From contig NZ_CP121261.1 in assembly GCF_029637605.1 (NCBI RefSeq), forward strand, positions 496,001-560,000: a DNA stretch of 64,000 nt. The letters are read 5' to 3'. This stretch comes from Achromobacter spanius (GTDB lineage: Bacteria > Pseudomonadota > Gammaproteobacteria > Burkholderiales > Burkholderiaceae_B). Position numbers and translations under genes: made by a program. Below the pieces are notes generated by a model, which had not been told where the DNA came from, searched no databases, and saw nothing but the letters and a program-made list of their open reading frames with translations. This document shows positions 1-64,000 of this stretch, one piece after another (positions within the stretch are counted from its first letter, which is position 1; the number at the start of each line of letters is the position of its first letter).

Positions 1-2
1 AT

Positions 3-68
3 ACCTTGCCGATCACCGTCAACCGCTACACGCGTTGGCTGACCTTGATCGACGTACGTTCGGCCTGA
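3..68 (+). CDS. C-terminal end of a probable FecR-type anti-sigma/sensor protein (partial)
   Basis: The window opens inside a reading frame that stops at a TGA about 100 bases before the TonB-dependent receptor. Only 21 residues are visible, ending in RYTRWLTLIDVRSA. FecR proteins usually sit directly upstream of FecA-type receptors carrying an N-terminal signalling domain, as the next gene does, and that position is the main argument. FecR is an inner-membrane protein that relays receptor occupancy to an ECF sigma factor. The fragment is too short for domain recognition, so the assignment rests on context. Confidence 0.4.
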   Translation, partial: TLPITVNRYTRWLTLIDVRSA

Positions 69-164
69 CCGGCTTTTTCAACTTTTTTCGCATGGGGAGT
101 GTCACTTTTCCGATCTCGCGGCACATGTCTACATATCGCTGTGCGCAACGTATCGGAGATCTTC

Positions 165-2573
165 ATGCGCGTATTTCCTGTTCCCCATGTTCTATGCACC
201 GCCGTAGTCCTGGCGGCATCCAGCCTCACCCTGCCGGCTTATGCCCAGCCGCGGGCGTCCATTGCGTTCGATCTGCCGGCTGGCAGCCTGGATGCCACCC
301 TGACCGAGATCGCGCGGTTGAGCCGGACCGTGGTGTCCTACGACCCGCGGCTCGTGCGCGGCTTGAATGCCCCCGCCGTGCGGGGCGTCTACACCACGGA
401 CGCGGCGCTGCGTGCAGCCTTGGCGGGCAGCGGGCTCGAATCGACGCGGGCTGGGGATGGCACGTTGACCCTGCGGCGTGCGCCGGACGCCCAGACCACC
501 ACGCTCGCGCCGGTCACGGTGTCCGGCATGCTGCCGCCAGTGGACACCAGCGGCACGTACGTCGTGCAGGCGACGAACAGCGCCACGCGTCTGAACCTGT
601 CGCCGCGCGAAACGCCACAATCGGTGACGGTGGTGACGCGCCAGCGCATGGACGACCAGTCCATGCAGAACCTGGACGATGTGCTGCAGGCGACCACCGG
701 CATTTCGGTGGTGCAGAGCGGTTCCGAACGCTCGGTGTACCAGGCGCGTGGCCAGCAGATCGACAACCTGCAAATCGACGGCGTGCCGGTCAACATCACC
801 AACCCGTATTCGTTCGACGCCATCAATAAGCCCACCACCGAGATCTATGACCGGGTCGAGGTGGTGCGCGGCGCCACCGGCCTTTTGGAAGGGGCGGGCA
901 ATCCGGCAGCTTCCATCAACCTGGTGCGCAAGAGGCCTGGCTACGAGACGACGGGTGTCATGACGCTGTCGGCGGGTTCGTGGGACGACTACCGCACCAT
1001 GCTTGACGTGTCCTCGCCCCTGAACGACGCCAAGACGCTGCGCGGACGCGCCGTGATGGCCTACACCAACTCGGGCGACTTTCAGCAACACGCGGGCAAG
1101 GAGAACTCGCTTTTCTACGGCATCCTGGAGGCCGACATCACGCCCGCCACCACGGTAACGGCGGGCCTGACCTACCAGAAGGATCGCAACCAAGGCTACG
1201 ACTGGTCCGGGTTGCCGACGCAGGCCGACGGTTCGTTCTACCCGATGTCGCGCAAGACGGCGCTGGTTGGCGACTGGAACTACGTCAACAAGCGCTACAC
1301 AAACCTGTTCGCCGACATCAAGCACGAATTCGACAACGGCTGGAAGTTCACCCTGGCCGGGAACTGGCTGTCCGCCAAGTCGGATTTCCTGGGTAATTAC
1401 ACACAGCGCACCACCGGCGACCTCTTCACACTAAATCCGCGCCTCTTCCATTTCAACGATACGCAGTGGGGGGTGGACGCTTACGCGTCCGGTCCGTTCC
1501 AATTGCTGGGTCGTCAGCATGAGCTGGTGGTGGGCGCCTCCACGCGCAAGGACGATTTCGATTATCACGGCGGGCGCGACGCCAGCTATTCGTACCTGTT
1601 CGACATGAACGAGCTGGGCGCCTTCAATCCGCCCGAGCCGACCGGGCTGGACGTGGACATGTGGCAATACAACATCACGCAGAAGCAGCAGGGCATCTAC
1701 TCCGCCGGCCGCTTCAGCCTGACCGACAGCACGACCTTCCTCGTGGGCGCGCGCATGAGCTGGTTCGAATACGACAGCTTCGCGCAGACCACCGTGCGCA
1801 CGGGAAGCCGCTATGAGCAGCGCGGCAAGGTCACACCGTATGCCGGCGTGGTGCAGGACCTGAATGAAAACCTGTCGGCTTACGCCAGCTATACCGAAAT
1901 TTTCAAACCGCAGGCGAACATTGGCGTCGACGGCAGCGTGCTGCCGCCGATGACGGGGCAGAACTACGAGGTCGGCCTGAAGGGCGAATTCATGGACCGC
2001 CGGGTGAACGCCGCGCTGGCGTTGTTCCAGACGGACCAGAAGGGCCGGGCCGACCAGATCGACGACATCGACTTGTGCCCGCCGGGCGTCCTTTCCTGCT
2101 TCCGTGCTGCCGAGAAGGTGCGAAACCGCGGCGTCGACTTTGAGATCAACGGCGCCATCACGCCGGCGTGGAACGTCAGCCTGGGCTACACGTACACCCA
2201 ATCGAAGTACGCGCAGGGTCCGCAGGCCGGCCAGACGTTTGCGAGCACCTTTCCGCGCCACCTGCTGAAGGTGTCCACCGACTACCGCCTGCCGGACCAA
2301 TGGAACAAGCTGCGCGTGGGCGGCTCGGTCTATGCGCAGAGCGGCATTTTCAACGCCAGCGCGCCGGGTGAAAACGAGTACAGGATCTCGCAGGGCGCCT
2401 ACACGCTGGTCGGCCTGCACGCGGTCTACGACGTCAGCAAGAACCTGGCGGTGCAGTTCAATGTGGACAATCTCTTCGACCGGCGCTACTACCAGTCGGT
2501 GGGCAACACCAACTACTTCAATTACTTTGGCCAGCCGCGCACGTTCCAACTGGCGCTGCGCGCTACGTTCTAG
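165..2573 (+). CDS. FecA-type TonB-dependent siderophore receptor with N-terminal signalling domain
   Basis: An outer-membrane receptor of 802 residues that should import a ferric siderophore using TonB energy. I chose the ATG at 165 because GGAG lies six bases upstream and it gives a clean signal peptide ending AYAQ near residue 27. An ATG at 99 would put 22 polar residues in front. Residues about 33-105 form the secretin/TonB short N-terminal (STN) domain typical of receptors that signal to FecR. The plug follows from about residue 148 (RETPQSVTVV, then DVLQATTGISVV and the conserved IDGVPVN). The barrel ends in a terminal phenylalanine (RATF), as outer-membrane proteins do. The preceding FecR-like tail supports a FecIR-regulated iron system. 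The siderophore cannot be named from sequence. Confidence 0.93.
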   Translation: MRVFPVPHVLCTAVVLAASSLTLPAYAQPRASIAFDLPAGSLDATLTEIARLSRTVVSYDPRLVRGLNAPAVRGVYTTDAALRAALAGSGLESTRAGDGTLTLRRAPDAQTTTLAPVTVSGMLPPVDTSGTYVVQATNSATRLNLSPRETPQSVTVVTRQRMDDQSMQNLDDVLQATTGISVVQSGSERSVYQARGQQIDNLQIDGVPVNITNPYSFDAINKPTTEIYDRVEVVRGATGLLEGAGNPAASINLVRKRPGYETTGVMTLSAGSWDDYRTMLDVSSPLNDAKTLRGRAVMAYTNSGDFQQHAGKENSLFYGILEADITPATTVTAGLTYQKDRNQGYDWSGLPTQADGSFYPMSRKTALVGDWNYVNKRYTNLFADIKHEFDNGWKFTLAGNWLSAKSDFLGNYTQRTTGDLFTLNPRLFHFNDTQWGVDAYASGPFQLLGRQHELVVGASTRKDDFDYHGGRDASYSYLFDMNELGAFNPPEPTGLDVDMWQYNITQKQQGIYSAGRFSLTDSTTFLVGARMSWFEYDSFAQTTVRTGSRYEQRGKVTPYAGVVQDLNENLSAYASYTEIFKPQANIGVDGSVLPPMTGQNYEVGLKGEFMDRRVNAALALFQTDQKGRADQIDDIDLCPPGVLSCFRAAEKVRNRGVDFEINGAITPAWNVSLGYTYTQSKYAQGPQAGQTFASTFPRHLLKVSTDYRLPDQWNKLRVGGSVYAQSGIFNASAPGENEYRISQGAYTLVGLHAVYDVSKNLAVQFNVDNLFDRRYYQSVGNTNYFNYFGQPRTFQLALRATF

Positions 2574-2604
2574 CGGTCTCGGGCCGGGGCTGTGGGTCCA
2601 CTGC

Positions 2605-3435
2605 GATTCGTCATTCATGCGCGACAGCAAGGAACGTGGCGATGCAATTTTGGTATGAAACGTGACAAAATGTGAGGAACGCGCCACCCGGCTGTACCGG
2701 TGACTCCCGCATTGATCAGGTCCTGAAATGTCCGTAATCGGCGATCCGAACCCAAACCGCTCCCCTGGTGATGCCGCGGGCGGCGCGCATTGCGAACTCG
2801 ACGGCACCCTGGACCGGCTGGCGCGCCTGACCCGACGCTTGTTCAGCGTGGACATGGCACTGCTGGCGTACACCGACGCCGATGGCGCATGGCGGGCGGT
2901 GGACGGCACGCCGCCGCCCGCGGATTCCCCGCCTTGGTCCATCGAATGCCCCGTGCGCGCCGCCGATGGGCGTCTGTTGGGCGGCTTGCGGCTGCTGCAC
3001 GGGCAGGCGCGCGACTTCAGCGACGAAGACCGCCAGGCCTTGCAGGAGATGGCTGGCCTGGCGGCCGCGGCCATCGAACAGCGCCAGGCGCTGATGCGCG
3101 AACGCGCCGATGAAGACAACTGGCGTGAAGAAGCCCGCAAGCTGTCGCTGGCCATCGCGGGTAGCGGCACGGGGGTCTGGGACCGCAACGTGGTGACGGG
3201 CGAGATTACCTATTCGCCGGGCTGGAAGGCCTTGCTTGGCTATGGTGAATCGGAACTCTCGACGCGCATCGAGGACGCCTATACCCGCCTGCATCCGGAC
3301 GACCTGGGCTATGTGCGCGCCGCCATGCAAGACCATTTCGATGGCAAGACCGATAGCTACGAAGTCGAGCACCGCATCCGTTGCAAGGACGGCAGCTACA
3401 AATGGATCTGCAGCCGCGGCAAAGTGATCAGCCGG
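2605..3435 (+). repeat. 831-bp direct repeat, copy 1 (5' part of a GGDEF gene)
   Basis: This stretch aligns without gaps to 14240-15070 at a constant offset of 11635 bases. It covers about 120 bases of upstream region and the first 236 codons of the diguanylate cyclase gene. Substitutions are scattered in the first half. Roughly the last 400 bases are nearly identical. The match ends abruptly at 3435, where the palindromic element begins. Confidence 0.95.
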
Positions 3436-3519
3436 CATCTATGGTGTCAGACTGCAATTTCGGCGCGAAATGGCATCTATGGTGTCAGACTGCAATTTCG
3501 GCGCGAAATCGCAGTCTGA
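2728..3519 (+). pseudogene. Truncated GAF/PAS/GGDEF protein, catalytic domain missing
   Basis: The first 236 residues match the intact protein starting at 14363: an N-terminal GAF-like region (about 1-120) and the first PAS domain (about 139 onward, including WDRNVVTGEITYSPGWKALL). The frame then runs into the palindromic repeat, adds some 27 unrelated residues and stops at 3519. The second PAS and the GGDEF domain are absent, so it cannot make cyclic di-GMP. Upstream sequence is retained, so a truncated sensor-only product could still be made, but a relic is more likely. Substitutions relative to the intact copy (for example Y48 versus C48, S67 versus P67) are concentrated before residue 110. 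Confidence 0.88.
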
Positions 3520-3523
3520 CACC
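3434..3523 (+). repeat. Palindromic dispersed element with tandem left arm
   Basis: A 38-base unit (GGCATCTATGGTGTCAGACT followed by GCAATTTCGGCGCGAAAT) occurs twice in tandem at 3434-3471 and 3472-3509. The second copy is completed by a right arm. The arms 3481-3500 and 3504-3523 are inverted complements with one mismatch around a GCG loop, so a 20-bp hairpin can form. The same core returns at 47691-47752 and, as a one-mismatch half, at 26661. It resembles REP-type palindromes mobilised in trans by RAYT transposases, but no such gene is in the window. Confidence 0.85.
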
Positions 3524-3676
3524 ATTGTTCAACGAATTCCGGTTGCGTCGTCAGGCGCGCAGCATTTGGATATCATGGCCAGGCTATTTTTCCTGCGCGA
3601 GCCTGTCGCCGAGGGCTTTGCGCGTGCCGCACGCGCCGCAGGGCAATCCCCCGACCCAACATAGGAACGAAAAACG

Positions 3677-4750
3677 ATGTCGCCTTTGCCGGTTCTCGCC
3701 CGTCTTTGTCTTGTTGGATTGCTGGCACCCAGTCTTGCGTTTGCGCTACCGCCTCCCGACCCAGAGCTGATCGCCAAATCCAAGGCCGCGGCCGAGCGGA
3801 CGCGCGAGAACCGTGACAGCGGCTTGGCCGAATTTGTGCAGGAAGGCATGGCCTTGCTGGTGATTCCGACCCTGAACCTGGATGACGGCCCCAAGCGAGA
3901 CTTCGACGATCGGGCAACGCGCGAGAAATTCCTGCGTCAGCAAAGCATGTTGACGCGTTGGAATCACAAGACTGATCACGGCTTGGCGATCACCGTCGGC
4001 CATGGCGCGCACAAGCTAGATATCCTGGATACGGGACCCTTGTTCCAGACCGCGCACGGCAGGATGACCTATCAGGTCATTCCCGTCTGGCCAGGCGAAT
4101 ACCAGCTAGACCGGATCACTTACCACGTGCCCAACACGACGATTCCGCGTATGACATGGCATCCGGACACCACGGCGTTGCTGCAGAAGATCGGCATGTC
4201 GACGATGCGGTACCGCGATGATGACGTCTTCAAGAAGACGGGCCCGTGGCCTCAGCCCAAGAACCCAACCGACGACGGCCTGGGCGAGGGCTGCCAGGTG
4301 GTGTTGCGGCTGGGCGGAGGCTGCGATGAAGCCGCCCGCGAATTCCGCTGGCAGCGCAGTGCGGAACTCGCTGTCACCGAGGGTACGGCCGAGCTGGACT
4401 CGGCGGCGGGCTTGGATGTGGATCTGACGTTTGAGCCGATCGCCTCGATCAAGTTGGAAGCGGGCGAGGTGGTGCTGACTGATGGCTTCGTCCCGATGGA
4501 AGGTCAACCGGTGCTGATCAAGCAGATGTGCGAGCCGGGAGGCGATCAGGTCAGATGCGCCATGCAATCGATCACGGTCGAGCGACTGAGCACCAGTGTG
4601 CAGGATTTCCGCCAGGCACCAAGCGCCGCGAGCTTCAACATGCCCAAGCTGAACGGTGTGCTGGACAAGCTGGTTTACCGGGCGCCGACACTGCATATGA
4701 AACCGGTGGACAAGGCATCGCCGAATGTGATGCGGGCGGAACCGAAGTAG
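3677..4750 (+). CDS. Exported protein of unknown function
   Basis: 357 residues, start ATG preceded by AGGAA at good spacing. The N-terminus is a Sec signal peptide (hydrophobic LARLCLVGLLAPSLAFA, cleavage near residue 23), so the product is periplasmic or exported. The mature part starts with a charged helix-like stretch and continues as a mixed, probably beta-rich domain. A cysteine-containing region GEGCQVVLRLGGGCDE lies near residue 210, and two further cysteines (MCEPGGDQVRCAM) lie near 290, which could form disulphides. There are no membrane segments after the signal. I do not recognise the family. It stands alone between the truncated GGDEF copy and a convergent oxidoreductase operon. 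Confidence 0.75.
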   Translation: MSPLPVLARLCLVGLLAPSLAFALPPPDPELIAKSKAAAERTRENRDSGLAEFVQEGMALLVIPTLNLDDGPKRDFDDRATREKFLRQQSMLTRWNHKTDHGLAITVGHGAHKLDILDTGPLFQTAHGRMTYQVIPVWPGEYQLDRITYHVPNTTIPRMTWHPDTTALLQKIGMSTMRYRDDDVFKKTGPWPQPKNPTDDGLGEGCQVVLRLGGGCDEAAREFRWQRSAELAVTEGTAELDSAAGLDVDLTFEPIASIKLEAGEVVLTDGFVPMEGQPVLIKQMCEPGGDQVRCAMQSITVERLSTSVQDFRQAPSAASFNMPKLNGVLDKLVYRAPTLHMKPVDKASPNVMRAEPK

Positions 4751-4816
4751 CTATTGGCAGCGGTGTCGAATTTCATCCCACTTGAGCTTTGGTTTACTGA
4801 ATTTGGCCCGTAAAAA

Positions 4817-4850
4817 ACGGACGTGTCAGCCTGACCGATTGCACGTCCGT
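4817..4850 (-). terminator. Rho-independent terminator of the minus-strand GMC operon
   Basis: ACGGACGTG at 4817-4825 and CACGTCCGT at 4842-4850 form a perfect 9-bp stem. Read on the minus strand, the stem is followed at once by six T residues. It lies just past the stop of the GMC oxidoreductase gene. The 16-base loop can itself pair through TCA/TGA. Confidence 0.8.
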
Positions 4851-4856
4851 GTCTGT

Positions 4857-6452
4857 CTACGACCGCGCATCCTCAAGTATCAGGTCGGATGCCCTTTCCG
4901 CGACCATCATGACCGCAGCCTGAATGTTGCCCGATATCATGGCAGGCATGACGGAAGCGTCCACCACGCGCAAGTTCTGAAGTCCCTGCACGCGCAGGCG
5001 AGGGTCCACGACGGCTCGACTATCGTTGCCCATCCGGCATGTACCGATGGGATGATAGATGGATTGACCATTCTGCTGGGCGAAATCCAGCCATGCCTCA
5101 TCGCTCAAGGTGTTCAGCCCCGGGCTCAATTCATGGTCGATGTAATGCTGCATGGCAGATTTTCCAACGATTTCGCGGGCTAGGCGCATGCCGCGCACCA
5201 GACACTCCTGATCGCTTACGGCAGACAAAAAGTTCGGACGGATGGATGGCTGGCAGTCCGGCTCGGTTGATTTGATATGGATGGATCCCGTCGATTCCGG
5301 GCGTAGTTGGGATACCCCGATCGTCATGCCGGGTTTGCGGTCCAGAATGCGCTCTGCCGCGTTGGCATAGCTGGCGTGGACAAAGAAGTACTGGCAGTCT
5401 GCTTCGGAAAGCTGTGGCTCGGTTTTTACGAAAGCGTTAACCAGACCGGTGCCAAGCGTCAGTATTCCCTTACGGGTCGCGCCGTACTGTAGAACCGCTC
5501 TTGCCAAGCGCCAGCCACGTGCCATCTCGTTGAGGGTGACGGTGTTCTTGACCCGCCAGTTCATTCGCGTTGCGTAGTGGTCTATGTAGTTCTCACCCAC
5601 GCCGGGCAGGGCATGGCGCACGGGAATCCCTATCGATGCCAGCAAGTCAGGTTGCCCGATGCCCGAGAGCTCAAGCACCTGCGGAGATTGCACGGCGCCA
5701 GCGGACAGGATGACTTCTGCCTTTGCGCTTGCGCATACCTGCTGTCTACCGATCCGATAAGTCACGCCAACACATCGTTTGCCGTCCAGGTTCAGCCGGA
5801 GTACCTGAGCGTTTGTGACCACGGTTAGATTCGGGCGCGCAAGCGCCGGGCGGAGGTAGGCATCATAGGCGCTCCATCTGCGGCCCTTATGCTGCGTAAC
5901 TTGATAGAAGCCCACGCCAAATTGTTGAGCGCCGTTGTAGTCTTCGTTGTAGGGAAGCCCTGCCTGCTTTGCTGCGTCGATGAACGCGCTGGCAATTGGA
6001 AACCGCTCGCGCACGCGTTCCACGTGCACAGGCCCTTCGCGTCCTCGCTGCAAACTGGATTCCGCGTAGTGTTCGACTCTGTGGAAGTAGGGGGCCACCG
6101 TGTGATAGTCCCAACCCTGCGCACCCAGCCTATGCCAAGCGTCGTAGTCACAGGGACGGCCTCGCACGTAAATCATGCCATTGATCAACGTCGACCCGCC
6201 CAGGCCCTTGCCCCGTGGAATCGCGATGATGCGTTGCTTGGTGCCGGCCTCTGCCTCGGTGCTAAAGCGCCAGTTGTAGTTCCGGTTCACCAGCAGCTTG
6301 CTGAAGCCGGCGGGAATGTTGATCCAAGGGTTGCGGGGCTTGCCGCCGGCTTCCAAGAGCAAGACGCGGAATCGGCCCGTCGCGGACAGCCGGTTTGCCA
6401 GAATGCAACCGGCCGTGCCGCCGCCAACAATGATGTAGTCGAATTGATTCAT
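4857..6452 (-). CDS. GMC-family FAD-dependent alcohol oxidoreductase (choline-dehydrogenase-like)
   Basis: 531 residues, normal length for the glucose-methanol-choline family, which oxidises alcohols to aldehydes with FAD. The FAD-binding glycine motif IIVGGGTAGC is at residues 7-16. GMC signature 1 (GKGLGGSTLINGMIYVRG) lies near residue 80-97, and signature 2 (GAVQSPQVLELSGIG) near 250. The catalytic histidine is in HPIGTCRMG near 465, and the C-terminal NIQAAVMMVAERASDLI is typical. There is no signal peptide, so it is cytoplasmic. It is the last gene of a minus-strand unit after arylsulfatase and Bug, with a strong terminator behind it. A plausible role is oxidation of an alcohol released by the sulfatase. 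The substrate is unknown. Confidence 0.92.
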   Translation of the reverse strand: MNQFDYIIVGGGTAGCILANRLSATGRFRVLLLEAGGKPRNPWINIPAGFSKLLVNRNYNWRFSTEAEAGTKQRIIAIPRGKGLGGSTLINGMIYVRGRPCDYDAWHRLGAQGWDYHTVAPYFHRVEHYAESSLQRGREGPVHVERVRERFPIASAFIDAAKQAGLPYNEDYNGAQQFGVGFYQVTQHKGRRWSAYDAYLRPALARPNLTVVTNAQVLRLNLDGKRCVGVTYRIGRQQVCASAKAEVILSAGAVQSPQVLELSGIGQPDLLASIGIPVRHALPGVGENYIDHYATRMNWRVKNTVTLNEMARGWRLARAVLQYGATRKGILTLGTGLVNAFVKTEPQLSEADCQYFFVHASYANAAERILDRKPGMTIGVSQLRPESTGSIHIKSTEPDCQPSIRPNFLSAVSDQECLVRGMRLAREIVGKSAMQHYIDHELSPGLNTLSDEAWLDFAQQNGQSIYHPIGTCRMGNDSRAVVDPRLRVQGLQNLRVVDASVMPAMISGNIQAAVMMVAERASDLILEDARS

Positions 6453-6512
6453 GAATCGACGCGCTCAGGCGAAAAGTTATGCGTGTGGCAAACAGGCCGC
6501 TTGGGCGCCAGA

Positions 6513-7493
6513 TTATTTGGCGAGCTGCACATTAGCGTCTTGCAGAAGCTTGGGCCAGCGCTCGCGCTCCTTCTCGATCAGCTCATGCAATGCCTTTCCA
6601 TCGCTAAGCTGAGGTTCGGCGCCCATGAATGCAAGCGCATCCAGAAAATCTTTATTCGTTTTGAGCGCGGCGATTGCTTGCTCTAGCTTTGCCACGACTG
6701 CCGGGTTCATTTTTGCGGGGCCGAAAAGCGCAAACCATGCCGTGACATCAAAGTCGCTCATGCCCTGCTCTTGAACAGTCGGAATCTGGGGCAGGGACGG
6801 GGACCGGCTCACGCTGGTCACGGCCAGCGCCGTCAGTTTTCCTGACTGGATGAATGGCAGGGATGAGGTCAAATTGTCGAAGCCAAAATCCACTTCCCCA
6901 CTGAGCAGGGCGGTGATTTCAGGCGCCGCGCCTTGATACGGAACGTGTGTTGAATCCGCCCCAACCCTTGCTTTGAACAACTCGCCAGTCAGGTGAGGGC
7001 CATTGCCTACCCCGGTCGAACCAAAAAAGGTGCCCTTGGTGGTTTTCAGATGGGATATCAAGTCTTGCAGTGATTTGATGGGCGATTTTCCGGCGACGAA
7101 AATCACATTTGGAACATCGGCGAGTACGCTTATCGGGGTGATGTCCTTACGCGAATCGTAGGGAATATTCTTGTAGGAAACATAGTTCAGAGCCAGGTTC
7201 CCCGCGGTGCCGACGCCAAGCGTGTAACCATCGGGATCAGCCTTCGCGACGATGGCTGCCCCCACATTACCCCCGGCGCCCGGCTTGTTTTCTACGACGA
7301 TGGACTGGCCCAAACTGGCACCGAGTTCCTTTGCCAGCCTTCTGGCAAGCAAGTCGGTCGTGCCTCCAGGCGGATACGCAACAATCAATCGAATAGGCCG
7401 TTCCGGGTATGCGGCCGCCGCGGTTGGCGGAGCCGCGGTGGCGGCCGTCAGAAGCAGCGCACACAGTCCGCGCACTAATGCTGTTGTAAACAT
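6513..7493 (-). CDS. Bug/TctC-family periplasmic substrate-binding protein
   Basis: 326 residues with a signal peptide ending PPTAAAAYPERPI. The mature protein shows the family hallmarks in order: RPIRLIVAYPPGGTTDLLAR, VENKPGAGGNVG, DGYTLGVG and a C-terminal WPKLLQDANVQL. Bug proteins bind carboxylates or related small molecules in the periplasm, either for tripartite tricarboxylate transport or as sensors. No TctA/TctB membrane genes are nearby, so this is an orphan receptor, common in Bordetella and Achromobacter. It lies 58 bases after the arylsulfatase gene and 60 before the GMC gene on the same strand, so the three are probably co-transcribed. Confidence 0.93.
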   Translation of the reverse strand: MFTTALVRGLCALLLTAATAAPPTAAAAYPERPIRLIVAYPPGGTTDLLARRLAKELGASLGQSIVVENKPGAGGNVGAAIVAKADPDGYTLGVGTAGNLALNYVSYKNIPYDSRKDITPISVLADVPNVIFVAGKSPIKSLQDLISHLKTTKGTFFGSTGVGNGPHLTGELFKARVGADSTHVPYQGAAPEITALLSGEVDFGFDNLTSSLPFIQSGKLTALAVTSVSRSPSLPQIPTVQEQGMSDFDVTAWFALFGPAKMNPAVVAKLEQAIAALKTNKDFLDALAFMGAEPQLSDGKALHELIEKERERWPKLLQDANVQLAK

Positions 7494-7551
7494 TGTCTCT
7501 CTCCACGGAATAATTATGGTTTTGCCGGGGATTTTTTCTCCCCGGAGATCA

Positions 7552-9798
7552 CTACTGTTGCTTGAATACGGTCCAGGCCTGAGCCTCGCGATGGTCTCCG
7601 CCGTCGTCGGCCAGTTCTACGATCACGCGTTCAATTCCAGCCTGGAACCGGAAGGGCGGCTTGTAGTTCTCGCTTAATGGGACGCCGGCAAGGCCGCAGG
7701 TCAGGCCCGATGTTGTGCTGTATGTCCACCACATCTTGGGTAGGTCAATCGCGGCGGCGCGCGCTCCATTGACGATCATTTCCATCGTTCCCGCATTGGT
7801 TCCCGTTCGGGTAAAGCGGATTTCTACAGAGGCGTCGCCGGTGGGAAGGTCCGCCTGCATCTGATGAGAGACGGATTCTGTGTACGCATATTCGTAAACC
7901 AGTTTTCCCGCCAACGCATACAGCGCGAACCCTGCAAAGCGGCTTCCCCATGAAACAATTACGCCTTCGGTATCTTGCCGCAGGTCTTTCAAGATCGAGG
8001 TAATCGAATAGCTGCGATCACTGATTTCTGGCACCAGGAACCGGTCCACCCGCGCCATGTCAGGTAGGAACTCATACCGTGAACGCTTGGAGGCAAACAG
8101 GAATTCCCGGGCCCGTTCGGACTCTCGGTCGTCGAGCGGCAGAACGCCAAACTCATCGGCTTGCTGCCACCAGCGGTCTTGCATCTCTTTTAATTTCTCA
8201 GGATGGCTTTGCGACAAGTCCTTGGTTTCGGTGAAGTCTTCATCTAGCTTGTAGAGTTCCCAACGATCTTGAGTGTCGTAATCCTCGCCTTTCTTATGGC
8301 GTACGACTGCCTTCCAGCCTTCATGCCAGATGGCGCGGTCGCCCAGCAGCTCGAAATACTGCGTCGTTTTGTTGGTGGGTGCCTGATGCGCGTCAAAGCT
8401 ATATCGCATGCTTTGACCGTGGATAGGCAGTTGCTCGGTACCTTGATAAACCTTCGGCGCTTGCACACCGATGCAGTCGAGCACGGTGGGAACGATGTCG
8501 ACCACATGATGAAACTGCGTGCGGACCTCACCACGTGCGCTAATGCCTGCAGGCCAATGGACGATCAGCGGGGCGCGAATCCCACCGCCATGGGTGTCTT
8601 TTTTGTACCATTTGAGCGGCGTGTTCGAAACCTGAGCCCATCCCATCGGATAGTGGCTGAACGAGTACTCGCTACCGATCGTGTCCAGCTTGCCCAAGGC
8701 GTCAGCCACGGTTTCCTGTTCGTGCGTCATATGCTTGCGCATATTGATGGCGCCGGTCGGTCCGCCTTCGGGGCTTGCGCCATTGTCCGACACGAGAACG
8801 ATGAGCGTATTGTCCAATTGCCCGGTGGATTCTAGAAAGTCGACCAATCGGCCGATCTCATTGTCGGTGTGTTCAAGGAATGCGGAATAGGTTTCTTGAA
8901 GGCGGCAGCCGAGCTTGCGCATGTCTGCCGGTATGTCCTCCCAGGCATCAACACCGGGGTTGCGGCCAGCCATCGTGGCCGAGCCCGGGACGATACCCAT
9001 GGCCTTCTGCCGCTTGAAGCGTTCGTCGCGAATGGCATCCCACCCCTTCTCATAGGTACCCCGATAGCCTTGGATGTACGAGTCAGGTACCTGGTGCGGC
9101 CAATGGCAGGCGCCAAAAGCGAGATACGTAAAAAAAGGCTTGGCGTCGGACGACGTGACGTGGTCGCGAATGTGGCCAATGGCACGGTCCACCAAGTCTG
9201 TCGAAAGGTGGTAATCGGGCTCAGGTTCTTTATGAAAAGGGTGATTGTCTTCGTATAGCTCCGGGTTCCATTGGTCTATCAACGCGCCATGGAAACCGTA
9301 CCAACGTGAAAAACCGCGGCCCAGGGGCCAGTCGCCATGCGGGCCGGAAGCACCGTAGTCGGCCATGTTGGTCAAGTGCCACTTTCCCGAGGCATAGCAG
9401 CCGTAGGCATGGTCGCCGAGAATCTCGGGTAAGGTGGCCGCCTTCCGGGTGATTCTTCCCTGATAGGCGGGAAAGCCGTTTGCCCATTCGGAAATAATGC
9501 CCACACCCACGGAGTGCGCATTTCGGCCTGTCATCAAGCAGGCGCGAGTGGGAGAACACATTGCCGTGACATGAAAGTTGCTGTACCTCAGTCCGCCAGC
9601 TGCCAATGCGTCCATGCGCGGAGTTCTGATCTCTGATCCATAGCAACCGAGGTCGGAAAAGCCGACGTCATCAAGCACGATGAAGACGACATTGGGTGAG
9701 CCGGCCGGCGCGCTGGCTTTCTTGGGCCAATCCGGGCGGGAATCCTTGTAGGTTCTACCTATGACGCCGTTGAAGCTGTCTTCTGATGATCCTGGCAT
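7552..9798 (-). CDS. Cysteine-type arylsulfatase (cytoplasmic)
   Basis: 748 residues. I start at 9798 rather than the upstream in-frame ATG at 9936. GGAG sits eight bases before 9798, and the longer form would overlap the divergent regulator. The sulfatase fold is clear: metal ligands in FIVLDDVGFSDLGCYG (Asp43, Asp44) and the formylglycine motif CSPTRACLMTGR, whose Cys81 must be converted by a formylglycine-generating enzyme. Further ligands lie in KWHLT and VSDNGASPEGG. A C-terminal beta-rich extension follows about residue 560. No signal peptide is present, as in pseudomonad AtsA. It hydrolyses sulfate esters, releasing sulfate and an alcohol or phenol. Bug and GMC genes follow on the same strand. 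Confidence 0.93.
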   Translation of the reverse strand: MPGSSEDSFNGVIGRTYKDSRPDWPKKASAPAGSPNVVFIVLDDVGFSDLGCYGSEIRTPRMDALAAGGLRYSNFHVTAMCSPTRACLMTGRNAHSVGVGIISEWANGFPAYQGRITRKAATLPEILGDHAYGCYASGKWHLTNMADYGASGPHGDWPLGRGFSRWYGFHGALIDQWNPELYEDNHPFHKEPEPDYHLSTDLVDRAIGHIRDHVTSSDAKPFFTYLAFGACHWPHQVPDSYIQGYRGTYEKGWDAIRDERFKRQKAMGIVPGSATMAGRNPGVDAWEDIPADMRKLGCRLQETYSAFLEHTDNEIGRLVDFLESTGQLDNTLIVLVSDNGASPEGGPTGAINMRKHMTHEQETVADALGKLDTIGSEYSFSHYPMGWAQVSNTPLKWYKKDTHGGGIRAPLIVHWPAGISARGEVRTQFHHVVDIVPTVLDCIGVQAPKVYQGTEQLPIHGQSMRYSFDAHQAPTNKTTQYFELLGDRAIWHEGWKAVVRHKKGEDYDTQDRWELYKLDEDFTETKDLSQSHPEKLKEMQDRWWQQADEFGVLPLDDRESERAREFLFASKRSRYEFLPDMARVDRFLVPEISDRSYSITSILKDLRQDTEGVIVSWGSRFAGFALYALAGKLVYEYAYTESVSHQMQADLPTGDASVEIRFTRTGTNAGTMEMIVNGARAAAIDLPKMWWTYSTTSGLTCGLAGVPLSENYKPPFRFQAGIERVIVELADDGGDHREAQAWTVFKQQ

Positions 9799-9841
9799 GA
9801 CTTTGTCTCCGATGAGTTCTTGGCCTTGGAGACGACTATAG

Positions 9842-9870
9842 ATTGGTGTACCTACAAAATATTGGTACAG
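9842..9870. promoter_or_regulatory. Candidate MocR operator in the sulfatase/regulator divergent region
   Basis: The 124-base gap between the divergent genes holds ATTGGTGTAC (9842-9851) and ATTGGTACAG (9861-9870), a direct repeat. The same bases also read as an inverted repeat TGTACC-N11-GGTACA (9847-9852, 9864-9869). MocR regulators commonly bind repeats next to their own genes. No promoter boxes are strong enough to call. Confidence 0.45.
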
Positions 9871-9922
9871 TTGTCCGCAACAGTTGACGACACTTGACCT
9901 TGTCAGGGCAGCGGTAATCTTC

Positions 9923-11320
9923 ATGGAAATCTTCAAACCATTGACGCGTCAGATCGCTGACCAGATTCGGCTTCAGATCGCGAGCGGCCATTTCCCGCCG
10001 GAGTCAAAACTGCCTTCGCTGCGCACTCATGCCGAAATGCAAGGGGTCGCCAAGAACACGATGGTTCAGGCGTATGAGCTATTGGTCGCGGAAGGTGTTC
10101 TGGAGCCACGGCGCGGCGCGGGCTTTTACGTGACGGGCGCGCGGGGGGCTCCGATTTCGGCCGACGGCTGGGCACCCGCGCTGGATCAGGCGCTGGCTTC
10201 GGTAGGCATTGACCGATCGCAGTTCCACGCATTGGGCGGTAGCCCCTCGATCGGCGACGGTCTACCCCCCTCGAAGTGGTTGGAGACTTGCAGGCTGGAT
10301 CGGTACATGCAAAAGATCGGTCGCAGTGGCCTGGGTACGAACTTCCGCTACGGTGATCCGTTCGGCTATCTTCCTCTACGACAGAGCATCGCACGCAAAC
10401 TCGACGCCTACGGGATCTCCGCGCGCACCGATCAGATCGTTCTGACACAAGGCTCGTATCAGGCGGTCGACATCATGATTCGGCGATTTGTGCGGCCAGG
10501 GGACACCGTATTGGTAGACGTCCCAGGGTTCTACCCCACGTATAACAAACTGCGATTGCAGGGCGCGAATATTGTTGGCATACCCCGTACTCCAGAGGGC
10601 CCCGATCTACCGTCGTTCCGACAGGCCATCAGCCGGTTCAAGCCCAAGCTGTTCTTTACTCAGTCCACCGCACACAATCCGACGGGCAGTGATATCACCG
10701 AGGAAGTTGCCTCGGCGTTGATGCGCTTGGCGTCGAAGGCCGGAGTGTTGGTAGTAGATGACGATGCACTTGCTGACTTCAAGCCGCCGCAGAGCCTCCG
10801 GCTTTCTCGCCTTGACCGGGAGCTCGACCATTCGGTTTATGTAGGCAGCTTTTCCAAGAGTCTATCGAGCATGGTCAGAGTGGGCTTTCTGGTGTGTTCG
10901 CCAGCACTGGCTCGTGCGCTGGTGGAGGTCAAGACCACGCTGTCGCTCAATAGCTCGCCTTATGCCGAGCGCACAGTGGACGCTGTCATTACGGAAGGAC
11001 GGTTCGAACGCCATGTTGTCGATCTCCAGAACCGGGCCAGGCGCGCGACACAGGTCGCGCTGGCCGAGCTCGAGAGCCATGGGGCAAGCGTCTTCTGCTC
11101 TCCGGAATGCACCTTGTTCTTGTGGGCGAGGCTGCCGGGTGTAAACGATTCGACGGCCTTCGCCAAAAAGTTGTTGGAGCGTGGGATAACGCTTGCGCCA
11201 GGCTCGATATTCCTGCCGAATAGCAGCGGTCGATCGCCTTGGTTCCGCTTCAACGTTGGCTTCATGGAAGCTACCGATCATATGGAGCTTGTTTGGCAAG
11301 AAGTGAATCGGTGGCGCTGA
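9923..11320 (+). CDS. MocR-type GntR regulator with aminotransferase-like domain
   Basis: 465 residues from the ATG at 9923. A longer form from 9884 lacks support. Residues 1-70 are a GntR winged helix (RQIADQIRLQIASGHFPPES, then LPSLRTHAEMQGVAKNTMVQ and EPRRGAGFYV). The rest is a fold-type I aminotransferase domain with the PLP lysine at Lys312 in SFSKSLSSMVRVGFL and the conserved HNPTG near 253. Such proteins sense PLP or amino compounds and regulate divergent genes. It is divergent from the arylsulfatase-Bug-GMC unit and upstream of the outer-membrane and DUF1254 genes, so it is the likely regulator of one or both. The effector is unknown. Confidence 0.92.
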   Translation: MEIFKPLTRQIADQIRLQIASGHFPPESKLPSLRTHAEMQGVAKNTMVQAYELLVAEGVLEPRRGAGFYVTGARGAPISADGWAPALDQALASVGIDRSQFHALGGSPSIGDGLPPSKWLETCRLDRYMQKIGRSGLGTNFRYGDPFGYLPLRQSIARKLDAYGISARTDQIVLTQGSYQAVDIMIRRFVRPGDTVLVDVPGFYPTYNKLRLQGANIVGIPRTPEGPDLPSFRQAISRFKPKLFFTQSTAHNPTGSDITEEVASALMRLASKAGVLVVDDDALADFKPPQSLRLSRLDRELDHSVYVGSFSKSLSSMVRVGFLVCSPALARALVEVKTTLSLNSSPYAERTVDAVITEGRFERHVVDLQNRARRATQVALAELESHGASVFCSPECTLFLWARLPGVNDSTAFAKKLLERGITLAPGSIFLPNSSGRSPWFRFNVGFMEATDHMELVWQEVNRWR

Positions 11321-11535
11321 TTTGAGCATGAGATCAATGTGGGGCGCGCGCAGTTTGAAATCACCTGGATCAGGCCGGTGCGTCGATCGATTGCATCAAA
11401 ATTTGACGATTGAGAAATATCCGCCTGGGTCGGTGTAATCTAAATTTCGTCAAAAATTCCGTCGCCTCAAGCTGCATGCTTGCCGTCGGCATGAAAGTCC
11501 GCTGTCAGACCATCAGGAAAGCCAGGAGGAATTGA

Positions 11536-12339
11536 TTGCGAGGAAATTGCATACCAATAGCATTGACGGCGATAGGTGCCACGGCATATGCCGGTTGTGC
11601 AGTGGCTGCGGATAGCGCGGCATTGGCCAAGCAACTGAGCAACCCGGTCGCGGCCTTGATCAGCGTACCTTTCCAGTACAACTATGATCATCGCATCGGC
11701 CCCGAACGCGGTTATCGCAACACGTTGAACATTCAGCCTGTGGTGCCGATCACGCTAAACAACGACTGGAACCTGATTTCCCGGACCGTCCTGCCGGTCG
11801 TCTGGCAAAGCGACGTGGCGGGCGACTCGGGTCGTCAAAGTGGTCTGGGCGACACGGTACAGAGCTTTTTTCTTTCCCCCTCCAAGCCCACCGCGGGCGG
11901 CACGATCTGGGGGGTGGGCCCGGCCTTTCTCGTACCAACCGGTAATGATGCGCTCCTCAGTAACCGAAAGTGGGGGGCTGGCCCTACGGGTGTGGTGCTT
12001 AATCAGAGCGGCCCGTGGACCTATGGCGGCCTGGCGAACCATATCTGGTCGGTAGCGGGGCCGTCTTCTCGCGCCAGCGTGTCGTCCACTTTTCTGCAGC
12101 CGTTCCTTGCATACACCACGCAGGATGCCATCACCTACGGCGTCAATAGCGAGTCCACCTATGACTGGAAAGGCTCTGCCTGGTCGGTGCCAATCAACTT
12201 GCAGGTCTCCAAGGTGACAAAAATCGGCGACCAACCCATCAGTTTCCAGGTGGGGCTGCGCTACTGGGCTGAGTCTCCGGACAGCGGTCCTAAAGGTTGG
12301 GGAGGCCGCTTTACCGTGACACTTCTCTTTCCTAAATGA
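11536..12339 (+). CDS. Outer-membrane beta-barrel-like transporter protein
   Basis: 267 residues beginning at a TTG codon. The start is supported by AGGAGG five to six bases upstream and by a signal-peptide-like N-terminus ending VAADSAALAK. The mature protein is rich in alternating aromatic and small residues, for example VPFQYNYDHRIG, FQVGLRYWAE and a final GRFTVTLLFPK, typical of an outer-membrane barrel strand at the C-terminus. Proteins of this kind are often annotated simply as transporter and frequently sit beside catabolic enzymes. It is followed 128 bases later by the DUF1254 gene on the same strand. The substrate is unknown, and the barrel topology is inferred from pattern only. Confidence 0.7.
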   Translation: MRGNCIPIALTAIGATAYAGCAVAADSAALAKQLSNPVAALISVPFQYNYDHRIGPERGYRNTLNIQPVVPITLNNDWNLISRTVLPVVWQSDVAGDSGRQSGLGDTVQSFFLSPSKPTAGGTIWGVGPAFLVPTGNDALLSNRKWGAGPTGVVLNQSGPWTYGGLANHIWSVAGPSSRASVSSTFLQPFLAYTTQDAITYGVNSESTYDWKGSAWSVPINLQVSKVTKIGDQPISFQVGLRYWAESPDSGPKGWGGRFTVTLLFPK

Positions 12340-12467
12340 ACCGGCTCTACCGGGTCGTGAAGCCTGTGGCGACATCCACAGCATGCATTCCCCGCTGTCG
12401 CTCGGGTGGCGGCTACGCGTTGAAGATTCAAAGGCAATGTTCTGAATTCATTTTGGAGAAGTGACAG

Positions 12468-13946
12468 ATGGCAAAGCTACGGGTTCTGATTGTCGCAATC
12501 GCCGCGTTGACGGGCAGCGCCGTACAGGCCGCTCCGTCTATGTTGCAGAGTCCACCACCCAAGTCGGTTGCCGAGGTTCCAAAAATACCCTCTGGAACAG
12601 TCATAACCAAAGAGACGGCCGATGTCATCGCGCGCGACACCTACCTATGGGGCTGGGCGATCGTCAATGCGTTTCACCGGCGCGCGTCGTTCGCAAACGC
12701 GCCCGAACCGGGGCTGCAAGGCGGGATACTCCCTGTCGCGCCCACCGGTTATGTTTCGATGTTGAGTCATTACATCGCGCCCGAACAGCGCTGGGTGGCG
12801 CATCCGAACCAGGACGTTGTCTATGGTTTCGGATATGCCGCCGTTGACAAGGAACCCGTTGTCTTGCAGGTGCCTGACTTCGGCAATCGCTTTTGGGTGT
12901 ATGCCTTGTACGACGCCCGCAGCGATGAATTCTCCCAGATCGGAAAGCAGTACGGCACCAAGCCAGGTAGCTATCTGGTGGTCGGTCCTAAATGGAAGGG
13001 CTCCGTACCCAAAGGCATTACCGGCGTCGTTCATGCGCCCACGGATCTTGTTGCGATGGGCCCACGGATCTTTCTGGATGACAGCGATGCCGATCGCGCG
13101 GCCATCCAGAAGGTGCTGAATCAGGTCGTCATCTATCCATTGAGCAAATACGACGGCAAAAAGAAAACGACGGATTGGAGCAAGGCCCCGCACTTCCCGG
13201 CGCCGAGTTCCGCCGATCCGAATTCGAAATCAGAGACCTCGTGGGTCAACCCCGAGACATTCTTCGACGAACTGCCAGCCATTCTTGACCAGGTACCCCC
13301 ACTGCCTGGCGAGGAAAGCCGCTATGCCATCATGCGCGCCTTGCTCGATGCCGCGAACAAGGATGCCGAGATCATGAAGGCGATCAAACTCGCCGCGGCT
13401 GAAACGGAAAAGAATGTCATCGGTCCGTTGTTTAACTTTCGCACTAACGGAATCACGCTCGACGGCGGGTGGAATACGCCCAGAAATGGTGCTGCGTTCG
13501 GCTATGACTACATCACGCGCACGGCAACCGCCAAGTCGAATATGTACGTGAACAAGCCCACCGAGACGCGCTACTTTTTCATCGAAGTCGACGGGGATGG
13601 ACAGCGCTTAAGCGGCGACCATCGCTATACGCTGACCTTTCCGAAGGGCAAGACACCGCCGGTGAATGGCTTCTGGTCTTTGACCATGTACGGCCCGCAG
13701 CATTTCTTCGCGCCGAACGATCTGAAGCGCTATTCGGTGGGCACCAAGAACGTCAAGAACATGGCTTACAACGGCGACGGCTCCTTGACGGTCTATGTGC
13801 AGAACGACTCTCCAGGCAAGGACAAAGAGGCCAACTGGCTTCCCGCCCCGAAAGGCGAGTTCGAGATGACTATACGCACCTACTGGCCAAAGCCGGAAGT
13901 GAACGCCGGAGGCTGGACGCCGCCCGCGGTCATGCGGGCGAAGTAA
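12468..13946 (+). CDS. Exported DUF1254/DUF1214 domain protein
   Basis: 492 residues, start ATG with GGAG upstream, signal peptide ending AVQAAPSM. The N-terminal half shows DUF1254 features (YVSMLSHYIAPEQRWVAHPN, then VPDFGNRFWVYALYDARSDE). The C-terminal part shows DUF1214 features (YFFIEVDGDGQRLSG, FWSLTMYGPQHFFAPN, and the end EFEMTIRTYWPKPEV). These two-domain proteins are widespread in proteobacteria and have no established activity that I can name. The pairing with an outer-membrane-like gene and proximity to an arylsulfatase suggest a periplasmic role in the same uptake or degradation route. That is inference. Confidence 0.88.
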   Translation: MAKLRVLIVAIAALTGSAVQAAPSMLQSPPPKSVAEVPKIPSGTVITKETADVIARDTYLWGWAIVNAFHRRASFANAPEPGLQGGILPVAPTGYVSMLSHYIAPEQRWVAHPNQDVVYGFGYAAVDKEPVVLQVPDFGNRFWVYALYDARSDEFSQIGKQYGTKPGSYLVVGPKWKGSVPKGITGVVHAPTDLVAMGPRIFLDDSDADRAAIQKVLNQVVIYPLSKYDGKKKTTDWSKAPHFPAPSSADPNSKSETSWVNPETFFDELPAILDQVPPLPGEESRYAIMRALLDAANKDAEIMKAIKLAAAETEKNVIGPLFNFRTNGITLDGGWNTPRNGAAFGYDYITRTATAKSNMYVNKPTETRYFFIEVDGDGQRLSGDHRYTLTFPKGKTPPVNGFWSLTMYGPQHFFAPNDLKRYSVGTKNVKNMAYNGDGSLTVYVQNDSPGKDKEANWLPAPKGEFEMTIRTYWPKPEVNAGGWTPPAVMRAK

Positions 13947-14362
13947 GGCACTTATTTCGTGTTGAGCGCGCTCTCGATTTAGGGCGGCTTCCGTTGCCGG
14001 GGAGCGCCTGCTCGCCGCAAAAAAAAACGCGTGGCGGCTCGCACCCTTCAGGCTGTCTCCCTTGCGTGCCCAATTTTCCATTGCATCCTGGAAGCAGGGA
14101 TGCTCGTTTATCGAGCAGGCTGAGACGCTTCACTGCCATGCGTCGCATCGCCCGTTGCCAGGTCGAAACCCTCGTCTGAGCAAGCGGTGATCCCGCCTGG
14201 CATCACGTCACCGGCCGCCCCAACTGGGCCGCTCTGGCTGATTCGTCATTCATGCGCGACAGCAAGGAACGTGGCGATGCCATTTTGGTATGAAATGTGA
14301 CAGAATGTGAGGAACGCGCCACCCGGCTGTACCGGTGAATCCCGCATTGATCAGGTCCTGAA
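13947..14362. other. Intergenic region, partly duplicated upstream region of the GGDEF gene
   Basis: Bases 13947-14239 show no convincing gene. They contain a run of nine A at 14019-14027 without a usable stem. Bases 14240-14362 belong to the direct repeat and presumably carry the promoter of the GGDEF gene, but no clear -35/-10 pair was recognised. Confidence 0.6.
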
Positions 14363-15070
14363 ATGTCCGTAATCGGCGATCCGAACCCAAACCGCTCCCC
14401 TGGCGATGCCGAGGGTGGCGCGCATTGCGAACTCGACGGCACCCTGGACCGGCTGGCGCGCCTGACCCGACGCTTGTTTAGTGTGGACATGGCAGTGCTG
14501 GCGTGCACGGACGCCGATGGCGCATGGCGGGCGGTGGATGGCACGCCGCCGCCCGCGGATCCCCCGCCGTGGTCTTTCGAATGCTCCGTGCGCGCCGCCG
14601 ATGGGCGTCTGTTGGGCGGCTTGCAACTGCTGCACGGGCAGGCGCGCGATTTCAGCGACGAAGACTGCCAGGTTTTACAGGAGCTGGCTGACCTGGCGGC
14701 CGCGGCCATCGAACAGCGCCAGGCGCTGATGCGCGAACGCGCCGATGAAGACAACTGGCGTGAAGAAGCCCGCAAGCTGTCGCTGGCCATCGCGGGTAGC
14801 GGCACGGGGGTCTGGGACCGCAACGTGGTGACGGGCGAGATCACTTATTCGCCGGGCTGGAAGGCCTTGCTTGGCTATGGTGAATCGGAACTCTCGACGC
14901 GCATCGAGGACGCCTATACCCGCCTGCATCCGGACGACCTGGGCTATGTGCGCGCCGCCATGCAAGACCATTTCGATGGCAAGACCGATAGCTACGAAGT
15001 CGAGCACCGCATCCGTTGCAAGGACGGCAGCTACAAATGGATCTGCAGCCGCGGCAAAGTGATCAGCCGG
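14240..15070 (+). repeat. 831-bp direct repeat, copy 2 (within intact GGDEF gene)
   Basis: Gap-free partner of 2605-3435 in the same orientation. It spans the upstream region and codons 1-236. The two copies bracket 10.8 kb (3436-14239). Homologous recombination between them would delete the block and leave one intact gene. Confidence 0.95.
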
Positions 15071-16051
15071 GACGCAACGGGCAGGGCTTTGCGGATGATG
15101 GGCACGACCACCGACATCAGCGCAATGCGCGCCATGTCTGAGCGGCTCAAGCGCACGGCGGACCTTGTCGTCAACCTCACCGATGCCGTGCCCGGCCTGG
15201 TCTTTCAGTGTCGGGCGGTGCCCGAGGGCGGCTCGTGGTTCTCGTATGTCAGCGCAGGCATCCGGGACATGTTCGAGCTCAGCGCCGACGACGTGCTCGC
15301 AAGTACCACCGCTATCGAACAGCGCATCCACCCCGAGGACCTGCCCGCCTACCGTTCATCGCTGCAAGCGGCGGCCGCCGCGCTCAAGCCGTGGCACCTG
15401 GAGTTCCGAGTCTGCCTGCCGTTGCAGGGCGTACGGTGGCGGCAGGGAGATGCCAGCCCGCGCCGCGACGTCGACAATGGCGTGGTGTGGCACGGGTTCG
15501 TCACCGACATCACCGACCGCAAGCGCGCTGAATTCGAATTGCGCGAGCTTGCTGCGACGGACGCGCTGACGACCTTGCCCAACCGCCGCCATTTCATGTC
15601 GCGCATCGCCGCGGAGCTTACGCGGATCAAAGGCCACGGCGGTCTGGGGTCGGCGGTGCTGATGTGCGATCTGGACCACTTCAAGCACATCAACGACACC
15701 TGGGGCCATGCCATCGGCGATGGCGTGTTGCAGCATTTTGCGATTCTGCTGCGAGCCCAGTTGCGCGATACCGACCTGGTGGGGCGCATCGGCGGCGAAG
15801 AGTTCGCCGTTGTTTTGCCCGATACCGATATCGAAAGCGCGCACCTGTTCGCGCGCAACGTGCAGCGCCAGATCGCGGATACGCCGTATTCATCGGGCGG
15901 GCGGGACATACCGCTGACGGTCAGCATTGGCATTTCCTCGCTGCATACGAAGGACGACGACGCGGAGCTGGCGCTCAGCCGCAGCGACCGCGCGCTCTAT
16001 TACGCCAAGCAACGAGGGCGCAACCGGATCGAATCCGTGTTTTTCCGATAG
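14363..16051 (+). CDS. Diguanylate cyclase with GAF-like, two PAS and GGDEF domains
   Basis: 562 residues, no membrane segments, so a soluble sensor that makes cyclic di-GMP from two GTP. Order: GAF-like region about 1-120, PAS 139-258 (ending MGTTTDISAM), a second PAS about 265-392 (ending VTDITDRKRAEFELRELA), GGDEF about 395-560. The active site is GGEEF at 477-481. An inhibitory I-site RDTD sits at 468-471, exactly five residues ahead, so product feedback is likely. Other landmarks are DALTTLPNRRHF and CDLDHFKHINDTWGH. The first 236 codons and upstream region are duplicated at 2605-3435. The signal sensed is unknown. Confidence 0.95.
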   Translation: MSVIGDPNPNRSPGDAEGGAHCELDGTLDRLARLTRRLFSVDMAVLACTDADGAWRAVDGTPPPADPPPWSFECSVRAADGRLLGGLQLLHGQARDFSDEDCQVLQELADLAAAAIEQRQALMRERADEDNWREEARKLSLAIAGSGTGVWDRNVVTGEITYSPGWKALLGYGESELSTRIEDAYTRLHPDDLGYVRAAMQDHFDGKTDSYEVEHRIRCKDGSYKWICSRGKVISRDATGRALRMMGTTTDISAMRAMSERLKRTADLVVNLTDAVPGLVFQCRAVPEGGSWFSYVSAGIRDMFELSADDVLASTTAIEQRIHPEDLPAYRSSLQAAAAALKPWHLEFRVCLPLQGVRWRQGDASPRRDVDNGVVWHGFVTDITDRKRAEFELRELAATDALTTLPNRRHFMSRIAAELTRIKGHGGLGSAVLMCDLDHFKHINDTWGHAIGDGVLQHFAILLRAQLRDTDLVGRIGGEEFAVVLPDTDIESAHLFARNVQRQIADTPYSSGGRDIPLTVSIGISSLHTKDDDAELALSRSDRALYYAKQRGRNRIESVFFR

Positions 16052-16161
16052 ACCGACCCGCTTCTTGGGCGGCCCCGCCAGCGTGGGTTGGTCTGTGGAT
16101 GGCAGCGGCCAGAAGTGCCAACGTCGGCAGTGACCGGGGCAAGGTCAGCGCCGAAATTACC

Positions 16162-17073
16162 TCATGGCCGTTCGGAAGCCGCCTGGAATGGCCGATCGAA
16201 TGCGCAACACTCTCTGGCCATCCGGACGACGTCGGTCACTAAAGTACTGGTTCGATCTGCACGCTGAACGGCAACATAGGACACGTCGGGTACGTTCGGT
16301 GTCACATGCAATACCTGAAGCAGACCCGCGCGAATCATGGGCCTCAGGCAGCGCTTTGGTAGATGACTTACGCCCAGACCTGACACCGTCATGCCGATGA
16401 TGGCCACCAGGTTATTGCTGGTGATGCGTTCAACAGGCGCCAACCCAGCCGCTTTGAACCACTCGTCGTAAAGAATGCCTGTGGCGGATAAATTCGCCTG
16501 AGTAAGCAGGCGCTGCTCAGCAATGTCGTGAACTCGCAGCTTTGCATTTCCGTCCAGAAGCCCCGGCTTGCACATCCAGGCGTTTTGCACCGTACCGATG
16601 CGGGTCTTCAGCAGGCGTGTGTCCTCGAAAAGGTCGGGCACGACGATAAGGTCCAGCCGTTCGCTCAGCAGCTTCTCACGTAGCCGGAAACTGTCGTCGA
16701 CATCGGGCTCGAAATGCGCTTTGGGGTAGCGACTCTGCACCGCATTAACCAACCTCGGTAGCCAAGTCATGGCGGGCAATTCGGTCATGCCGATCCGCAG
16801 TCGGCGCTCAACGACTTCCGGGCGTTCGAACTGTTCAAGTGCCTCGTCTCGCTGGCGCAGGAACCGCTTGGCGATCAGGAACATCTCTTCCCCTTTCTCG
16901 GTCAGGCGGGCGCTTCTTTGCGAGCGGTCAAATAACTGCGTCGCGACAACGTCCTCGAGCTCCTGCACCCGCTTGGACACCGCAGATTGCGTCGTGGCCA
17001 ACTTGTCCGCAGCGTGCGCGAAGCCACCCAGCTGAACGACCCAGAAGAACGCTTCGAGTTGCTTGAAGGTCAT
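16162..17073 (-). CDS. LysR-family transcriptional regulator
   Basis: 303 residues, standard LysR length. The N-terminal helix-turn-helix is unmistakable: MTFKQLEAFFWVVQLGGFAH, then ADKLATTQSAVSKRVQELED and LFDRSQRSARLTEKG. The remainder is the periplasmic-binding-like effector domain. It is divergent from the TauD-like dioxygenase gene, 148 bases away, and so is the probable activator of the long plus-strand operon at 17222-25351. The co-inducer is not predictable. Low-GC spacer sequence between the two genes holds a candidate operator near 17112-17139. Confidence 0.94.
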   Translation of the reverse strand: MTFKQLEAFFWVVQLGGFAHAADKLATTQSAVSKRVQELEDVVATQLFDRSQRSARLTEKGEEMFLIAKRFLRQRDEALEQFERPEVVERRLRIGMTELPAMTWLPRLVNAVQSRYPKAHFEPDVDDSFRLREKLLSERLDLIVVPDLFEDTRLLKTRIGTVQNAWMCKPGLLDGNAKLRVHDIAEQRLLTQANLSATGILYDEWFKAAGLAPVERITSNNLVAIIGMTVSGLGVSHLPKRCLRPMIRAGLLQVLHVTPNVPDVSYVAVQRADRTSTLVTDVVRMARECCAFDRPFQAASERP

Positions 17074-17111
17074 GGTAAGTCCTGATTAGGTAAACCCGTG
17101 TATTCCAATAT

Positions 17112-17139
17112 GCGATGTTTTTCAATCGATAAATATCGC
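17112..17139. promoter_or_regulatory. Candidate LysR operator
   Basis: CGATA-AA-TATCG (17127-17138) is a perfect short inverted repeat. GCGAT (17112-17116) and ATCGC (17135-17139) form a wider one. Both lie in the A/T-rich gap between the divergent lysR-like and dioxygenase genes. This is pattern only. Confidence 0.35.
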
Positions 17140-17221
17140 TTTTTCTTATGTTTCGGCGATCTTACCATCCGTTTTAGTAGCAGCTCTTATGCGACTTTTC
17201 ACGGCTTCAGGGAGATCTCAA

Positions 17222-18280
17222 GTGACCGAACGCAAACCTATCGAAGATGCCAGCGCTTGGACTGCAGTCCAAGTCAATAGCGACCATAGTTGGATCTACC
17301 GCTTCACTGCAGACCAGATTGCCGAACTCAATGCGGCGCTGGAGAAAGTGAAGCACATGCCGATCACCGACATCACCAAGGACGACTTTCCACTCGACAA
17401 AACGTTGGTGATGCTCAACAAGGTAGCTGCGCAAGTTGAAGATGGCATCGGCATGGCCGTGCTGCGTGGCCTACCTGTTCTCAACTATTCCAAAGACGAC
17501 GCGTCGCGGATTTATTGGGGCATTGGGCGGCATTTAGGGCAGCCAGTTACGCAGAATTCGCGTGCTCATTTGCTTGGCCACGTGAAGGACGAGGGCGTGA
17601 AGTATGGGCACAAGACACGGGGCTACAACACCAGCGCTAAGCTCAACTTCCATTCAGACAACTGCGATGTAGTCGGTCTGTTGTGTCTGCGTGTGGCGCG
17701 TTCGGGCGGCTTAAGCCGCATTACGAGCACCACCGCGATTCATAACGAAATACTCAAACGCAGACCAGAACTGCTCGAGCCGCTGTACGCTGGATTTTTC
17801 TATGACCTGAAGGGTGAGCATCTTCCCGGTCGTACGCCGCTATCCGATCATCGCATCCCAGTGTTTAGTTTGTGCAATGGCAAGCTTAGTTGCCGCTACC
17901 TGCGAAATGCGATTGAGCCGGCATTCGAGAAAAGTGGTGTCCCCGCGACACCCGAGCAGATTGAAGCGATGAATCTGTTTGACGAACTCGCAGGCAGCAA
18001 TGAATTGTGCTTCGAGATGGAGATGGAGCCGGGCGACATGCAGTTATTGAACAACCATGTCACGGTGCATTCGCGCACAGCCTTTGAAGACTACGAAGAC
18101 GAGGACAAGAAGCGCCACCTGTTGCGCTTGTGGCTGCGTACGGATAAGCGTCCGCTTGCCCCTGAGTTTGCCGAGCGCTTCGGCCCTGGCACGGCGCGCA
18201 TGGGGGTCCCTGCGCCCGAGGCTTTTGGCCTTCCGCCCCGTCCGCCACTTGAGCACGGCCTGCCAGAAATGGCGCACTGA
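17222..18280 (+). CDS. TauD/TfdA-family Fe(II)/2-oxoglutarate dioxygenase
   Basis: 352 residues from a GTG at 17222, chosen because AGGGAGA stands just upstream. An ATG at 17189 has no ribosome site and would add 11 residues. The iron ligands are visible as His-x-Asp in LNFHSDNCDVVG and the distal His in NNHVTVHSRTAFEDY. LLRLWLRT supplies the conserved arginine that holds 2-oxoglutarate. These enzymes hydroxylate small carboxylates, sulfonates, amines or betaines. It is the first gene of an operon with a Bug receptor, a nitrilase, a polar amino-acid ABC transporter and an aminotransferase, so a nitrogen-containing organic acid is a reasonable substrate class. The specific substrate is unknown. 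Confidence 0.88.
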   Translation: MTERKPIEDASAWTAVQVNSDHSWIYRFTADQIAELNAALEKVKHMPITDITKDDFPLDKTLVMLNKVAAQVEDGIGMAVLRGLPVLNYSKDDASRIYWGIGRHLGQPVTQNSRAHLLGHVKDEGVKYGHKTRGYNTSAKLNFHSDNCDVVGLLCLRVARSGGLSRITSTTAIHNEILKRRPELLEPLYAGFFYDLKGEHLPGRTPLSDHRIPVFSLCNGKLSCRYLRNAIEPAFEKSGVPATPEQIEAMNLFDELAGSNELCFEMEMEPGDMQLLNNHVTVHSRTAFEDYEDEDKKRHLLRLWLRTDKRPLAPEFAERFGPGTARMGVPAPEAFGLPPRPPLEHGLPEMAH

Positions 18281-18309
18281 TTGATCAACACCTCTCTGTC
18301 GAACACGCC

Positions 18310-19266
18310 ATGAAAATCATCTTGAAGATCGCTGCGCTCACCTGCTTTTTGTTGGCGGGCCCCGCACACGCCGCCTTTCCCGAGCGTCCCATAACAATGG
18401 TGGTGCCGTACGCCCCTGGCGGGGCTGCCGATGTGGTGGCCCGTCAGTTGGCGGTGCGTATGGGAACTAATTTAGGTACCACTGTGATTGTCGAAAATCG
18501 GCCTGGCGCAAGTGGCGTCATCGGCAAATCAGCTGTGGCCAGGGCGCATGCCGACGGCTACACCCTGCTGTACGACGCAACGCCTTCTTCGATCAATCCA
18601 GCGCTGATCAAGAATCTTCCTTTCTCAGACAAGGATTTTCAGCCGCTATCGCTGGTGACGTTGATGCCCAACGTCATTGTCGTCAACAGCAACTCTCCGA
18701 TTAAAGATCAGGCTGATCTGATCAAACGCGCCCGCGCTCAACCGGGCAAGTTGACATTTGCGTCTGGCGGTAGCGGTACCGTGCAGCGCATGGCCGCCGA
18801 ACTATATCGCCAAGGCTTGGGGCTGGACATGCTGCATGTGCCTTATAAGAGCGGAAGTCCAGCTATCGCGGACACGATGGGTGGGCAGGTCGACTTTATG
18901 TTCAGCAATGTGGCGGCCTGTTATCCGCTGATCGCCTCAGGCAAGTTGCGCGCGCTGGCCATATCGGCGCCGGAACGCTCGCCGTTGTTGCCCGATGCGC
19001 CATCGATTTCACAGACGTCGTTGCCGGGCTTTGAAGCGTACGAATGGGCTGGGCTGCTCCTGCCGGCGGGCACACCGGAGCCGGTCGTCAGTCGACTGCA
19101 TAAGGCGGTGGTTGAATCGCTTCAAGAAGAAGAAATGAAGAAGCGATTTGCCGAGATGGGTGCGCAGCCCGTGGGCAACACGCCAGCCGAGTTTTCGGCC
19201 TTTCTGCAGAAGGAAGCTTCCAAGTGGGCAGAGACTGTCCGGAAGGGCAATATCAAACTCGAATGA
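18310..19266 (+). CDS. Bug/TctC-family periplasmic substrate-binding protein
   Basis: 318 residues. The signal peptide (LKIAALTCFLLAGPAHAAF) is followed by the family core FPERPITMVVPYAPGGAADV, VENRPGASGVIG, GYTLLYDATPSS and LHVPYKSGSPAIADTMGGQV. It should capture a carboxylate-like ligand in the periplasm. It starts 29 bases after the dioxygenase gene and is presumably in the same transcript. As with the other two Bug genes here, TctA/TctB partners are absent. The adjacent full ABC importer suggests it serves as a second receptor, as a sensor, or with a remote permease. Confidence 0.93.
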   Translation: MKIILKIAALTCFLLAGPAHAAFPERPITMVVPYAPGGAADVVARQLAVRMGTNLGTTVIVENRPGASGVIGKSAVARAHADGYTLLYDATPSSINPALIKNLPFSDKDFQPLSLVTLMPNVIVVNSNSPIKDQADLIKRARAQPGKLTFASGGSGTVQRMAAELYRQGLGLDMLHVPYKSGSPAIADTMGGQVDFMFSNVAACYPLIASGKLRALAISAPERSPLLPDAPSISQTSLPGFEAYEWAGLLLPAGTPEPVVSRLHKAVVESLQEEEMKKRFAEMGAQPVGNTPAEFSAFLQKEASKWAETVRKGNIKLE

Positions 19267-19341
19267 CCCGCGATGCGCTGCGGCGCGCACTGACTGAGGC
19301 TTAGTCGATGGCCTCATTCACCTAATTTCCGTACAAATACC

Positions 19342-20319
19342 ATGAATAGAAAATTCAAGGCTGCAGTTGTGCAGTCGGCGGCCGTCGCCTTTGACAACGA
19401 GCGAACTCTGCTTCGCATGAAAGAGGCGGCCACCCAAGCACGTGACCAAGGCGCCTCGCTAGTCGTTTTTCCCGAAGCGATGCTGGGTACTTACCCCAAG
19501 GGCAGCACTTTTGGGGCCTATGTCGGCGGCAGAAGTATGCAGGGGCGCGACGAGTTTCTGCGCTATCACCGCAACGCTATCGACGTCCCTGGCCCCCACA
19601 TCGACGAACTCGCCGTCCTGGCGAAAGACTTGGGCATCTATCTCGTCACTGGCGTGATTGAGCGTTCCGGCGGCACGCTTTATTGCACGGTCGTTTTCTT
19701 CGACGACAAGGGAAGCTTCCTGGGTAAACATCGAAAGCTTATGCCCACTGGAAGCGAACGCACCGTCTGGGGCTTTGGTGATGGCTCGACGCTTCCTGTC
19801 TATGCAACAGATATCGGCAAGCTCGGCGCCGTGATCTGTTGGGAAAACTACATGCCCCTACTGCGCACGACCATGTATTCCAAGGGCGTCGAGCTGTACT
19901 GCGCGCCAACGCTTGCCAGCTCCACCACATGGCCATCCTCGATGCAGCACATCGCCATAGAAGGGCGCTGCTTTGTGTTCAGCGCCAACCAATACGCCAC
20001 GGCAGCAGACTACCCCCAAGACTACGTCAGCGCTGCAGACCCCGGTCCCTCAGAACCGCTCACGGCTGGTGGCAGTTGCATCGTCGATCCGTTCGGGAAT
20101 TTCTTGGCCGGTCCCAATTTTGAGGGCGCGGCAGTGATGGTGGCTGAGATCGATCTCGACAACATTATTCGTGGCAAATATGACCTTGATGTCGTTGGTC
20201 ATTACGCGCGCCCTGATGTGTTCCAGCTCTTCGTAGACGAACGTGCAAAGAATGCCGTTCAGTCGATGGTTAACGAACGACCGCAAGCCGAACAGCAAGG
20301 CGGAAAACAGGTCGAATGA
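19342..20319 (+). CDS. Nitrilase-family C-N hydrolase
   Basis: 325 residues, typical for nitrilases that convert organic nitriles to the acid and ammonia. The catalytic triad is complete: Glu45 in VVFPEAMLGTYPKG, Lys132 in GKHRKLMPTGSER and Cys166 in AVICWENYMPLLRT. The ICWENYMP context and the sequence after the lysine fit true nitrilases better than amidases or carbamoylases. Substrate and regioselectivity cannot be read. The gene sits between a Bug receptor and an amino-acid ABC transporter in the LysR-linked operon, which suggests a nitrile side branch leading to an amino acid or keto acid. Confidence 0.9.
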   Translation: MNRKFKAAVVQSAAVAFDNERTLLRMKEAATQARDQGASLVVFPEAMLGTYPKGSTFGAYVGGRSMQGRDEFLRYHRNAIDVPGPHIDELAVLAKDLGIYLVTGVIERSGGTLYCTVVFFDDKGSFLGKHRKLMPTGSERTVWGFGDGSTLPVYATDIGKLGAVICWENYMPLLRTTMYSKGVELYCAPTLASSTTWPSSMQHIAIEGRCFVFSANQYATAADYPQDYVSAADPGPSEPLTAGGSCIVDPFGNFLAGPNFEGAAVMVAEIDLDNIIRGKYDLDVVGHYARPDVFQLFVDERAKNAVQSMVNERPQAEQQGGKQVE

Positions 20320-20427
20320 ATCTCAGCCGAGACTGTTCACGGACAACCGGCTAAGCCCAGCATGCACAAGGCTCCAGCTATAGGAGCCACCCGTGACGAT
20401 CGTCCAATTCATAACACAGGAGTCAAC

Positions 20428-21264
20428 ATGTTCAAGACATTCAAACGCTTTACCACCCATACACTTGGCCGCTGCCTGTTGATTGCGCTCTGTGCGGTTG
20501 CGACCACGGCAAATGCCAACCGCCTGGAGGAAATCAAGAGCCGAGGTCGCCTGATCTGCGCAACGCTGTCCGGTACCGAGCCCCTGGCCTTCCAGGATCC
20601 CCGCACCCGTCAATACATGGGCTTCGACATTGACCTTTGTAATGCGTTGGCTAAACGATTTGGCGTCACCCTCGAACATAAGCCCGTTGCCGTCGAGGCC
20701 CGCATCCCCGAGCTGACGTTGGGGCGCGTTGACGTTGTAGCTGCTGCCATGGGCTACACGAAAGAACGAGCCGAGCAAATCGCTTTCTCTGACATTCACT
20801 ACCAGTTGCCGATCAAGATCATTGTGTCGAAAGCATCGGGCATCAAAACGTTTGCGGACCTGGGCGGCAAGAAGATCAGCGCCAACAAGGGCAGCACACC
20901 CGAGACATTCACACGCGCCCGTATTCCAACTGCGGAAGTCGTGACTTATCAGGACAGCCCCACCGCCTTCCTGGCGCTGGTCCAGGGCAGGGTTCAAGGT
21001 CAGGCCATCGGACAAGCGGCAGGCGTGCGCTTTATTCAAGAAGGTGGCGGCCGCTTTAGGTTTCTGGACGAGGCATTGTTTTTTGAGCCGACTGGACTGG
21101 GGATGAAGAAAGACGAACCTGAGCTGCGTGACGCCGTGAACAAGGCACTGTCCGAGATGGAAAGCAGCGGCGAGCTCGATGCGATGTGGGACAAGTGGTA
21201 TGGCCCTGACACGAAGTTCCAGATTCCCCGCGAGAAGAAGCTGACTCCCCTGTCTGCTTTCTGA
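20428..21264 (+). CDS. Polar amino-acid ABC transporter, periplasmic binding protein
   Basis: 278 residues from the ATG at 20428, which has AGGAG six bases ahead. An in-frame ATG at 20362 lacks one. The signal peptide ends TTANANRLEE. The family 3 solute-binding pattern follows: IKSRGRLICATLSGTEPLAF, MGFDIDLCNALAKRFG, and VAAAMGYTKERAEQIAFS. It delivers an amino acid or similar zwitterion to the two permeases encoded next. It is part of the operon with nitrilase and aminotransferase. The ligand is not identifiable. Confidence 0.93.
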   Translation: MFKTFKRFTTHTLGRCLLIALCAVATTANANRLEEIKSRGRLICATLSGTEPLAFQDPRTRQYMGFDIDLCNALAKRFGVTLEHKPVAVEARIPELTLGRVDVVAAAMGYTKERAEQIAFSDIHYQLPIKIIVSKASGIKTFADLGGKKISANKGSTPETFTRARIPTAEVVTYQDSPTAFLALVQGRVQGQAIGQAAGVRFIQEGGGRFRFLDEALFFEPTGLGMKKDEPELRDAVNKALSEMESSGELDAMWDKWYGPDTKFQIPREKKLTPLSAF

Positions 21265-21308
21265 TCGATCCGCGCAACGCTTCACTGTCGACATTCACTG
21301 CGGACATT

Positions 21309-22010
21309 ATGGAATTGCTTAATTTCGGAGTCGTGCTCCAGGCCAAATACGTGACTTGGCTAGTGGCCGGCGCAGCGATGGCGCTTGGGCTCTTCGCTGC
21401 GTCCTGGGTTGCGGGATTTGTCATCGCGCTCATGTTGCTTGCCCTGCGAGAGTCCGGCGTCAGGTTGTTTGAGGCGCTGACGCAAGCCTTTGTTGCCTAC
21501 CACCGCAATGTGCCGCAACTGGTGCAGGTATTTCTTTGGTACTTCGGCGTGCCGCAACTATTGCCAGATTCCTGGCAGGCATGGATCAATGCTCATAACA
21601 GCGAGTTCGTTCTTGTCTGGATCGCCCTGTCCCTAAACAGCGCCGCATACATGTCGGAGGATCTGCGCAGTGGCCTGCGGTCATTGCCGAATACTCAATT
21701 GGAAGCCGCGCGCGCGATCGGAATGACCTATCTGCAGTCGATGCGCATCGTAGTGATACCGCAGGCACTGCGGGCAGCCTTCCCCCCTCTTGTGAATCAA
21801 TCGCTCAGTCTATTCAAGTCAACCAGCCTGGCGATGACTGTTGGCCTGGCAGAAGTTACTTATGCATCGCGACAGATTGAAAACGAGACCTACCGCACCT
21901 TTGAGGCCTTCGCACTTGCTTCCGCCTTCTATTGGATATGTTCCTTTGTGCTGACCGCCACTGGTCACTACTGGAGTGAACGGCTGAAAATCGCGGGGAA
22001 ACGCGCATGA
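21309..22010 (+). CDS. Polar amino-acid ABC transporter, permease subunit 1
   Basis: 233 residues with four to five hydrophobic membrane segments. The EAA loop reads EAARAIGMTYLQSMRIVVIP, the site where the ATPase docks. HisM/GltK-type family. Its stop overlaps the start of the second permease by four bases (ATGA), so the two are translationally coupled and probably form a heterodimeric channel in the inner membrane. Confidence 0.93.
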   Translation: MELLNFGVVLQAKYVTWLVAGAAMALGLFAASWVAGFVIALMLLALRESGVRLFEALTQAFVAYHRNVPQLVQVFLWYFGVPQLLPDSWQAWINAHNSEFVLVWIALSLNSAAYMSEDLRSGLRSLPNTQLEAARAIGMTYLQSMRIVVIPQALRAAFPPLVNQSLSLFKSTSLAMTVGLAEVTYASRQIENETYRTFEAFALASAFYWICSFVLTATGHYWSERLKIAGKRA

Positions 22011-22708
22011 TCGATATCCTGGACAAATACGGCCTTCTGCTATTGATCGGCCAATATCCATACGGTCCTGTGGGGGGCCTCGCGCTCACCCTGTTCATCG
22101 CTGTCGCTGGGCTCGTGATCTCGTTTCCGTTGGCGGTACTGATTGGCATGGCGCGCACGAGCCCATTTCGTGCACCGCGTCTTTTTGCTGGTGTGATTGT
22201 CAACGCCGTGCGTGGGCTGCCCGTCCTGTTGCTGATCTTCTGGGCCTATTTCATCGTGCCCCTGGTGATTGGGCGCTCGATCTCAGGGACGACAACCGTT
22301 ATCTGCGCGTTAGTTCTGTATGAACTTGCCTTTATGGGCGAAGTTGTTCGTGCCGGGATCGAAGCCATCCCGAAGGGGCAGGTCGAGGCTGCGCGCGCGG
22401 TAGGCATGACCTATATGCAGACAATGCGAAAGATTGTGCTGCCTCAGGCCCTTGTGAACATGACGCCCAGCATCCTGAACCAGTTCATCAACCTCATCAA
22501 GAATACGTCGCTGGGCTACATCATCAGCGTTAATGAACTGACCTACGCCGCTTATCAGGTCAATGCGCAACTGCTCACTAAGCCGTTTGAGGTCTACCTA
22601 ATCCTCGCAGCCACTTACTTTCTCATCTGCTGGTCGCTCAGCTTGGCCGTCGGAAAGCTGGAGAAAACCATCAATATGCGCCGCAACGTGGTGCTAAGGA
22701 ATGCCTAA
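22007..22708 (+). CDS. Polar amino-acid ABC transporter, permease subunit 2
   Basis: 233 residues, partner of the preceding permease. The EAA loop is [20 protein letters not shown], nearly identical to that of subunit 1, with several hydrophobic helices on either side. The start overlaps the previous stop. Its own end overlaps the ATPase start by eight bases. It forms the inner-membrane channel together with subunit 1. Confidence 0.93.
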
Positions 22709-23438
22709 CATGATCACCTTCCGTGATGTCCAGAAATACTACGGCGATTACAAGGCGCTGGATGGTATTTCCGAAACCATTGCCAAGGGCGAGGTCGTTG
22801 TCATTTGCGGCCCATCCGGTTCGGGCAAGTCCACCCTGATCCGCACGATCAACCGACTTGAGCCGATCTCTGGGGGCACGATCACGGTGGACGGCCAGGA
22901 CGTCCACGCGCCAAAGGTCAACGTCAACGATCTACGCAGCCGCATCGGCTTCGTTTTCCAGAGCTTCAACCTCTTTCCTCACCTGAGCGTGATGGAGAAC
23001 GTATCTATCGGTCCGAAAACAGTTTCGCGTGTGGGCGTGCAGCAAGCGCGTGATCGGTCTCTGGCGCTGCTGGAAAAAGTCGGCCTGGCCACCAAGGCAG
23101 ACGCCTTTCCCCCGCAGCTATCCGGCGGGCAGCAACAGCGTGTGGCGATCGCGCGAGCCCTCGCCATGGAGCCACCGGTCATGCTCTTCGATGAACCCAC
23201 CAGCGCGCTGGACCCGGAGATGGTGGGCGAAGTTCTCAATGTGATGAAGCAGCTCGCAACCGATGGCATGACGATGGTCTGTGTCACCCACGAAATGGGC
23301 TTTGCCCGTGAAGTGGCCGATCGCATCGTGTTCATGGACGCGGGCGCCATTCTGGAGCGGGCGACGCCGGAAGAGTTTTTCAATAATCCTAAACACCCAC
23401 GCGCCCAAAAGTTCGTGTCGGACATTCGGCATGCTTAA
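22701..23438 (+). CDS. Polar amino-acid ABC transporter, ATP-binding subunit
   Basis: 245 residues, GlnQ/HisP type. Walker [11 protein letters not shown]-loop in [11 protein letters not shown], signature [16 protein letters not shown], Walker [15 protein letters not shown] and the switch histidine in [13 protein letters not shown] are all intact. It energises the transporter made with the two overlapping permeases and the binding protein upstream. Confidence 0.96.
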
Positions 23439-23448
23439 ACGGCGCTAG

Positions 23449-24660
<1,212 letters not shown>

Positions 24661-24668
24661 CTTCGCAC

Positions 24669-25351
24669 ATGACCACCTCAAACATAAATCGAGACTTCGC
24701 CCGCGTCTCTGCCGAGCATGTCCAGCAGGCAGCGCAATACCAGGCGGCGATATTTGCCGACGTGAATGGTCGTCGCGGCGCAATGCATGGGCGCATAGCC
24801 GCCGTTCAGCCGAGCATGAAGCTCGTTGGACCCGCATTCACCGTCGATGTTCGTCCCGGCGACAACCTGATGATTCATGCCGCAATCGCGCTCGCGCAGC
24901 CTGGAGACGTGCTGGTCATTGACGGCAAGGGCGATATGACCGCAGCGTTGATGGGTGCGCTGATGATAAACGCCTGCAAAGTCCGAAAACTCGCAGGCGT
25001 CATTGTCGACGGCGCGGTGCGCGATTGCGACGAACTCCGAGAATTGGGCTTTCCCGTCTTTGCCATTGGAACCAATCCTAACGGGCCTACAAAAAACGTC
25101 GCTGGCCGCATCGGCGCATCGGTGAGCTGCGGAGGGGTGACCGTAAACCCGGAGATCTGGTCATAGGCGACATTGACGGTGTCGTCGCTCTCGAACGTGA
25201 GCACGTCGCGACGCTTCTGCCCTTGGCGGCGAAGAAGGTAGCTGACGAAGCTAAGCGCATGGATCAGATTCAGCGCGGTGACACCTCAGCTTCCTGGCTC
25301 GAAGGTGCGCTGCGCACTGCCGGCGCGCTTGCAGAGGGTGAGCGGCTTTAA
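24669..25351 (+). pseudogene. RraA-like aldolase/oxaloacetate decarboxylase, frameshifted
   Basis: The frame from 24669 encodes a typical RraA/4-hydroxy-4-methyl-2-oxoglutarate aldolase fold (GDVLVIDGKGDMTAALMGAL, LAGVIVDGAVRDCDELRELG, GPTKNVAGRIGASVSCGG) but stops at 25166 after VTVNPEIWS. Reading one base later, the expected family ending continues without a break (GDLVIGDIDGVVALEREHVA and so on) to a TAA at 25349-25351. A single missing G in the CCCGG run near 25151 explains it. If restored, the protein has 227 residues. These metal-dependent enzymes cleave 4-hydroxy-2-oxo diacids to pyruvate. The shift may be a real mutation or a sequencing error. Confidence 0.85.
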
Positions 25352-25476
25352 GCGGAAAGGGCGCGAAACCCTCGTGCGCTGGTCCGTTCATTCGCACAAA
25401 GGTCGATTCGCAACTGAACGCGTCAATGTTGACAAACTGTCGTTTGAATCCGGGCAGTAGCGTTGCGTCGGCCGCG

Positions 25477-25629
25477 TTAGAGATGTTCCCTGAGTCTTTC
25501 CTTGTACGTAGTAATGGCCGCCTCGTTGCGTTTTAAAAAGGCCCATCGGCCGATGCGGTGAACCGTCACGAACTCCGCGTTGGTCGTGTGGAAGATCGTT
25601 CCGGATATCCAAATGAGGCCGCCGCTCAA
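25477..25629 (-). CDS. Possible small protein (50 residues) after the SDR gene
   Basis: A minus-strand frame opening at TTG with GGCGGAG upstream encodes 50 residues with protein-like composition: hydrophobic GGLIWISGTIFHT at the start, and KRNEAAITTYKERLREHL at the end. It begins 16 bases after the SDR stop. No family is recognised. It could equally be the tail of a decayed gene. The rest of 25352-25645 shows nothing else. Confidence 0.3.
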   Translation of the reverse strand: MSGGLIWISGTIFHTTNAEFVTVHRIGRWAFLKRNEAAITTYKERLREHL

Positions 25630-25645
25630 TGCGGTTCGCTCCGCC

Positions 25646-26389
25646 TTACGTGAGATTCAATCCGCCATCGGAAAGCAAAATCTCGCCCGTCAAATAGTTG
25701 GATTCAATGAGCATTGATATCGCTTGTGCAATATCTGCCGGGCTCGCCGCCCGCCGCATCGGCGCACGCTCTCGCCACAGCTGCTGAGCCTGCGTCCAGT
25801 CAGCCGTCAACGGGGTATCCACCAGCCCAGGGGCGACGGCATTCACACGAATATCGGGAGCAAGTGAGACCGCGAGCAAGCGCGTGACATGATTCAGCGC
25901 CGCCTTCGTCGCGGCATAAGGGATGGAAGCCCCTTTCGGACGAACGCCCGCATGCGAACTCACGTTAATCACGCAAGCAGGCACGCCGTCAACGGCAGAC
26001 GCCCGCAGTGCGGCCTCCGCTTCCGCAACGATACGAAACGGCGCAATGACATTGACCTCGTGCAGCTCGCGCCAGATGTCAGGAGTGGCAGCTGCCATGT
26101 CGGCATGGGGAACCACGCGGCTGATTCCTGCATTGTTCACGACCACGTCCAAGCGACCCCATTGCGCGACCGCTTCTTGCACCAGTCGTATCCGGTCTGC
26201 GTCTACAGCGAGGTCAGCTTGCACATAAGCAGCCAAACCCAGCTCGCGCGCCATGGAAATGCCTGCATCCACAGAGCTACGCGAATGCAGAACGACGGCA
26301 TAGCCATCCTTGGACAGCCGGCGCGCTATCGCATTTCCAATACCTGAAGTCGACCCTGTGATGAGAGCAACGCGCTGTGGTTTAGGCAT
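25646..26389 (-). CDS. Short-chain dehydrogenase/reductase
   Basis: 247 residues from the ATG at 26389, which places the cofactor motif TGSTSGIGNAIARRL at the usual N-terminal position. The open frame continues upstream without support. NNAG and the catalytic set Ser-Tyr-Lys (VINVSSHAG, then YAATKAAL) are present, followed by PG in VNAVAPGLVDTPL. It is a classical SDR oxidising or reducing an alcohol/ketone with NAD(P). It is the last full gene of the minus-strand operon led by the GntR regulator at 31058. An FAD-oxidase remnant separates it from the Bug gene. Confidence 0.9.
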   Translation of the reverse strand: MPKPQRVALITGSTSGIGNAIARRLSKDGYAVVLHSRSSVDAGISMARELGLAAYVQADLAVDADRIRLVQEAVAQWGRLDVVVNNAGISRVVPHADMAAATPDIWRELHEVNVIAPFRIVAEAEAALRASAVDGVPACVINVSSHAGVRPKGASIPYAATKAALNHVTRLLAVSLAPDIRVNAVAPGLVDTPLTADWTQAQQLWRERAPMRRAASPADIAQAISMLIESNYLTGEILLSDGGLNLT

Positions 26390-26433
26390 AGAGAAGTCAA
26401 AGGAAATTGAAGAGTGGTTTTTGACTCCGGACC

Positions 26434-26660
26434 CTATATGCGTTCGATGCCGTATTTGCCTGGGGCGATGACGCCATTCGGGTCCAGGGCAGCTTTGATC
26501 GATGCGCACGCGCGCACGAACTCGGGCATGCGCTGAGCCTGGTGGAAGTCGTGGTACATGGTCGGTGCGCGGCCTACGAAGATGCCGCGATCGGCGAACA
26601 GCTTGGACAGCGAACGATAGCAGGTGTCGGCGCGGGCGGCCTCGTCGGCGTCTTGAAGAA
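26434..26660 (-). pseudogene. C-terminal remnant of a VAO/PCMH-type FAD-linked oxidase
   Basis: About 75 residues remain, reading ADEAARADTCYRSLSKLFAD and ending AALDPNGVIAPGKYGIERI. The LDPNGVIAPGK(Y)GI ending is characteristic of the vanillyl-alcohol-oxidase/p-cresol methylhydroxylase family, whose C-terminus closes the FAD cap. The other roughly 450 residues are gone. The homology begins exactly beside GGTGTCTGACTGCAA (26661-26675), a one-mismatch form of the dispersed palindrome, so the element marks the deletion edge. It lies in the GntR-led operon and was presumably once one of its redox enzymes. Confidence 0.7.
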
Positions 26661-26675
26661 GGTGTCTGACTGCAA
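26661..26675 (+). repeat. Half-copy of the dispersed GGTGTCAGACTGC element
   Basis: GGTGTCTGACTGCAA differs by one base from the left arm of the palindromes at 3481 and 47710. No matching second arm was found within about 60 bases. It abuts the surviving end of the truncated FAD-oxidase gene. Confidence 0.45.
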
Positions 26676-26798
26676 ATAAAAGCTGGGGGCTCAATATCGC
26701 GAACGCGAGATCGGCTGAATGACAACGACCCCGAACTTGTGTTTGTGAAGCCCCAGTCATCCTTTTGATTTCCCCCAGACGTTTGGAGGTGGCCGATT

Positions 26799-26824
26799 GC
26801 CCATCCCGCGGTTGCAGGATGGGC
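26799..26824 (-). terminator. Possible stem-loop after the Bug gene
   Basis: GCCCATCC (26799-26806) and GGATGGGC (26817-26824) pair perfectly around a 10-base loop, ten bases beyond the stop of the Bug gene on the minus strand. No T-run follows, so it may be an attenuating or RNA-stabilising stem, not a true terminator. Confidence 0.35.
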
Positions 26825-26834
26825 GGGGTGGTGC

Positions 26835-27860
26835 TTAGTCTATGCGGGCGCCGGAGATCTTGACGGCCTCGGCCCACTTTGCGATTTCCTTCTGCACGAA
26901 GGACTGGAACTGCTCAGGCGTCGACGGCGTAAATTCGCTGCCGGCGGCGATCATTTTTTCTTTTGCCTTCGGGTCGGACATGACTTCACGCATGTCCGAC
27001 GAGATCTTCTCCACCAGCGACTTGGGCGTGCCCTTGGGCGCGAAGAAGCCAGACCAGGGCGGCGCGGCATAGCCCGCGAAGCCCTGTTCGGCCACCGTAG
27101 GGTAGTTGGGCGCGCTTGCAAAGCGGTCGGCCGTGGTCAGCGCAATGATTTTCAGCTTCCCGCTCTTCGCATAGGCCTGCACAGCGGGCAATCCCGTAAT
27201 GCCGACCTGGATCTGGCCGCCCAACAGGTCGGTCACCATCGGGGCACTGCCGCGGTACGGAATATGCGAAAGCTCGAACTTGCCCTGGTTCTTGAGCATT
27301 TCCATGCCCAGATGGGAAGCCGTGCCGTTGCCGTCGGAACCATACGAGTAGTGCGCATCCGGCTTCTTCAACAGCGCGATGAGTTCCTGCAGGTTGTTGG
27401 CCGGCACGTCATTGTTGACGATGATGGCGTTGGGGTAGAGCGTGGCTTGCGTGACCGCCTCGAAATCCTTGATCGGGTCGTAGCGCATGTTCTTGTAGAG
27501 CGAGGTGTTGATGCCGTGCGAACCCGTGACGCCCAGCACCAGGGTGTAGCCATCGGGCGCGGCGCGCGCCACGTATTCCGAGCCGACGTTACCGCCCGCG
27601 CCCGGTTTGTTTTCGACGACGACGGGCTGGCCCCACTTCTTGGACAGGCCTTCGGCCACCAGGCGCGCGGTGATGTCGGTGGCGCCACCGGCCGGGAACG
27701 GCACCACGATAGTGACCGGGTGCGTGGGAAAGTTGTCCGTGCCTTGCGCAAAGGCAGGCGCGGCGGCCAGTCCGGCGGCGCCGACAAGGATAGCCAGCGC
27801 GCCAAGGACCTTGCGGCGCGGCATGCGCCCGTGGGTTGCTGAGGTAATCGAGTGCGTCAT
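26835..27860 (-). CDS. Bug/TctC-family periplasmic substrate-binding protein
   Basis: 341 residues. The N-terminus carries PRRKVLGALAILVGAAGLAA with cleavage near AFAQGT. The twin arginine makes Tat export possible. The core shows FPTHPVTIVVPFPAGGATD, VENKPGAGGNVGSEYVAR, LSHIPYRGSAPMVTDLLGG and a final WAEAVKISGARID. It binds a small carboxylate-like ligand in the periplasm. It lies 55 bases after an SDR gene in the operon that also carries the isocitrate-lyase-family enzyme, so its ligand is probably the substrate or an early intermediate of that pathway. No TctA/TctB genes are nearby. Confidence 0.93.
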   Translation of the reverse strand: MTHSITSATHGRMPRRKVLGALAILVGAAGLAAAPAFAQGTDNFPTHPVTIVVPFPAGGATDITARLVAEGLSKKWGQPVVVENKPGAGGNVGSEYVARAAPDGYTLVLGVTGSHGINTSLYKNMRYDPIKDFEAVTQATLYPNAIIVNNDVPANNLQELIALLKKPDAHYSYGSDGNGTASHLGMEMLKNQGKFELSHIPYRGSAPMVTDLLGGQIQVGITGLPAVQAYAKSGKLKIIALTTADRFASAPNYPTVAEQGFAGYAAPPWSGFFAPKGTPKSLVEKISSDMREVMSDPKAKEKMIAAGSEFTPSTPEQFQSFVQKEIAKWAEAVKISGARID

Positions 27861-27915
27861 GTTTCAAGCCCCTTGTTATGTGGTGTATGTACTGCGTGAA
27901 GAAACGGCGGCCGCG

Positions 27916-28689
27916 CTATTGCGCGGTGTATCCGCCGTCGGCACGAATGTCCGTGCCCGTGATGAACGAGGCAGCCTCGCTGATCAGAAAAACCGTGGTC
28001 TGCGCGACCTCTTCGGCGGTGCCGAGTCGCCCGACCGGATACTTGGTGGCCAATGCGGCATTGGCCTCCTGCGCGCTGCCGTAACGATCCACCAGCCGGC
28101 TGGTCAAGACCGCGCCGGGCGACAGGCTCAAGGCGCGGATGCCGTCGGCCGCGTGGTCCACGGCGATGGCGCGCGCCAGCGCGATCAGGCCAGCCTTGCT
28201 TGCGCTGTAGGCGCCACGCCCCGGCGCGGCGACGCTTCCTAATTGCGAAGCAATGTTCAGCACGACGCCGCCGCCAGCGCGCGCCATGTGCGCAATCGCC
28301 CACTTGCTCATCAGCCATGCACCGGTCAGGTTCACGTCCAGCGCTAGCCGCCATTGTTCCGGCGTCAGGTCAGCGACCTTCACGCCTGGCGTGACCGTGG
28401 CGGCGTTGTTCACCAACTTGTCGATGGAGCCCCAGTGCGTGGCGACCTGTTCCACGGCCGACCGGGAGGCGCTGACGTCCGCGACGTCGCAGCTAAGGGC
28501 CAAGATTCGGGATGGCGCGACGGCAAACGTCCGGCAGCATTGCGCCAGCATGTCCGCGTCCCGATCCAATAGCGCCACGCGGGCGCCCGCATCCAGGCAA
28601 TGCTTGGCGATAGCCTGTCCTAATCCGCCGGCAGCGCCGGTCACAATCACAATCTTCCCGTCCAACACGGGTGCGCTCGTCGTTGTCAT
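27916..28689 (-). CDS. Short-chain dehydrogenase/reductase
   Basis: 257 residues from the ATG at 28689. Cofactor motif TGAAGGLGQAIAKH near residue 18, NNAATV instead of the usual NNAG, and catalytic residues in LNIASQLGS and YSASKAGLIALARAI. It ends in FITGTDIRADGGYTAQ, the normal C-terminus for classical SDRs. The start overlaps the stop of the next upstream SDR gene by four bases (ATGA), so the two are translationally coupled. Two tandem SDRs suggest successive or stereospecific oxidation of a hydroxy-acid intermediate. The substrate is unknown. Confidence 0.92.
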   Translation of the reverse strand: MTTTSAPVLDGKIVIVTGAAGGLGQAIAKHCLDAGARVALLDRDADMLAQCCRTFAVAPSRILALSCDVADVSASRSAVEQVATHWGSIDKLVNNAATVTPGVKVADLTPEQWRLALDVNLTGAWLMSKWAIAHMARAGGGVVLNIASQLGSVAAPGRGAYSASKAGLIALARAIAVDHAADGIRALSLSPGAVLTSRLVDRYGSAQEANAALATKYPVGRLGTAEEVAQTTVFLISEAASFITGTDIRADGGYTAQ

Positions 28690-29405
28690 GGCGTCATTGC
28701 CCCCAACGAGGCGCCGCCGCACACATAGAGCGTCTGCCCCGTGATGGCTCCCGCCTCGTCGCTCAGAAAGAAGGCGATGGTCGCGGCGACTTCGCGCGCG
28801 TCTATCAGGCGGCCAAGCGGCAGCTCGACGCTCGGCGCGGCCCCGCGTTTCGGATCGTTCAGCATGGGAGTGTCGACCGCGCCGGGCGCAATCACGTTGA
28901 CCGTGATGCCCCGGCCGACGAGTTCCGCGGCCAAGCTTCGCGCCAAGCCAATCTGCGCCGACTTGGTGGCGGCATACGCCAAGCGGTGCGCGCGACCCAG
29001 CACGGCGCGGCTGGACACCAGCACAATGCGGCCGCGGCCGTCGGGTAGTTGTGGCGCCAAGGCCCTGACCAGCGCCATCGGCGCGGCGCCATGCAGGCGC
29101 CAGAGCAACTCTGCGTCTTCCGGCCGCGTATCCAGTGCACCGCCGGTGCGCACCAGGCCGGCGCAGTGCACCAGCGCGGTTGGGTCGCAACTGTCCAAGC
29201 CGGCACACAAGGCGTGCAACGCGGCGGGGTCGGACAAGTCGCAAACCAGATGGCGGTACTGTGCGTGGCTCTTGACGGCGGCGGGCGCGATATCCACGCC
29301 GGTTACCCACCAGCCGGCCGCCAGCAGTCGCTCGGTCAGCGCCAGTCCAATGCCGGATGCCGCACCTGTCAGGACGCAATGCGCCGACACGTTACGCTCG
29401 TTCAT
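28686..29405 (-). CDS. Short-chain dehydrogenase/reductase
   Basis: 239 residues. Cofactor motif TGAASGIGLALTERLL lies near residue 13. An acidic Asp at the end of strand 2 (VTGVDIAP) suggests NAD preference. Catalytic Ser-Tyr-Lys are in VLVSSRAVLG and YAATKSAQIGLA, and VNVIAPGAVDTPM follows. It sits 12 bases after the isocitrate-lyase-family gene and overlaps the following SDR. It is more compact than its neighbour and clearly a different paralogue. Confidence 0.92.
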   Translation of the reverse strand: MNERNVSAHCVLTGAASGIGLALTERLLAAGWWVTGVDIAPAAVKSHAQYRHLVCDLSDPAALHALCAGLDSCDPTALVHCAGLVRTGGALDTRPEDAELLWRLHGAAPMALVRALAPQLPDGRGRIVLVSSRAVLGRAHRLAYAATKSAQIGLARSLAAELVGRGITVNVIAPGAVDTPMLNDPKRGAAPSVELPLGRLIDAREVAATIAFFLSDEAGAITGQTLYVCGGASLGAMTP

Positions 29406-29417
29406 GGCAGTGCTCGG

Positions 29418-30314
29418 TCAGGTGTCCAGCGTCGTCAGGCGCTTTTCCATGGCGCGCATCTGCTCGTAGCCCATCAGTTGCATGATGTCTTCGATGCCCG
29501 CCACCAGATCGGGACGGTCGACCGGTTCGCCCGTGGCGATCACGCCTTGCATGACCTGCAGCGCTTGGCGCATGCCGTAGATGGCGGCGGCGGGCAGCAT
29601 GCGGGGCAGGCTGATCCGCTTGACGCCAATTTCCTTCAGGCGCGGCAGCGGAATCAGCGGCGTGGTGGGACGGTTGCGGATGCCGAAGCCCATGTTGATG
29701 CTGACCGGGATGCCCGCGGCGTCCACCAGTCGCTTGATATCGTCTTCAGTGCGCACAGCATCGGGAAAAAGCATGTCCGCGCCTGCGCGGGCGTATGCGC
29801 GCGCACGCTTGACCGCGCCTTCAATGCCCTCGATGGCGAGCGAGTCCGTGCGGGCGATGATGACGAAATCGTCGTCGCGCCGCGCCAGGCATGCGGCCTC
29901 GATCTTCTTGACCATCTCGGCTTCGCTGACGACGTCTTTGCCGGGCATGTGGCCGCAGCGCTTGGGGCTGACCTGGTCTTCAAGATTGATCCCCGCGACG
30001 CCGGCTTCCTCGAACATCTGCACGGTATGGTAGACATTGACCGGATTGCCGTAGCCGGTGTCTGCGTCGGCAGTGAGCGGGATGGAGACGGACCTTGCCA
30101 GGTGGCGGCAGTGGGTGACGTTTTCGGCCAGGCCCATTACGCCGATATCGGCGATGCCCAATAGCGCGTTCGACACGGCCGCGCCGCTGGTGCAGGCGGT
30201 CTTGAAACCAGCGGCTTCAACCAGGCGGACGCTGTATCCATCGTAAACACCGGGGGACACGAGGAAGGGTTCGTTCTTCAGCAATTGCCGGAACTGGTTG
30301 CGCGGGTTGTTCAT
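29418..30314 (-). CDS. Isocitrate lyase/PEP mutase family C-C lyase
   Basis: 298 residues from the ATG at 30314, which has GGAG eight bases ahead. A second ATG five codons upstream lacks a site. The metal and catalytic loops are intact: SPGVYDGYSVRL, DADTGYGNPVNV, INLEDQVSPKRCGHMPGK and IIARTDS. The KRCGH loop with its cysteine marks lyases such as methylisocitrate lyase and 2,3-dimethylmalate lyase, not PEP mutases. Such enzymes split a 2-hydroxy diacid to pyruvate or glyoxylate plus a monoacid. First structural gene after the GntR regulator. A second member stands at 61402 in the other cluster. Confidence 0.9.
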   Translation of the reverse strand: MNNPRNQFRQLLKNEPFLVSPGVYDGYSVRLVEAAGFKTACTSGAAVSNALLGIADIGVMGLAENVTHCRHLARSVSIPLTADADTGYGNPVNVYHTVQMFEEAGVAGINLEDQVSPKRCGHMPGKDVVSEAEMVKKIEAACLARRDDDFVIIARTDSLAIEGIEGAVKRARAYARAGADMLFPDAVRTEDDIKRLVDAAGIPVSINMGFGIRNRPTTPLIPLPRLKEIGVKRISLPRMLPAAAIYGMRQALQVMQGVIATGEPVDRPDLVAGIEDIMQLMGYEQMRAMEKRLTTLDT

Positions 30315-30335
30315 GTCGTGCTGCTCCAAAGGGCG

Positions 30336-31058
30336 TTATGCGGCCGAGACGGGGTGCCCGGCGATGCCGGACGCCCCTTCTGCCAGGTGTTCAAACAGGT
30401 GTTGCGCTGCGCGTTCGATGTGGGAGCGCATGAGCGACTCCGCCAGCTCAGCATCGCGCGTACGAATGGCGCGCAAGATCTGCCAGTGTTCGGCGTAGGC
30501 GTCGTCCTTGCGTTCAAGCACGGTGCCGGAGTGCCGGCGATAGACGCGCAACAGGTGATAGAGGTCGCCGCACAGGGCGTTGATGATGCGGGTGTTGCCG
30601 CTGGCCAGCACGATGCGCTCGTGGAAGTCGAAGACACGGGGCGCCGGTGCGCCGCCGTTGGCGGCCTCCAGGTGGCGCTGGCGGTCCTGCTCCAGCTCGA
30701 CCAGCAACTGCGCGACTTCCTCGTCGCTCATGCGGCGAGTGGCCAAATTGCAGGCCACGCCTTCCAGCGCCATCCGCATTTGGAAGAGTTCCAGCGCGGA
30801 CTCCGCCGATAGCGTCACGACGCGCGCCTTGATGTAGGGCTCGCGTGTGACCAGCTGGATGCCTTGAAGGCGGCGAACCGCTTCGCGAACCGGGCCGCGG
30901 CTGACGCCGAATTCCTGCGCCAGTGCAACCTCATTAATGACGCTGCCCGGCGCCAGCCTGCCTTGGTAGATCGCATCCAGCACGCGGTCGAACACCACGT
31001 CGGCCAGTGGGCCGGTGGCGTCTTCCTTGGTGACAGTGGAGGGCGTGGAAATGTCCAT
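30336..31058 (-). CDS. GntR-family regulator, FadR subfamily (FCD domain)
   Basis: 240 residues. The winged helix is seen in VFDRVLDAIYQGRLAPGSVI, ALAQEFGVSRGPVREAVRRL and EPYIKARVV. The all-helical FCD ligand domain follows, with LFQMRMALEGVACNLA and metal-binding histidines in FHERIVLASGN, HWQILRAI and SHIERAAQHL. FCD regulators usually repress catabolic operons until a carboxylate effector binds. It heads the minus-strand operon 21 bases before the lyase gene and is divergent from the aconitase-like operon, so it probably controls both. Candidate operators overlap both promoters. Confidence 0.94.
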   Translation of the reverse strand: MDISTPSTVTKEDATGPLADVVFDRVLDAIYQGRLAPGSVINEVALAQEFGVSRGPVREAVRRLQGIQLVTREPYIKARVVTLSAESALELFQMRMALEGVACNLATRRMSDEEVAQLLVELEQDRQRHLEAANGGAPAPRVFDFHERIVLASGNTRIINALCGDLYHLLRVYRRHSGTVLERKDDAYAEHWQILRAIRTRDAELAESLMRSHIERAAQHLFEHLAEGASGIAGHPVSAA

Positions 31059-31098
31059 AGTGTTAACAGCCTATCAAAGGGGTCTAAAAAGTGTCAAC
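31057..31098 (-). promoter_or_regulatory. Candidate promoter/operator of the gntR-lyase operon
   Basis: On the minus strand TTGACA (31097-31092) lies in GTTGACACT, the same 9-mer that forms the -35 of the opposite promoter. TGTTAACA (31061-31068) is a perfect palindrome next to the regulator start codon, within ATAGTGTTAACAGCCTAT. No good -10 was found. Confidence 0.4.
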
Positions 31099-31285
31099 TC
31101 TTTTGCGATCTGGTTTATTGCGTCGCAGTTTGAGGTTGCCAGAACTTTCCATAGCTTTCAGCGGAGATTACGCCTATTTTAAAGGGTTTTCCCTGATATA
31201 AAAGACAGGTGGCTATCTATCAACACTTTCAAGGAGCTTGTTCGGTCTTGTTTTTGGGGAAGGTAGGCATGCCTTGTTTATCTCT

Positions 31286-31301
31286 ATAGTGTTGACACTA
31301 T
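31286..31301 (+). promoter_or_regulatory. Operator/-35 of the aconitase-hydantoinase operon
   Basis: ATAGTGT-TG-ACACTAT is a perfect inverted repeat with 7-bp arms. It contains a consensus -35 TTGACA (31292-31297). A weak -10 TAAGAT (31316-31321) lies 18 bases on and overlaps the annotated start codon, so either the true start is the ATG at 31356 or another -10 is used. A repressor bound here would block RNA polymerase. Confidence 0.55.
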
Positions 31302-31319
31302 TGTTTTTAAGGTCGTAAG

Positions 31320-34049
31320 ATGGTCTCAGTTGAGATTCTCCCTATTCCCGCTGCCATGATCCAGTCTTTCTCCTGTCGCGGCAGGGCGCTGCACTATGCG
31401 GACCTGTCCGCCGCCGCCCAAGCCGAAGGTCGCGACATCCAGGCGTATCCCTATGTCATCCGCGTGCTGCTGGAGAACCTCCTGCGGCACCAAGCCTGGG
31501 GCGCGGCCGTATCCGAAGCGGAAATCGGCAGGCTTTGGGATTGGGGGCGGCACCCTGGGGCCGATCTGCCGCTGCATGTAGCTCGGGTGATCCTGCCGGA
31601 CTCCAGCGGGCTGCCTGTGCTGCAGGACCTGGCGGCCTTGCGCGACGCGGTGGCCCAGGCAGGCGGGGACGCCGCGCAAGTCGACACGCAAATTCCCGTG
31701 GATCTGATCGTGGATCATTCGCTTCAGGTCGACTATTGGGGCGACGTCGGAGCGGTGCAGCGCAACCTGCGCCGCGAATTCGAACGCAACGACGAACGCT
31801 ACCGATTCTTGAAGTGGGCGCAGCAAGCCTACAAGGGATTGCGCGTCATCACGCCCGGCATCGGGATCATCCATCAGGTCAACCTGGAATACTTGGCACC
31901 GGTAGTGGCGTGCCAGACAAGGCCGGACGGCGAGTGGGCCTACCCGGATTTCGTGATCGGCGGCGATTCCCATACGCCCATGGTCAACGCGCTTGGCGTG
32001 CTGGGCTGGGGAGTGGGCGGCATCGACGCCGAGGCGGCCCTGCTGGGCCATGCCTACACCTTCCCGATCCCGGAGGTCGTGGGGGTGCGGTTGCACGGCG
32101 CCATTGAAGCGCCGGCCCTCACCACGGATGCCGCGCTGTTGGTTACGCAGCAACTTCGCATCGCGGGCGTGGTAGGCAGCATGGTCGAATTCTTCGGCCC
32201 GGCGGTGGCGGGGCTCAGTGTGCCCGAGCGCGCCACGATCGCCAACATGGCACCGGAATACGGCGCCACTTGCGGGTTCTTTCCGATCGACGCGCGCACG
32301 CTGGACTACGCACGCATGACCGGGCGCGACGAAGAGCAACTGGCGCTGATCGAAGCCTACGCGCGCGTCAACCTGCTATGGCGCGACGCTACGCAAGACG
32401 CGCCGGCCTATAGCCGGGTGATCGATATCGACCTGTCGGCGGCGCGTCCCAGCTTGGCGGGTCCGCGCCGTCCGCAGGACCGCATGGATGTTGCGGATGT
32501 CGCCGCGGACTTCCGCCGCCGCCTGGGCGCGCCGCAGTCGGAAGGCGGGTTCGATGTGGACATGGCCGCCGCCCTGCCGGTGGTCCGCGACGTCGTCGGT
32601 CATGGCTCGGTGGCGCTGGCGGCGATCACCTCTTGCACCAACACGTCCAACCCCAGCGTGATGCTGGCGGCCGGCCTGATCGCGCAGAAAGCGCTGGCGC
32701 GTGGCCTGACGCCGCCCGCATGGGTCAAGCGATCGCTGGCGCCCGGCTCGCGCGCCGTCACTCGCTATCTGGAGTCCGCGGGGTTGCTGACGGCCCTGCA
32801 AGCCCAGGGTTTTTACGTCATCGGTTACGGCTGCACCACTTGCGGCGGTAAATCAGGCCCGCTGGATTCGGGGGTGGCGGACGCCATCGTCGAAGGTAGT
32901 CTGGTCGCCACCGCCGTGCTGTCGGGCAATCGGAATTTCGAAGGACGCATCCACAAACTGCTGCGCGCCAATTACATCGGGTCGCCCGCGATGGTGGTGC
33001 TGTATGCGCTGGCGGGCCGCATCGACGTGGACTTCGAGCGCGAGCCGCTGGGGCCGGGCGCGGACGGCGAGCCAGTCTATCTGCGCGATGTCTGGCCCCG
33101 CCAAGACGAGATCGCAGCCTTGTTGCCGCTTGCTTCGGACCCGGCGCTGTTTGCCGAAGTCTATGACCCAGCCAGCCTGGACAGCGTGATCTGGCGAGAC
33201 CTGGCCGCGCCAGTGGGCTTGCGCTTTCCTTGGGATCCGGATTCTCAATACCTGGTCGAACCGCCGTTCTTCAAGACCGAACCCGGCCGCGACGCGTTGG
33301 CCGACTTGGCGGCTGGCCTGGCGCACGGGCGCGTGCTGGCGGCGTTTGGCGATTCCCTGACCACAGACCACATTTCGCCCAGCGGTGAGATCCCGGCCGA
33401 CACGCCCGCGGGCATGTACCTGATCGGCAAGGGTGTGGCGCCGCGCGACTTCAACACCTATGTGGCCCGCCGTTGCAACCATCACGTCATGACGCGCGCC
33501 ACCTTCGCCAACATCCGCATCAAGAACGCCCTGACACCGGGCGTGGAAGGCGGCGTCACTCGCCACTACCCAAGCGGCAGGCTCATGCCGATTGTCGATG
33601 CCGCGACGGCCTACCGCGAGGCGGGCGAGGCCTGCGTCATCCTGGGCGGCAAGGACTACGGCATGGGCAGCAGCCGCGATTGGGCCGCGAAAGGCTCGGC
33701 ACTGCTGGGCGTGCGCGCGGTGATCGCGGAGTCGTTCGAGCGCATTCATCGCGCCAATCTGGTGGGTATGGGCGTGCTACCGCTGGCGTTTGCGCCCGGC
33801 CAGGGCTGGCGCCAGTTGGGGCTGACCGGCGCGGAGACGCTGCGCTTGGAGAATGTGGCCGATGGCGTGTTGAAGGGGGAACCCATTGACGTGACCGCCG
33901 AGGACGGGGATCGCCGAGTGCGCTTCCAGGCCTATGCCCAGGTGCTTACGCACGCCGAACGCAAGCTCATGGCGGAAGGCGGAATCCCCGCCAGCGTCCT
34001 CAATGCTTTCTTGACCGGCACTACGGCCGCCGACGCGGCCCATTGCTGA
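31320..34049 (+). CDS. AcnA-type aconitase-family hydratase, divergent active site
   Basis: 909 residues, full AcnA length, with all four aconitase domains. The iron-sulfur cysteines are Cys439 (ITSCTNTSNPS), Cys505 and Cys508 (GYGCTTCGGKSGPL). DSHTPMVNALGVLGWGVGGI and MGSSRDWAAKG are conserved. Several normally invariant stretches differ: AcnA proteins usually have CTTCIGNSGP, DFTGVP and RRGN with RGTFAN, where this one has CTTCGGKSGP, DSSGLP and RRCN with RATFAN. It is probably a specialised hydratase and not the housekeeping aconitase. Start is AAGG-supported at 31320, but 31356 is possible. It is followed 30 bases later by a dihydropyrimidinase-family gene. Confidence 0.88.
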   Translation: MVSVEILPIPAAMIQSFSCRGRALHYADLSAAAQAEGRDIQAYPYVIRVLLENLLRHQAWGAAVSEAEIGRLWDWGRHPGADLPLHVARVILPDSSGLPVLQDLAALRDAVAQAGGDAAQVDTQIPVDLIVDHSLQVDYWGDVGAVQRNLRREFERNDERYRFLKWAQQAYKGLRVITPGIGIIHQVNLEYLAPVVACQTRPDGEWAYPDFVIGGDSHTPMVNALGVLGWGVGGIDAEAALLGHAYTFPIPEVVGVRLHGAIEAPALTTDAALLVTQQLRIAGVVGSMVEFFGPAVAGLSVPERATIANMAPEYGATCGFFPIDARTLDYARMTGRDEEQLALIEAYARVNLLWRDATQDAPAYSRVIDIDLSAARPSLAGPRRPQDRMDVADVAADFRRRLGAPQSEGGFDVDMAAALPVVRDVVGHGSVALAAITSCTNTSNPSVMLAAGLIAQKALARGLTPPAWVKRSLAPGSRAVTRYLESAGLLTALQAQGFYVIGYGCTTCGGKSGPLDSGVADAIVEGSLVATAVLSGNRNFEGRIHKLLRANYIGSPAMVVLYALAGRIDVDFEREPLGPGADGEPVYLRDVWPRQDEIAALLPLASDPALFAEVYDPASLDSVIWRDLAAPVGLRFPWDPDSQYLVEPPFFKTEPGRDALADLAAGLAHGRVLAAFGDSLTTDHISPSGEIPADTPAGMYLIGKGVAPRDFNTYVARRCNHHVMTRATFANIRIKNALTPGVEGGVTRHYPSGRLMPIVDAATAYREAGEACVILGGKDYGMGSSRDWAAKGSALLGVRAVIAESFERIHRANLVGMGVLPLAFAPGQGWRQLGLTGAETLRLENVADGVLKGEPIDVTAEDGDRRVRFQAYAQVLTHAERKLMAEGGIPASVLNAFLTGTTAADAAHC

Positions 34050-34079
34050 CAACACGCATCATTCGGGAAACACGACATC

Positions 34080-35441
34080 ATGCTGGATCTCTTACTGACC
34101 AATGCAAGGCTGCTGCTGCCGCAGCAGGGCCTGACCGAGGGTGTGCTGGGCGTCATTGACGGCCGCATCGCCATCATTGCCGAACCCGGTACGCCGCTTG
34201 AGGCCCGCGAAACGATCGATTGCCAGGGGCTGTGGGTGCTGCCCGGCCTGATCGACCCTCACGTGCACTTCGGCTTTGGTTCGCCGGAGACCGACTTCGA
34301 GACCGAGTCGCGCTTCGCCGCGCTGGGCGGCACCACTACCGTGCTGTCGTTCCATCGGTCCGCGGACATCCGCGAATCATTTGAAAAGGTGCGCGACCGC
34401 GCGCTGTCGCAAAGCTGCGTGGACTTCGGCTTCCATTTCGGCATCACCAGCAATCTGCATGTGGAAACGCTTGAGGAAATTTCACGCCGTTTCGGCGTGT
34501 CTTCCTACAAGCTCTACATGATGTACAAAGGCGCCGCGGGCCTGTCCAAGGGCTTCACCGACATCGACGACGGCTTGCTGTATTCGGCCTTGCGCGCCAC
34601 GGCCGCCATCCCCGGCGCGATCATGGGCGTGCACTGCGAAAACGTCGAGGTCATCCCCGTGCTGAGAGACCCTCTGCGCGCGGCCGGCCGCGACGATTTG
34701 AAGGCTTGGAACGAGCAGAGCCCGGACTTCCTGGAAGCCGAGAACGTGCACCGCGTGTGCTACTTCGCGGCGAAGACGGGCGCCGCGGTCAATATCGTGC
34801 ACCTGAGCAGCCGCGAAGCGCTGGACGAGGCGCGGCGCCATCGGCGCACCCCCGGCGCGCCGCCCATTTATGTCGAGACCTGCCCGCACTACCTCTTCCT
34901 GAACGACGAGTCGCCCGCCGGGACCTATGCCAAGGTCAATCCGCCGGTGCGAGGCCAAAGCGATGTGGACGCCATGTGGGAAGGCGTGCTGGATGGCTCC
35001 ATCACCACGATAGGCACCGACCACGTGCCCCGCAAGCGGGCAACCAAAGACACGGACATCTGGGCCGCCAGCAACGGGTTCCCGGGCACCGGCCTGATGC
35101 TGCCGATCTTGCTGCACGAAGGCTATCACCGCCGCGGAGTCCCCCTGGAGACGCTGATGAAGGTCAGTGCCGAAAGCTCAGCTCGCATCTATCGCATGCC
35201 GGGCAAGGGCAGCATCGAGATCGGCAAGGACGCGGATCTGGTGATCGTTGACCCTGACCTGGAACGCACCGTCGATCCGGCCAACCTGGAATCGAACTCC
35301 GACTACTCGCCATACGAGGGCATGTCCCTGAAAGGCTGGCCCGTGCGCACGCTGGTGCGCGGACGGACCGTGGCGCTCGACGGCCGCATCACCGACGCAG
35401 CCCGCGCCAATCCTGGCGGCCGTTATCTCAAGCGTCTTTGA
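34080..35441 (+). CDS. Dihydropyrimidinase/hydantoinase-family cyclic amidohydrolase
   Basis: 453 residues of the amidohydrolase superfamily. The binuclear metal ligands are His61 and His63 (LIDPHVHFG), a lysine likely carbamylated (Lys150 in YMMYKG), His185 (GVHCENVEV), a histidine in VNIVHLSSREA and the Asp in TIGTDHVPRKR. The C-terminal GSIEIGKDADLVIVDPDLE is typical of hydantoinases, dihydropyrimidinases and imidases, which open a cyclic amide ring to a linear acid amide. It sits between the aconitase-like gene and an amidase-type gene in one operon, which fits ring opening followed by amide cleavage. Allantoinase and dihydroorotase are alternatives I consider less likely. Confidence 0.88.
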   Translation: MLDLLLTNARLLLPQQGLTEGVLGVIDGRIAIIAEPGTPLEARETIDCQGLWVLPGLIDPHVHFGFGSPETDFETESRFAALGGTTTVLSFHRSADIRESFEKVRDRALSQSCVDFGFHFGITSNLHVETLEEISRRFGVSSYKLYMMYKGAAGLSKGFTDIDDGLLYSALRATAAIPGAIMGVHCENVEVIPVLRDPLRAAGRDDLKAWNEQSPDFLEAENVHRVCYFAAKTGAAVNIVHLSSREALDEARRHRRTPGAPPIYVETCPHYLFLNDESPAGTYAKVNPPVRGQSDVDAMWEGVLDGSITTIGTDHVPRKRATKDTDIWAASNGFPGTGLMLPILLHEGYHRRGVPLETLMKVSAESSARIYRMPGKGSIEIGKDADLVIVDPDLERTVDPANLESNSDYSPYEGMSLKGWPVRTLVRGRTVALDGRITDAARANPGGRYLKRL

Positions 35442-35474
35442 ACTGAATCCAACTTCTTTCCGACGGACACCACT

Positions 35475-36203
35475 ATGAGCGACACCAAGCGAATCTGGGA
35501 CGACTTCCTCACCGAACGCGATAAGCAAGTGCTGGCGCAGGCCGGCTACGGCAAGCGCGGCGGCTTCGGCAAGCGTCCCGCACTTTTCATCATCGATGTG
35601 CAATACAACTTTTGCGGCGATACGCCCCAGGACATCCTGGAAGGCTTGAAGCAATACCGCACCCACTGCGGCCGCGAGGCCTGGGACGCGGTCGCGCATA
35701 TCGTGCCGCTGCTGGAACTGGCGCGCGACAAGAACATTCCCGTCTTCTATACCGAGAGTGCCCGGCGCGCAGACCTGCTGGACAGCGGCGTGCAAGTGGG
35801 CAAGAACCACCGCGGCGGTGAGAAGACCGTGCTGGCAAACACCCATGCGACGCAGACCGTGGAGCCGCTGGCCCCGCGTCCGCAAGACATCCGCATTACC
35901 AAACAGAAGCCGTCCTGCTTCTTCGGCACGATCTTCATGAGCCATCTGAACTTCCTCGACGTGGACACGCTGATCCTGGTGGGCTGCACGTCGTCTGGAT
36001 GCCTGCGCGCCACGACGGTTGACGCCTACTCGTACAATTTCAAGGTCATCATCCCCGAAGAGGCGGCGTTCGACCGCTTCCAGTCCAGCCACGCGATGAG
36101 CTTGTTCGACCTCAACTGCAAGTATGCGGACGTGATTCCCTCGCGCGAGGTGCAGGACTACCTGCGCGGCCTGCCCGCGCCCGCCGACGCGGCCCGGGAC
36201 TGA
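35475..36203 (+). CDS. Isochorismatase-superfamily amidase (N-carbamoylsarcosine/maleamate amidase type)
   Basis: 242 residues with the complete catalytic triad of cysteine amidohydrolases: Asp41 (FIIDVQYNF), Lys145 (ITKQKPSCFFGT) and Cys176 (VGCTSSGCLRATTVDAYSYN). The SGC-x-RAT-x-x-D pattern and the long N-terminal arm are shared by N-carbamoylsarcosine amidase, biuret hydrolase and the maleamate amidase NicF. It would remove ammonia or carbamate from the linear product of the upstream cyclic amidohydrolase. The start is 33 bases after that gene. The exact substrate cannot be told apart from sequence. Confidence 0.88.
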   Translation: MSDTKRIWDDFLTERDKQVLAQAGYGKRGGFGKRPALFIIDVQYNFCGDTPQDILEGLKQYRTHCGREAWDAVAHIVPLLELARDKNIPVFYTESARRADLLDSGVQVGKNHRGGEKTVLANTHATQTVEPLAPRPQDIRITKQKPSCFFGTIFMSHLNFLDVDTLILVGCTSSGCLRATTVDAYSYNFKVIIPEEAAFDRFQSSHAMSLFDLNCKYADVIPSREVQDYLRGLPAPADAARD

Positions 36204-36225
36204 GCCGGAGCAGGCTGCTGACGCC

Positions 36226-37218
36226 ATGGCCATCACTACCGGACCGATTCCCGTCTACCTATTGACCGGCTTCCTGGGAAGCGGCAAGACCACGCTGTTG
36301 TCGCGCCTGGTGCGTAGTCCGCGCTTTGCCGATACGGCGGTGGTCATCAACGAGTTCGGCGAGATCGGACTGGATCACATGCTGGTGGGCAAGGCGGACG
36401 ACACCGACGTCGTGCTGCTGGATTCCGGCTGCCTGTGCTGCGCGGCCACAAGCTCCCTGCAGGACACGCTTGAGTCGTTGTACTACCGGCGCCAGCGCGG
36501 AGAGATTCCCATGTTTACGCGGGTGGTGGTAGAAACCTCGGGCCTGGCGGATCCGTGTCCCGTCATCAACACGCTGTCGGCCGATCCCCTGATCGCTCGC
36601 CACTACCGCTTCGGCGGTGTGGTGGCGACGGCTGACGCGCTGCACGGGATGGCCACGCTGGACGCCTATCGCGAGGCCAGCACCCAGGTCGCGATCGCCG
36701 ATCGCATTGCGCTGACCAAGGTCGATCTAGCCGACGGCCGCGCGGTACAGGCAATGAGGTCCGCGCTGAGGGGGTACAACGCCAGCGCGCCGATCCGCAC
36801 GGTATCGCCCGACACGGTGGACGAGGACGCGCCGGCGCTGTTCGACGGCTTGCGTCCCGAGCATCTGGACGCGGCCGCGTTAGCGGCGGCTCAGCCTGTC
36901 TCCGACAGTTCGCTGGCGCACGTACTTCGCTACGGCATTGTGTCCTATGCGTTCCGGCAGCATGCGCCAGTAAGCTGGGAAGCCTACGCGAACTGGACCC
37001 GACATATGCAGCGCCATGTTGGTGAACGCCTTCTGCGGGCCAAGGGTCTGTTGCGCTGGTCCGACGGAAGCCTGCGCGCGGTGCATGGCGTGCGGCATGT
37101 CTTCGCCACGCCTGAGCCTATCGCCGCGCCGGAAGGTGCGGCGGGCGCCATGGTCCTGATCGTGCGAGACCTGTCGGCCGAAGAAATCGAGCAAGCGATG
37201 GGGCCGCTGGGTATGTGA
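36226..37218 (+). CDS. CobW/G3E-family GTP-dependent metallochaperone
   Basis: 330 residues. The P-loop is GFLGSGKTT (residues 13-21). The metal site is DSGCLCCAA, the signature CxCC of the COG0523 subfamily. VVVINEFGEIGLDH, VETSGLADP and ALTKVDLAD supply other GTPase motifs, and a CobW C-terminal domain ends the protein. Members deliver zinc, cobalt or iron to client enzymes. It is the last gene of the operon, 22 bases after the amidase gene, so the likely client is the metal-dependent cyclic amidohydrolase. This is inference from position. Confidence 0.9.
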   Translation: MAITTGPIPVYLLTGFLGSGKTTLLSRLVRSPRFADTAVVINEFGEIGLDHMLVGKADDTDVVLLDSGCLCCAATSSLQDTLESLYYRRQRGEIPMFTRVVVETSGLADPCPVINTLSADPLIARHYRFGGVVATADALHGMATLDAYREASTQVAIADRIALTKVDLADGRAVQAMRSALRGYNASAPIRTVSPDTVDEDAPALFDGLRPEHLDAAALAAAQPVSDSSLAHVLRYGIVSYAFRQHAPVSWEAYANWTRHMQRHVGERLLRAKGLLRWSDGSLRAVHGVRHVFATPEPIAAPEGAAGAMVLIVRDLSAEEIEQAMGPLGM

Positions 37219-37270
37219 GGTACGGGTGACGCGTCACCGAAGGCGAAACTCCATCGCATCCTCTGCTCGA

Positions 37271-38494
37271 TCAATATTTTGCAGGGTGGGATGGTTGGGC
37301 CAATTCATCCCTGCGCCGATCGCGCAGGCCTACGCCCAAGGTCAGCAATAACGCCGTGGCCGCGAACCCACCTGCCAGCCAAAGGCTGGCGATGAGACCG
37401 AATCCATCCACGATCTGGCCGCCGCTCCACGATCCCAGCGCAATCCCGATATTGAAAGCGCCCACATAGAGCGCCGTGGCAATCTCGATGGCGCGTGGCG
37501 CGGCGTGCATCATCCACGTCATCAAGCCCACTGACACGCCGCCGTAGGCCAGTCCCCATGCCAACAGCGCGACACCCCCACCAAGGTTAGAACCGCCGAC
37601 GGTCAGGAACAGCATCGGTGTCATCAGCAGGCCCAGCGCAATCACCATCAAGGTCAGCACCGTGCGTCGCGCGGCAACGACGCCAGCCAGGAAGTTGCCG
37701 AGAATGCCGGCGATGCCGTAGGCGAACAGCAGCGCGCCGATCCATTGCGCATCGAATCCCGACACCGACTGCAATAGTGGGCGCACGAAGGTGAAGGCCA
37801 TGAAGTGCCCAGCCACCAGCAGCAGCGTCAGCATCAACCCGACTTGCAATTTGCGATTGGCAAGTTGATCGCCGAACTGACGCAAGGTGGCCGAGTTGGC
37901 AACGGGCAGGGCGGGTATGACGGCAAGATGAAGTGCCAGCACCAGCCCACTCAACAGGGCCATGCCGCCGAAGGCCCAGCGCCATCCGGCAAAGTCACCA
38001 ATCAGCGCCCCGAGTGGCACCCCCAGGACGGATGCCGCCGCCACGCCGCCGAAGATGATGGAGGTTGCCAAGCCGATGGCGTGGCCCGGAACGAGCCGAG
38101 CCGCCAAGCCACCGGCTATGGCCCATATGCCCCCCATGCAGAAGCCGACCAGGACTCGCGCGGCCAACATCCAACCCCAACTGGGGGCGAGTGCTGAAGC
38201 CATGTTGGCGATCACCAGCAGGCCCAACAATCCGTACAGAATCTTGCGCCGATCCATGCCTCCGGATGCGATCACCACCAGCGGCGCGAACAACGCGGCA
38301 AGCAGTGCAGGCAGGGAAATCATCAGCCCGGCCGTTCCCGTGGACGTGTCCAGAGCATCGGCAATCGGAGTCAGGAGGCCGACTGGAAGCATTTCCGTTG
38401 TCACAACCGAAAAGGTGGCAAGGCCAACGGCGGTCACGGCCAGCCAAGGGTATTGGATGTTGCTTTGCACGGCTGCGGATGTCGATGTGCTCAT
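37271..38494 (-). CDS. MFS efflux transporter (AraJ/sugar-efflux type)
   Basis: 407 residues with twelve predicted hydrophobic helices. I start at 38494 (MSTSTSAAVQ), which has AAGGA eight bases upstream. The frame stays open further upstream but runs through the operator. Helix 1 contains FSVVTTEMLPVGLLTPIA, a mark of the drug/sugar H+ antiporter group, and GGMDRRKIL is the loop 2-3 motif. The gene is divergent from a TetR regulator with two inverted-repeat operators between them, the usual layout of a ligand-induced efflux pump. The exported compound is unknown. Confidence 0.92.
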   Translation of the reverse strand: MSTSTSAAVQSNIQYPWLAVTAVGLATFSVVTTEMLPVGLLTPIADALDTSTGTAGLMISLPALLAALFAPLVVIASGGMDRRKILYGLLGLLVIANMASALAPSWGWMLAARVLVGFCMGGIWAIAGGLAARLVPGHAIGLATSIIFGGVAAASVLGVPLGALIGDFAGWRWAFGGMALLSGLVLALHLAVIPALPVANSATLRQFGDQLANRKLQVGLMLTLLLVAGHFMAFTFVRPLLQSVSGFDAQWIGALLFAYGIAGILGNFLAGVVAARRTVLTLMVIALGLLMTPMLFLTVGGSNLGGGVALLAWGLAYGGVSVGLMTWMMHAAPRAIEIATALYVGAFNIGIALGSWSGGQIVDGFGLIASLWLAGGFAATALLLTLGVGLRDRRRDELAQPSHPAKY

Positions 38495-38599
38495 GACTAA
38501 GATCCTTGAAACGACGAATTCGGATGTGCCGCCATGACGCGGCACTCGATGGTTCTCCGTGGGCGTCTGCTTGCCATGGCCATCGGACACGCCGACAAT

Positions 38600-38647
38600 A
38601 CATACATCGCGTATGAATAAGATCTTATATTCATACGCGATGTATGT
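38600..38647. promoter_or_regulatory. TetR operator, 19-bp perfect inverted repeat
   Basis: ACATACATCGCGTATGAAT (38600-38618) and its exact reverse complement (38629-38647) flank a 10-base spacer that is itself nearly palindromic around AGATCT. This is far beyond chance and lies midway between the divergent MFS and TetR genes. Paired TetR-dimer binding over the promoters is likely. Confidence 0.85.
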
Positions 38648-38653
38648 AAATAA

Positions 38654-38670
38654 ACATACGCTTGGTATGT
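38654..38670. promoter_or_regulatory. Second TetR half-site pair at the tetR ribosome site
   Basis: ACATAC-gcttg-GTATGT is a perfect 6-bp inverted repeat. It shares the CATAC/GTATG core with the larger operator and directly abuts the AAGGAG ribosome site of the TetR gene, so it suits autorepression. Confidence 0.6.
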
Positions 38671-38683
38671 AAGGAGATAGCGA

Positions 38684-39271
38684 ATGGTCCGCCGCACCCG
38701 CGTCGAGATGGAAGAAACCCGAGCCACGTTGCTGGCAACCGCCCGCAAGGTCTTTAGCGAGCACGGCTATGCCGAGGCCTCCATGGATGACCTCACTGCG
38801 CAGGCGGGCCTGACCCGTGGCGCGCTCTATCACCACTTCGGTGACAAGAAGGGGTTGCTGGCAGCGGTGGTGGAACAGATCGACGCCGACATGGACCAGC
38901 GTCTGCAAGCCATCTCCGATAGCGCCTCGGACCCATGGGAAGGTTTTCGCAGCCGCTGCCGCGCGTATCTGGAGATGGCGCTGGAGCCGGAAATCCAGCG
39001 CATCGTGCTGCGCGATGCCAGGGCGGTGCTGGGGGGCGCCTCGCCAACATCGCAACGGCATTGCATAGCTTCAATGCAAGGCCTGATCAACAACCTGATC
39101 CAACAAGGCGTGGTGGCCAAGGCCGATCCGCAGGCATTGGCTTCGTTGATCTACGGCTGCCTGGCCGAAGCTGCGTTCTGGATCGCTGACGGCGAGGACG
39201 GCAATGCGCGCTTGGCGCAAGGGGTTGCTGCGCTGGACCTGTTGCTGCGTGGGTTGTTGGTGCAGCGATAG
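38684..39271 (+). CDS. TetR-family transcriptional repressor
   Basis: 195 residues, start ATG with AAGGAG seven bases upstream. The N-terminal helix-turn-helix reads ATARKVFSEHGYAEASMDDL, then AQAGLTRGALYHHFGDKKGL. The C-terminal helical domain resembles AcrR-like ligand domains (LRDARAVLGG, and a tail LDLLLRGLLVQR). It is divergent from the MFS pump, and both operators lie in the gap, so it probably represses the pump and itself until a toxic ligand binds. Confidence 0.95.
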   Translation: MVRRTRVEMEETRATLLATARKVFSEHGYAEASMDDLTAQAGLTRGALYHHFGDKKGLLAAVVEQIDADMDQRLQAISDSASDPWEGFRSRCRAYLEMALEPEIQRIVLRDARAVLGGASPTSQRHCIASMQGLINNLIQQGVVAKADPQALASLIYGCLAEAAFWIADGEDGNARLAQGVAALDLLLRGLLVQR

Positions 39272-39429
39272 CCTTGCGAGATGGGGTGATTCGCCCGTGA
39301 AAGCACTTGTCTTGATCGGATAGGCGCGCAATAAGCAGGCCCCAGGCCCGCCGTGTCTATCGTGGGCTGCTACGCCGTGGCGATCTTGCGGGACGTAAGA
39401 AGACCCGTCGTCCCCCAAGGCATTACGGC

Positions 39430-39801
39430 TCAGGCAAGCTCGAAATTCGATGCGCGCCCACTGCTTGCATTCTCTTTAACGCGTTCAGTGATGCGCTCTT
39501 GCACGAGTCGGGCAATCTCTTCCTTTTCCGCTGGCGTCATCGCCTCATATTCTTCCTTTGAGATGCCTAGCGACCGCAGCGTCATTTCAAAAAAGCGCTC
39601 TTCGGCGGACATGCTCACAAAATCGTGCAGCTCCTGTTCAGCGTCAGACAGGGGGGCAGGGGGCTTGCCCGACTTGAATCTGTCCATATTGCGCTGGGTT
39701 TCTTCCAGCGTGTCAGCGAACGAGGCATTGGACGCGCTGGCGCGCCCCTGTTTCGCTAACGAAGCGCTTATGTTCATTGTCGATAATTCAACTCTGTTCA
39801 T
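39430..39801 (-). CDS. Small cytoplasmic protein of unknown function
   Basis: 123 residues, no signal or membrane segment, rich in charged residues. The N-terminal third is Ser/Ala/Asn rich and probably disordered. The C-terminal part is helical, with FFEMTLRSLGISKEEYEAM and AEKEEIARLVQERITERVKE. I do not recognise a family. The pattern resembles small effector- or chaperone-like proteins, but nothing nearby supports that. It stands alone between the TetR gene and the YCII gene. Composition is less GC-rich than the flanks. Confidence 0.6.
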   Translation of the reverse strand: MNRVELSTMNISASLAKQGRASASNASFADTLEETQRNMDRFKSGKPPAPLSDAEQELHDFVSMSAEERFFEMTLRSLGISKEEYEAMTPAEKEEIARLVQERITERVKENASSGRASNFELA

Positions 39802-39972
39802 GGTTGTACCTATTCTTCCGGTTGACTAGAAGAATATTGAACGACATTCGACATCAGCCCAAAGCGCCGAACTCGGCATTCTTTTCCTCTCCTCTGCGCG
39901 GTTAAGCGGAGGTTCGCGCGCGATGGGGGCACGGCCGTCGAAGGCGTCGAAACGTCGGAATACTCTGCCGCG

Positions 39973-40302
39973 CTACGGCTGTTCCAGTGGCCATACTTCC
40001 ACCACACCGTGGGCAACGGCGCAGGGTGTTCTGGCCACCAGATCGATCGCCTCGGCCAGATCAGCGGCTTCGATGATGGCGAAGCCGGCCACCGGCAAGG
40101 GTGAGCGCATATAGGCTTCGTTCGTCGTTTCAACACGACCGGCCTCGGTGTTGCGCACCTGGACCGGGGCGCCCGCAATGCCCATCAATACTCCCTTATC
40201 CCGAAGTTTCTTGTCATGCGCGTGAGCCGCGTTTCTGACACTGAGCGGGGTGCGGTCATAGCCCGCTTGGTCTCCATATCCGATGGTGATGAACTTTGGC
40301 AT
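39973..40302 (-). CDS. YCII-related (DGPF-type) small protein
   Basis: 109 residues. The ferredoxin-like fold of the YCII family is seen in MPKFITIGYGDQAGYDRT, the conserved His/Asp pair HAHDKKLRDKGVL, and the C-terminal GFAIIEAADLAEAIDLVART followed by VEVWPLEQP. YCII proteins often accompany ECF sigma factors or act as small dehydrochlorinase-like enzymes. Neither partner is present here. Function unknown. Confidence 0.82.
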   Translation of the reverse strand: MPKFITIGYGDQAGYDRTPLSVRNAAHAHDKKLRDKGVLMGIAGAPVQVRNTEAGRVETTNEAYMRSPLPVAGFAIIEAADLAEAIDLVARTPCAVAHGVVEVWPLEQP

Positions 40303-40701
40303 GGATCGTCTCCTGACGTTATCCGCTGTCAGGGTTATTCCCTGTAGGGATTGGGTTGAACAGGTGGGGTGATTTCGAGTAAATGGCTGGGCAGTCGGCT
40401 GAATGGGGACACAGTTAAAAAAGCCGTGGCATCCCCTAAATTTCCCCCTGGGTCTGCCGATAACAGGGGTAGTCGGCGCACGGTTTTGTAATCAATTAAG
40501 CAAATTCCATGGCGTGGAATTAATCGCGCTGACTCAAGAAGAACAGCGGCGCCCGGCACATCGGGCTGACGGCCTTTGCAACTTCCGCTTGTTCGCTTCG
40601 CCTGTAGTGGAACGTCCGATTGACTGTCCTGGCCAACAATAAACCTTTGTACGCCGGGCTTGCTTACGTCAACAACAACCCTCTCACCCGAGACATTGCC
40701 C
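40303..40701. other. Intergenic region upstream of the autotransporter
   Basis: No convincing gene. TTGACT at 40620-40625 is a possible -35, but the -10 is poor. GGGGACACAGTTAA at 40405-40418 resembles fragments of dispersed repeats in related genomes, but no second copy is in the window. A minus-strand open frame here has no ribosome site or recognisable product. Confidence 0.4.
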
Positions 40702-43700
40702 ATGCGTACCCCCTCTGCCGCCCGCAAGCTGAAACTTAGCCCCGGCTATCTGGCGCTTGCCGCTGCAACCTGCATGCCTCTTGCTGTCACCCCGTCGTTC
40801 GCAGCCGACCTGCTGGTGGGCAACGGTGGTAATGGCGGCGTGTCGTCTGGCGCTTCTCTCGCTGGCAGCGGTGGCGGCGGCGGTATTGGCGGCGGCGGTG
40901 GCGGCGGCGGGTCTGGCGCCAGCGGCGGCGCGGGGGGTGGTTTGGCGCGCGGTGGCGACGGGGCAGTTGGTGATGGTTCGGCTGGCGGAAGCAGCGGTGG
41001 CGCTGGCGGCGCATCGGGCACCTTAGGCGGGCTGAGCGGCGTTGGTGGCGGCGGCGGCGCTGGTGGCCCAACGGACAATTCGGGAGGCGGCGGCAGCGGC
41101 GGTGGCGCGCTGGGGGCTGGCGGCGGCCTGGGCAACGGTGGGGCAGGCGCCGATGGCGGCGCTATTGTCACCCTCGACGGAACGCCTTTTTCGGGCACGG
41201 CAGGCCAGGGCGCCCAAGGGGCTTCCTCGGGCGTTCTCAACTCGGCAGGCCCAGCGTACGACTACATCGGTATTGGCGGTGGGGGCGGTGGTGCGGGTAC
41301 ATTCGCGGATGGTGGGGACGGCACGGCGGGCAGCCTGACGGGCAGCGGTGCGTTTCTGGTCGTATTGAACTCAATGCTGGTGGGCGGGGCAGGCGGAGGC
41401 AACAGTCTGGGAGCCACCGGTGGCCGCGGGGGAGACGGCGAACTGGCGCTGACAGGCTCCACGCTTTTTCTGTATGAGACGCTACAGATCGGCGGCGCTG
41501 GCGGCGGTGGCTCGGCGTCCGTGCCGACAGGCGGCCAAGGCGGCGACGGCAAGGTGACTGTGGATGACGATACCAACCTGCACTTCCTCGGCCCGGGGAG
41601 GGCGCTGGTGGTAGGAGGCGGAACCGGTGGCGGAGCTGGCGTGCTGAACTTGGGCAAGGGGTCCCTGGTTTTCTCGAATGGTGGGACGTTCACCATTAAC
41701 GCCAATGGCACCGTCAATATCGGAAACGAAACGCTTGATGCAACGACGGGTGGCACGATCACCAACCTGCCTACCCTGGTCAACAACGGAACGATCAATT
41801 TCAACCAGCTCGGGTCCGTCCAGCTGGACTCGGACATCACAGGTTCTGGTTCCCTGCACATCAACACCAACGGTGGCGTGGTGCTTACCGGCACCAACAC
41901 GTATACAGGCGGAACGACCGTATCCGCGGGCACCCTGAACATCGGCCTGAGCGGCGCGACGGGCTCGATCAGCGGCGATATCGTCAACAACGCGTTGGTC
42001 GTTTTCAGCAGAAGCGATACCTCCGAGTACGCCGGCAACATGAGCGGCTCGGGCATGTTGCACAAGGTCGGCACAGGCCTGCTGCGCCTGACGGGTGCGA
42101 ACACCGCAAAAGGAGACGTCCTTGTTGGCAACGGTTCCCTGGAAGTGACGGGCGCTGCGGCGCGCTTGGGGAGTGCGACGTCGGACGTGAACATCGGGAC
42201 GGGCAGCGCGGTGGGAATAACCGTGAGCAACGGCGCACAATTGACGTCCCATGATGTGCGAGTCGGCTACTTTTCTGATACCAGTACCGCCATCGTGACG
42301 GGAGCAGATTCGACGTGGTCGGCCAACTACCTTGCGGTTGGTGCCGGCGTTGGCGCGGAGGGCCGGTTGGAAGTCATGAACGGCGCTCAGCTATCGGCCG
42401 CGAAGAGCTTCGTTGGCGCTTCTGCCAACGGGACAGCCCTGGTCTCTGGCGCGAATACGCGATGGGACAGCACGTTCGGGATCATGATCGGCAGCGTGGC
42501 AGGCAGCGGGACGAGCTCGGTGGTCGTGGACAGCGGCGCGACGTTGAGCGCCCAGCAGGTAGAGATTTCCGATGGCGGCGGAAGCTTGCAAGTCAATGGA
42601 TCGGACGCTACCGGGCGCGGCGTCCTGCAGGCAGCGTACGTTGACAGACACGCCGGTACCCCGATAGGCACCGTCGATTTCAATGGCGGTGTGTTGCGGG
42701 CGACAGCCTCGGAAGCCAACCTCTTCCGAGGCTTCAGCGCCGGCGAAATCACGCTGGGCGCGGGCGGCCTGTACCTGGATTCCAACGGCTTCGACGTGGG
42801 TACCTCTACGGTGCTGGACGGCACCGGTCAGCTCACCAAAACCGGCGCGGGCACGCTGACGCTGTCCGGCGCCAACACGTATTCGGGCGGCACCGCCATT
42901 CAGAACGGCACGCTGTCGGTATCGGCCGACGTCAGTCTGGGCGCGGCCGTCGGGGACCTGGAGATGTCCGGCGGCACGCTGGCCACGACCGCCAGCTTCG
43001 ACACGGGTCGCAACGTCTCCTTGGCGCAGGACGGCACGTTCAATGTGGCAAACGGCACGCAGCTGGGCTTGACCGGCACGGTCTCGGGCGCTGGCGCCTT
43101 GGTCAAGCGTGGCGCGGGTACCCTGACGCTATCGGGCGCCAACACCTATGACAGCACGCAAGTGCTGGACGGCACCCTGATCGGCAACAGCGCGTCGATC
43201 CGGGGCGACTTGCTCAACAATGGCTCGGTCATCTTCGACCAGGGCGTGGACGGCAGCGCGGCGGGTTCGATGTCGGGCACGGGCGCCATCACCAAGCGTG
43301 GCGCGGGCGTTCTGACCCTGACCGGCACGAACGCGCTGAACTGGAACATCGAACAGGGCACGCTTGCCAGCGAGGCCTCGCGCTATAGCGGCGACGCCAC
43401 CATCGGCGCCGCGGGCACGCTGCGCTTTGCGCAAGCGGGCAACGCCAGCTACGCCGGCCAGATCTCCGGCAGCGGCATCTTCGAGAAAACCGGCGCGGGC
43501 GCGCTGACCCTGAGTGCGGACAACAGCGCCTACACCGGCACCACGCGCGTGCAGGCCGGCATGCTGACCGTGGCCAACCAACTGGGCGGCAATGCGGACG
43601 TGGTGGGCGGCCGCCTGCATGTGACGGGCGCACTAAGCGGCAATGCCGCCATCGGCAACACCGCCATTCTGTCGGGCACCGGCACCATCGGCCAGAACGT

Positions 43701-46700
43701 CACGCTGACGGGCGGCACGCTGCAAGGCGCGCAAGGCGGAACGCTGACCATCAGCGGCGATCTCACGCTGGACAACGCCAGCCAGGTCAACGTGGCGTTG
43801 GGCAATGCCCCGTCCAACGCGCTGTTCGATGTGCAGGGCAACCTGGCCTTGGCCGGTACGCTGAACGTTACCGACGATGGCGGCTTTGGCCCCGGCGTCT
43901 ATCGCCTGTTCGACTATGGCGGCACGCTGACCTCGAACACGCTGGCCATCGGCGTCGCACCCACGGGCGTTACGGCCGATGACCTGCGCATCCAGACGGC
44001 CGTCAACGGTCAGGTCAACCTGATGTCCACCGCCGGCGCCACGCTGAGCTTCTGGGACGGCAGCAATGTCGCGCAGCGTGACAACAGCGCTATTGATGGC
44101 GGCTCGGGCGCCTGGCGCACCGATGGCATGAACTGGACCAACGAAGACGGCACCCTGAACGGCCGCTTCCAGCCCAACCCCACTTTTGCCGTGTTCCAGG
44201 GCCAGGCAGGCACCGTGTCGGTGGACGACACGGCGGGTGCGGTGAGCGTGACGGGGATGCAGATCGCGTCGAACGGATACCGTATTGAAGGCGATTCGAT
44301 TGCACTGGCTGGTGGCACGGAAACCATCGTGCGCGTGGGCTCGGGCGATGTGTCCGGCGCGGCCATCACCGGCACCATCGCGTCGAACCTGACCGGGGCA
44401 AGCAAGCTTGTGAAGGCCGACTACGGCACGCTGGTGCTGACGGGCGCCAACACGTATACGGGCGGCACCGAAGTGCGCACGGGCACGTTGGTGGGCAATG
44501 AGGCGTCGATTCGGGGCAATCTGCTGAACAACGGCGCTGTCGTGTTCAACCAGGCCACCGATGCGACCTATTCGGGCGATGTCTCCGGCACGGGCACGAT
44601 GGCCAAGCAAGGCGCGGGTACGCTGACGCTGACCGGTCTTAACGCGCAAGACTGGCGCGTTGATGCAGGCACGCTGGCAGTCAGCGCAGGCGGCTACAAC
44701 AGCAACACCACCATCGCCTCGGGCGCCCAGGCGCGTTTCGACCAAACCAGCAACGCATCGTTTAACGGCGTGCTGACGGGCGCGGGGCGGGTCACGAAGA
44801 CCGGCGCGGGCACGCTTCAACTGCTGGCCGACAGCAGCGGTTTTACCGGTCAGACACAGGTTCAAGCCGGCACCGTGCAGGTGTCGAACGCACTGGGTGG
44901 TTCCGCCTCGGTCACGGGCGGGCGCCTGGTCAACAACGGCGTCCTGGGGGGCAACGTCGCGGTCAGCGGCGCGGGCGTCTTGTCTGGCGCGGGCCGCATC
45001 AACGGCGACGCCACGCTGACCGGCGGCGTGCTGGAAGGCGTGCAAGGGCAGACACTGGCTGTTGGCGGCGACTTGTCGCTGTCCAACACCAGCCAGGTCA
45101 ACGTGGCACTGGGCCTGGCGCCGAACAACGCCCTGTTTGATGTGGGCGGCAACCTGACCCTGGCTGGCACGCTGAACGTGACGGACCAAGGCGGCTTTGG
45201 CGCCGGTGTTTATCGCTTGTTCGACTACGGTGGCAGCTTGGTCGACAACGGCCTGACCGTGGGCACCACGCCTTCTGGCGTCGATGCCAGCGCGTTGGCC
45301 GTGCAGACGGCGGTGGGCGGACAAGTGAACCTGGCCTCGACATCCGGCGCAACGCTGGGCTTCTGGGACGGCGATGACACTGCCCGCCACGATAACGGCG
45401 CCATCGATGGCGGCGCGGGCACCTGGCGCGCCGATGGTCGCAACTGGGCCAACACGAACGGCACGCTGAACGGTCCGTTCCAACCCAACCCCACCTACGC
45501 GGTCTTTCAAGCGCGGGCAGGCACGGTCACGGTGGACGCCTCGGCCGGCGCGATCGGCATCACCGGCATGCAGATTGCCACCGATGGCTACCGCATCGAA
45601 GGCGACGCCATCGCGCTGCAAGGCGCGGGCGGTGAGAGCATCATCCGCGTGGGGGCAGGGTCGTCGGCGGACGCCAGCATGGCGGGCACCATTGCCTCCA
45701 GCCTGACCGGCGCCAGCAAACTGGCCAAGGCCGATTACGGCCGCCTGGTGCTGACCGCCGACAACACCTACACCGGCGGCACGGATGTGCGCCTGGGCAC
45801 GCTGTCGGTGTCCAAGGACGCCAACCTGGGCGCGGCCGCGGGCGGTGTGACGCTGAGCGGCGGCGTGCTGGCCACGACGGCCAGCTTCACTACCAACCGC
45901 GCCATCACGCTGACGCAGTCGAGCGGCATCGATGTGTCGTCCGGCACGACGCTCGGCTTGTCCGGCGCGATCAGCGGCAACGGTGACTTGAGCAAGGCAG
46001 GGGCGGGCGTGCTTACCGTGTCGGGTGACGGCAGCGGCTACACCGGCAGCATGTTGGTGCAGGAAGGCGCGTTGAACCTTGCATCGACCGGAAAGCTCGG
46101 CGGCACCTTGACCTTGGCCAGCGGCACGCTGTTGCAAGGCGCGGGCCAGGTCGGCACGACCACGCTGCAAAGCGGCGCCATTCTGGCGCCGGGCAAGGTC
46201 AACGGCACCTTGAACGTGGCGGGTAATCTGACCTTCATGCCGGGGTCCGTCTATCAAGTGGCGGCCGATCCGGCGTCATCCGACAGCGCCCGCGTGGCCG
46301 TCAGCGGCGTTGCCAATCTGGCCGGCTCGGTGGTGCACGTCGGGCCGGAAGGCGGCTTTGAAACCACGCGCCAGTACACCATCCTGAGCGCCAACGCCAT
46401 CAACGGCCAGTTCGACAACGTGTCGTCGAACTACGCCTTCCTGGCGCCGGCCCTGAGCTACGGCGCGCAGGATGTCACGCTGCAACTCGGACGCAAGGTG
46501 GTGCCGGCCGAGCCAAGCACGCCCTCCCGTCCGATCGCCTTTGCCGACGCCGCGCGCACCGGCAATCAACGCGCCGTCGCCAATGCGCTGGACAGCCTGC
46601 CGACCGACAATGCGCTGCACCAATACATCCTGACCTTGCCCGAAGGCGCGCCGCCGGCCGCCTTCAACAGCCTGTCCGGCGAAGCGCACGCCAGCGTCGC

Positions 46701-47682
46701 GTCCAGCCTGATGGGTTCCAGCAGCACCACGCGCACGCTGCCGCTGTCGCACCTGCGGGCGAACCTGAACGCCGGTATGAGCCCAGGCGCGCCCACGGCG
46801 CAAGCGGGCGGCACGCTGTCCGCGTCCGCCTTGCCGTCGTCGAATGCCCAGCCCGCGTGGGCCGAGCTGGTCGGCAACTGGCAAACGCAGAACGCCACGG
46901 ACAACACCGCGCAAGTCCGTCAACACACCGGCGGCGTCTTCGTTGGGGCGGACCATGCCGTGGGCAACGGCTGGCGTGTGGGCGGGGCCGTCGGCTACAC
47001 CGACAGCAAGATCCGGGTCGACGATCGTTCGTCCAACGCGGACGTGTCCGGCTACAGCGCGGCCATCTACGGCGGTAAATCGTTTGAGGCGGGTGCGGGC
47101 AAGCTGAACCTGCTGGTCGGCACGTCGTACACCTGGCACGACGTCAGCACCGAACGCTACGCCACCGTGGCCGGCGCATCGCAAAAGCTGACCGCTGACT
47201 ACGGCGCCAGCACCACTCAGCTCTTCACCGAACTGGGCTACGCCATGCCATTGTCAGACCGCACCACGCTTGAGCCCTTCGTGGGCCTGGCCTGGAGCGA
47301 CCTGCGCAGCCGCAGCTTCAAGGAATCCGGCGGCTCGGCGGCCTTGAGCGGCCAAAGCAGCAGCGACAAGCAAACCAGCAGCACGCTGGGCATGCGCGCC
47401 CAAACAGACTTCACGCTGAACGGCGCCGAAGGCCGCTTGCAAGCCACGCTGGGCTGGCGTCATGCGTTTGGCGATGTGCTGCCGCAATCCACCATGGCGT
47501 TTGACGGCGGTCAGGCGTTCACGGTGTCGGGTTCACCGATTGCGCGTAACGCGGCGGTTGCCGAGCTGGGCGCGGAAGTGGCGGTGTCCAAGAATGCGTC
47601 GTTGGGCTTGAACTACAGCGGGCAGTACGGCGGCGGCAATCGCGAACACGCGGGGTCGCTGAACGTGCGCTGGCGGTATTGA
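40702..47682 (+). CDS. Giant autotransporter adhesin with glycine-rich head and beta-helix repeats
   Basis: 2326 residues from the ATG at 40702. An in-frame TTG at 40660 is possible. The signal peptide ends TPSFAADLLVG. Residues about 37-200 are extremely glycine-rich (GNGGNGG, GGGGGIGGGGGGGG and similar). The passenger is a long beta-helix built of autotransporter-associated strand repeats (GAGTLTLSGANTYSGGT and many variants). Two long units of about 437 residues repeat in tandem, at 43141-44448 and 44449-45762. A C-terminal 12-strand barrel begins near AWAELVGNWQTQN and ends LNVRWRY. It is exported by the type Va route and probably acts in adhesion or biofilm. No protease site or RGD motif was seen. 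Confidence 0.93.
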   Translation: MRTPSAARKLKLSPGYLALAAATCMPLAVTPSFAADLLVGNGGNGGVSSGASLAGSGGGGGIGGGGGGGGSGASGGAGGGLARGGDGAVGDGSAGGSSGGAGGASGTLGGLSGVGGGGGAGGPTDNSGGGGSGGGALGAGGGLGNGGAGADGGAIVTLDGTPFSGTAGQGAQGASSGVLNSAGPAYDYIGIGGGGGGAGTFADGGDGTAGSLTGSGAFLVVLNSMLVGGAGGGNSLGATGGRGGDGELALTGSTLFLYETLQIGGAGGGGSASVPTGGQGGDGKVTVDDDTNLHFLGPGRALVVGGGTGGGAGVLNLGKGSLVFSNGGTFTINANGTVNIGNETLDATTGGTITNLPTLVNNGTINFNQLGSVQLDSDITGSGSLHINTNGGVVLTGTNTYTGGTTVSAGTLNIGLSGATGSISGDIVNNALVVFSRSDTSEYAGNMSGSGMLHKVGTGLLRLTGANTAKGDVLVGNGSLEVTGAAARLGSATSDVNIGTGSAVGITVSNGAQLTSHDVRVGYFSDTSTAIVTGADSTWSANYLAVGAGVGAEGRLEVMNGAQLSAAKSFVGASANGTALVSGANTRWDSTFGIMIGSVAGSGTSSVVVDSGATLSAQQVEISDGGGSLQVNGSDATGRGVLQAAYVDRHAGTPIGTVDFNGGVLRATASEANLFRGFSAGEITLGAGGLYLDSNGFDVGTSTVLDGTGQLTKTGAGTLTLSGANTYSGGTAIQNGTLSVSADVSLGAAVGDLEMSGGTLATTASFDTGRNVSLAQDGTFNVANGTQLGLTGTVSGAGALVKRGAGTLTLSGANTYDSTQVLDGTLIGNSASIRGDLLNNGSVIFDQGVDGSAAGSMSGTGAITKRGAGVLTLTGTNALNWNIEQGTLASEASRYSGDATIGAAGTLRFAQAGNASYAGQISGSGIFEKTGAGALTLSADNSAYTGTTRVQAGMLTVANQLGGNADVVGGRLHVTGALSGNAAIGNTAILSGTGTIGQNVTLTGGTLQGAQGGTLTISGDLTLDNASQVNVALGNAPSNALFDVQGNLALAGTLNVTDDGGFGPGVYRLFDYGGTLTSNTLAIGVAPTGVTADDLRIQTAVNGQVNLMSTAGATLSFWDGSNVAQRDNSAIDGGSGAWRTDGMNWTNEDGTLNGRFQPNPTFAVFQGQAGTVSVDDTAGAVSVTGMQIASNGYRIEGDSIALAGGTETIVRVGSGDVSGAAITGTIASNLTGASKLVKADYGTLVLTGANTYTGGTEVRTGTLVGNEASIRGNLLNNGAVVFNQATDATYSGDVSGTGTMAKQGAGTLTLTGLNAQDWRVDAGTLAVSAGGYNSNTTIASGAQARFDQTSNASFNGVLTGAGRVTKTGAGTLQLLADSSGFTGQTQVQAGTVQVSNALGGSASVTGGRLVNNGVLGGNVAVSGAGVLSGAGRINGDATLTGGVLEGVQGQTLAVGGDLSLSNTSQVNVALGLAPNNALFDVGGNLTLAGTLNVTDQGGFGAGVYRLFDYGGSLVDNGLTVGTTPSGVDASALAVQTAVGGQVNLASTSGATLGFWDGDDTARHDNGAIDGGAGTWRADGRNWANTNGTLNGPFQPNPTYAVFQARAGTVTVDASAGAIGITGMQIATDGYRIEGDAIALQGAGGESIIRVGAGSSADASMAGTIASSLTGASKLAKADYGRLVLTADNTYTGGTDVRLGTLSVSKDANLGAAAGGVTLSGGVLATTASFTTNRAITLTQSSGIDVSSGTTLGLSGAISGNGDLSKAGAGVLTVSGDGSGYTGSMLVQEGALNLASTGKLGGTLTLASGTLLQGAGQVGTTTLQSGAILAPGKVNGTLNVAGNLTFMPGSVYQVAADPASSDSARVAVSGVANLAGSVVHVGPEGGFETTRQYTILSANAINGQFDNVSSNYAFLAPALSYGAQDVTLQLGRKVVPAEPSTPSRPIAFADAARTGNQRAVANALDSLPTDNALHQYILTLPEGAPPAAFNSLSGEAHASVASSLMGSSSTTRTLPLSHLRANLNAGMSPGAPTAQAGGTLSASALPSSNAQPAWAELVGNWQTQNATDNTAQVRQHTGGVFVGADHAVGNGWRVGGAVGYTDSKIRVDDRSSNADVSGYSAAIYGGKSFEAGAGKLNLLVGTSYTWHDVSTERYATVAGASQKLTADYGASTTQLFTELGYAMPLSDRTTLEPFVGLAWSDLRSRSFKESGGSAALSGQSSSDKQTSSTLGMRAQTDFTLNGAEGRLQATLGWRHAFGDVLPQSTMAFDGGQAFTVSGSPIARNAAVAELGAEVAVSKNASLGLNYSGQYGGGNREHAGSLNVRWRY
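43141..45762 (+). repeat. Two tandem 1.31-kb repeat units inside the autotransporter
   Basis: Unit 1 starts at ANTYDSTQVLDGTLIGNSAS (43141) and unit 2 at ANTYTGGTEVRTGTLVGNEA (44449). A third partial unit begins at 45763. Landmarks recur in order: SIRGDLLNNG / SIRGNLLNNG, GVYRLFDYGG, TLSFWDG / TLGFWDG, FQPNPTFAVFQ / FQPNPTYAVFQ and GYRIEGDSIAL / GYRIEGDAIAL. Units are clearly diverged, so the duplication is old. Confidence 0.88.
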
Positions 47683-47686
47683 GGAA

Positions 47687-47773
47687 ATATGGTGTCAGAC
47701 TGGATATATGGTGTCAGACTGCAATTCCCAGGTGATATTGCAGTCTGACACCTTAAAACAACACCTTAAAACA
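47687..47773. repeat. Palindromic dispersed element, second full copy
   Basis: A partial left arm GGTGTCAGACTG (47691-47702) precedes a full palindrome. Its arms GGTGTCAGACTGCAAT (47710-47725) and ATTGCAGTCTGACACC (47737-47752) are perfect complements around an 11-base loop. The architecture, with a duplicated left arm before the full hairpin, matches 3434-3523. Its right edge overlaps a 13-base tandem repeat ACACCTTAAAACA (47748-47760, 47761-47773) that runs into the acetyltransferase gene end. It lies between convergent genes and may serve as a bidirectional terminator. Confidence 0.85.
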
Positions 47774-48215
47774 AGTACTCCAGCACCTCATCGCCCGCGT
47801 CATTGAACGTGCCGGTCGAGCGCCATCCCAGGTGCCGATAAAACCCATAAGACCGCACCGCCGGATCCGTGGCGCAGCCAAGGAACACACGCGCGAACCC
47901 GCGCGTGCGTAGCGCCTCAAGCACCATGCCCAAGAGCGTCTTGCCCACTCCCAAGCCTTCATAGGCGGGCAGCAAGGCCAGCACGACGATCTCGCCGGTA
48001 TCCCGGTGCGCGAAGCAATAGCCCGCCAGCACATCGCCGTCCAGCGCGACCACGCCGGGGTATAGGCCCGCGTCGATCCCCGCCGCCCAGGTTTCGCGCG
48101 TGATGCCGGCGGCGGCGAGTTCCGCTTCGGTGACCGCGTTTTCGCGGGTCTGGGTCCGCAGCGTGATGCACGCGGCGGCGTCGTCGGCAATGGCGGATCG
48201 GTAGGTGATTGGCAT
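47766..48215 (-). CDS. GNAT-family N-acetyltransferase
   Basis: 149 residues from the ATG at 48215. The frame is open further upstream, but the family begins here with MPITYRSAIADDAAACITLR. The acetyl-CoA motif is VVLALLPAYEGLGVGKTLLG (Q/RxxGxG/A type loop), followed by FLGCATDPAVRSYGFYRHLG, the usual C-terminal GNAT element. It transfers acetyl to an amine of an unknown substrate. The last codons coincide with the 13-base tandem repeat next to the palindrome, so the natural C-terminus may have been altered. It is divergent from the GntR/UTRA gene. Confidence 0.88.
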   Translation of the reverse strand: MPITYRSAIADDAAACITLRTQTRENAVTEAELAAAGITRETWAAGIDAGLYPGVVALDGDVLAGYCFAHRDTGEIVVLALLPAYEGLGVGKTLLGMVLEALRTRGFARVFLGCATDPAVRSYGFYRHLGWRSTGTFNDAGDEVLEYLF

Positions 48216-48287
48216 GGCGCTTACCCTAACAGATGTCACCACGTCAGTGTTTTCCCGATAGAACAACCCTCCCAGCCATTTGTTCCA

Positions 48288-48316
48288 TTGACGGTACATT
48301 AGGACACCCCTAGAGT
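48288..48316 (+). promoter_or_regulatory. Candidate promoter of the gntR-liv-hyu operon
   Basis: TTGACG (48288-48293) and TAGAGT (48311-48316) are separated by 17 bases. Transcription would start within a base or two of the ATG at 48324, and no ribosome site precedes that codon. The regulator mRNA may therefore be leaderless. Confidence 0.4.
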
Positions 48317-48323
48317 TTCCGGC

Positions 48324-49121
48324 ATGGGAACCACACTGCCTCTGCCGAAATACCACCAGATCTATCTTGTGCTGCGCGAGCAGTTGCAAGAGGGCCGTTT
48401 CGATCAGGACGGATTGCCGGGCGAGCACGCCCTGGCCGACCAGTTTGACGTGGCTCGCATCACCATTCGCAAGGCCATGGAAATGCTGGTGGCGGATGGC
48501 CTGGTGTCGCGGCGTCCGGGCTTGGGGACCTGGCCCTTGCGCGGGGCGTCCCGCACGCAGGCTCCGCCCGCGGCCAACGCGTCGCAGAAGGCGCACCTGA
48601 CGGGGCTGCTTGAGAACATCGTCAACATGGGCCTGCGCACCTCTGTGCAGGTGCTGGACAGTGCGCTGGTGTCCGCGCCGCCCACGGTGGCTGAGTCGCT
48701 GGGCATTCCGGTGGGCACGCCGGTCCACAAGAGCCTGCGCGTGCGCAGCACCGAGGCCGGGCCGCTGTCGCACATCACCACTTATGTACCGCAGGCCGTG
48801 GCCGACTTCACGCGCGAAGACCTGGAACGCGAACCCTTGCTGATGCTGCTGGAAGCGGCCGGCGTGGAGTTCGGTGGCGCCACGCAAACCATTTCGGCGC
48901 GCCTGGCCGATGCGCAGGTCGCGCGCCATCTGGATGTGTCGGTGGGGTCGGCGCTACTGGCCGTGACCCGCGTCGTACGCGACGTGAACGACCGCCCCGT
49001 GCAGCTCTTGCAGGGCCTGTATCGGCCCGACCGCTACCAATACCAATTGCAGTTGTCGCGCGTCGGCAGCATCGACGCCAAAGTCTGGGTCAGCGAAGAG
49101 CTGTCGGCCCAATTTCATTGA
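48324..49121 (+). CDS. GntR-family regulator, HutC subfamily (UTRA domain)
   Basis: 265 residues. The winged helix is YHQIYLVLREQLQEGRF, ALADQFDVARITIRKAMEML and GLVSRRPGLGTWP. A UTRA ligand domain follows (VHKSLRVRSTEAGPLSHITT, ARHLDVSVGSALLAVTRVV, and QLLQGLYRPDRYQYQLQLSR). HutC-type regulators respond to the substrate or an early intermediate of the operon they head. It is transcribed with the importer and catabolic genes that follow 18 bases later, so it is the probable local regulator of the whole 14-kb cluster. Confidence 0.94.
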   Translation: MGTTLPLPKYHQIYLVLREQLQEGRFDQDGLPGEHALADQFDVARITIRKAMEMLVADGLVSRRPGLGTWPLRGASRTQAPPAANASQKAHLTGLLENIVNMGLRTSVQVLDSALVSAPPTVAESLGIPVGTPVHKSLRVRSTEAGPLSHITTYVPQAVADFTREDLEREPLLMLLEAAGVEFGGATQTISARLADAQVARHLDVSVGSALLAVTRVVRDVNDRPVQLLQGLYRPDRYQYQLQLSRVGSIDAKVWVSEELSAQFH

Positions 49122-49139
49122 ACCCCTCGGAGATCTCCC

Positions 49140-50345
49140 ATGAATTCGCGCCGCACTTTTCTGTATCGATCCGCCGCCGCCACGGCGCTGTTGTCCGCGC
49201 CCTGGGTGGCGCGCGCGCAAGGCGCCACGCCCGTGAAGGTGGGTGTGCTGCACCCGGTGACCGGCGCCTTGGCGTATTCGGGGCAGCAATGCCGGCTGGG
49301 CGCGCTGCTGGCCATTGAAGACATCAACAAGGCGGGCGGCATCAAATCCTTGGGCGGCGCGCCGTTGTCGGCCGTGTTGGGTGACGCGCAGTCGCGCCCC
49401 GAGGCGGGTTCGGCGGAAGTGGAGAAGATGAACGAGGCGGGCGTGTCGGCCATTGTCGGCGCGTATGCGTCGGCGATCTGCCTGGCCACCACGCAGACGG
49501 CGGCCAAATACAACCTGCCGCATGTGGTGGACGTGGGCGTGGCGGACCAGATTGTGGAGCGCGGCCTGAAGAACACCTTCCGTTTCGGGCCGGGCTACCG
49601 TGCCTGTAGCGAACGCGCCATTGCCGACCTGGTGGCCTTGAACGATGCCGCCGGCAAGCCGGCCAAGACCGTGATGATCGTGCACGAGGAGTCGCTGTTC
49701 GGCACCGGCACGGCGGCGTTGCTGTCGAAGTCGCTGCCGCAGTACGGCTTCGAGGTGAAGGAAGTGGTGAAGCACCCGAACCCCACGCGCGATTTCAACA
49801 ACATCGTGCTGCGCATGCGGTCCGTGAACCCGGACATCGTCATCCCGGCCAACTACTACAACGAATATGCGTTGCTGCTGCGCGCGATGAAGCAGCAGAA
49901 GGTACAGCCCAAGGCTATTTTTTCCGTGCTGGGGGGCGCGGCGTCCAGCTACAAGTTCCTGAAGGAATTTCCGGACATCGCCAACGGCATCATCGACTGC
50001 AACCACTGGTTCAACCCCAAGGATGCGCGCGTGGCGCCGTTGAAGGCCCGCGTGGAAGAGAAGGGCGCGTACTTCAGCTACGAGGTCTTCATGACTTACG
50101 TTGCCGTGCAGTTGCTGGCCGACGCCATCGAACGCGCCAAGTCCGCCGACCGCGCCGCCATCACCGACGCGCTGGCGTCCAGCACCTTCCACGACAACCT
50201 CATGCCGTATGGCCCGACCAAGTTCGTCAACGGCCAGAACACGGGCGCGCAGCCGCTCTTGACGCAAGTCATCGGTGGCGACATCAAGGTGATCATTCCG
50301 GCGGAATACCGCCAGGCCGACGCCATTTTTCCCTTGAAGGCCTGA
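49140..50345 (+). CDS. Branched-chain-type ABC transporter, periplasmic binding protein
   Basis: 401 residues, start with GGAG eight bases upstream. The N-terminus MNSRRTFLYRSAAATALLSA fits a Tat signal (SRRTFL), with cleavage near ARAQG. The mature part shows the LivJ/AmiC family pattern: VKVGVLHPVTGALAYSGQQ, AIEDINKAGGIKSLGGAPL, and VSAIVGAYASAICLATTQTA. Members bind amino acids, amides, urea or aromatic acids. With cyclic-amide hydrolases downstream, an amide or imide ligand is plausible. Tat export would mean it folds in the cytoplasm first, which is unusual for this family but not unknown. Confidence 0.92.
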   Translation: MNSRRTFLYRSAAATALLSAPWVARAQGATPVKVGVLHPVTGALAYSGQQCRLGALLAIEDINKAGGIKSLGGAPLSAVLGDAQSRPEAGSAEVEKMNEAGVSAIVGAYASAICLATTQTAAKYNLPHVVDVGVADQIVERGLKNTFRFGPGYRACSERAIADLVALNDAAGKPAKTVMIVHEESLFGTGTAALLSKSLPQYGFEVKEVVKHPNPTRDFNNIVLRMRSVNPDIVIPANYYNEYALLLRAMKQQKVQPKAIFSVLGGAASSYKFLKEFPDIANGIIDCNHWFNPKDARVAPLKARVEEKGAYFSYEVFMTYVAVQLLADAIERAKSADRAAITDALASSTFHDNLMPYGPTKFVNGQNTGAQPLLTQVIGGDIKVIIPAEYRQADAIFPLKA

Positions 50346-50354
50346 GCGCGCAGC

Positions 50355-51227
50355 ATGCTGGATCCCGCCATCCTCTTTTCATCGGTGCTGAACGGCCTGA
50401 CGACCGGCGCGGTGTACGCGCTGATCGCCCTGGGGCTGACCCTGATCTACGGGGTGCTGCACATCATCAACTTTGCCCATGGCGCCGCGCTGATGGTGGC
50501 GCTGTACGCCGTCTACCTGCTGAAAGACCGGCTGGGCATCGACCCTTATGCGGCGTTGCCCCTGGTGGTGGCGGGCATGTTCGTGCTGGGCTATGCGCTG
50601 CAGCGCGTTGTGATCAACCGCGCCAGCCATGGCAAGGACGAGAACATTCTGCTGGTGACGCTGGGCCTGGCCATCGTGCTGGAAAATCTGGCGCTGGTGT
50701 GGTTCAAGTCGGACACGCGCAGCATCGACACGGCCTACACGCTCAGCACGGTCGAGATCGGCCCCGCCATGATCGCGCTGCCCAAGGTCATCGCCTTCTT
50801 TGGGGCGCTGGCCGTGGCGGCGGTGCTGTTCTGGATTATCCGCAGCACCGACCTGGGCCGCGCCATACGCGCGGTGGCCCGCGAAAAGCAGGGTGCCAAG
50901 CTGATGGGCATAGATGTTGAGAAAGTCTATGCGCTGTCCTTCGGCATCGGCATGGCCTGCCTGGGCGCGGCGGCCTGCTTCCTGCTGCCCGCCTACTACG
51001 TCAACCCGCAGGTGGGCAGCGGCTTTGTGCTGGTGGCTTTCACCATCGTGGTGCTGGGCGGTATGGGCAGCTTCGTGGGGGCGCTGGTGGGCGGCTTGCT
51101 GATTGGCGTGGTGGAGTCCATCGGGGGCCTGTTCCTGGGTGACTCGCTGGGTCAGATGGGCATTTTTGCGATCTTCATCGCGGTGCTGCTGTTTCGCCCG
51201 CAGGGGCTGTTCGGGGCGAGGGGCTGA
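50355..51227 (+). CDS. Branched-chain-type ABC transporter, LivH-like permease
   Basis: 290 residues with about eight hydrophobic helices. Typical LivH opening NGLTTGAVYALIALGLTLIYG, followed by VLHIINFAHGAALMVALY. The EAA-like loop is RAIRAVAREKQGAKLMGIDV. It starts nine bases after the binding-protein gene and forms the membrane channel with the next gene. Confidence 0.94.
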   Translation: MLDPAILFSSVLNGLTTGAVYALIALGLTLIYGVLHIINFAHGAALMVALYAVYLLKDRLGIDPYAALPLVVAGMFVLGYALQRVVINRASHGKDENILLVTLGLAIVLENLALVWFKSDTRSIDTAYTLSTVEIGPAMIALPKVIAFFGALAVAAVLFWIIRSTDLGRAIRAVAREKQGAKLMGIDVEKVYALSFGIGMACLGAAACFLLPAYYVNPQVGSGFVLVAFTIVVLGGMGSFVGALVGGLLIGVVESIGGLFLGDSLGQMGIFAIFIAVLLFRPQGLFGARG

Positions 51228-51229
51228 GC

Positions 51230-52190
51230 ATGAACCGGGATTTATTTTCTATCGCGTTGTTCGGGGTGGCGCTGGCCGTCTTGGCGACGTTCGCGCAGTC
51301 TGGCGTGTTGCTGACGTTTGTGATGATGTCGCTGTACGCGGCGTTGCTGTCGCAGGCCTGGAACATTCTGGGCGGCTACGGCGGCCAGTTGTCATTTGGC
51401 CATGCGCTGTTCTTTGGCGTGGGCGCCTATGCCCAGGCGCTGGGCCAGCTTAGTCTGGGCATCAACCCCTGGCTGGCGCTGCCGATGGCCATTGCGCTGG
51501 GCGCGTTGACGGGCCTGGCCGTGGGCGGGCTGACGTTCCGCTACGGGCTCAAGGGATCGTACTTTGCGCTGGTGACGCTGGCGTTTGCCGAGGTCTTCCG
51601 CATCCTGGCCTTGTCGGCGCCCTTCACGGGCGGCGGGGTGGGGCTGATGGTGCCGCTGCAAGAGGGCGCGGCCAACATGCAGTTCGTGTCGCGCCGGGGC
51701 TATATCTATCTACTGCTGGCGTTCGTGGTGTTGGCGCTGGCAGTCACCGCATGGCTGCGCCATTCGCGCTTTGGCGCGTACCTGCAAGCGGTGCGCGACA
51801 ACGAAGACGCCGCGCGCGCCATCGGCGTGAATCCGCTGCGCGTGAAGCTGGGCGGCATTGCCTTGTCGGCGGCGTTCATGAGCGCGGCGGGCGCCTTCTA
51901 CGTGCAGGTGTTTCAGTACATCGACCCGGGTATCGCCTTCGGGTCGGCCGTGTCGGTGGAAGCCCTGGTGGGCGCCATCGTGGGCGGCATGGGTACGTTG
52001 TGGGGGCCGGTGCTGGGCGCGGTGGCGCTGCATGGCCTGGCCGACCTGACGCGCAACCTGTTCGGGGAATTGCCCGGCATCAGCATGGTGATCTACGGCG
52101 TGGTGCTGATCCTGATCGTGATGTTCCTGCCGCGCGGCATCAGCGGCAGCGGCCAGTCGCTGCGTGGGCTGTTCAGCAAGGAGCGCGCCC

Positions 52191-52198
<8 letters not shown>
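51230..52198 (+). CDS. Branched-chain-type ABC transporter, LivM-like permease
   Basis: 322 residues with about ten hydrophobic stretches. LivM marks include QAWNILGGYGGQLSFGHALF, GLKGSYFALVTLAFAEVFR and the loop AVRDNEDAARAIGVNPLRVK. Its stop overlaps the GTG start of the LivG-like gene by eight bases, indicating tight translational coupling. Confidence 0.94.
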
Positions 52199-52942
<744 letters not shown>

Positions 52943-52946
<4 letters not shown>

Positions 52947-53653
52947 GCGCGCTGCTGGAAGTTACCGGCCTGCGGGCGGGCTACGGGCGTATGGAAGTGC
53001 TGCGCGGCGTGGATCTGACGGTGGGTGAAGGCGAGATCGTCGTGCTGCTGGGCAGCAACGGCGCGGGCAAGTCCACCTTGAACAACACCGTCTGCGGGCT
53101 GTGCAAGCCTTGGGGCGGATCGGTGCGCTTTGAAGGGCAGGACCTGACCGGGCGGCATTACCGTGACGTGGTCAAGGCCGGCCTGATTCAGGTGCCCGAA
53201 GGCCGCCGCATCTTCCCGAACCTTAGCGTGCGCGAAAACCTGGAGCTGGGTTCGTTCACCCGGGCGCGCGAGCACCGCGCGGCCAACCTGGACCGCGTGC
53301 TGGACATCTTCCCGCGCCTGCGCGAACGGCTGGCGCAACTGGCCGGCACCATGTCGGGCGGCGAACAGCAGATGCTGGCAATCGGGCGGGGCCTGATGGC
53401 CGAGCCCCGGCTGCTGATCCTGGACGAACCGTCGTTGGGGCTGTCGCCCTTGATGGTGGAAGAACTGTTTGGCCTGATCCAGCGCCTGCATGCCGATGGG
53501 CTGGCGATTTTGCTGGTTGAGCAGAACGTGGGCCAGTCGCTGGAAACGGGTCAGCGCGCCTACGTGATGGAAAACGGCGCCATCCGATATAGCGGCCCAT
53601 GTGCGCAATTGATGGCCAGCGACGACGTGCGCCGTGCCTATCTGGGGATGTAG
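52943..53653 (+). CDS. Branched-chain-type ABC transporter, LivF-like ATPase
   Basis: 236 residues from the ATG at 52943, overlapping the livG-like stop (ATGA). Walker A GSNGAGKSTL, signature MSGGEQQMLAIGRGLMAEP, Walker B LLILDEPSLGLSPLM and switch VEQNVGQSLETGQRAYVM are all present, and VPEGRRIFPNLSVRENLELG is the typical LivF stretch. It completes a five-gene importer (binding protein, two permeases, two ATPases). Confidence 0.95.
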
Positions 53654-53655
53654 CG

Positions 53656-54975
53656 ATGTCTGTTGATCAAGCCGCGCGGCCGCAAAGTCCGCCCCATAGC
53701 CCACCCCCCAGTCCGCCACAAACCCTGGCCCAGAAACTGATCGCCGCCGCCTGTGGGCGCGCGTCAGTCGAGCAGGGCGAAATCGTGACCTGTGCCGTGG
53801 ACCTGGCGATGTTCCATGATTCCAGCGGCCCCCGGCGCTTGCAGCCCATGCTGGAAGAACTGGGCGCGTCGCTGTGGGATCCGAAAAAAATCGTGCTGGT
53901 CATCGACCATTACGTGCCCGAATCCGATGATGAATCGCGCCGCATCGTCCGCATTGCGCGCGACTGGGCGGCGGGGCAGCAACTGCCCAACGTGTACGAC
54001 TCGGTCGGCATCTGCCACGTGGTCGTGCCGCAGCATGGGCATATTCGCCCCGGCATGTTCTGCGTGGGCGGAGATTCGCATTCGCCCACGGGCGGCGCGT
54101 TCGGCGCGTACATGTTCGGCATCGGCAGCACCGAAATGCTGGGCGTGGCCGTCACCGGCAAGATCTGGGTCAAGGTGCCGCAGACGCTGATGATGCGCTG
54201 GAACGGGCGGCTGGCCGCCGGTGTGACCGCCAAGGACATGATGCTGCACATGATCGGCCGCTACGGCATGAACGGCGGGCGCTACCAGGCCGTGGAATTC
54301 TGCGGCGAGGCCGTGCGCGCGCTGCCCATGCAAGAACGCATGACCTTGTCGAACATGAGCGCCGAGCTGGGCTCGCAGGTGGGTCTGATCGCGCCTGACG
54401 AGACTACAGCCGCCTACCTGCGCGCGGCGGGCGTGGCCGACGCGCTGGACCTGCCCCGCTGGCAAAGCGATGCGGGCGCGGACGCCGAATGGCACGACTT
54501 CGACGCCGCCTCGTTGGCGCCGCAAGTGGCCGCGCCCCACAGCCCGGCGAATGCGCGCGATGTGGATCAATACCGCGACGTGCCGGTGCAAGTGGCCTAT
54601 ATCGGCGCCTGCACGGGCGCCAAGCTGGAGGACTTGCGCGCGGCGGCCAGCGTGTTGCGCGGGCGCCGCCTGGCGGCAGGCATGCGCCTGATGGTCGCGC
54701 CGGCCAGCCGCCTGGACCAGCAGCAGGCGGAACAGGAAGGGGTGATGCAGGTGCTGCAAGACGCCGGCGCCCAGGTGCTGGCCACGTCTTGCGGGGCCTG
54801 TGCCGGCTATGGCGGATCCATCCCCGACGACGCCAGCGTCATCTCCACCACCGCGCGCAACTTCAAGGGCCGCATGGGGTCGGAGACGGCGCAGGTGTAT
54901 CTGGCCTCGCCCTACACCGTGGCGGCGTCGGCCGTGGCCGGCCGCATCGCAGACCCGCGCGAGGTGATGGCATGA
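53656..54975 (+). CDS. LeuC-like aconitase-family hydratase, large subunit
   Basis: 439 residues. Iron-sulfur and active-site elements are recognisable: GGDSHSPTGGAFGAYMFGIG, YIGACTGAKLEDLRAAAS, and TSCGACAGYGGSIPDDASVI followed by STTARNFKGRMGS. The two cysteines in CGACAG plus the one in GACTG are the cluster ligands. True isopropylmalate isomerases have the pattern SCAMC in place of SCGAC, so leucine biosynthesis is unlikely. The family also includes homoaconitase, citraconate and 2,3-dimethylmaleate hydratases. It overlaps the small-subunit gene by four bases and sits within a catabolic operon. Confidence 0.9.
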   Translation: MSVDQAARPQSPPHSPPPSPPQTLAQKLIAAACGRASVEQGEIVTCAVDLAMFHDSSGPRRLQPMLEELGASLWDPKKIVLVIDHYVPESDDESRRIVRIARDWAAGQQLPNVYDSVGICHVVVPQHGHIRPGMFCVGGDSHSPTGGAFGAYMFGIGSTEMLGVAVTGKIWVKVPQTLMMRWNGRLAAGVTAKDMMLHMIGRYGMNGGRYQAVEFCGEAVRALPMQERMTLSNMSAELGSQVGLIAPDETTAAYLRAAGVADALDLPRWQSDAGADAEWHDFDAASLAPQVAAPHSPANARDVDQYRDVPVQVAYIGACTGAKLEDLRAAASVLRGRRLAAGMRLMVAPASRLDQQQAEQEGVMQVLQDAGAQVLATSCGACAGYGGSIPDDASVISTTARNFKGRMGSETAQVYLASPYTVAASAVAGRIADPREVMA

Positions 54976-55520
54976 CGGACCGGATTGCAACACCCCCCGT
55001 CGCAACCGAAGCCGCCGCCACGCACGGCACATCCACCCATCGCGTCTGGCGCGTGGGGGCCGACATCGACACCGACGCGCTGGCGCCAGGTGCCTACATG
55101 AAGTTCGGCATCGACGAGATTGCGCGGCATTGCCTGCAACGGGTCCGCCCGGAATTCGCGGGGCAGGTGCAGCCGGGCGACGTCCTGGTGGCTGGGCCGA
55201 ATTTCGGTATCGGCTCGTCGCGCGAGCAGGCGGCCTCGGCGCTGGTGCGCCTGGGCGTGGCCGCGGTGATCGCGCCATCCTTCAACGGCCTGTACTTTCG
55301 CAACGCCTTCAATGTCGGCCTGCTGCTCTTGACCTGCCCGCAGGCGGACGCGTTGGCGGAAGGCGAGCGCATCACCCTGGACCCCGAGTCTGGTCACATC
55401 GGCCGCGCGGCCGGCGTCGACCCGTCTGAACTGCATTGCGAAACCGTACCCGCCTTCCTGATGGACATGGTGCGGGCCGGCGGACTGCTGAATCTGCTGA
55501 AACAGCGTCAAACCTCTTAG
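54972..55520 (+). CDS. LeuD-like aconitase-family hydratase, small subunit
   Basis: 182 residues, the swivel domain partner of the preceding LeuC-like subunit. Marks are VGADIDTDALAPGAYMKFGI, GPNFGIGSSREQAASALVRL and APSFNGLYFRNAFNVGLLLL. The GxGSSREQA loop carries the catalytic serine and arginine. LeuD usually has GSSREHA, and the Gln form is seen in homoaconitase/dimethylmaleate-hydratase-type small subunits. The extra N-terminal 25 residues are low-complexity. Confidence 0.9.
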   Translation: MTDRIATPPVATEAAATHGTSTHRVWRVGADIDTDALAPGAYMKFGIDEIARHCLQRVRPEFAGQVQPGDVLVAGPNFGIGSSREQAASALVRLGVAAVIAPSFNGLYFRNAFNVGLLLLTCPQADALAEGERITLDPESGHIGRAAGVDPSELHCETVPAFLMDMVRAGGLLNLLKQRQTS

Positions 55521-55530
55521 GAAGAACACG

Positions 55531-57210
55531 ATGCTTGATCCCGTCACCCTGGCGGTCCTGAAGGGCCGTCTGGAACAGATTGCCGATGAGATGGACGCGA
55601 CGCTGTACCGCAGCGCGTTCAACCCCATCATTGCCGAGGCCCACGACGCCTGCCACGGCATGTACGACGCGGCCACCGGCGCCACGCTGATCCAGGGCAA
55701 GTCCGGCCTGCCCGTGTTCGTGGGCGCGATGGCCTTTGCCGTGAAGGCGGCGGCCAAGGTGGCCGCCGAGCGCGGTGGCATGGTGGATGGCGATGTCTGG
55801 CTCTTTAACGACCCCTACGAAGGCGGCACGCACGCGAATGACTTCAAGCTGGTGCGCCCGGTGTTCCGGGGCGCAAAGCTGTTCTGCTTTCTGGCGTCGG
55901 CCGCGCACTGGCACGACGTGGGTGGCGCGGTGCCGGGCAACTACAACCCGGCCGCCACCGAATGCTGGCAGGAAGCGGTGCAGATTCCGCCCGTGCGCAT
56001 CCTGCGCGCAGGCGTGCTGGACCAGGACGTGCTGGCCATCCTGAAAGCCAACACGCGTCTGCCCGACAGCCTGTGGGGCGACCTGAACGGCCAACTGGCC
56101 GCGCTGGAACTGGGTGCGCGCCGGCTGGATGGCCTGCTGGACGAATACGGCGACGACACGGTGCTGGAATCGCTGGATACCTTGCGCGAGCGCGCGCGCC
56201 GCTTGATGCGCGACCACATCGCGCGGCTGCCCGACGGCGAGTACGCGTTTGAAGACATGCTGGACAACGACGGCGTGCGCGACGTGGCGCTGCGCATCGC
56301 GCTGAAGCTGACGATCGCCGGCGACCGGCTGACCTTGGACTTCAACGGCACCTCGCCCGCCTGCGCGGGACCGGTGAATATTTCCCGCGCCACCGCCATT
56401 GCGGCCTGCTACGTGGCCTTGAAGCACCTGTTTCCCGACGTGCCGGCCAACGCGGGCGTGCTGGACGCGGTGGACGTGGTGCTGCCGGACGGCCTGGTGA
56501 TTTCGGCCGACCGCCCGCGCCCCGTGGGCGGCTATACCGAAACCATCCTGCGCATGATCGACGTGATTTTCTGCGCGATGGCGCAGGCGGCACCCCAGCG
56601 CGCCATGGCGCAGGCTTACGGCACGATCAACGCCTTGTCCATCGCGGGCTATCGCAGCGATGCGGCGCGCAAGGGGCAGCGCTGGGTGATGTTCAGCTTC
56701 TTTGGCGGCGGCCACGGCGGGCATTCCGACGGCGACGGGCTCAGCCACGGCAACGCGCCGATCTCCACCGCTACCATTCCGCCGCTGGAAATCCTGGAAG
56801 CCGCCTATCCCGTGCGCTTCACGCAGTGGGCGCTGCGCCCGGATTCGGCGGGCGCCGGCACGCATCGCGGCGGCCTGGGCGCCATCTACGAGATTGAATT
56901 GCTGGAAGACAGCGCCGAAGCCTTCATCTTCGGCGAACGCGGCCGCAGCGCGCCCAAGGGCATTGCGGGCGGCGGTGAGGCCGCCTTGAACGTGTTCCGC
57001 TATCAGCAGGACGGGCAGTGGCGTACCCCGCCCATGAGCTCCAAGATGCTGGGCATTCAATTGCAGCGCGGTGACCGCGTGCGCCTGGAAACACCGGGCG
57101 GGGGCGGTTATGGCGACCCGGCCGGCCGTGCGCCGGAAGCGCGTGAGCACGACCGCAAGATGGGCTATGTGGGCGATATCGCCAACAACAAGAAGGAGCA
57201 GTTGGCATGA
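55531..57210 (+). CDS. Hydantoinase B/oxoprolinase-family subunit
   Basis: 559 residues with AGGAAG upstream of the start. Family marks: DPVTLAVLKGRLEQIADEMD, HDACHGMYDAATGATLIQGK, DGDVWLFNDPYEGGTHANDF, and near the end SAGAGTHRGGLGAIYEIELL and ETPGGGGYGDPAGR. HyuB proteins work with HyuA to hydrolyse a cyclic amide (hydantoin, 5-oxoproline, caprolactam) with ATP, or carboxylate ketones in the acetone/acetophenone carboxylase branch. Here HyuB precedes HyuA and overlaps it by four bases. The neighbours favour ring hydrolysis. Confidence 0.92.
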   Translation: MLDPVTLAVLKGRLEQIADEMDATLYRSAFNPIIAEAHDACHGMYDAATGATLIQGKSGLPVFVGAMAFAVKAAAKVAAERGGMVDGDVWLFNDPYEGGTHANDFKLVRPVFRGAKLFCFLASAAHWHDVGGAVPGNYNPAATECWQEAVQIPPVRILRAGVLDQDVLAILKANTRLPDSLWGDLNGQLAALELGARRLDGLLDEYGDDTVLESLDTLRERARRLMRDHIARLPDGEYAFEDMLDNDGVRDVALRIALKLTIAGDRLTLDFNGTSPACAGPVNISRATAIAACYVALKHLFPDVPANAGVLDAVDVVLPDGLVISADRPRPVGGYTETILRMIDVIFCAMAQAAPQRAMAQAYGTINALSIAGYRSDAARKGQRWVMFSFFGGGHGGHSDGDGLSHGNAPISTATIPPLEILEAAYPVRFTQWALRPDSAGAGTHRGGLGAIYEIELLEDSAEAFIFGERGRSAPKGIAGGGEAALNVFRYQQDGQWRTPPMSSKMLGIQLQRGDRVRLETPGGGGYGDPAGRAPEAREHDRKMGYVGDIANNKKEQLA

Positions 57211-59300
57211 GCGCGGCGGGAAAGAACACGGCAGAAAAGGGCACGACAGGAACGAGCACGAAACAAGGACTCGTCGTCGGCGTCGACGTGGGCGGCACGT
57301 TCACGGACCTGTTCGTGCTGGACGAGGCAGCCGGCACGGCGCGCGTGGTCAAGGTGCCGTCCACGCGCGGCGAAGAGGCGCGCGGCTTCATGAACGGCAT
57401 CGCGCGCGTGGCCGACGGCGCAAGCGCCATTGCCACCATCGTTCACGGCACCACCGTGGGCACCAACGCGCTGCTGGAACGCAAGGTGGCCCGCACCGGC
57501 ATCATCACAACGGCGGGCTTTCGGGATGTGCTGGAAATGCGCCGGCGCGATCGTCCCCAGACCTGGGGCCTGCGCGGCAACTACGAACCGGTCGTGCCAC
57601 GTGATCTGCGCCTGGAAGTGGCCGAGCGCGTGCTGGCCGACGGCACGGTGCATACGCCCGTGGACCTGGATCAGGTGGAAGCGGCGGCGCGCGCGCTGCT
57701 GGCGCAGGGTTGCGAGGCCGTGTGCGTGTTCTTCGTCAACGCCTACGCCAACCCGGTGAACGAAGCCCAGGCCGCGGCCCGCGTGCGCGCCATCTGGCCG
57801 AACGGCAACGTTACGGCAGCCACCGAGGTGCTGCCAGAAATCCGTGAATTTGAACGCTGCTCGACGGCGGTGCTGAACGCCGCCTTGCAGCCCGTGGTGG
57901 GCAGCTACCTGACGCGCCTGGAATCTGACCTGAAGCAGAACGGCTTTGACGGCGAGCTGCTGGTGGTGCAAAGCAACGGTGGTGTGATGTCGCGCCAGAC
58001 CGCGTGCGACGTGCCGGTGCGCACCGCGCTGTCCGGCCCGGCGGCGGGCGTGATCGCCTGCGCCGCCATTGCGCGCGCTTCCGGCTTTCCCAATGTGGTG
58101 ACGGGCGACATGGGCGGCACCTCGTTCGACGTGTCCTTGGTGGCGGGCGGCGAAGCGTCGCTGTCGGCGCAGACTTCCATCGACTTCGGCATGGTGGTGC
58201 GCGCCCCGATGATCCAGATTGAAACCATCGGCGCGGGCGGCGGCTCGATTGCCAGTGTGGATGCGGGCGGCCTGTTGCAAGTGGGCCCGGAATCCGCCGG
58301 CAGCATTCCCGGCCCGGCCTGCTATGGCCGTGGCAATACCCGGCCCACCGTCACCGACGCCAACGTGCTGCTGGGCCGCATTTCCGCCGAGCGCCCGCTG
58401 GGCGGCGGGCTGCTGGCCACCATGAATGTGGACCTGGCGCGCGCGGCCATCGACGAGCATGTGGCGCGGCCGCTGGGGCTAAGCGTGCATGCGGCGGCCG
58501 AGGCCATCCTGACCGTGGCCAACGCCAAGATGGCGGGCGCGATCCGCGTGGTGTCGATTGAACGCGGGCACGACCCGCGCAAGTTCGCCTACATGCCGTT
58601 CGGCGGCGGCGGGGCGCTGCACGTGTGCGCCATGATGAACGAAGTGGACGCGGCCCACGGCATCGTGCCGCGCTACCCGGGCGTGACGTCCGCGCTGGGC
58701 TGCGTCATGGCCGACATGCGGCACGACGGCGTGCAGACGCTGAACACCGCGCTGGATGCGCTGGATGCCGCCGACCTGCTGGCGCGCATCGACGGCCTGG
58801 CGCTGGCCTGCCAGGAACGGCTGGATTCTGCGGGCGTGGCCTTCGAAGGCATTCGCGAAAGCATCGAGCTGGACATGCTGTACGTGGGCCAAAGCCATAC
58901 CGTGCGCGTGGAACTCACGCGCGCCGAGCTGGACCGCGCGGGCATCGCCGCCGCCTTTGACCGCGCTTACCGCGCGTCCTTCGGCCGCAGTCTGGACGGC
59001 ATTGCCGTGCGCATCCTGAACCTGCGCTATGCGCGCATCGGCCAACGCCCCAAGTTTGATCTGGCGCTGCTGGCGCCCACCTGCCAGGACATGCCCGCCA
59101 CGCTGGGCACACAAGCGGTGTTTCACGCGGGCCAGTGGCACGACGCCGTGCGCTACGCGCGCCTGGACCTGCCCGTGGGGGCGGAGGTGGCCGGTCCTGC
59201 CATTCTTGAACAGCCCGACACCACCATCTGGATCGAACCCGGCTTTGCCGGCCGCGTCGACGCGCTGGGCAATCTGCTGATCACGCGCCAGACCGCCTAG
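57207..59300 (+). CDS. Hydantoinase A/oxoprolinase-family ATP-dependent subunit
   Basis: 697 residues. An ASKHA-type ATPase: phosphate-1 loop VVGVDVGGTFTDLFVLDEA near residue 25-43, GTTVGTNALLERKVARTGI, phosphate-2 GDMGGTSFDVSLVAGG and adenosine-type TIGAGGGSIASVDAGG. It phosphorylates the amide oxygen of the ring so HyuB can complete hydrolysis. It starts inside the end of HyuB and is followed by an isochorismatase homologue. The N-terminal 24 residues are a Gly/Thr/Lys-rich extension. Confidence 0.93.
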   Translation: MSAAGKNTAEKGTTGTSTKQGLVVGVDVGGTFTDLFVLDEAAGTARVVKVPSTRGEEARGFMNGIARVADGASAIATIVHGTTVGTNALLERKVARTGIITTAGFRDVLEMRRRDRPQTWGLRGNYEPVVPRDLRLEVAERVLADGTVHTPVDLDQVEAAARALLAQGCEAVCVFFVNAYANPVNEAQAAARVRAIWPNGNVTAATEVLPEIREFERCSTAVLNAALQPVVGSYLTRLESDLKQNGFDGELLVVQSNGGVMSRQTACDVPVRTALSGPAAGVIACAAIARASGFPNVVTGDMGGTSFDVSLVAGGEASLSAQTSIDFGMVVRAPMIQIETIGAGGGSIASVDAGGLLQVGPESAGSIPGPACYGRGNTRPTVTDANVLLGRISAERPLGGGLLATMNVDLARAAIDEHVARPLGLSVHAAAEAILTVANAKMAGAIRVVSIERGHDPRKFAYMPFGGGGALHVCAMMNEVDAAHGIVPRYPGVTSALGCVMADMRHDGVQTLNTALDALDAADLLARIDGLALACQERLDSAGVAFEGIRESIELDMLYVGQSHTVRVELTRAELDRAGIAAAFDRAYRASFGRSLDGIAVRILNLRYARIGQRPKFDLALLAPTCQDMPATLGTQAVFHAGQWHDAVRYARLDLPVGAEVAGPAILEQPDTTIWIEPGFAGRVDALGNLLITRQTA

Positions 59301-59309
59301 GAGACCGCC

Positions 59310-59918
59310 ATGCACGTCTTGGACCCTCGTACCACCGCCTTGCTCATCATCGATCTGCAAAATGATTTTCTGGCGCCGGGCGGCGCCTATGACCGGGGCG
59401 GCGCGGTCAGCCGCGAGGCGCGCGCCTTGCCTGCCCGCGTGGCGCCGCTTGCCCGCGCGCTCAAGGCGCAAGGCGGCCTGGTCGCCGCCAGCCTGTTTAC
59501 CTTGTGGCCCGATGCGCATGGCGAGCCCATGATTTCGCCGCACCTGAAGCAACTGCGCCCGTTCCTGGCAAAAGGCGATTTCGCGGCCGGCTCGCACGGC
59601 CAGGCGAATGTGGCCGAGCTGGACGGGCTGGTGGATGTGTCGGTCTGGAAGGTGGCGTATTCGGCCTTCTTCAATACGCAACTGGATTGGGTGCTGCGGC
59701 GCGCTGGCGTATCCAGCGTGGTCATCGCCGGCATCGTCACCAACGGCGGCGTGGCGAGCACCGCGCGCGATGCCCACATGCGCGACTATCACGTGACGGT
59801 GCTGGCCGACGGCTGCGCCGCGTCCACGCCCGCCATGCACGATGCCGCGCTGGCGGACCTGCGCACGGTGGCGGACGTGATCACGTGCGCGGACTTCGCG
59901 GGCAGGCTGGCGTCGTGA
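59310..59918 (+). CDS. Isochorismatase-superfamily protein lacking the catalytic cysteine
   Basis: 202 residues with AGGAG before the start. The fold is clear and two triad residues remain: Asp15 (LLIIDLQNDFL) and Lys114 (VWKVAYSAFFNT). The nucleophile position, normally Cys in TNVCVESTARDA, reads TNGGVASTARDA, so residue 147 is Gly. Amidase chemistry of the usual covalent kind should not work. PhzD-type isochorismatases also lack the cysteine and hydrolyse vinyl ethers. It may therefore do a non-covalent hydrolysis or have a structural role. The stop overlaps the GTG of the next gene. Confidence 0.88.
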   Translation: MHVLDPRTTALLIIDLQNDFLAPGGAYDRGGAVSREARALPARVAPLARALKAQGGLVAASLFTLWPDAHGEPMISPHLKQLRPFLAKGDFAAGSHGQANVAELDGLVDVSVWKVAYSAFFNTQLDWVLRRAGVSSVVIAGIVTNGGVASTARDAHMRDYHVTVLADGCAASTPAMHDAALADLRTVADVITCADFAGRLAS

Positions 59919-61405
59919 GCGCGCCTGTCGTCAGGTGGGGCAGTCCCGGTAGCACCCCCGTCAGCACGCCGGACGCAGACATGATGCAGGTGCCGGTGCT
60001 GATCATCGGCGCTGGCGCCTGCGGGCTGACCGCCGCGCTGCGGCTGGCGCAGGCCGGCATTGAAACCGTATTGATCGAGCGCGACGCCGCGCCCAGCGGC
60101 TCGTCGGCGTTGTCGTCGGGATTCATACCGGCGGCGGGGTCGGCTGTGCAGCGCGCGGCCGGCATCGATGACAGCGCGGAGCGTTTCGCCGCCGACATCC
60201 AGGCCAAGGCTCATGGCACGGCCGCGCCGCATCTGGTCGCGGCGTACACGGACGCGGCGGCTCCGGCCATGGATATGTTGGCGCGGCACGGCTTGGTGTT
60301 CGACGTGTTGGACGGCTTTCTGTATCCCGGCCACAGCGCGCGTCGCATGCACGCCTTGCCGGAACGCACGGGCGTGGCCTTGGTGACCGCGCTGGAACGC
60401 GCCGCCACGGGCGCGGGCGCGCACCTGTTGACGCGCGCGTTGGCCCGAGAAATCTGGGTTGAAGAATCCACTGGGCACGACGGCGGCCGCATCACCGCCG
60501 TGGGTTGCGAACGACCTGACGGATCCGTCGACGTGATCGGCTGCCAGGTGCTGATCCTGGCCTGCAACGGATTCGGCGGCAACGCGTCCATGGTGGCCGA
60601 ACACTTACCCGCCATGCGCGAGGCCGTCTACGGCGGCCACGTGGGCAATGACGGTAGCGCCATCGAATGGGGCAAGGCCTTGGGCGCGCGCCTGGCCGAC
60701 CTGGGCGCCTATCAGGGTCACGGGTCCTGGGCCACACCGCAAGGCGCGCTGATCTCCTGGGCCGTCATGATGGACGGCGGAGTGCAGATCAATCGCGACG
60801 GCCTGCGCTTTCATGACGAGACACAGGGCTATTCCGAAGCCGCCGTCCACGTCCTGGCGCAGCCGGGCGGGGTGGCCTGGAACGTATTTGACGAACGCAC
60901 GCTGGCATTGGCGCGCGGCTTCCCGGATTTTGTCGCGGCCGAAGCGGGCCATGCAGTGAAGACCTGCGCCGACGTGCCGGCGCTGGCCGCGTTGATCGGC
61001 TGCGATCCGGATGTGTTGCAACAGACCTTGCAAGGCATCGGCCCGGATGCGGTCGATTCCCAAGGCAATGACCCCCATGGCACAGCCCTCCATCGCACAG
61101 ACCCCCATGGCCGCCGCTTTGAACGCACCCTGCAAGCGCCATATCACGCCGTCAAGGTGACCGGCGCGCTGTTCCATACCCAAGGCGGCCTGGACATCGA
61201 TGCGCAGTGCCGCGTCTTGAATCGCGATGGGCGGGCCTTGCCCAATCTGCTGGCTGCCGGAGGCGCCGCGCGCGGCGTGTCGGGCAACGACGTGTCCGGC
61301 TATCTGTCCGGCAATGGACTGCTTAGCGCGGTGGCGGGCGGCTATATCGCCGCAGCGACCGCCGCCGCAATGCTGGGACACGAGCTTGATCAGGAATCAC
61401 CATGA
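59915..61405 (+). CDS. FAD-dependent oxidoreductase (fumarate reductase/ketosteroid dehydrogenase flavoprotein type)
   Basis: 496 residues from the GTG at 59915, which overlaps the previous stop. An ATG about 20 codons later is possible. FAD-binding VPVLIIGAGACGLTAALRLA is followed by the acidic IERDAAPSGSSALSSGFIPA, the pattern of soluble succinate dehydrogenase/fumarate reductase flavoproteins, and C-terminal GVSGNDVSGYLSGNGLLSAV binds the flavin. There is no signal peptide. It probably oxidises or reduces a C-C double bond of a pathway acid. The longer open frame upstream is only an overlap with the preceding gene. Confidence 0.88.
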   Translation: MSAPVVRWGSPGSTPVSTPDADMMQVPVLIIGAGACGLTAALRLAQAGIETVLIERDAAPSGSSALSSGFIPAAGSAVQRAAGIDDSAERFAADIQAKAHGTAAPHLVAAYTDAAAPAMDMLARHGLVFDVLDGFLYPGHSARRMHALPERTGVALVTALERAATGAGAHLLTRALAREIWVEESTGHDGGRITAVGCERPDGSVDVIGCQVLILACNGFGGNASMVAEHLPAMREAVYGGHVGNDGSAIEWGKALGARLADLGAYQGHGSWATPQGALISWAVMMDGGVQINRDGLRFHDETQGYSEAAVHVLAQPGGVAWNVFDERTLALARGFPDFVAAEAGHAVKTCADVPALAALIGCDPDVLQQTLQGIGPDAVDSQGNDPHGTALHRTDPHGRRFERTLQAPYHAVKVTGALFHTQGGLDIDAQCRVLNRDGRALPNLLAAGGAARGVSGNDVSGYLSGNGLLSAVAGGYIAAATAAAMLGHELDQESP

Positions 61406-62262
61406 AGCAAACACTAAAAACGCAGTTGGCCACGGGAGCCATCTTGGCGCCCGGCATCTACGACGCCCTGTCGGCGCTCATCGCCGAGCAGGCGGGCTTT
61501 GACGCGCTGTACCTGTCGGGCGCGTCCATCGCCTACACGCGGCTGGGGCGCTCGGACATCGGCCTGACCACGTATTCGGAAGTGGAGGACACGCTGGCGC
61601 GGATCACCGAGCGCGTGGCCACGCCGGTCATCGTGGACGCCGACACGGGCTTTGGCAATGCGCTGAACACGCAACGCACGGTGCGTGGCTTTGAACGCGC
61701 CGGCGCCGCGATGATCCAGTTGGAAGACCAGACCTTTCCCAAGCGCTGCGGCCACCTGGATGGCAAGACGGTGATCCCCGCCTCCGAAATGTGCGGCAAG
61801 CTGCGCGCCGCCGTGGATGCGCGGGTGGATGCGTCCACGTTGATCCTGGCGCGCACCGATGCGGTGGCCGTCGACGGCCTGGAAGCCGCCCTGGACCGCG
61901 CCGAAGCCTATCTGGAAGCGGGCGCGGACGCGCTATTCATCGAAGCGCTGCGCACGCCCGAACAGATGCAGGCGGCCTGCGCGCGCTTTGCCGCCCGCGT
62001 GCCGCTGCTGGCCAATATGGTGGAAGGCGGCAAGACCCCCGTGCAAAGCGCCGACGCCTTGACCGCATTGGGCTTTCGCATTGTTATCTTTCCCGGCGGC
62101 ACGGCCCGCGCCGTGGCGCACACCTTGCAGGGCTATTACGGCAGCCTGCGCCAACACGGCACAACCGCGCCGTGGCAACAGCAGATGCTGGATTTCGACG
62201 GTTTGAATACGGTGATCGGCACGCCGGAACTGCTGGAGCAAGGGCGGCGGTATGAGGGGTAG
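61402..62262 (+). CDS. Isocitrate lyase/PEP mutase family C-C lyase
   Basis: 286 residues overlapping the flavoprotein stop. Intact catalytic elements: LAPGIYDALSALIAEQAGFD, VDADTGFGNALNTQRTVRGF, IQLEDQTFPKRCGHLDGK and LILARTDAVAVDGLE. The KRCGH loop marks a lyase such as methylisocitrate or dimethylmalate lyase, or an oxaloacetate decarboxylase. It closes the operon. With the LeuCD-like hydratase upstream it could cleave the hydrated product to pyruvate and a carboxylic acid. It is a paralogue of the enzyme at 29418. Confidence 0.9.
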   Translation: MKQTLKTQLATGAILAPGIYDALSALIAEQAGFDALYLSGASIAYTRLGRSDIGLTTYSEVEDTLARITERVATPVIVDADTGFGNALNTQRTVRGFERAGAAMIQLEDQTFPKRCGHLDGKTVIPASEMCGKLRAAVDARVDASTLILARTDAVAVDGLEAALDRAEAYLEAGADALFIEALRTPEQMQAACARFAARVPLLANMVEGGKTPVQSADALTALGFRIVIFPGGTARAVAHTLQGYYGSLRQHGTTAPWQQQMLDFDGLNTVIGTPELLEQGRRYEG

Positions 62263-62293
62263 ACGCGAGCGGTAGATAGTCAACAGATGCCTG

Positions 62294-63943
62294 TCAGGAC
62301 GCATGCAGCCTGGTGTCCTGGTATTTGTGGACGGCCTCTTCAAGCGTTTGGAACAGGCCGTCCGTGCCCAAGGTTTCGCCTAGGGGTGATCGTCTTACCG
62401 TGGCCAGTACGCCTGGGGTTAGATTCGCCAGCCAAAGCTGGACGCCGTCGCGCCTTAACCGACGTTCCGCATCGCTCATCAATTTCAGCGCGGTGTATTC
62501 GATATCGAAAACACTTCCCATATCGAGTACGACCACCTTGGGGTGGTTTGCGTTGATCAATTGGGTGATCTTCTGGCCAATATTGTTTGCATTAACAAAG
62601 AAGATGCGTCCCTCGGGCCGAAGCAGCAAGATGCCTTCAAGCGCCTCATCGTCGGGATGGTCCGGGGACGCCGGACGGAACAGGTTCGTGTTCGGCTTAC
62701 GCAGCAGCCGATGCAAGGGCGGGTTGGACACCTGGTGGGCCAGGGCGACAAGCGACACGATGATGGCGACGAGTATCCCTTGCAGCGTGCCCAGCAGCAC
62801 GACACCGGCAAGCGCCACCAAGGCCCAGACAAGCTCTGTGCGCCGCACTCTGGCAATCGCACGGAACTCAGCCGGGTCGAACAGGCCAACCGAGTACACG
62901 ATGACCACCGCCGCCAGGGTTGCATGCGGCATCGCGCCAATCAACGGCGCCAGCAGCAGCATGACGCCCAGCGTGACCCCGGCGGTAACGCACTCGGCTA
63001 CCTGGGTGCGTGCGCCGGCGCGCCGATTCACGGCGGTTTGGGACGTTCCGCCGCCCGCCGGCATGGCGCCGAAGAGCGCGCCGCCTGCGTTCGAAAATCC
63101 CGTGGCCAACAATTCCCGATTGGCGTTCGGCAGGGCCTCGCCCGCTTTCGCAAAGGCTCGTCCCGCGGCGATCGTTTCGGTGAAACTCATCAACGCGATT
63201 CCCAGCGCCATGGGCCAAAGCTCACCTATCAAAGACGGATTCGGCAGGGTCAACGACGGTAAGCCCGTGGGCACATGGCCCACCGTTTGCACGCCAAGAT
63301 CAGCCAGTCCGAACATGCTGGTTGCCGCGATGGCAATCGCGACCGTGACCAGCGGCGCAGGCACGCGCGGCATGAATCGTTCCATGATGAGAAGCAGGCC
63401 CAACGTGATCGCGCCGACGGCGGTGGTGGCGATCGATAGCTGTGTAAACCCGTCAAATATTGCCAGCACGTTCGACAGAAACGGCCCCTTCGTGAAGTGA
63501 AGGCCAAGCAGTTTCGGTATTTGGTCGACCACGATCACGATGGCGATGCCCGCCTTGAAGCCGACCAATACCGGCTCCGAAATAAAGCTGGCCAGGTAGC
63601 CAAGCCGCAACAGGGACGCGGCGATCAGCACGACGCCAACCAGCAGCGCCAGCGTGGCCGTGGCAACCAGCAGTTGCGTGGCGTCGCCGCCAGGCACGGC
63701 CCGATCCAACGCTGTCGCGGTAAGGATGGCGAGCGTGGTCGTTGTGCTGACACTAAGCGGCCGGGATGTGCCGAGGAAGGCGTAAACCAGCATCGGCACG
63801 AACGCGGTGTAGAGCCCCACCTGAACCGGTAACCCCGCTACGGCGGCATAGGCCAGCGCTTTCGGAATGACGACGGCGGCGGTCGTCAGCCCGGCGGTGA
63901 CATCATCCTTTATCGGGCTTGTAGAGGGCAGGTCGCATGGCAT
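62294..63943 (-). CDS. SulP-family anion transporter with STAS domain
   Basis: 549 residues. Ten or more hydrophobic helices fill residues about 15-410, with SulP marks IKDDVTAGLTTAAVVIPKAL, GLPVQVGLYTAFVPMLVYAF, VLVGFKAGIAIVIVVDQIPK and AMPAGGGTSQTAVN. A cytoplasmic STAS domain spans about 430-540 (NPKVVVLDMGS-like core HPKVVVLDMGSVFDIEYTAL). It moves sulfate, bicarbonate or a dicarboxylate across the inner membrane. An in-frame stop precedes the ATG, so the gene is complete. It is convergent with the catabolic operon and has no evident functional tie to it. Confidence 0.93.
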   Translation of the reverse strand: MPCDLPSTSPIKDDVTAGLTTAAVVIPKALAYAAVAGLPVQVGLYTAFVPMLVYAFLGTSRPLSVSTTTTLAILTATALDRAVPGGDATQLLVATATLALLVGVVLIAASLLRLGYLASFISEPVLVGFKAGIAIVIVVDQIPKLLGLHFTKGPFLSNVLAIFDGFTQLSIATTAVGAITLGLLLIMERFMPRVPAPLVTVAIAIAATSMFGLADLGVQTVGHVPTGLPSLTLPNPSLIGELWPMALGIALMSFTETIAAGRAFAKAGEALPNANRELLATGFSNAGGALFGAMPAGGGTSQTAVNRRAGARTQVAECVTAGVTLGVMLLLAPLIGAMPHATLAAVVIVYSVGLFDPAEFRAIARVRRTELVWALVALAGVVLLGTLQGILVAIIVSLVALAHQVSNPPLHRLLRKPNTNLFRPASPDHPDDEALEGILLLRPEGRIFFVNANNIGQKITQLINANHPKVVVLDMGSVFDIEYTALKLMSDAERRLRRDGVQLWLANLTPGVLATVRRSPLGETLGTDGLFQTLEEAVHKYQDTRLHAS

Positions 63944-64000
63944 GGCGTCTCAACCGGGGGCCACCGCCTGCTGTACCGATGCGGGCGGCTGAGATTGATT

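Follow-up and report, generated by a model that had tools for sequence, protein, structure and literature searches.

The window, a 64,000-nucleotide stretch of the Achromobacter spanius genome, contains two gene clusters, A (26.8-37.2 kb) and B (48.3-62.3 kb), that both encode six functions: a regulator, an uptake protein, a cyclic-amidase-family enzyme, an isochorismatase-fold amidase, an aconitase-superfamily hydratase, and a PEP-mutase/isocitrate-lyase-family lyase. Pfam and NCBIfam searches bore out the gene families of the original prediction at their positions, with the exception of one doubtful fragment. This 86-aa sequence resembling the C-terminus of FAD-linked oxidases (26434..26694, minus strand) had been taken for a FAD-oxidase remnant within cluster A; it scores 19.7 bits on PF02913 (cut-off 21.2) and, because alignment with relatives begins at 26796 and leaves it outside, we assign it to the flank.

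On the minus strand, cluster A encodes a Bug/TctC-type periplasmic receptor (26835..27860; PF03401, 246.6 bits), an SDR-type protein recognized from its translation and gene call (27916..28689), an SDR dehydrogenase (28686..29405; PF13561/PF00106), the lyase (29418..30314; PF13714, 184.1 bits), and a GntR/FCD regulator (30336..31058; PF07729, PF00392). The plus strand carries the hydratase (31320..34049), a dihydropyrimidinase/allantoinase-type cyclic amidase (34080..35441; PF01979), the isochorismatase-fold amidase (35475..36203; PF00857), and a CobW-family GTPase (36226..37218; PF02492, PF07683), which may supply the amidohydrolase with metal as a chaperone. The SDR dehydrogenase, the CobW GTPase and the second SDR-type protein (the last at threshold) recur in 32, 36 and 19 of 56 A-type loci, respectively.

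The cluster A hydratase passes the AcnA model TIGR01341 (1061.1 bits, cut-off 945). After the second cysteine of its CxxC motif it carries Gly/Ser/Ala-Gly-Lys (a small residue at 509 and Lys511), as do all 51 aligned orthologues, and thereby departs from the Ile-Gly-Asn found at this place in IRP1 and in the AcnA paralogue of the same genome. Judged by these fixed changes beside the Fe-S cysteines, it is a distinct subfamily of AcnA architecture. The best solved match of the amidohydrolase is L-hydantoinase (1gkr, E 4.5e-62), and it misses the cut-offs of the allantoinase (270.3 vs 357.85) and D-hydantoinase (266 vs 393.25) equivalogs; among the 25 models listed of 58, none was passed. Dihydropyrimidinases, hydantoinases and allantoinases share the metal ligands HxH, Lys, His, His and Asp, all of which are present in its translation and kept across a 56-sequence alignment that includes the window. 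Likewise, the Asp-Lys-Cys set that is the hallmark of isochorismatase-fold N-carbamoylsarcosine amidases and NicF is found in the cluster A amidase and conserved in 55 aligned sequences. The amidase is closest to N-carbamoylsarcosine amidohydrolase (26st, E 4.5e-33), followed by 3ot4 and 3uao (E 1.2e-16), the latter of which we take to be NicF. It shares its fold with both enzymes; the A-type enzyme differs from them in being conserved at 71-98% and having a core of its own.

All genes of cluster B lie on the plus strand. A GntR/UTRA regulator (48324..49121; PF07702, PF00392) and a Liv-type periplasmic binding protein (49140..50345; PF13458, 168.9 bits) precede four gene calls (50355-51227, 51230-52198, 52191-52946, 52943-53653), read as two permeases and two ATPases of an ABC importer from their position and from colinear counterparts in six relatives (L120, L125, L185, L187, L188, L191). 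The hydratase consists of a LeuC/DmdA-like large subunit that retains the Fe-S cysteines (53719..54975, open frame from 53599; PF00330, above the NF001614 cut-off) and a LeuD/DmdB-like small subunit (54972..55520; TIGR02087, 152.9 bits on the longer frame 54489-55520, cut-off 108.95). HyuB (hydantoinase B/oxoprolinase; 55531..57210; PF02538, 567.5 bits) and HyuA (57207..59300; PF01968, PF05378, PF19278) follow as adjacent subunits, which score 519.4 and 289.3 bits on the caprolactamase CapAB models NF050156/NF050157 (cut-offs 1000 bits). The cluster ends with a RutB-like isochorismatase-fold amidase (59310..59918; PF00857, 127.7 bits; RutB 8bll, E 1.9e-17), an FAD_binding_2 flavoprotein of TcuA/flavocytochrome-c type (59981..61405; PF00890, 168 bits on a longer frame) that stays under the cut-offs of the flavocytochrome-c and TcuA models, and the lyase (61402..62262; PF13714, 154.7 bits). 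Both lyases fall below the cut-off of the PrpB (2-methylisocitrate lyase) model TIGR02317 (354.4), with 239.0 bits for A and 291.9 for B. CGH is followed by Met in at least 97% of 50 aligned A lyases and by Leu in 15 of 15 aligned B lyases, window included.

The two clusters had been described as non-homologous and as built from mostly different proteins, which overstates the difference: the ring openers alone are unrelated, and the same superfamilies serve most other steps. Both lyases belong to PF13714, and a search with the A lyase picks up lyases in B-type relatives at 38-42%; both amidases belong to PF00857; the hydratases are of one superfamily and differ in architecture. The flavoprotein family of B is also present in 22 of the 56 A-type loci. 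Although the genome holds nine aconitase-superfamily loci (11 matches, two genes being split), five PEP-mutase-family matches and 11 isochorismatase matches, the three families come together within ~9 kb at A and B only. By a rough estimate ~0.005 such triples are expected by chance, and their joint presence is more than chance.

The co-occurrence expected of the A families was found: along with the ring opener, the 56 A-type loci hold the amidase in 55, the hydratase in 52, the regulator in 52, and the lyase in 50. At the same thresholds, lyase, hydratase, amidase and regulator are all absent from 22 loci of distant amidohydrolase homologues, where a looser E of 1e-15 recovers no hydratase, no lyase and one amidase-like gene. 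Thirteen regions around N-carbamoylsarcosine amidase homologues (38-51%) contain no A hydratase, one lyase-family gene and, in four, a cyclic amidase, so the amidase by itself predicts little. Some A-type loci also contain a monooxygenase (12/56), an AMDase-like protein (11/56) or an aldehyde dehydrogenase (10/56), and TctAB-like genes were identified by eye in some relatives.

Co-occurrence extends to B: three folds are represented among the cyclic amidases that accompany 12 of 22 B-type hydratase loci, namely HyuAB in seven, a dihydropyrimidinase-family gene in one, and a PuuE-fold pair with an amidase, at most ~9 kb from the hydratase, in four (L126, L131-L133). The PuuE-fold group is related to the reported cyclic imidases HxnM and a P. 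putida enzyme (PMC9304392). The full cluster B is also present in one locus of the same genus (L120), one of the same order (L185) and two that share the phylum only (L187, L188). The single dihydropyrimidinase-family case, L191, is otherwise colinear with B and retains GntR, the ABC importer, LeuC, LeuD, the flavoprotein and the lyase, while HyuB, HyuA and the isochorismatase homolog give way to a dihydropyrimidinase-family gene whose product keeps the metal ligands. Three reference amidases found no match in the 19 kb read there, leaving deamidation in L191 unaccounted for. The other ten B-type loci, one of them a 5.5-kb contig, show none of the cyclic amidase types searched for; hydratase plus lyase, in the manner of DmdAB-Dml, thus forms a module of its own that can serve other substrates. 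A close lyase is absent from seven of the 22 loci, and in the six of these whose genomes were searched the best lyase homologs are at most 46% identical. Among five loci of more distant LeuC (39-43%), three have a lyase-family gene and none a cyclic amidase.

The gene content and its conservation, the conserved catalytic motifs and the exchange of the ring opener are directly established; from them we infer which reactions take place, in what order and on what substrates. On balance, we favor the reading that A and B each encode the catabolism of a small cyclic amide, a substituted cyclic imide being the likeliest. The substrate would enter through the Bug receptor (A) or the Liv-type ABC importer (B) and be opened by the metal-dependent amidohydrolase (A) or HyuAB (B). 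In both clusters a half-amidase-type enzyme is encoded together with the cyclic amidase, and this isochorismatase-fold cysteine amidase would release ammonia from the half-amide. Saturated acids could be desaturated by the TcuA-like flavoprotein, which is absent from the window's cluster A. A maleate-type double bond would then be hydrated by the Fe-S hydratase, which has AcnA architecture in A and is of the DmdAB/LeuCD type in B, and the lyase would perform a retro-aldol cleavage to a 2-oxoacid and a carboxylate. In B, the last two steps would follow the logic of dimethylmaleate hydratase and dimethylmalate lyase and, given a methyl group on the carbinol carbon, yield pyruvate, with substituted succinimides or maleimides as candidate substrates. 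A ring with an extra carboxylate would fit the AcnA-type enzyme and TctC-type receptor of A; candidates are carboxylated imides such as citrazinate or hematinic acid. The original prediction's plan of ring opening, deamidation, hydration and C-C cleavage is thus likely common to both clusters as far as sequence comparison can tell, and has gained comparative support, above all from the L191 replacement and the PuuE-fold genes with their amidase. The monooxygenase, AMDase-like protein and aldehyde dehydrogenase of some A loci find no use in this scheme, which counts against it. Also against it are the unexplained deamidation in L191, the low predictive value of the amidase alone, and the B-type and more distant LeuC loci that lack a cyclic amidase or a close lyase.

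A possible, though unlikely, alternative is that the pathway proper consists of the hydratase-lyase pair, of DmdAB-Dml type and acting on substituted maleates or malates, which amidases feed in some lineages; B would then serve to degrade alkylmaleates, its amide front end being optional. B-type hydratase and lyase occur together in the window and 14 of 21 relatives, and the lyase directly adjoins LeuD in 11 of these 15, four genes intervening in the window. Of the ten B-type loci in which no front end was found, seven hold the lyase as well as the hydratase. This minimal set is often flanked by GntR and Bug homologs. Against this alternative, the front-end genes sit within the same tight run in the window, L120, L185, L187 and L188 and are kept across classes, and the front end of cluster A is nearly invariant, as its amidase count indicates.

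Less probable still, the rings may be hydantoin- or dihydropyrimidine-like, with hydantoinase-type opening and N-carbamoyl hydrolysis to an amino acid, and the hydratase and lyase acting on a downstream acid. The closest solved relatives of the A enzymes, L-hydantoinase and N-carbamoylsarcosine amidohydrolase, and the RutB-like amidase of B point this way, but the hydantoinase equivalog cut-offs are missed, and an amino acid product would need amine removal ahead of hydration, for which no transaminase or amine lyase family was found among the recurrent neighbors.

We give little credence to a role of A in N-heteroaromatic degradation through an imide intermediate; citrazinate, which is aconitate's cyclic imide, could for instance be opened to aconitamide and aconitate and enter a TCA/glyoxylate route. 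Its AcnA architecture, TctC-type receptor, TctAB-like genes in some relatives and the three accessory enzymes found in up to 12 A-type loci would suit such a role; however, the residues at 509 and 511, Ile and Asn in the AcnA paralog, speak against plain cis-aconitate, a general reading of the loci turned up no pyridine-type dehydrogenase, and literature searches found nothing on such a route.

Equally improbable in our estimation is the more specific proposal that A and B handle maleimides from the oxidation of haem, bilins and chlorophyll, with hematinic acid (carboxyethyl-methyl-maleimide) for A and ethyl- or vinyl-methylmaleimide for B. Opening, deamidation, hydration and the lyase would then convert hematinic acid to pyruvate and glutarate, and ethylmethylmaleimide to pyruvate and butyrate, or 2-oxobutyrate and propionate. 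The TctC-type receptor, the altered A hydratase pocket and the dicarboxylate-type hydratase of B hint in this direction, as does a glutaryl-CoA-dehydrogenase-like gene, matched once in each genome at E 1e-60. Three B-type relatives have it in one run with their amidase and PuuE-fold genes, and a fourth has it ~1 kb away from the B operon. Against the proposal, the gene reaches 193-195 bits where the NCBI model for glutaryl-CoA dehydrogenase demands 470, a close B-type lyase is missing from three of these four relatives, and the homolog in the window's genome is 2.3 Mb away.

The favored imide reading has several partial precedents. Bacterial cyclic-imide metabolism (Blastobacter, P. putida) uses an imidase, of the dihydropyrimidinase family in some strains, and a half-amidase to reach a dicarboxylate; ring opening followed by amide hydrolysis is the likeness, whereas there succinate or fumarate enters the TCA cycle. 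In the A- and B-type loci a hydratase and a C-C lyase dedicated to the route come next, and the ring may also be opened by HyuAB or by PuuE-fold enzymes. The nicotinate fermentation of Eubacterium barkeri includes dimethylmaleate hydratase DmdAB and dimethylmalate lyase, and there too a PEP-mutase/ICL-family lyase is encoded together with an Fe-S hydratase of two subunits; that pair is tied to methyleneglutarate chemistry in an anaerobe, in contrast to the proteobacterial loci with their cyclic-amidase front ends. The methylcitrate cycle (AcnD/PrpD, PrpB) likewise couples a hydratase to an ICL-family lyase, but A and B have amidases and sub-cut-off PrpB scores, and no citrate synthase was recognized in either cluster. 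In the fungal nicotinate pathway, HxnM opens a cyclic imide and the amidase HxnN deamidates the half-amide (PMC9304392). HxnM is related to the PuuE-type fold of the four B-type loci and unrelated to the openers of both window clusters, and the fungal route ends in hydroxyglutarate, the excerpt of that paper naming no aconitase-type hydratase or lyase (PMC9304392).

If our reading is correct, Achromobacter, Bordetella, Bosea and others hold proteins of cyclic-amide catabolism under other automatic annotations (hydantoinase, aconitate hydratase AcnA, 3-isopropylmalate dehydratase, isochorismatase, methylisocitrate lyase), and one position filled by three unrelated folds would offer a clean example, from nature, of non-orthologous replacement. 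It would also provide a ready set of imide ring-opening enzymes, imides being common in drugs and agrochemicals, and would give an orphan aconitase subfamily a definite list of substrates. The nearness of A to B is not conserved: the clusters lie more than 2 Mb apart in all four congeners that have both on one contig.

The amidohydrolase of cluster A (34080-35441), its putative ring opener, has its nearest named matches in Achromobacter, with up to 98% identity, which makes Achromobacter a very probable host; the window itself covers bases 496001-560000 of a 6.47-Mb single-contig genome. The best 80 of 157 matched stretches in a scan with this protein represent 78 loci, which we divided into 56 A-type loci (L012-L067, 50-98% identity) and a distant group of 22 (L068-L089, 30-35%). 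Because the gene caller chose antisense frames in some GC-rich loci, neighbour counts rest on tblastn, which reveals homologues of the chosen reference proteins only, at identity thresholds that we set ourselves. The original prediction named co-occurrence of these families as a check, and for cluster A they do co-occur: among the matches listed, the amidohydrolase is accompanied by the AcnA-like hydratase (31320-34049) in 52 of 56 A-type loci, by the lyase of the PEP-mutase/isocitrate-lyase family (29418-30314) in 50, and by the amidase (35475-36203) in 55, with the GntR regulator in 52 and CobW (36226-37218) in 36. The listed loci include Achromobacter, Bordetella, other Alcaligenaceae, Bosea, Gluconacetobacter, Azospirillum, Nitratireductor, and Roseovarius. 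Nine of these 56 have no match for at least one of lyase, hydratase, and amidase; contig ends cut six of them (L031, L039, L043, L053, L059, L065), and three are incomplete yet full-length (L045, L046, L066). At the thresholds used, none of the 22 distant loci has an A-cluster neighbour, a control that is partly length-limited, seven of them being shorter than 12 kb. Looser limits again recover no hydratase or lyase in these 22, with an amidase-like gene (37%) and an SDR (35%) in L083 and a Bug receptor (39%) in L085. The amidase is 71-98% identical across the A-type loci and is conserved more strongly than the ring opener, which suggests that its substrate is demanding.

Other genes around cluster A vary. 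Transport genes alternate between Bug, TctAB-like, and other ABC types (the latter two judged by eye), and the A-type loci among the matches listed include an FAD monooxygenase (12/56), an AMDase-like protein (11/56), an aldehyde dehydrogenase (10/56), a PrpD-like pair (6/56), or a luciferase-type monooxygenase (5/56). The monooxygenase set may produce the imide from an aromatic N-heterocycle. A maleate-isomerase step performed by the AMDase/maleate-isomerase-like neighbour was dropped, as the cysteines expected of such an isomerase are absent from it. Of the 56 A-type loci among the matches listed, 22 have a TcuA/flavocytochrome-c-like flavoprotein, a family also represented in cluster B. The description of the two clusters as non-homologous is overstated. 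The enzyme families assigned to both clusters were borne out by Pfam and NCBIfam scans, with the exception of an FAD-oxidase remnant in cluster A; its membership is doubtful, as this fragment of only 86 aa matches PF02913 below threshold, and the alignment with relatives starts at 26796 and leaves it out.

For cluster B, the search for homologues of the LeuC-like part of the hydratase (LeuC/LeuD, 53719-55520) covered 300 genomes from the order and 398 from the phylum. The context set consists of the window and 21 relatives with a LeuC identity of 52-92%; one genome (G562), with a 927-bp match at a contig end, was left out. Co-occurrence holds in part: LeuD lies alongside in 22/22 loci, the lyase (61402-62262 in the window) in 15/22, and a front end, meaning cyclic amidase genes with or without an amidase, in 12/22, while none was found in the other ten (L121-L124, L127, L128, L130, L186, L189, L190). 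Seven of these ten have the lyase; L127 is a 5.5-kb contig, and L123 carries an Amidohydro_3 protein and a CobW-like gene that were left out of the count. The full gene set, its order partly altered, recurs in the same genus (L120), in the same order (L185), and at the level of the phylum only (L187, L188). In the genomes of L129, L130, and L189, all lyase homologues have at most 46% identity. Among five more distant LeuC loci (L134-L138, 39-43%), three have a lyase-family gene and none a cyclic amidase.

The front ends of the B-type loci belong to different folds. HyuA and HyuB (57207 and 55531 in the window) occur in 7/22 (the window, L120, L125, L129, L185, L187, L188), a PuuE-fold pair with an N-carbamoylsarcosine amidohydrolase (NCS)-like amidase in 4/22 (L126, L131, L132, L133), and a dihydropyrimidinase-family protein in 1/22 (L191). 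The PuuE-fold genes represent a third cyclic-amidase fold; PMC9304392 relates the fungal cyclic imidase HxnM and the P. putida cyclic imide hydrolase to this group. L191 encodes, in order, GntR, a binding protein, two permeases, two ATPases, LeuC, LeuD, an amidohydrolase, a flavoprotein, and a lyase, and matches the window save for this single amidohydrolase gene in the position of HyuB-HyuA-isochorismatase (the last at 59310). Its product groups with dihydropyrimidinases and allantoinases, is 28-29% identical to the cluster A amidohydrolase, and by eye retains HxH, Lys, His, His, and Asp. It is difficult to account for three unrelated cyclic-amidase folds near one hydratase other than by an upstream step that opens a cyclic amide; the L191-type replacement is one locus in one genome. 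On such sequence comparisons, the common catalytic plan originally proposed for A and B is likely. The combination is modular and apparently new, the enzyme families themselves being ordinary; among the open-licence papers listed, a set in which absence is weak evidence, we found nothing joining cyclic imide opening, a half-amidase, and an aconitase-type hydratase.

In the proposed pathway, the cyclic amidase would open the ring to a half-amide (or an N-carbamoyl acid), and the cysteine amidase would then liberate ammonia. The flavoprotein (59981 in cluster B), where encoded, would introduce a double bond into a succinate-type acid. The Fe-S hydratase would add water over a maleate-type double bond, and the lyase would split the 2-hydroxyacid into a carboxylate and a 2-oxoacid, for which the originally proposed pyruvate is a candidate. 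The order of these steps is taken purely from family chemistry.

At the residue level, the PrpB model gives 239 bits for the A lyase and 292 for the B lyase, both under 354. The residue following CGH is Met in A lyases (at least 97% of 50), Leu in B lyases (15/15), and Arg in three PrpB chains compared. The A hydratase scores above the cut-off of the AcnA equivalog model (1061 vs 945 bits) and would receive an aconitase annotation; in the window it retains the cluster cysteines and arginines aligned to IRP1 R536, R541, and R780. Adjoining its second CxxC cysteine, residue 509 is small in 51/51 aligned orthologues (Gly 38, Ser 10, Ala 3) and residue 511 is Lys in all 51; these are Ile and Asn in the paralogue L002, taken as the housekeeping AcnA. 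The Ile corresponds to the substrate-lining I425 of mitochondrial aconitase. From these changes we infer, as the simplest reading, that the A hydratase would act on a substrate larger or otherwise charged than cis-aconitate. Mapping of the gamma-carboxylate Arg of aconitase, IRP1 R699, was given up: the window has Lys there, L002 has Asn, and orthologues vary. The loop of the B LeuD holds a Lys, only suggestive as a clue, and PMC8184944 gave no residue-level help.

Further amidase homologues (38-51%) were examined in 13 regions, covering 14 of 22 matches. None of the 13 has the A hydratase, and only L173 has a lyase-family gene, together with one of the PuuE fold. Four of them (L168, L170, L171, L173) have a cyclic amidase; the amidase family therefore serves further routes too. 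In L170 and L171, Liv-type ABC and Bug genes are combined with homologues (40-41%) of the A-type amidohydrolase, its amidase, and CobW. L170 adds a B-type flavoprotein (45%) and L171 a gene of the PuuE fold, and the hydratase is absent from the 19 kb covered in each. In L168 (3693-10110), homologues of HyuA (32%) and HyuB (27%) lie close to an amidase of the NCS type (46%) and to a beta-keto acid cleavage enzyme, possibly another cyclic-amide route.

A glutaryl-CoA-dehydrogenase-like gene stands beside B-type genes in four relatives, in three of which a close B-type lyase is absent. It scores below the cut-off of the NCBI model, and the motif expected for glutaryl-CoA dehydrogenase matched one of the two tested (L132, not L191). 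In L132 (5248-9061) this gene comes first in a run that shares one direction and includes an amidase and two genes of the PuuE fold, LeuC being divergent; L131 and L133 have the same content as this run.

Within the genus, cluster A occupies a variable slot (26430-38833) between an SDR gene (25646-26374) and a TetR region. In one genome (G702), about 4.2 kb without nucleotide match fills this slot between the same neighbours. No tRNA genes were found within the 64-kb window. A and B are more than 2 Mb apart in all four congeners with both on one contig (G674, G676, G686, G708); their closeness here is local. Among 43 genus genomes, at the thresholds used, A is present in 14, B in 26, and both in 13; this co-occurrence was set aside as evidence because phylogeny confounds it (B in 13/14 with A vs 13/29 without A; Fisher one-sided p 0.0024).

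Elsewhere in the window, an autotransporter frame of 2340 aa (40660-47682) has eight passenger-repeat matches, and its counterparts in two congeners measure 1739 and 1516 aa by rough gene calls. Carbon-nitrogen hydrolase, ABC importer, aminotransferase, and RraA-like genes at 19342-25166 are possibly a further amide-related set. Finally, a 263-aa open frame (2728-3519) and a 562-aa GGDEF/PAS protein (14363-16051) have nearly identical initial residues, which suggests a partial duplication.
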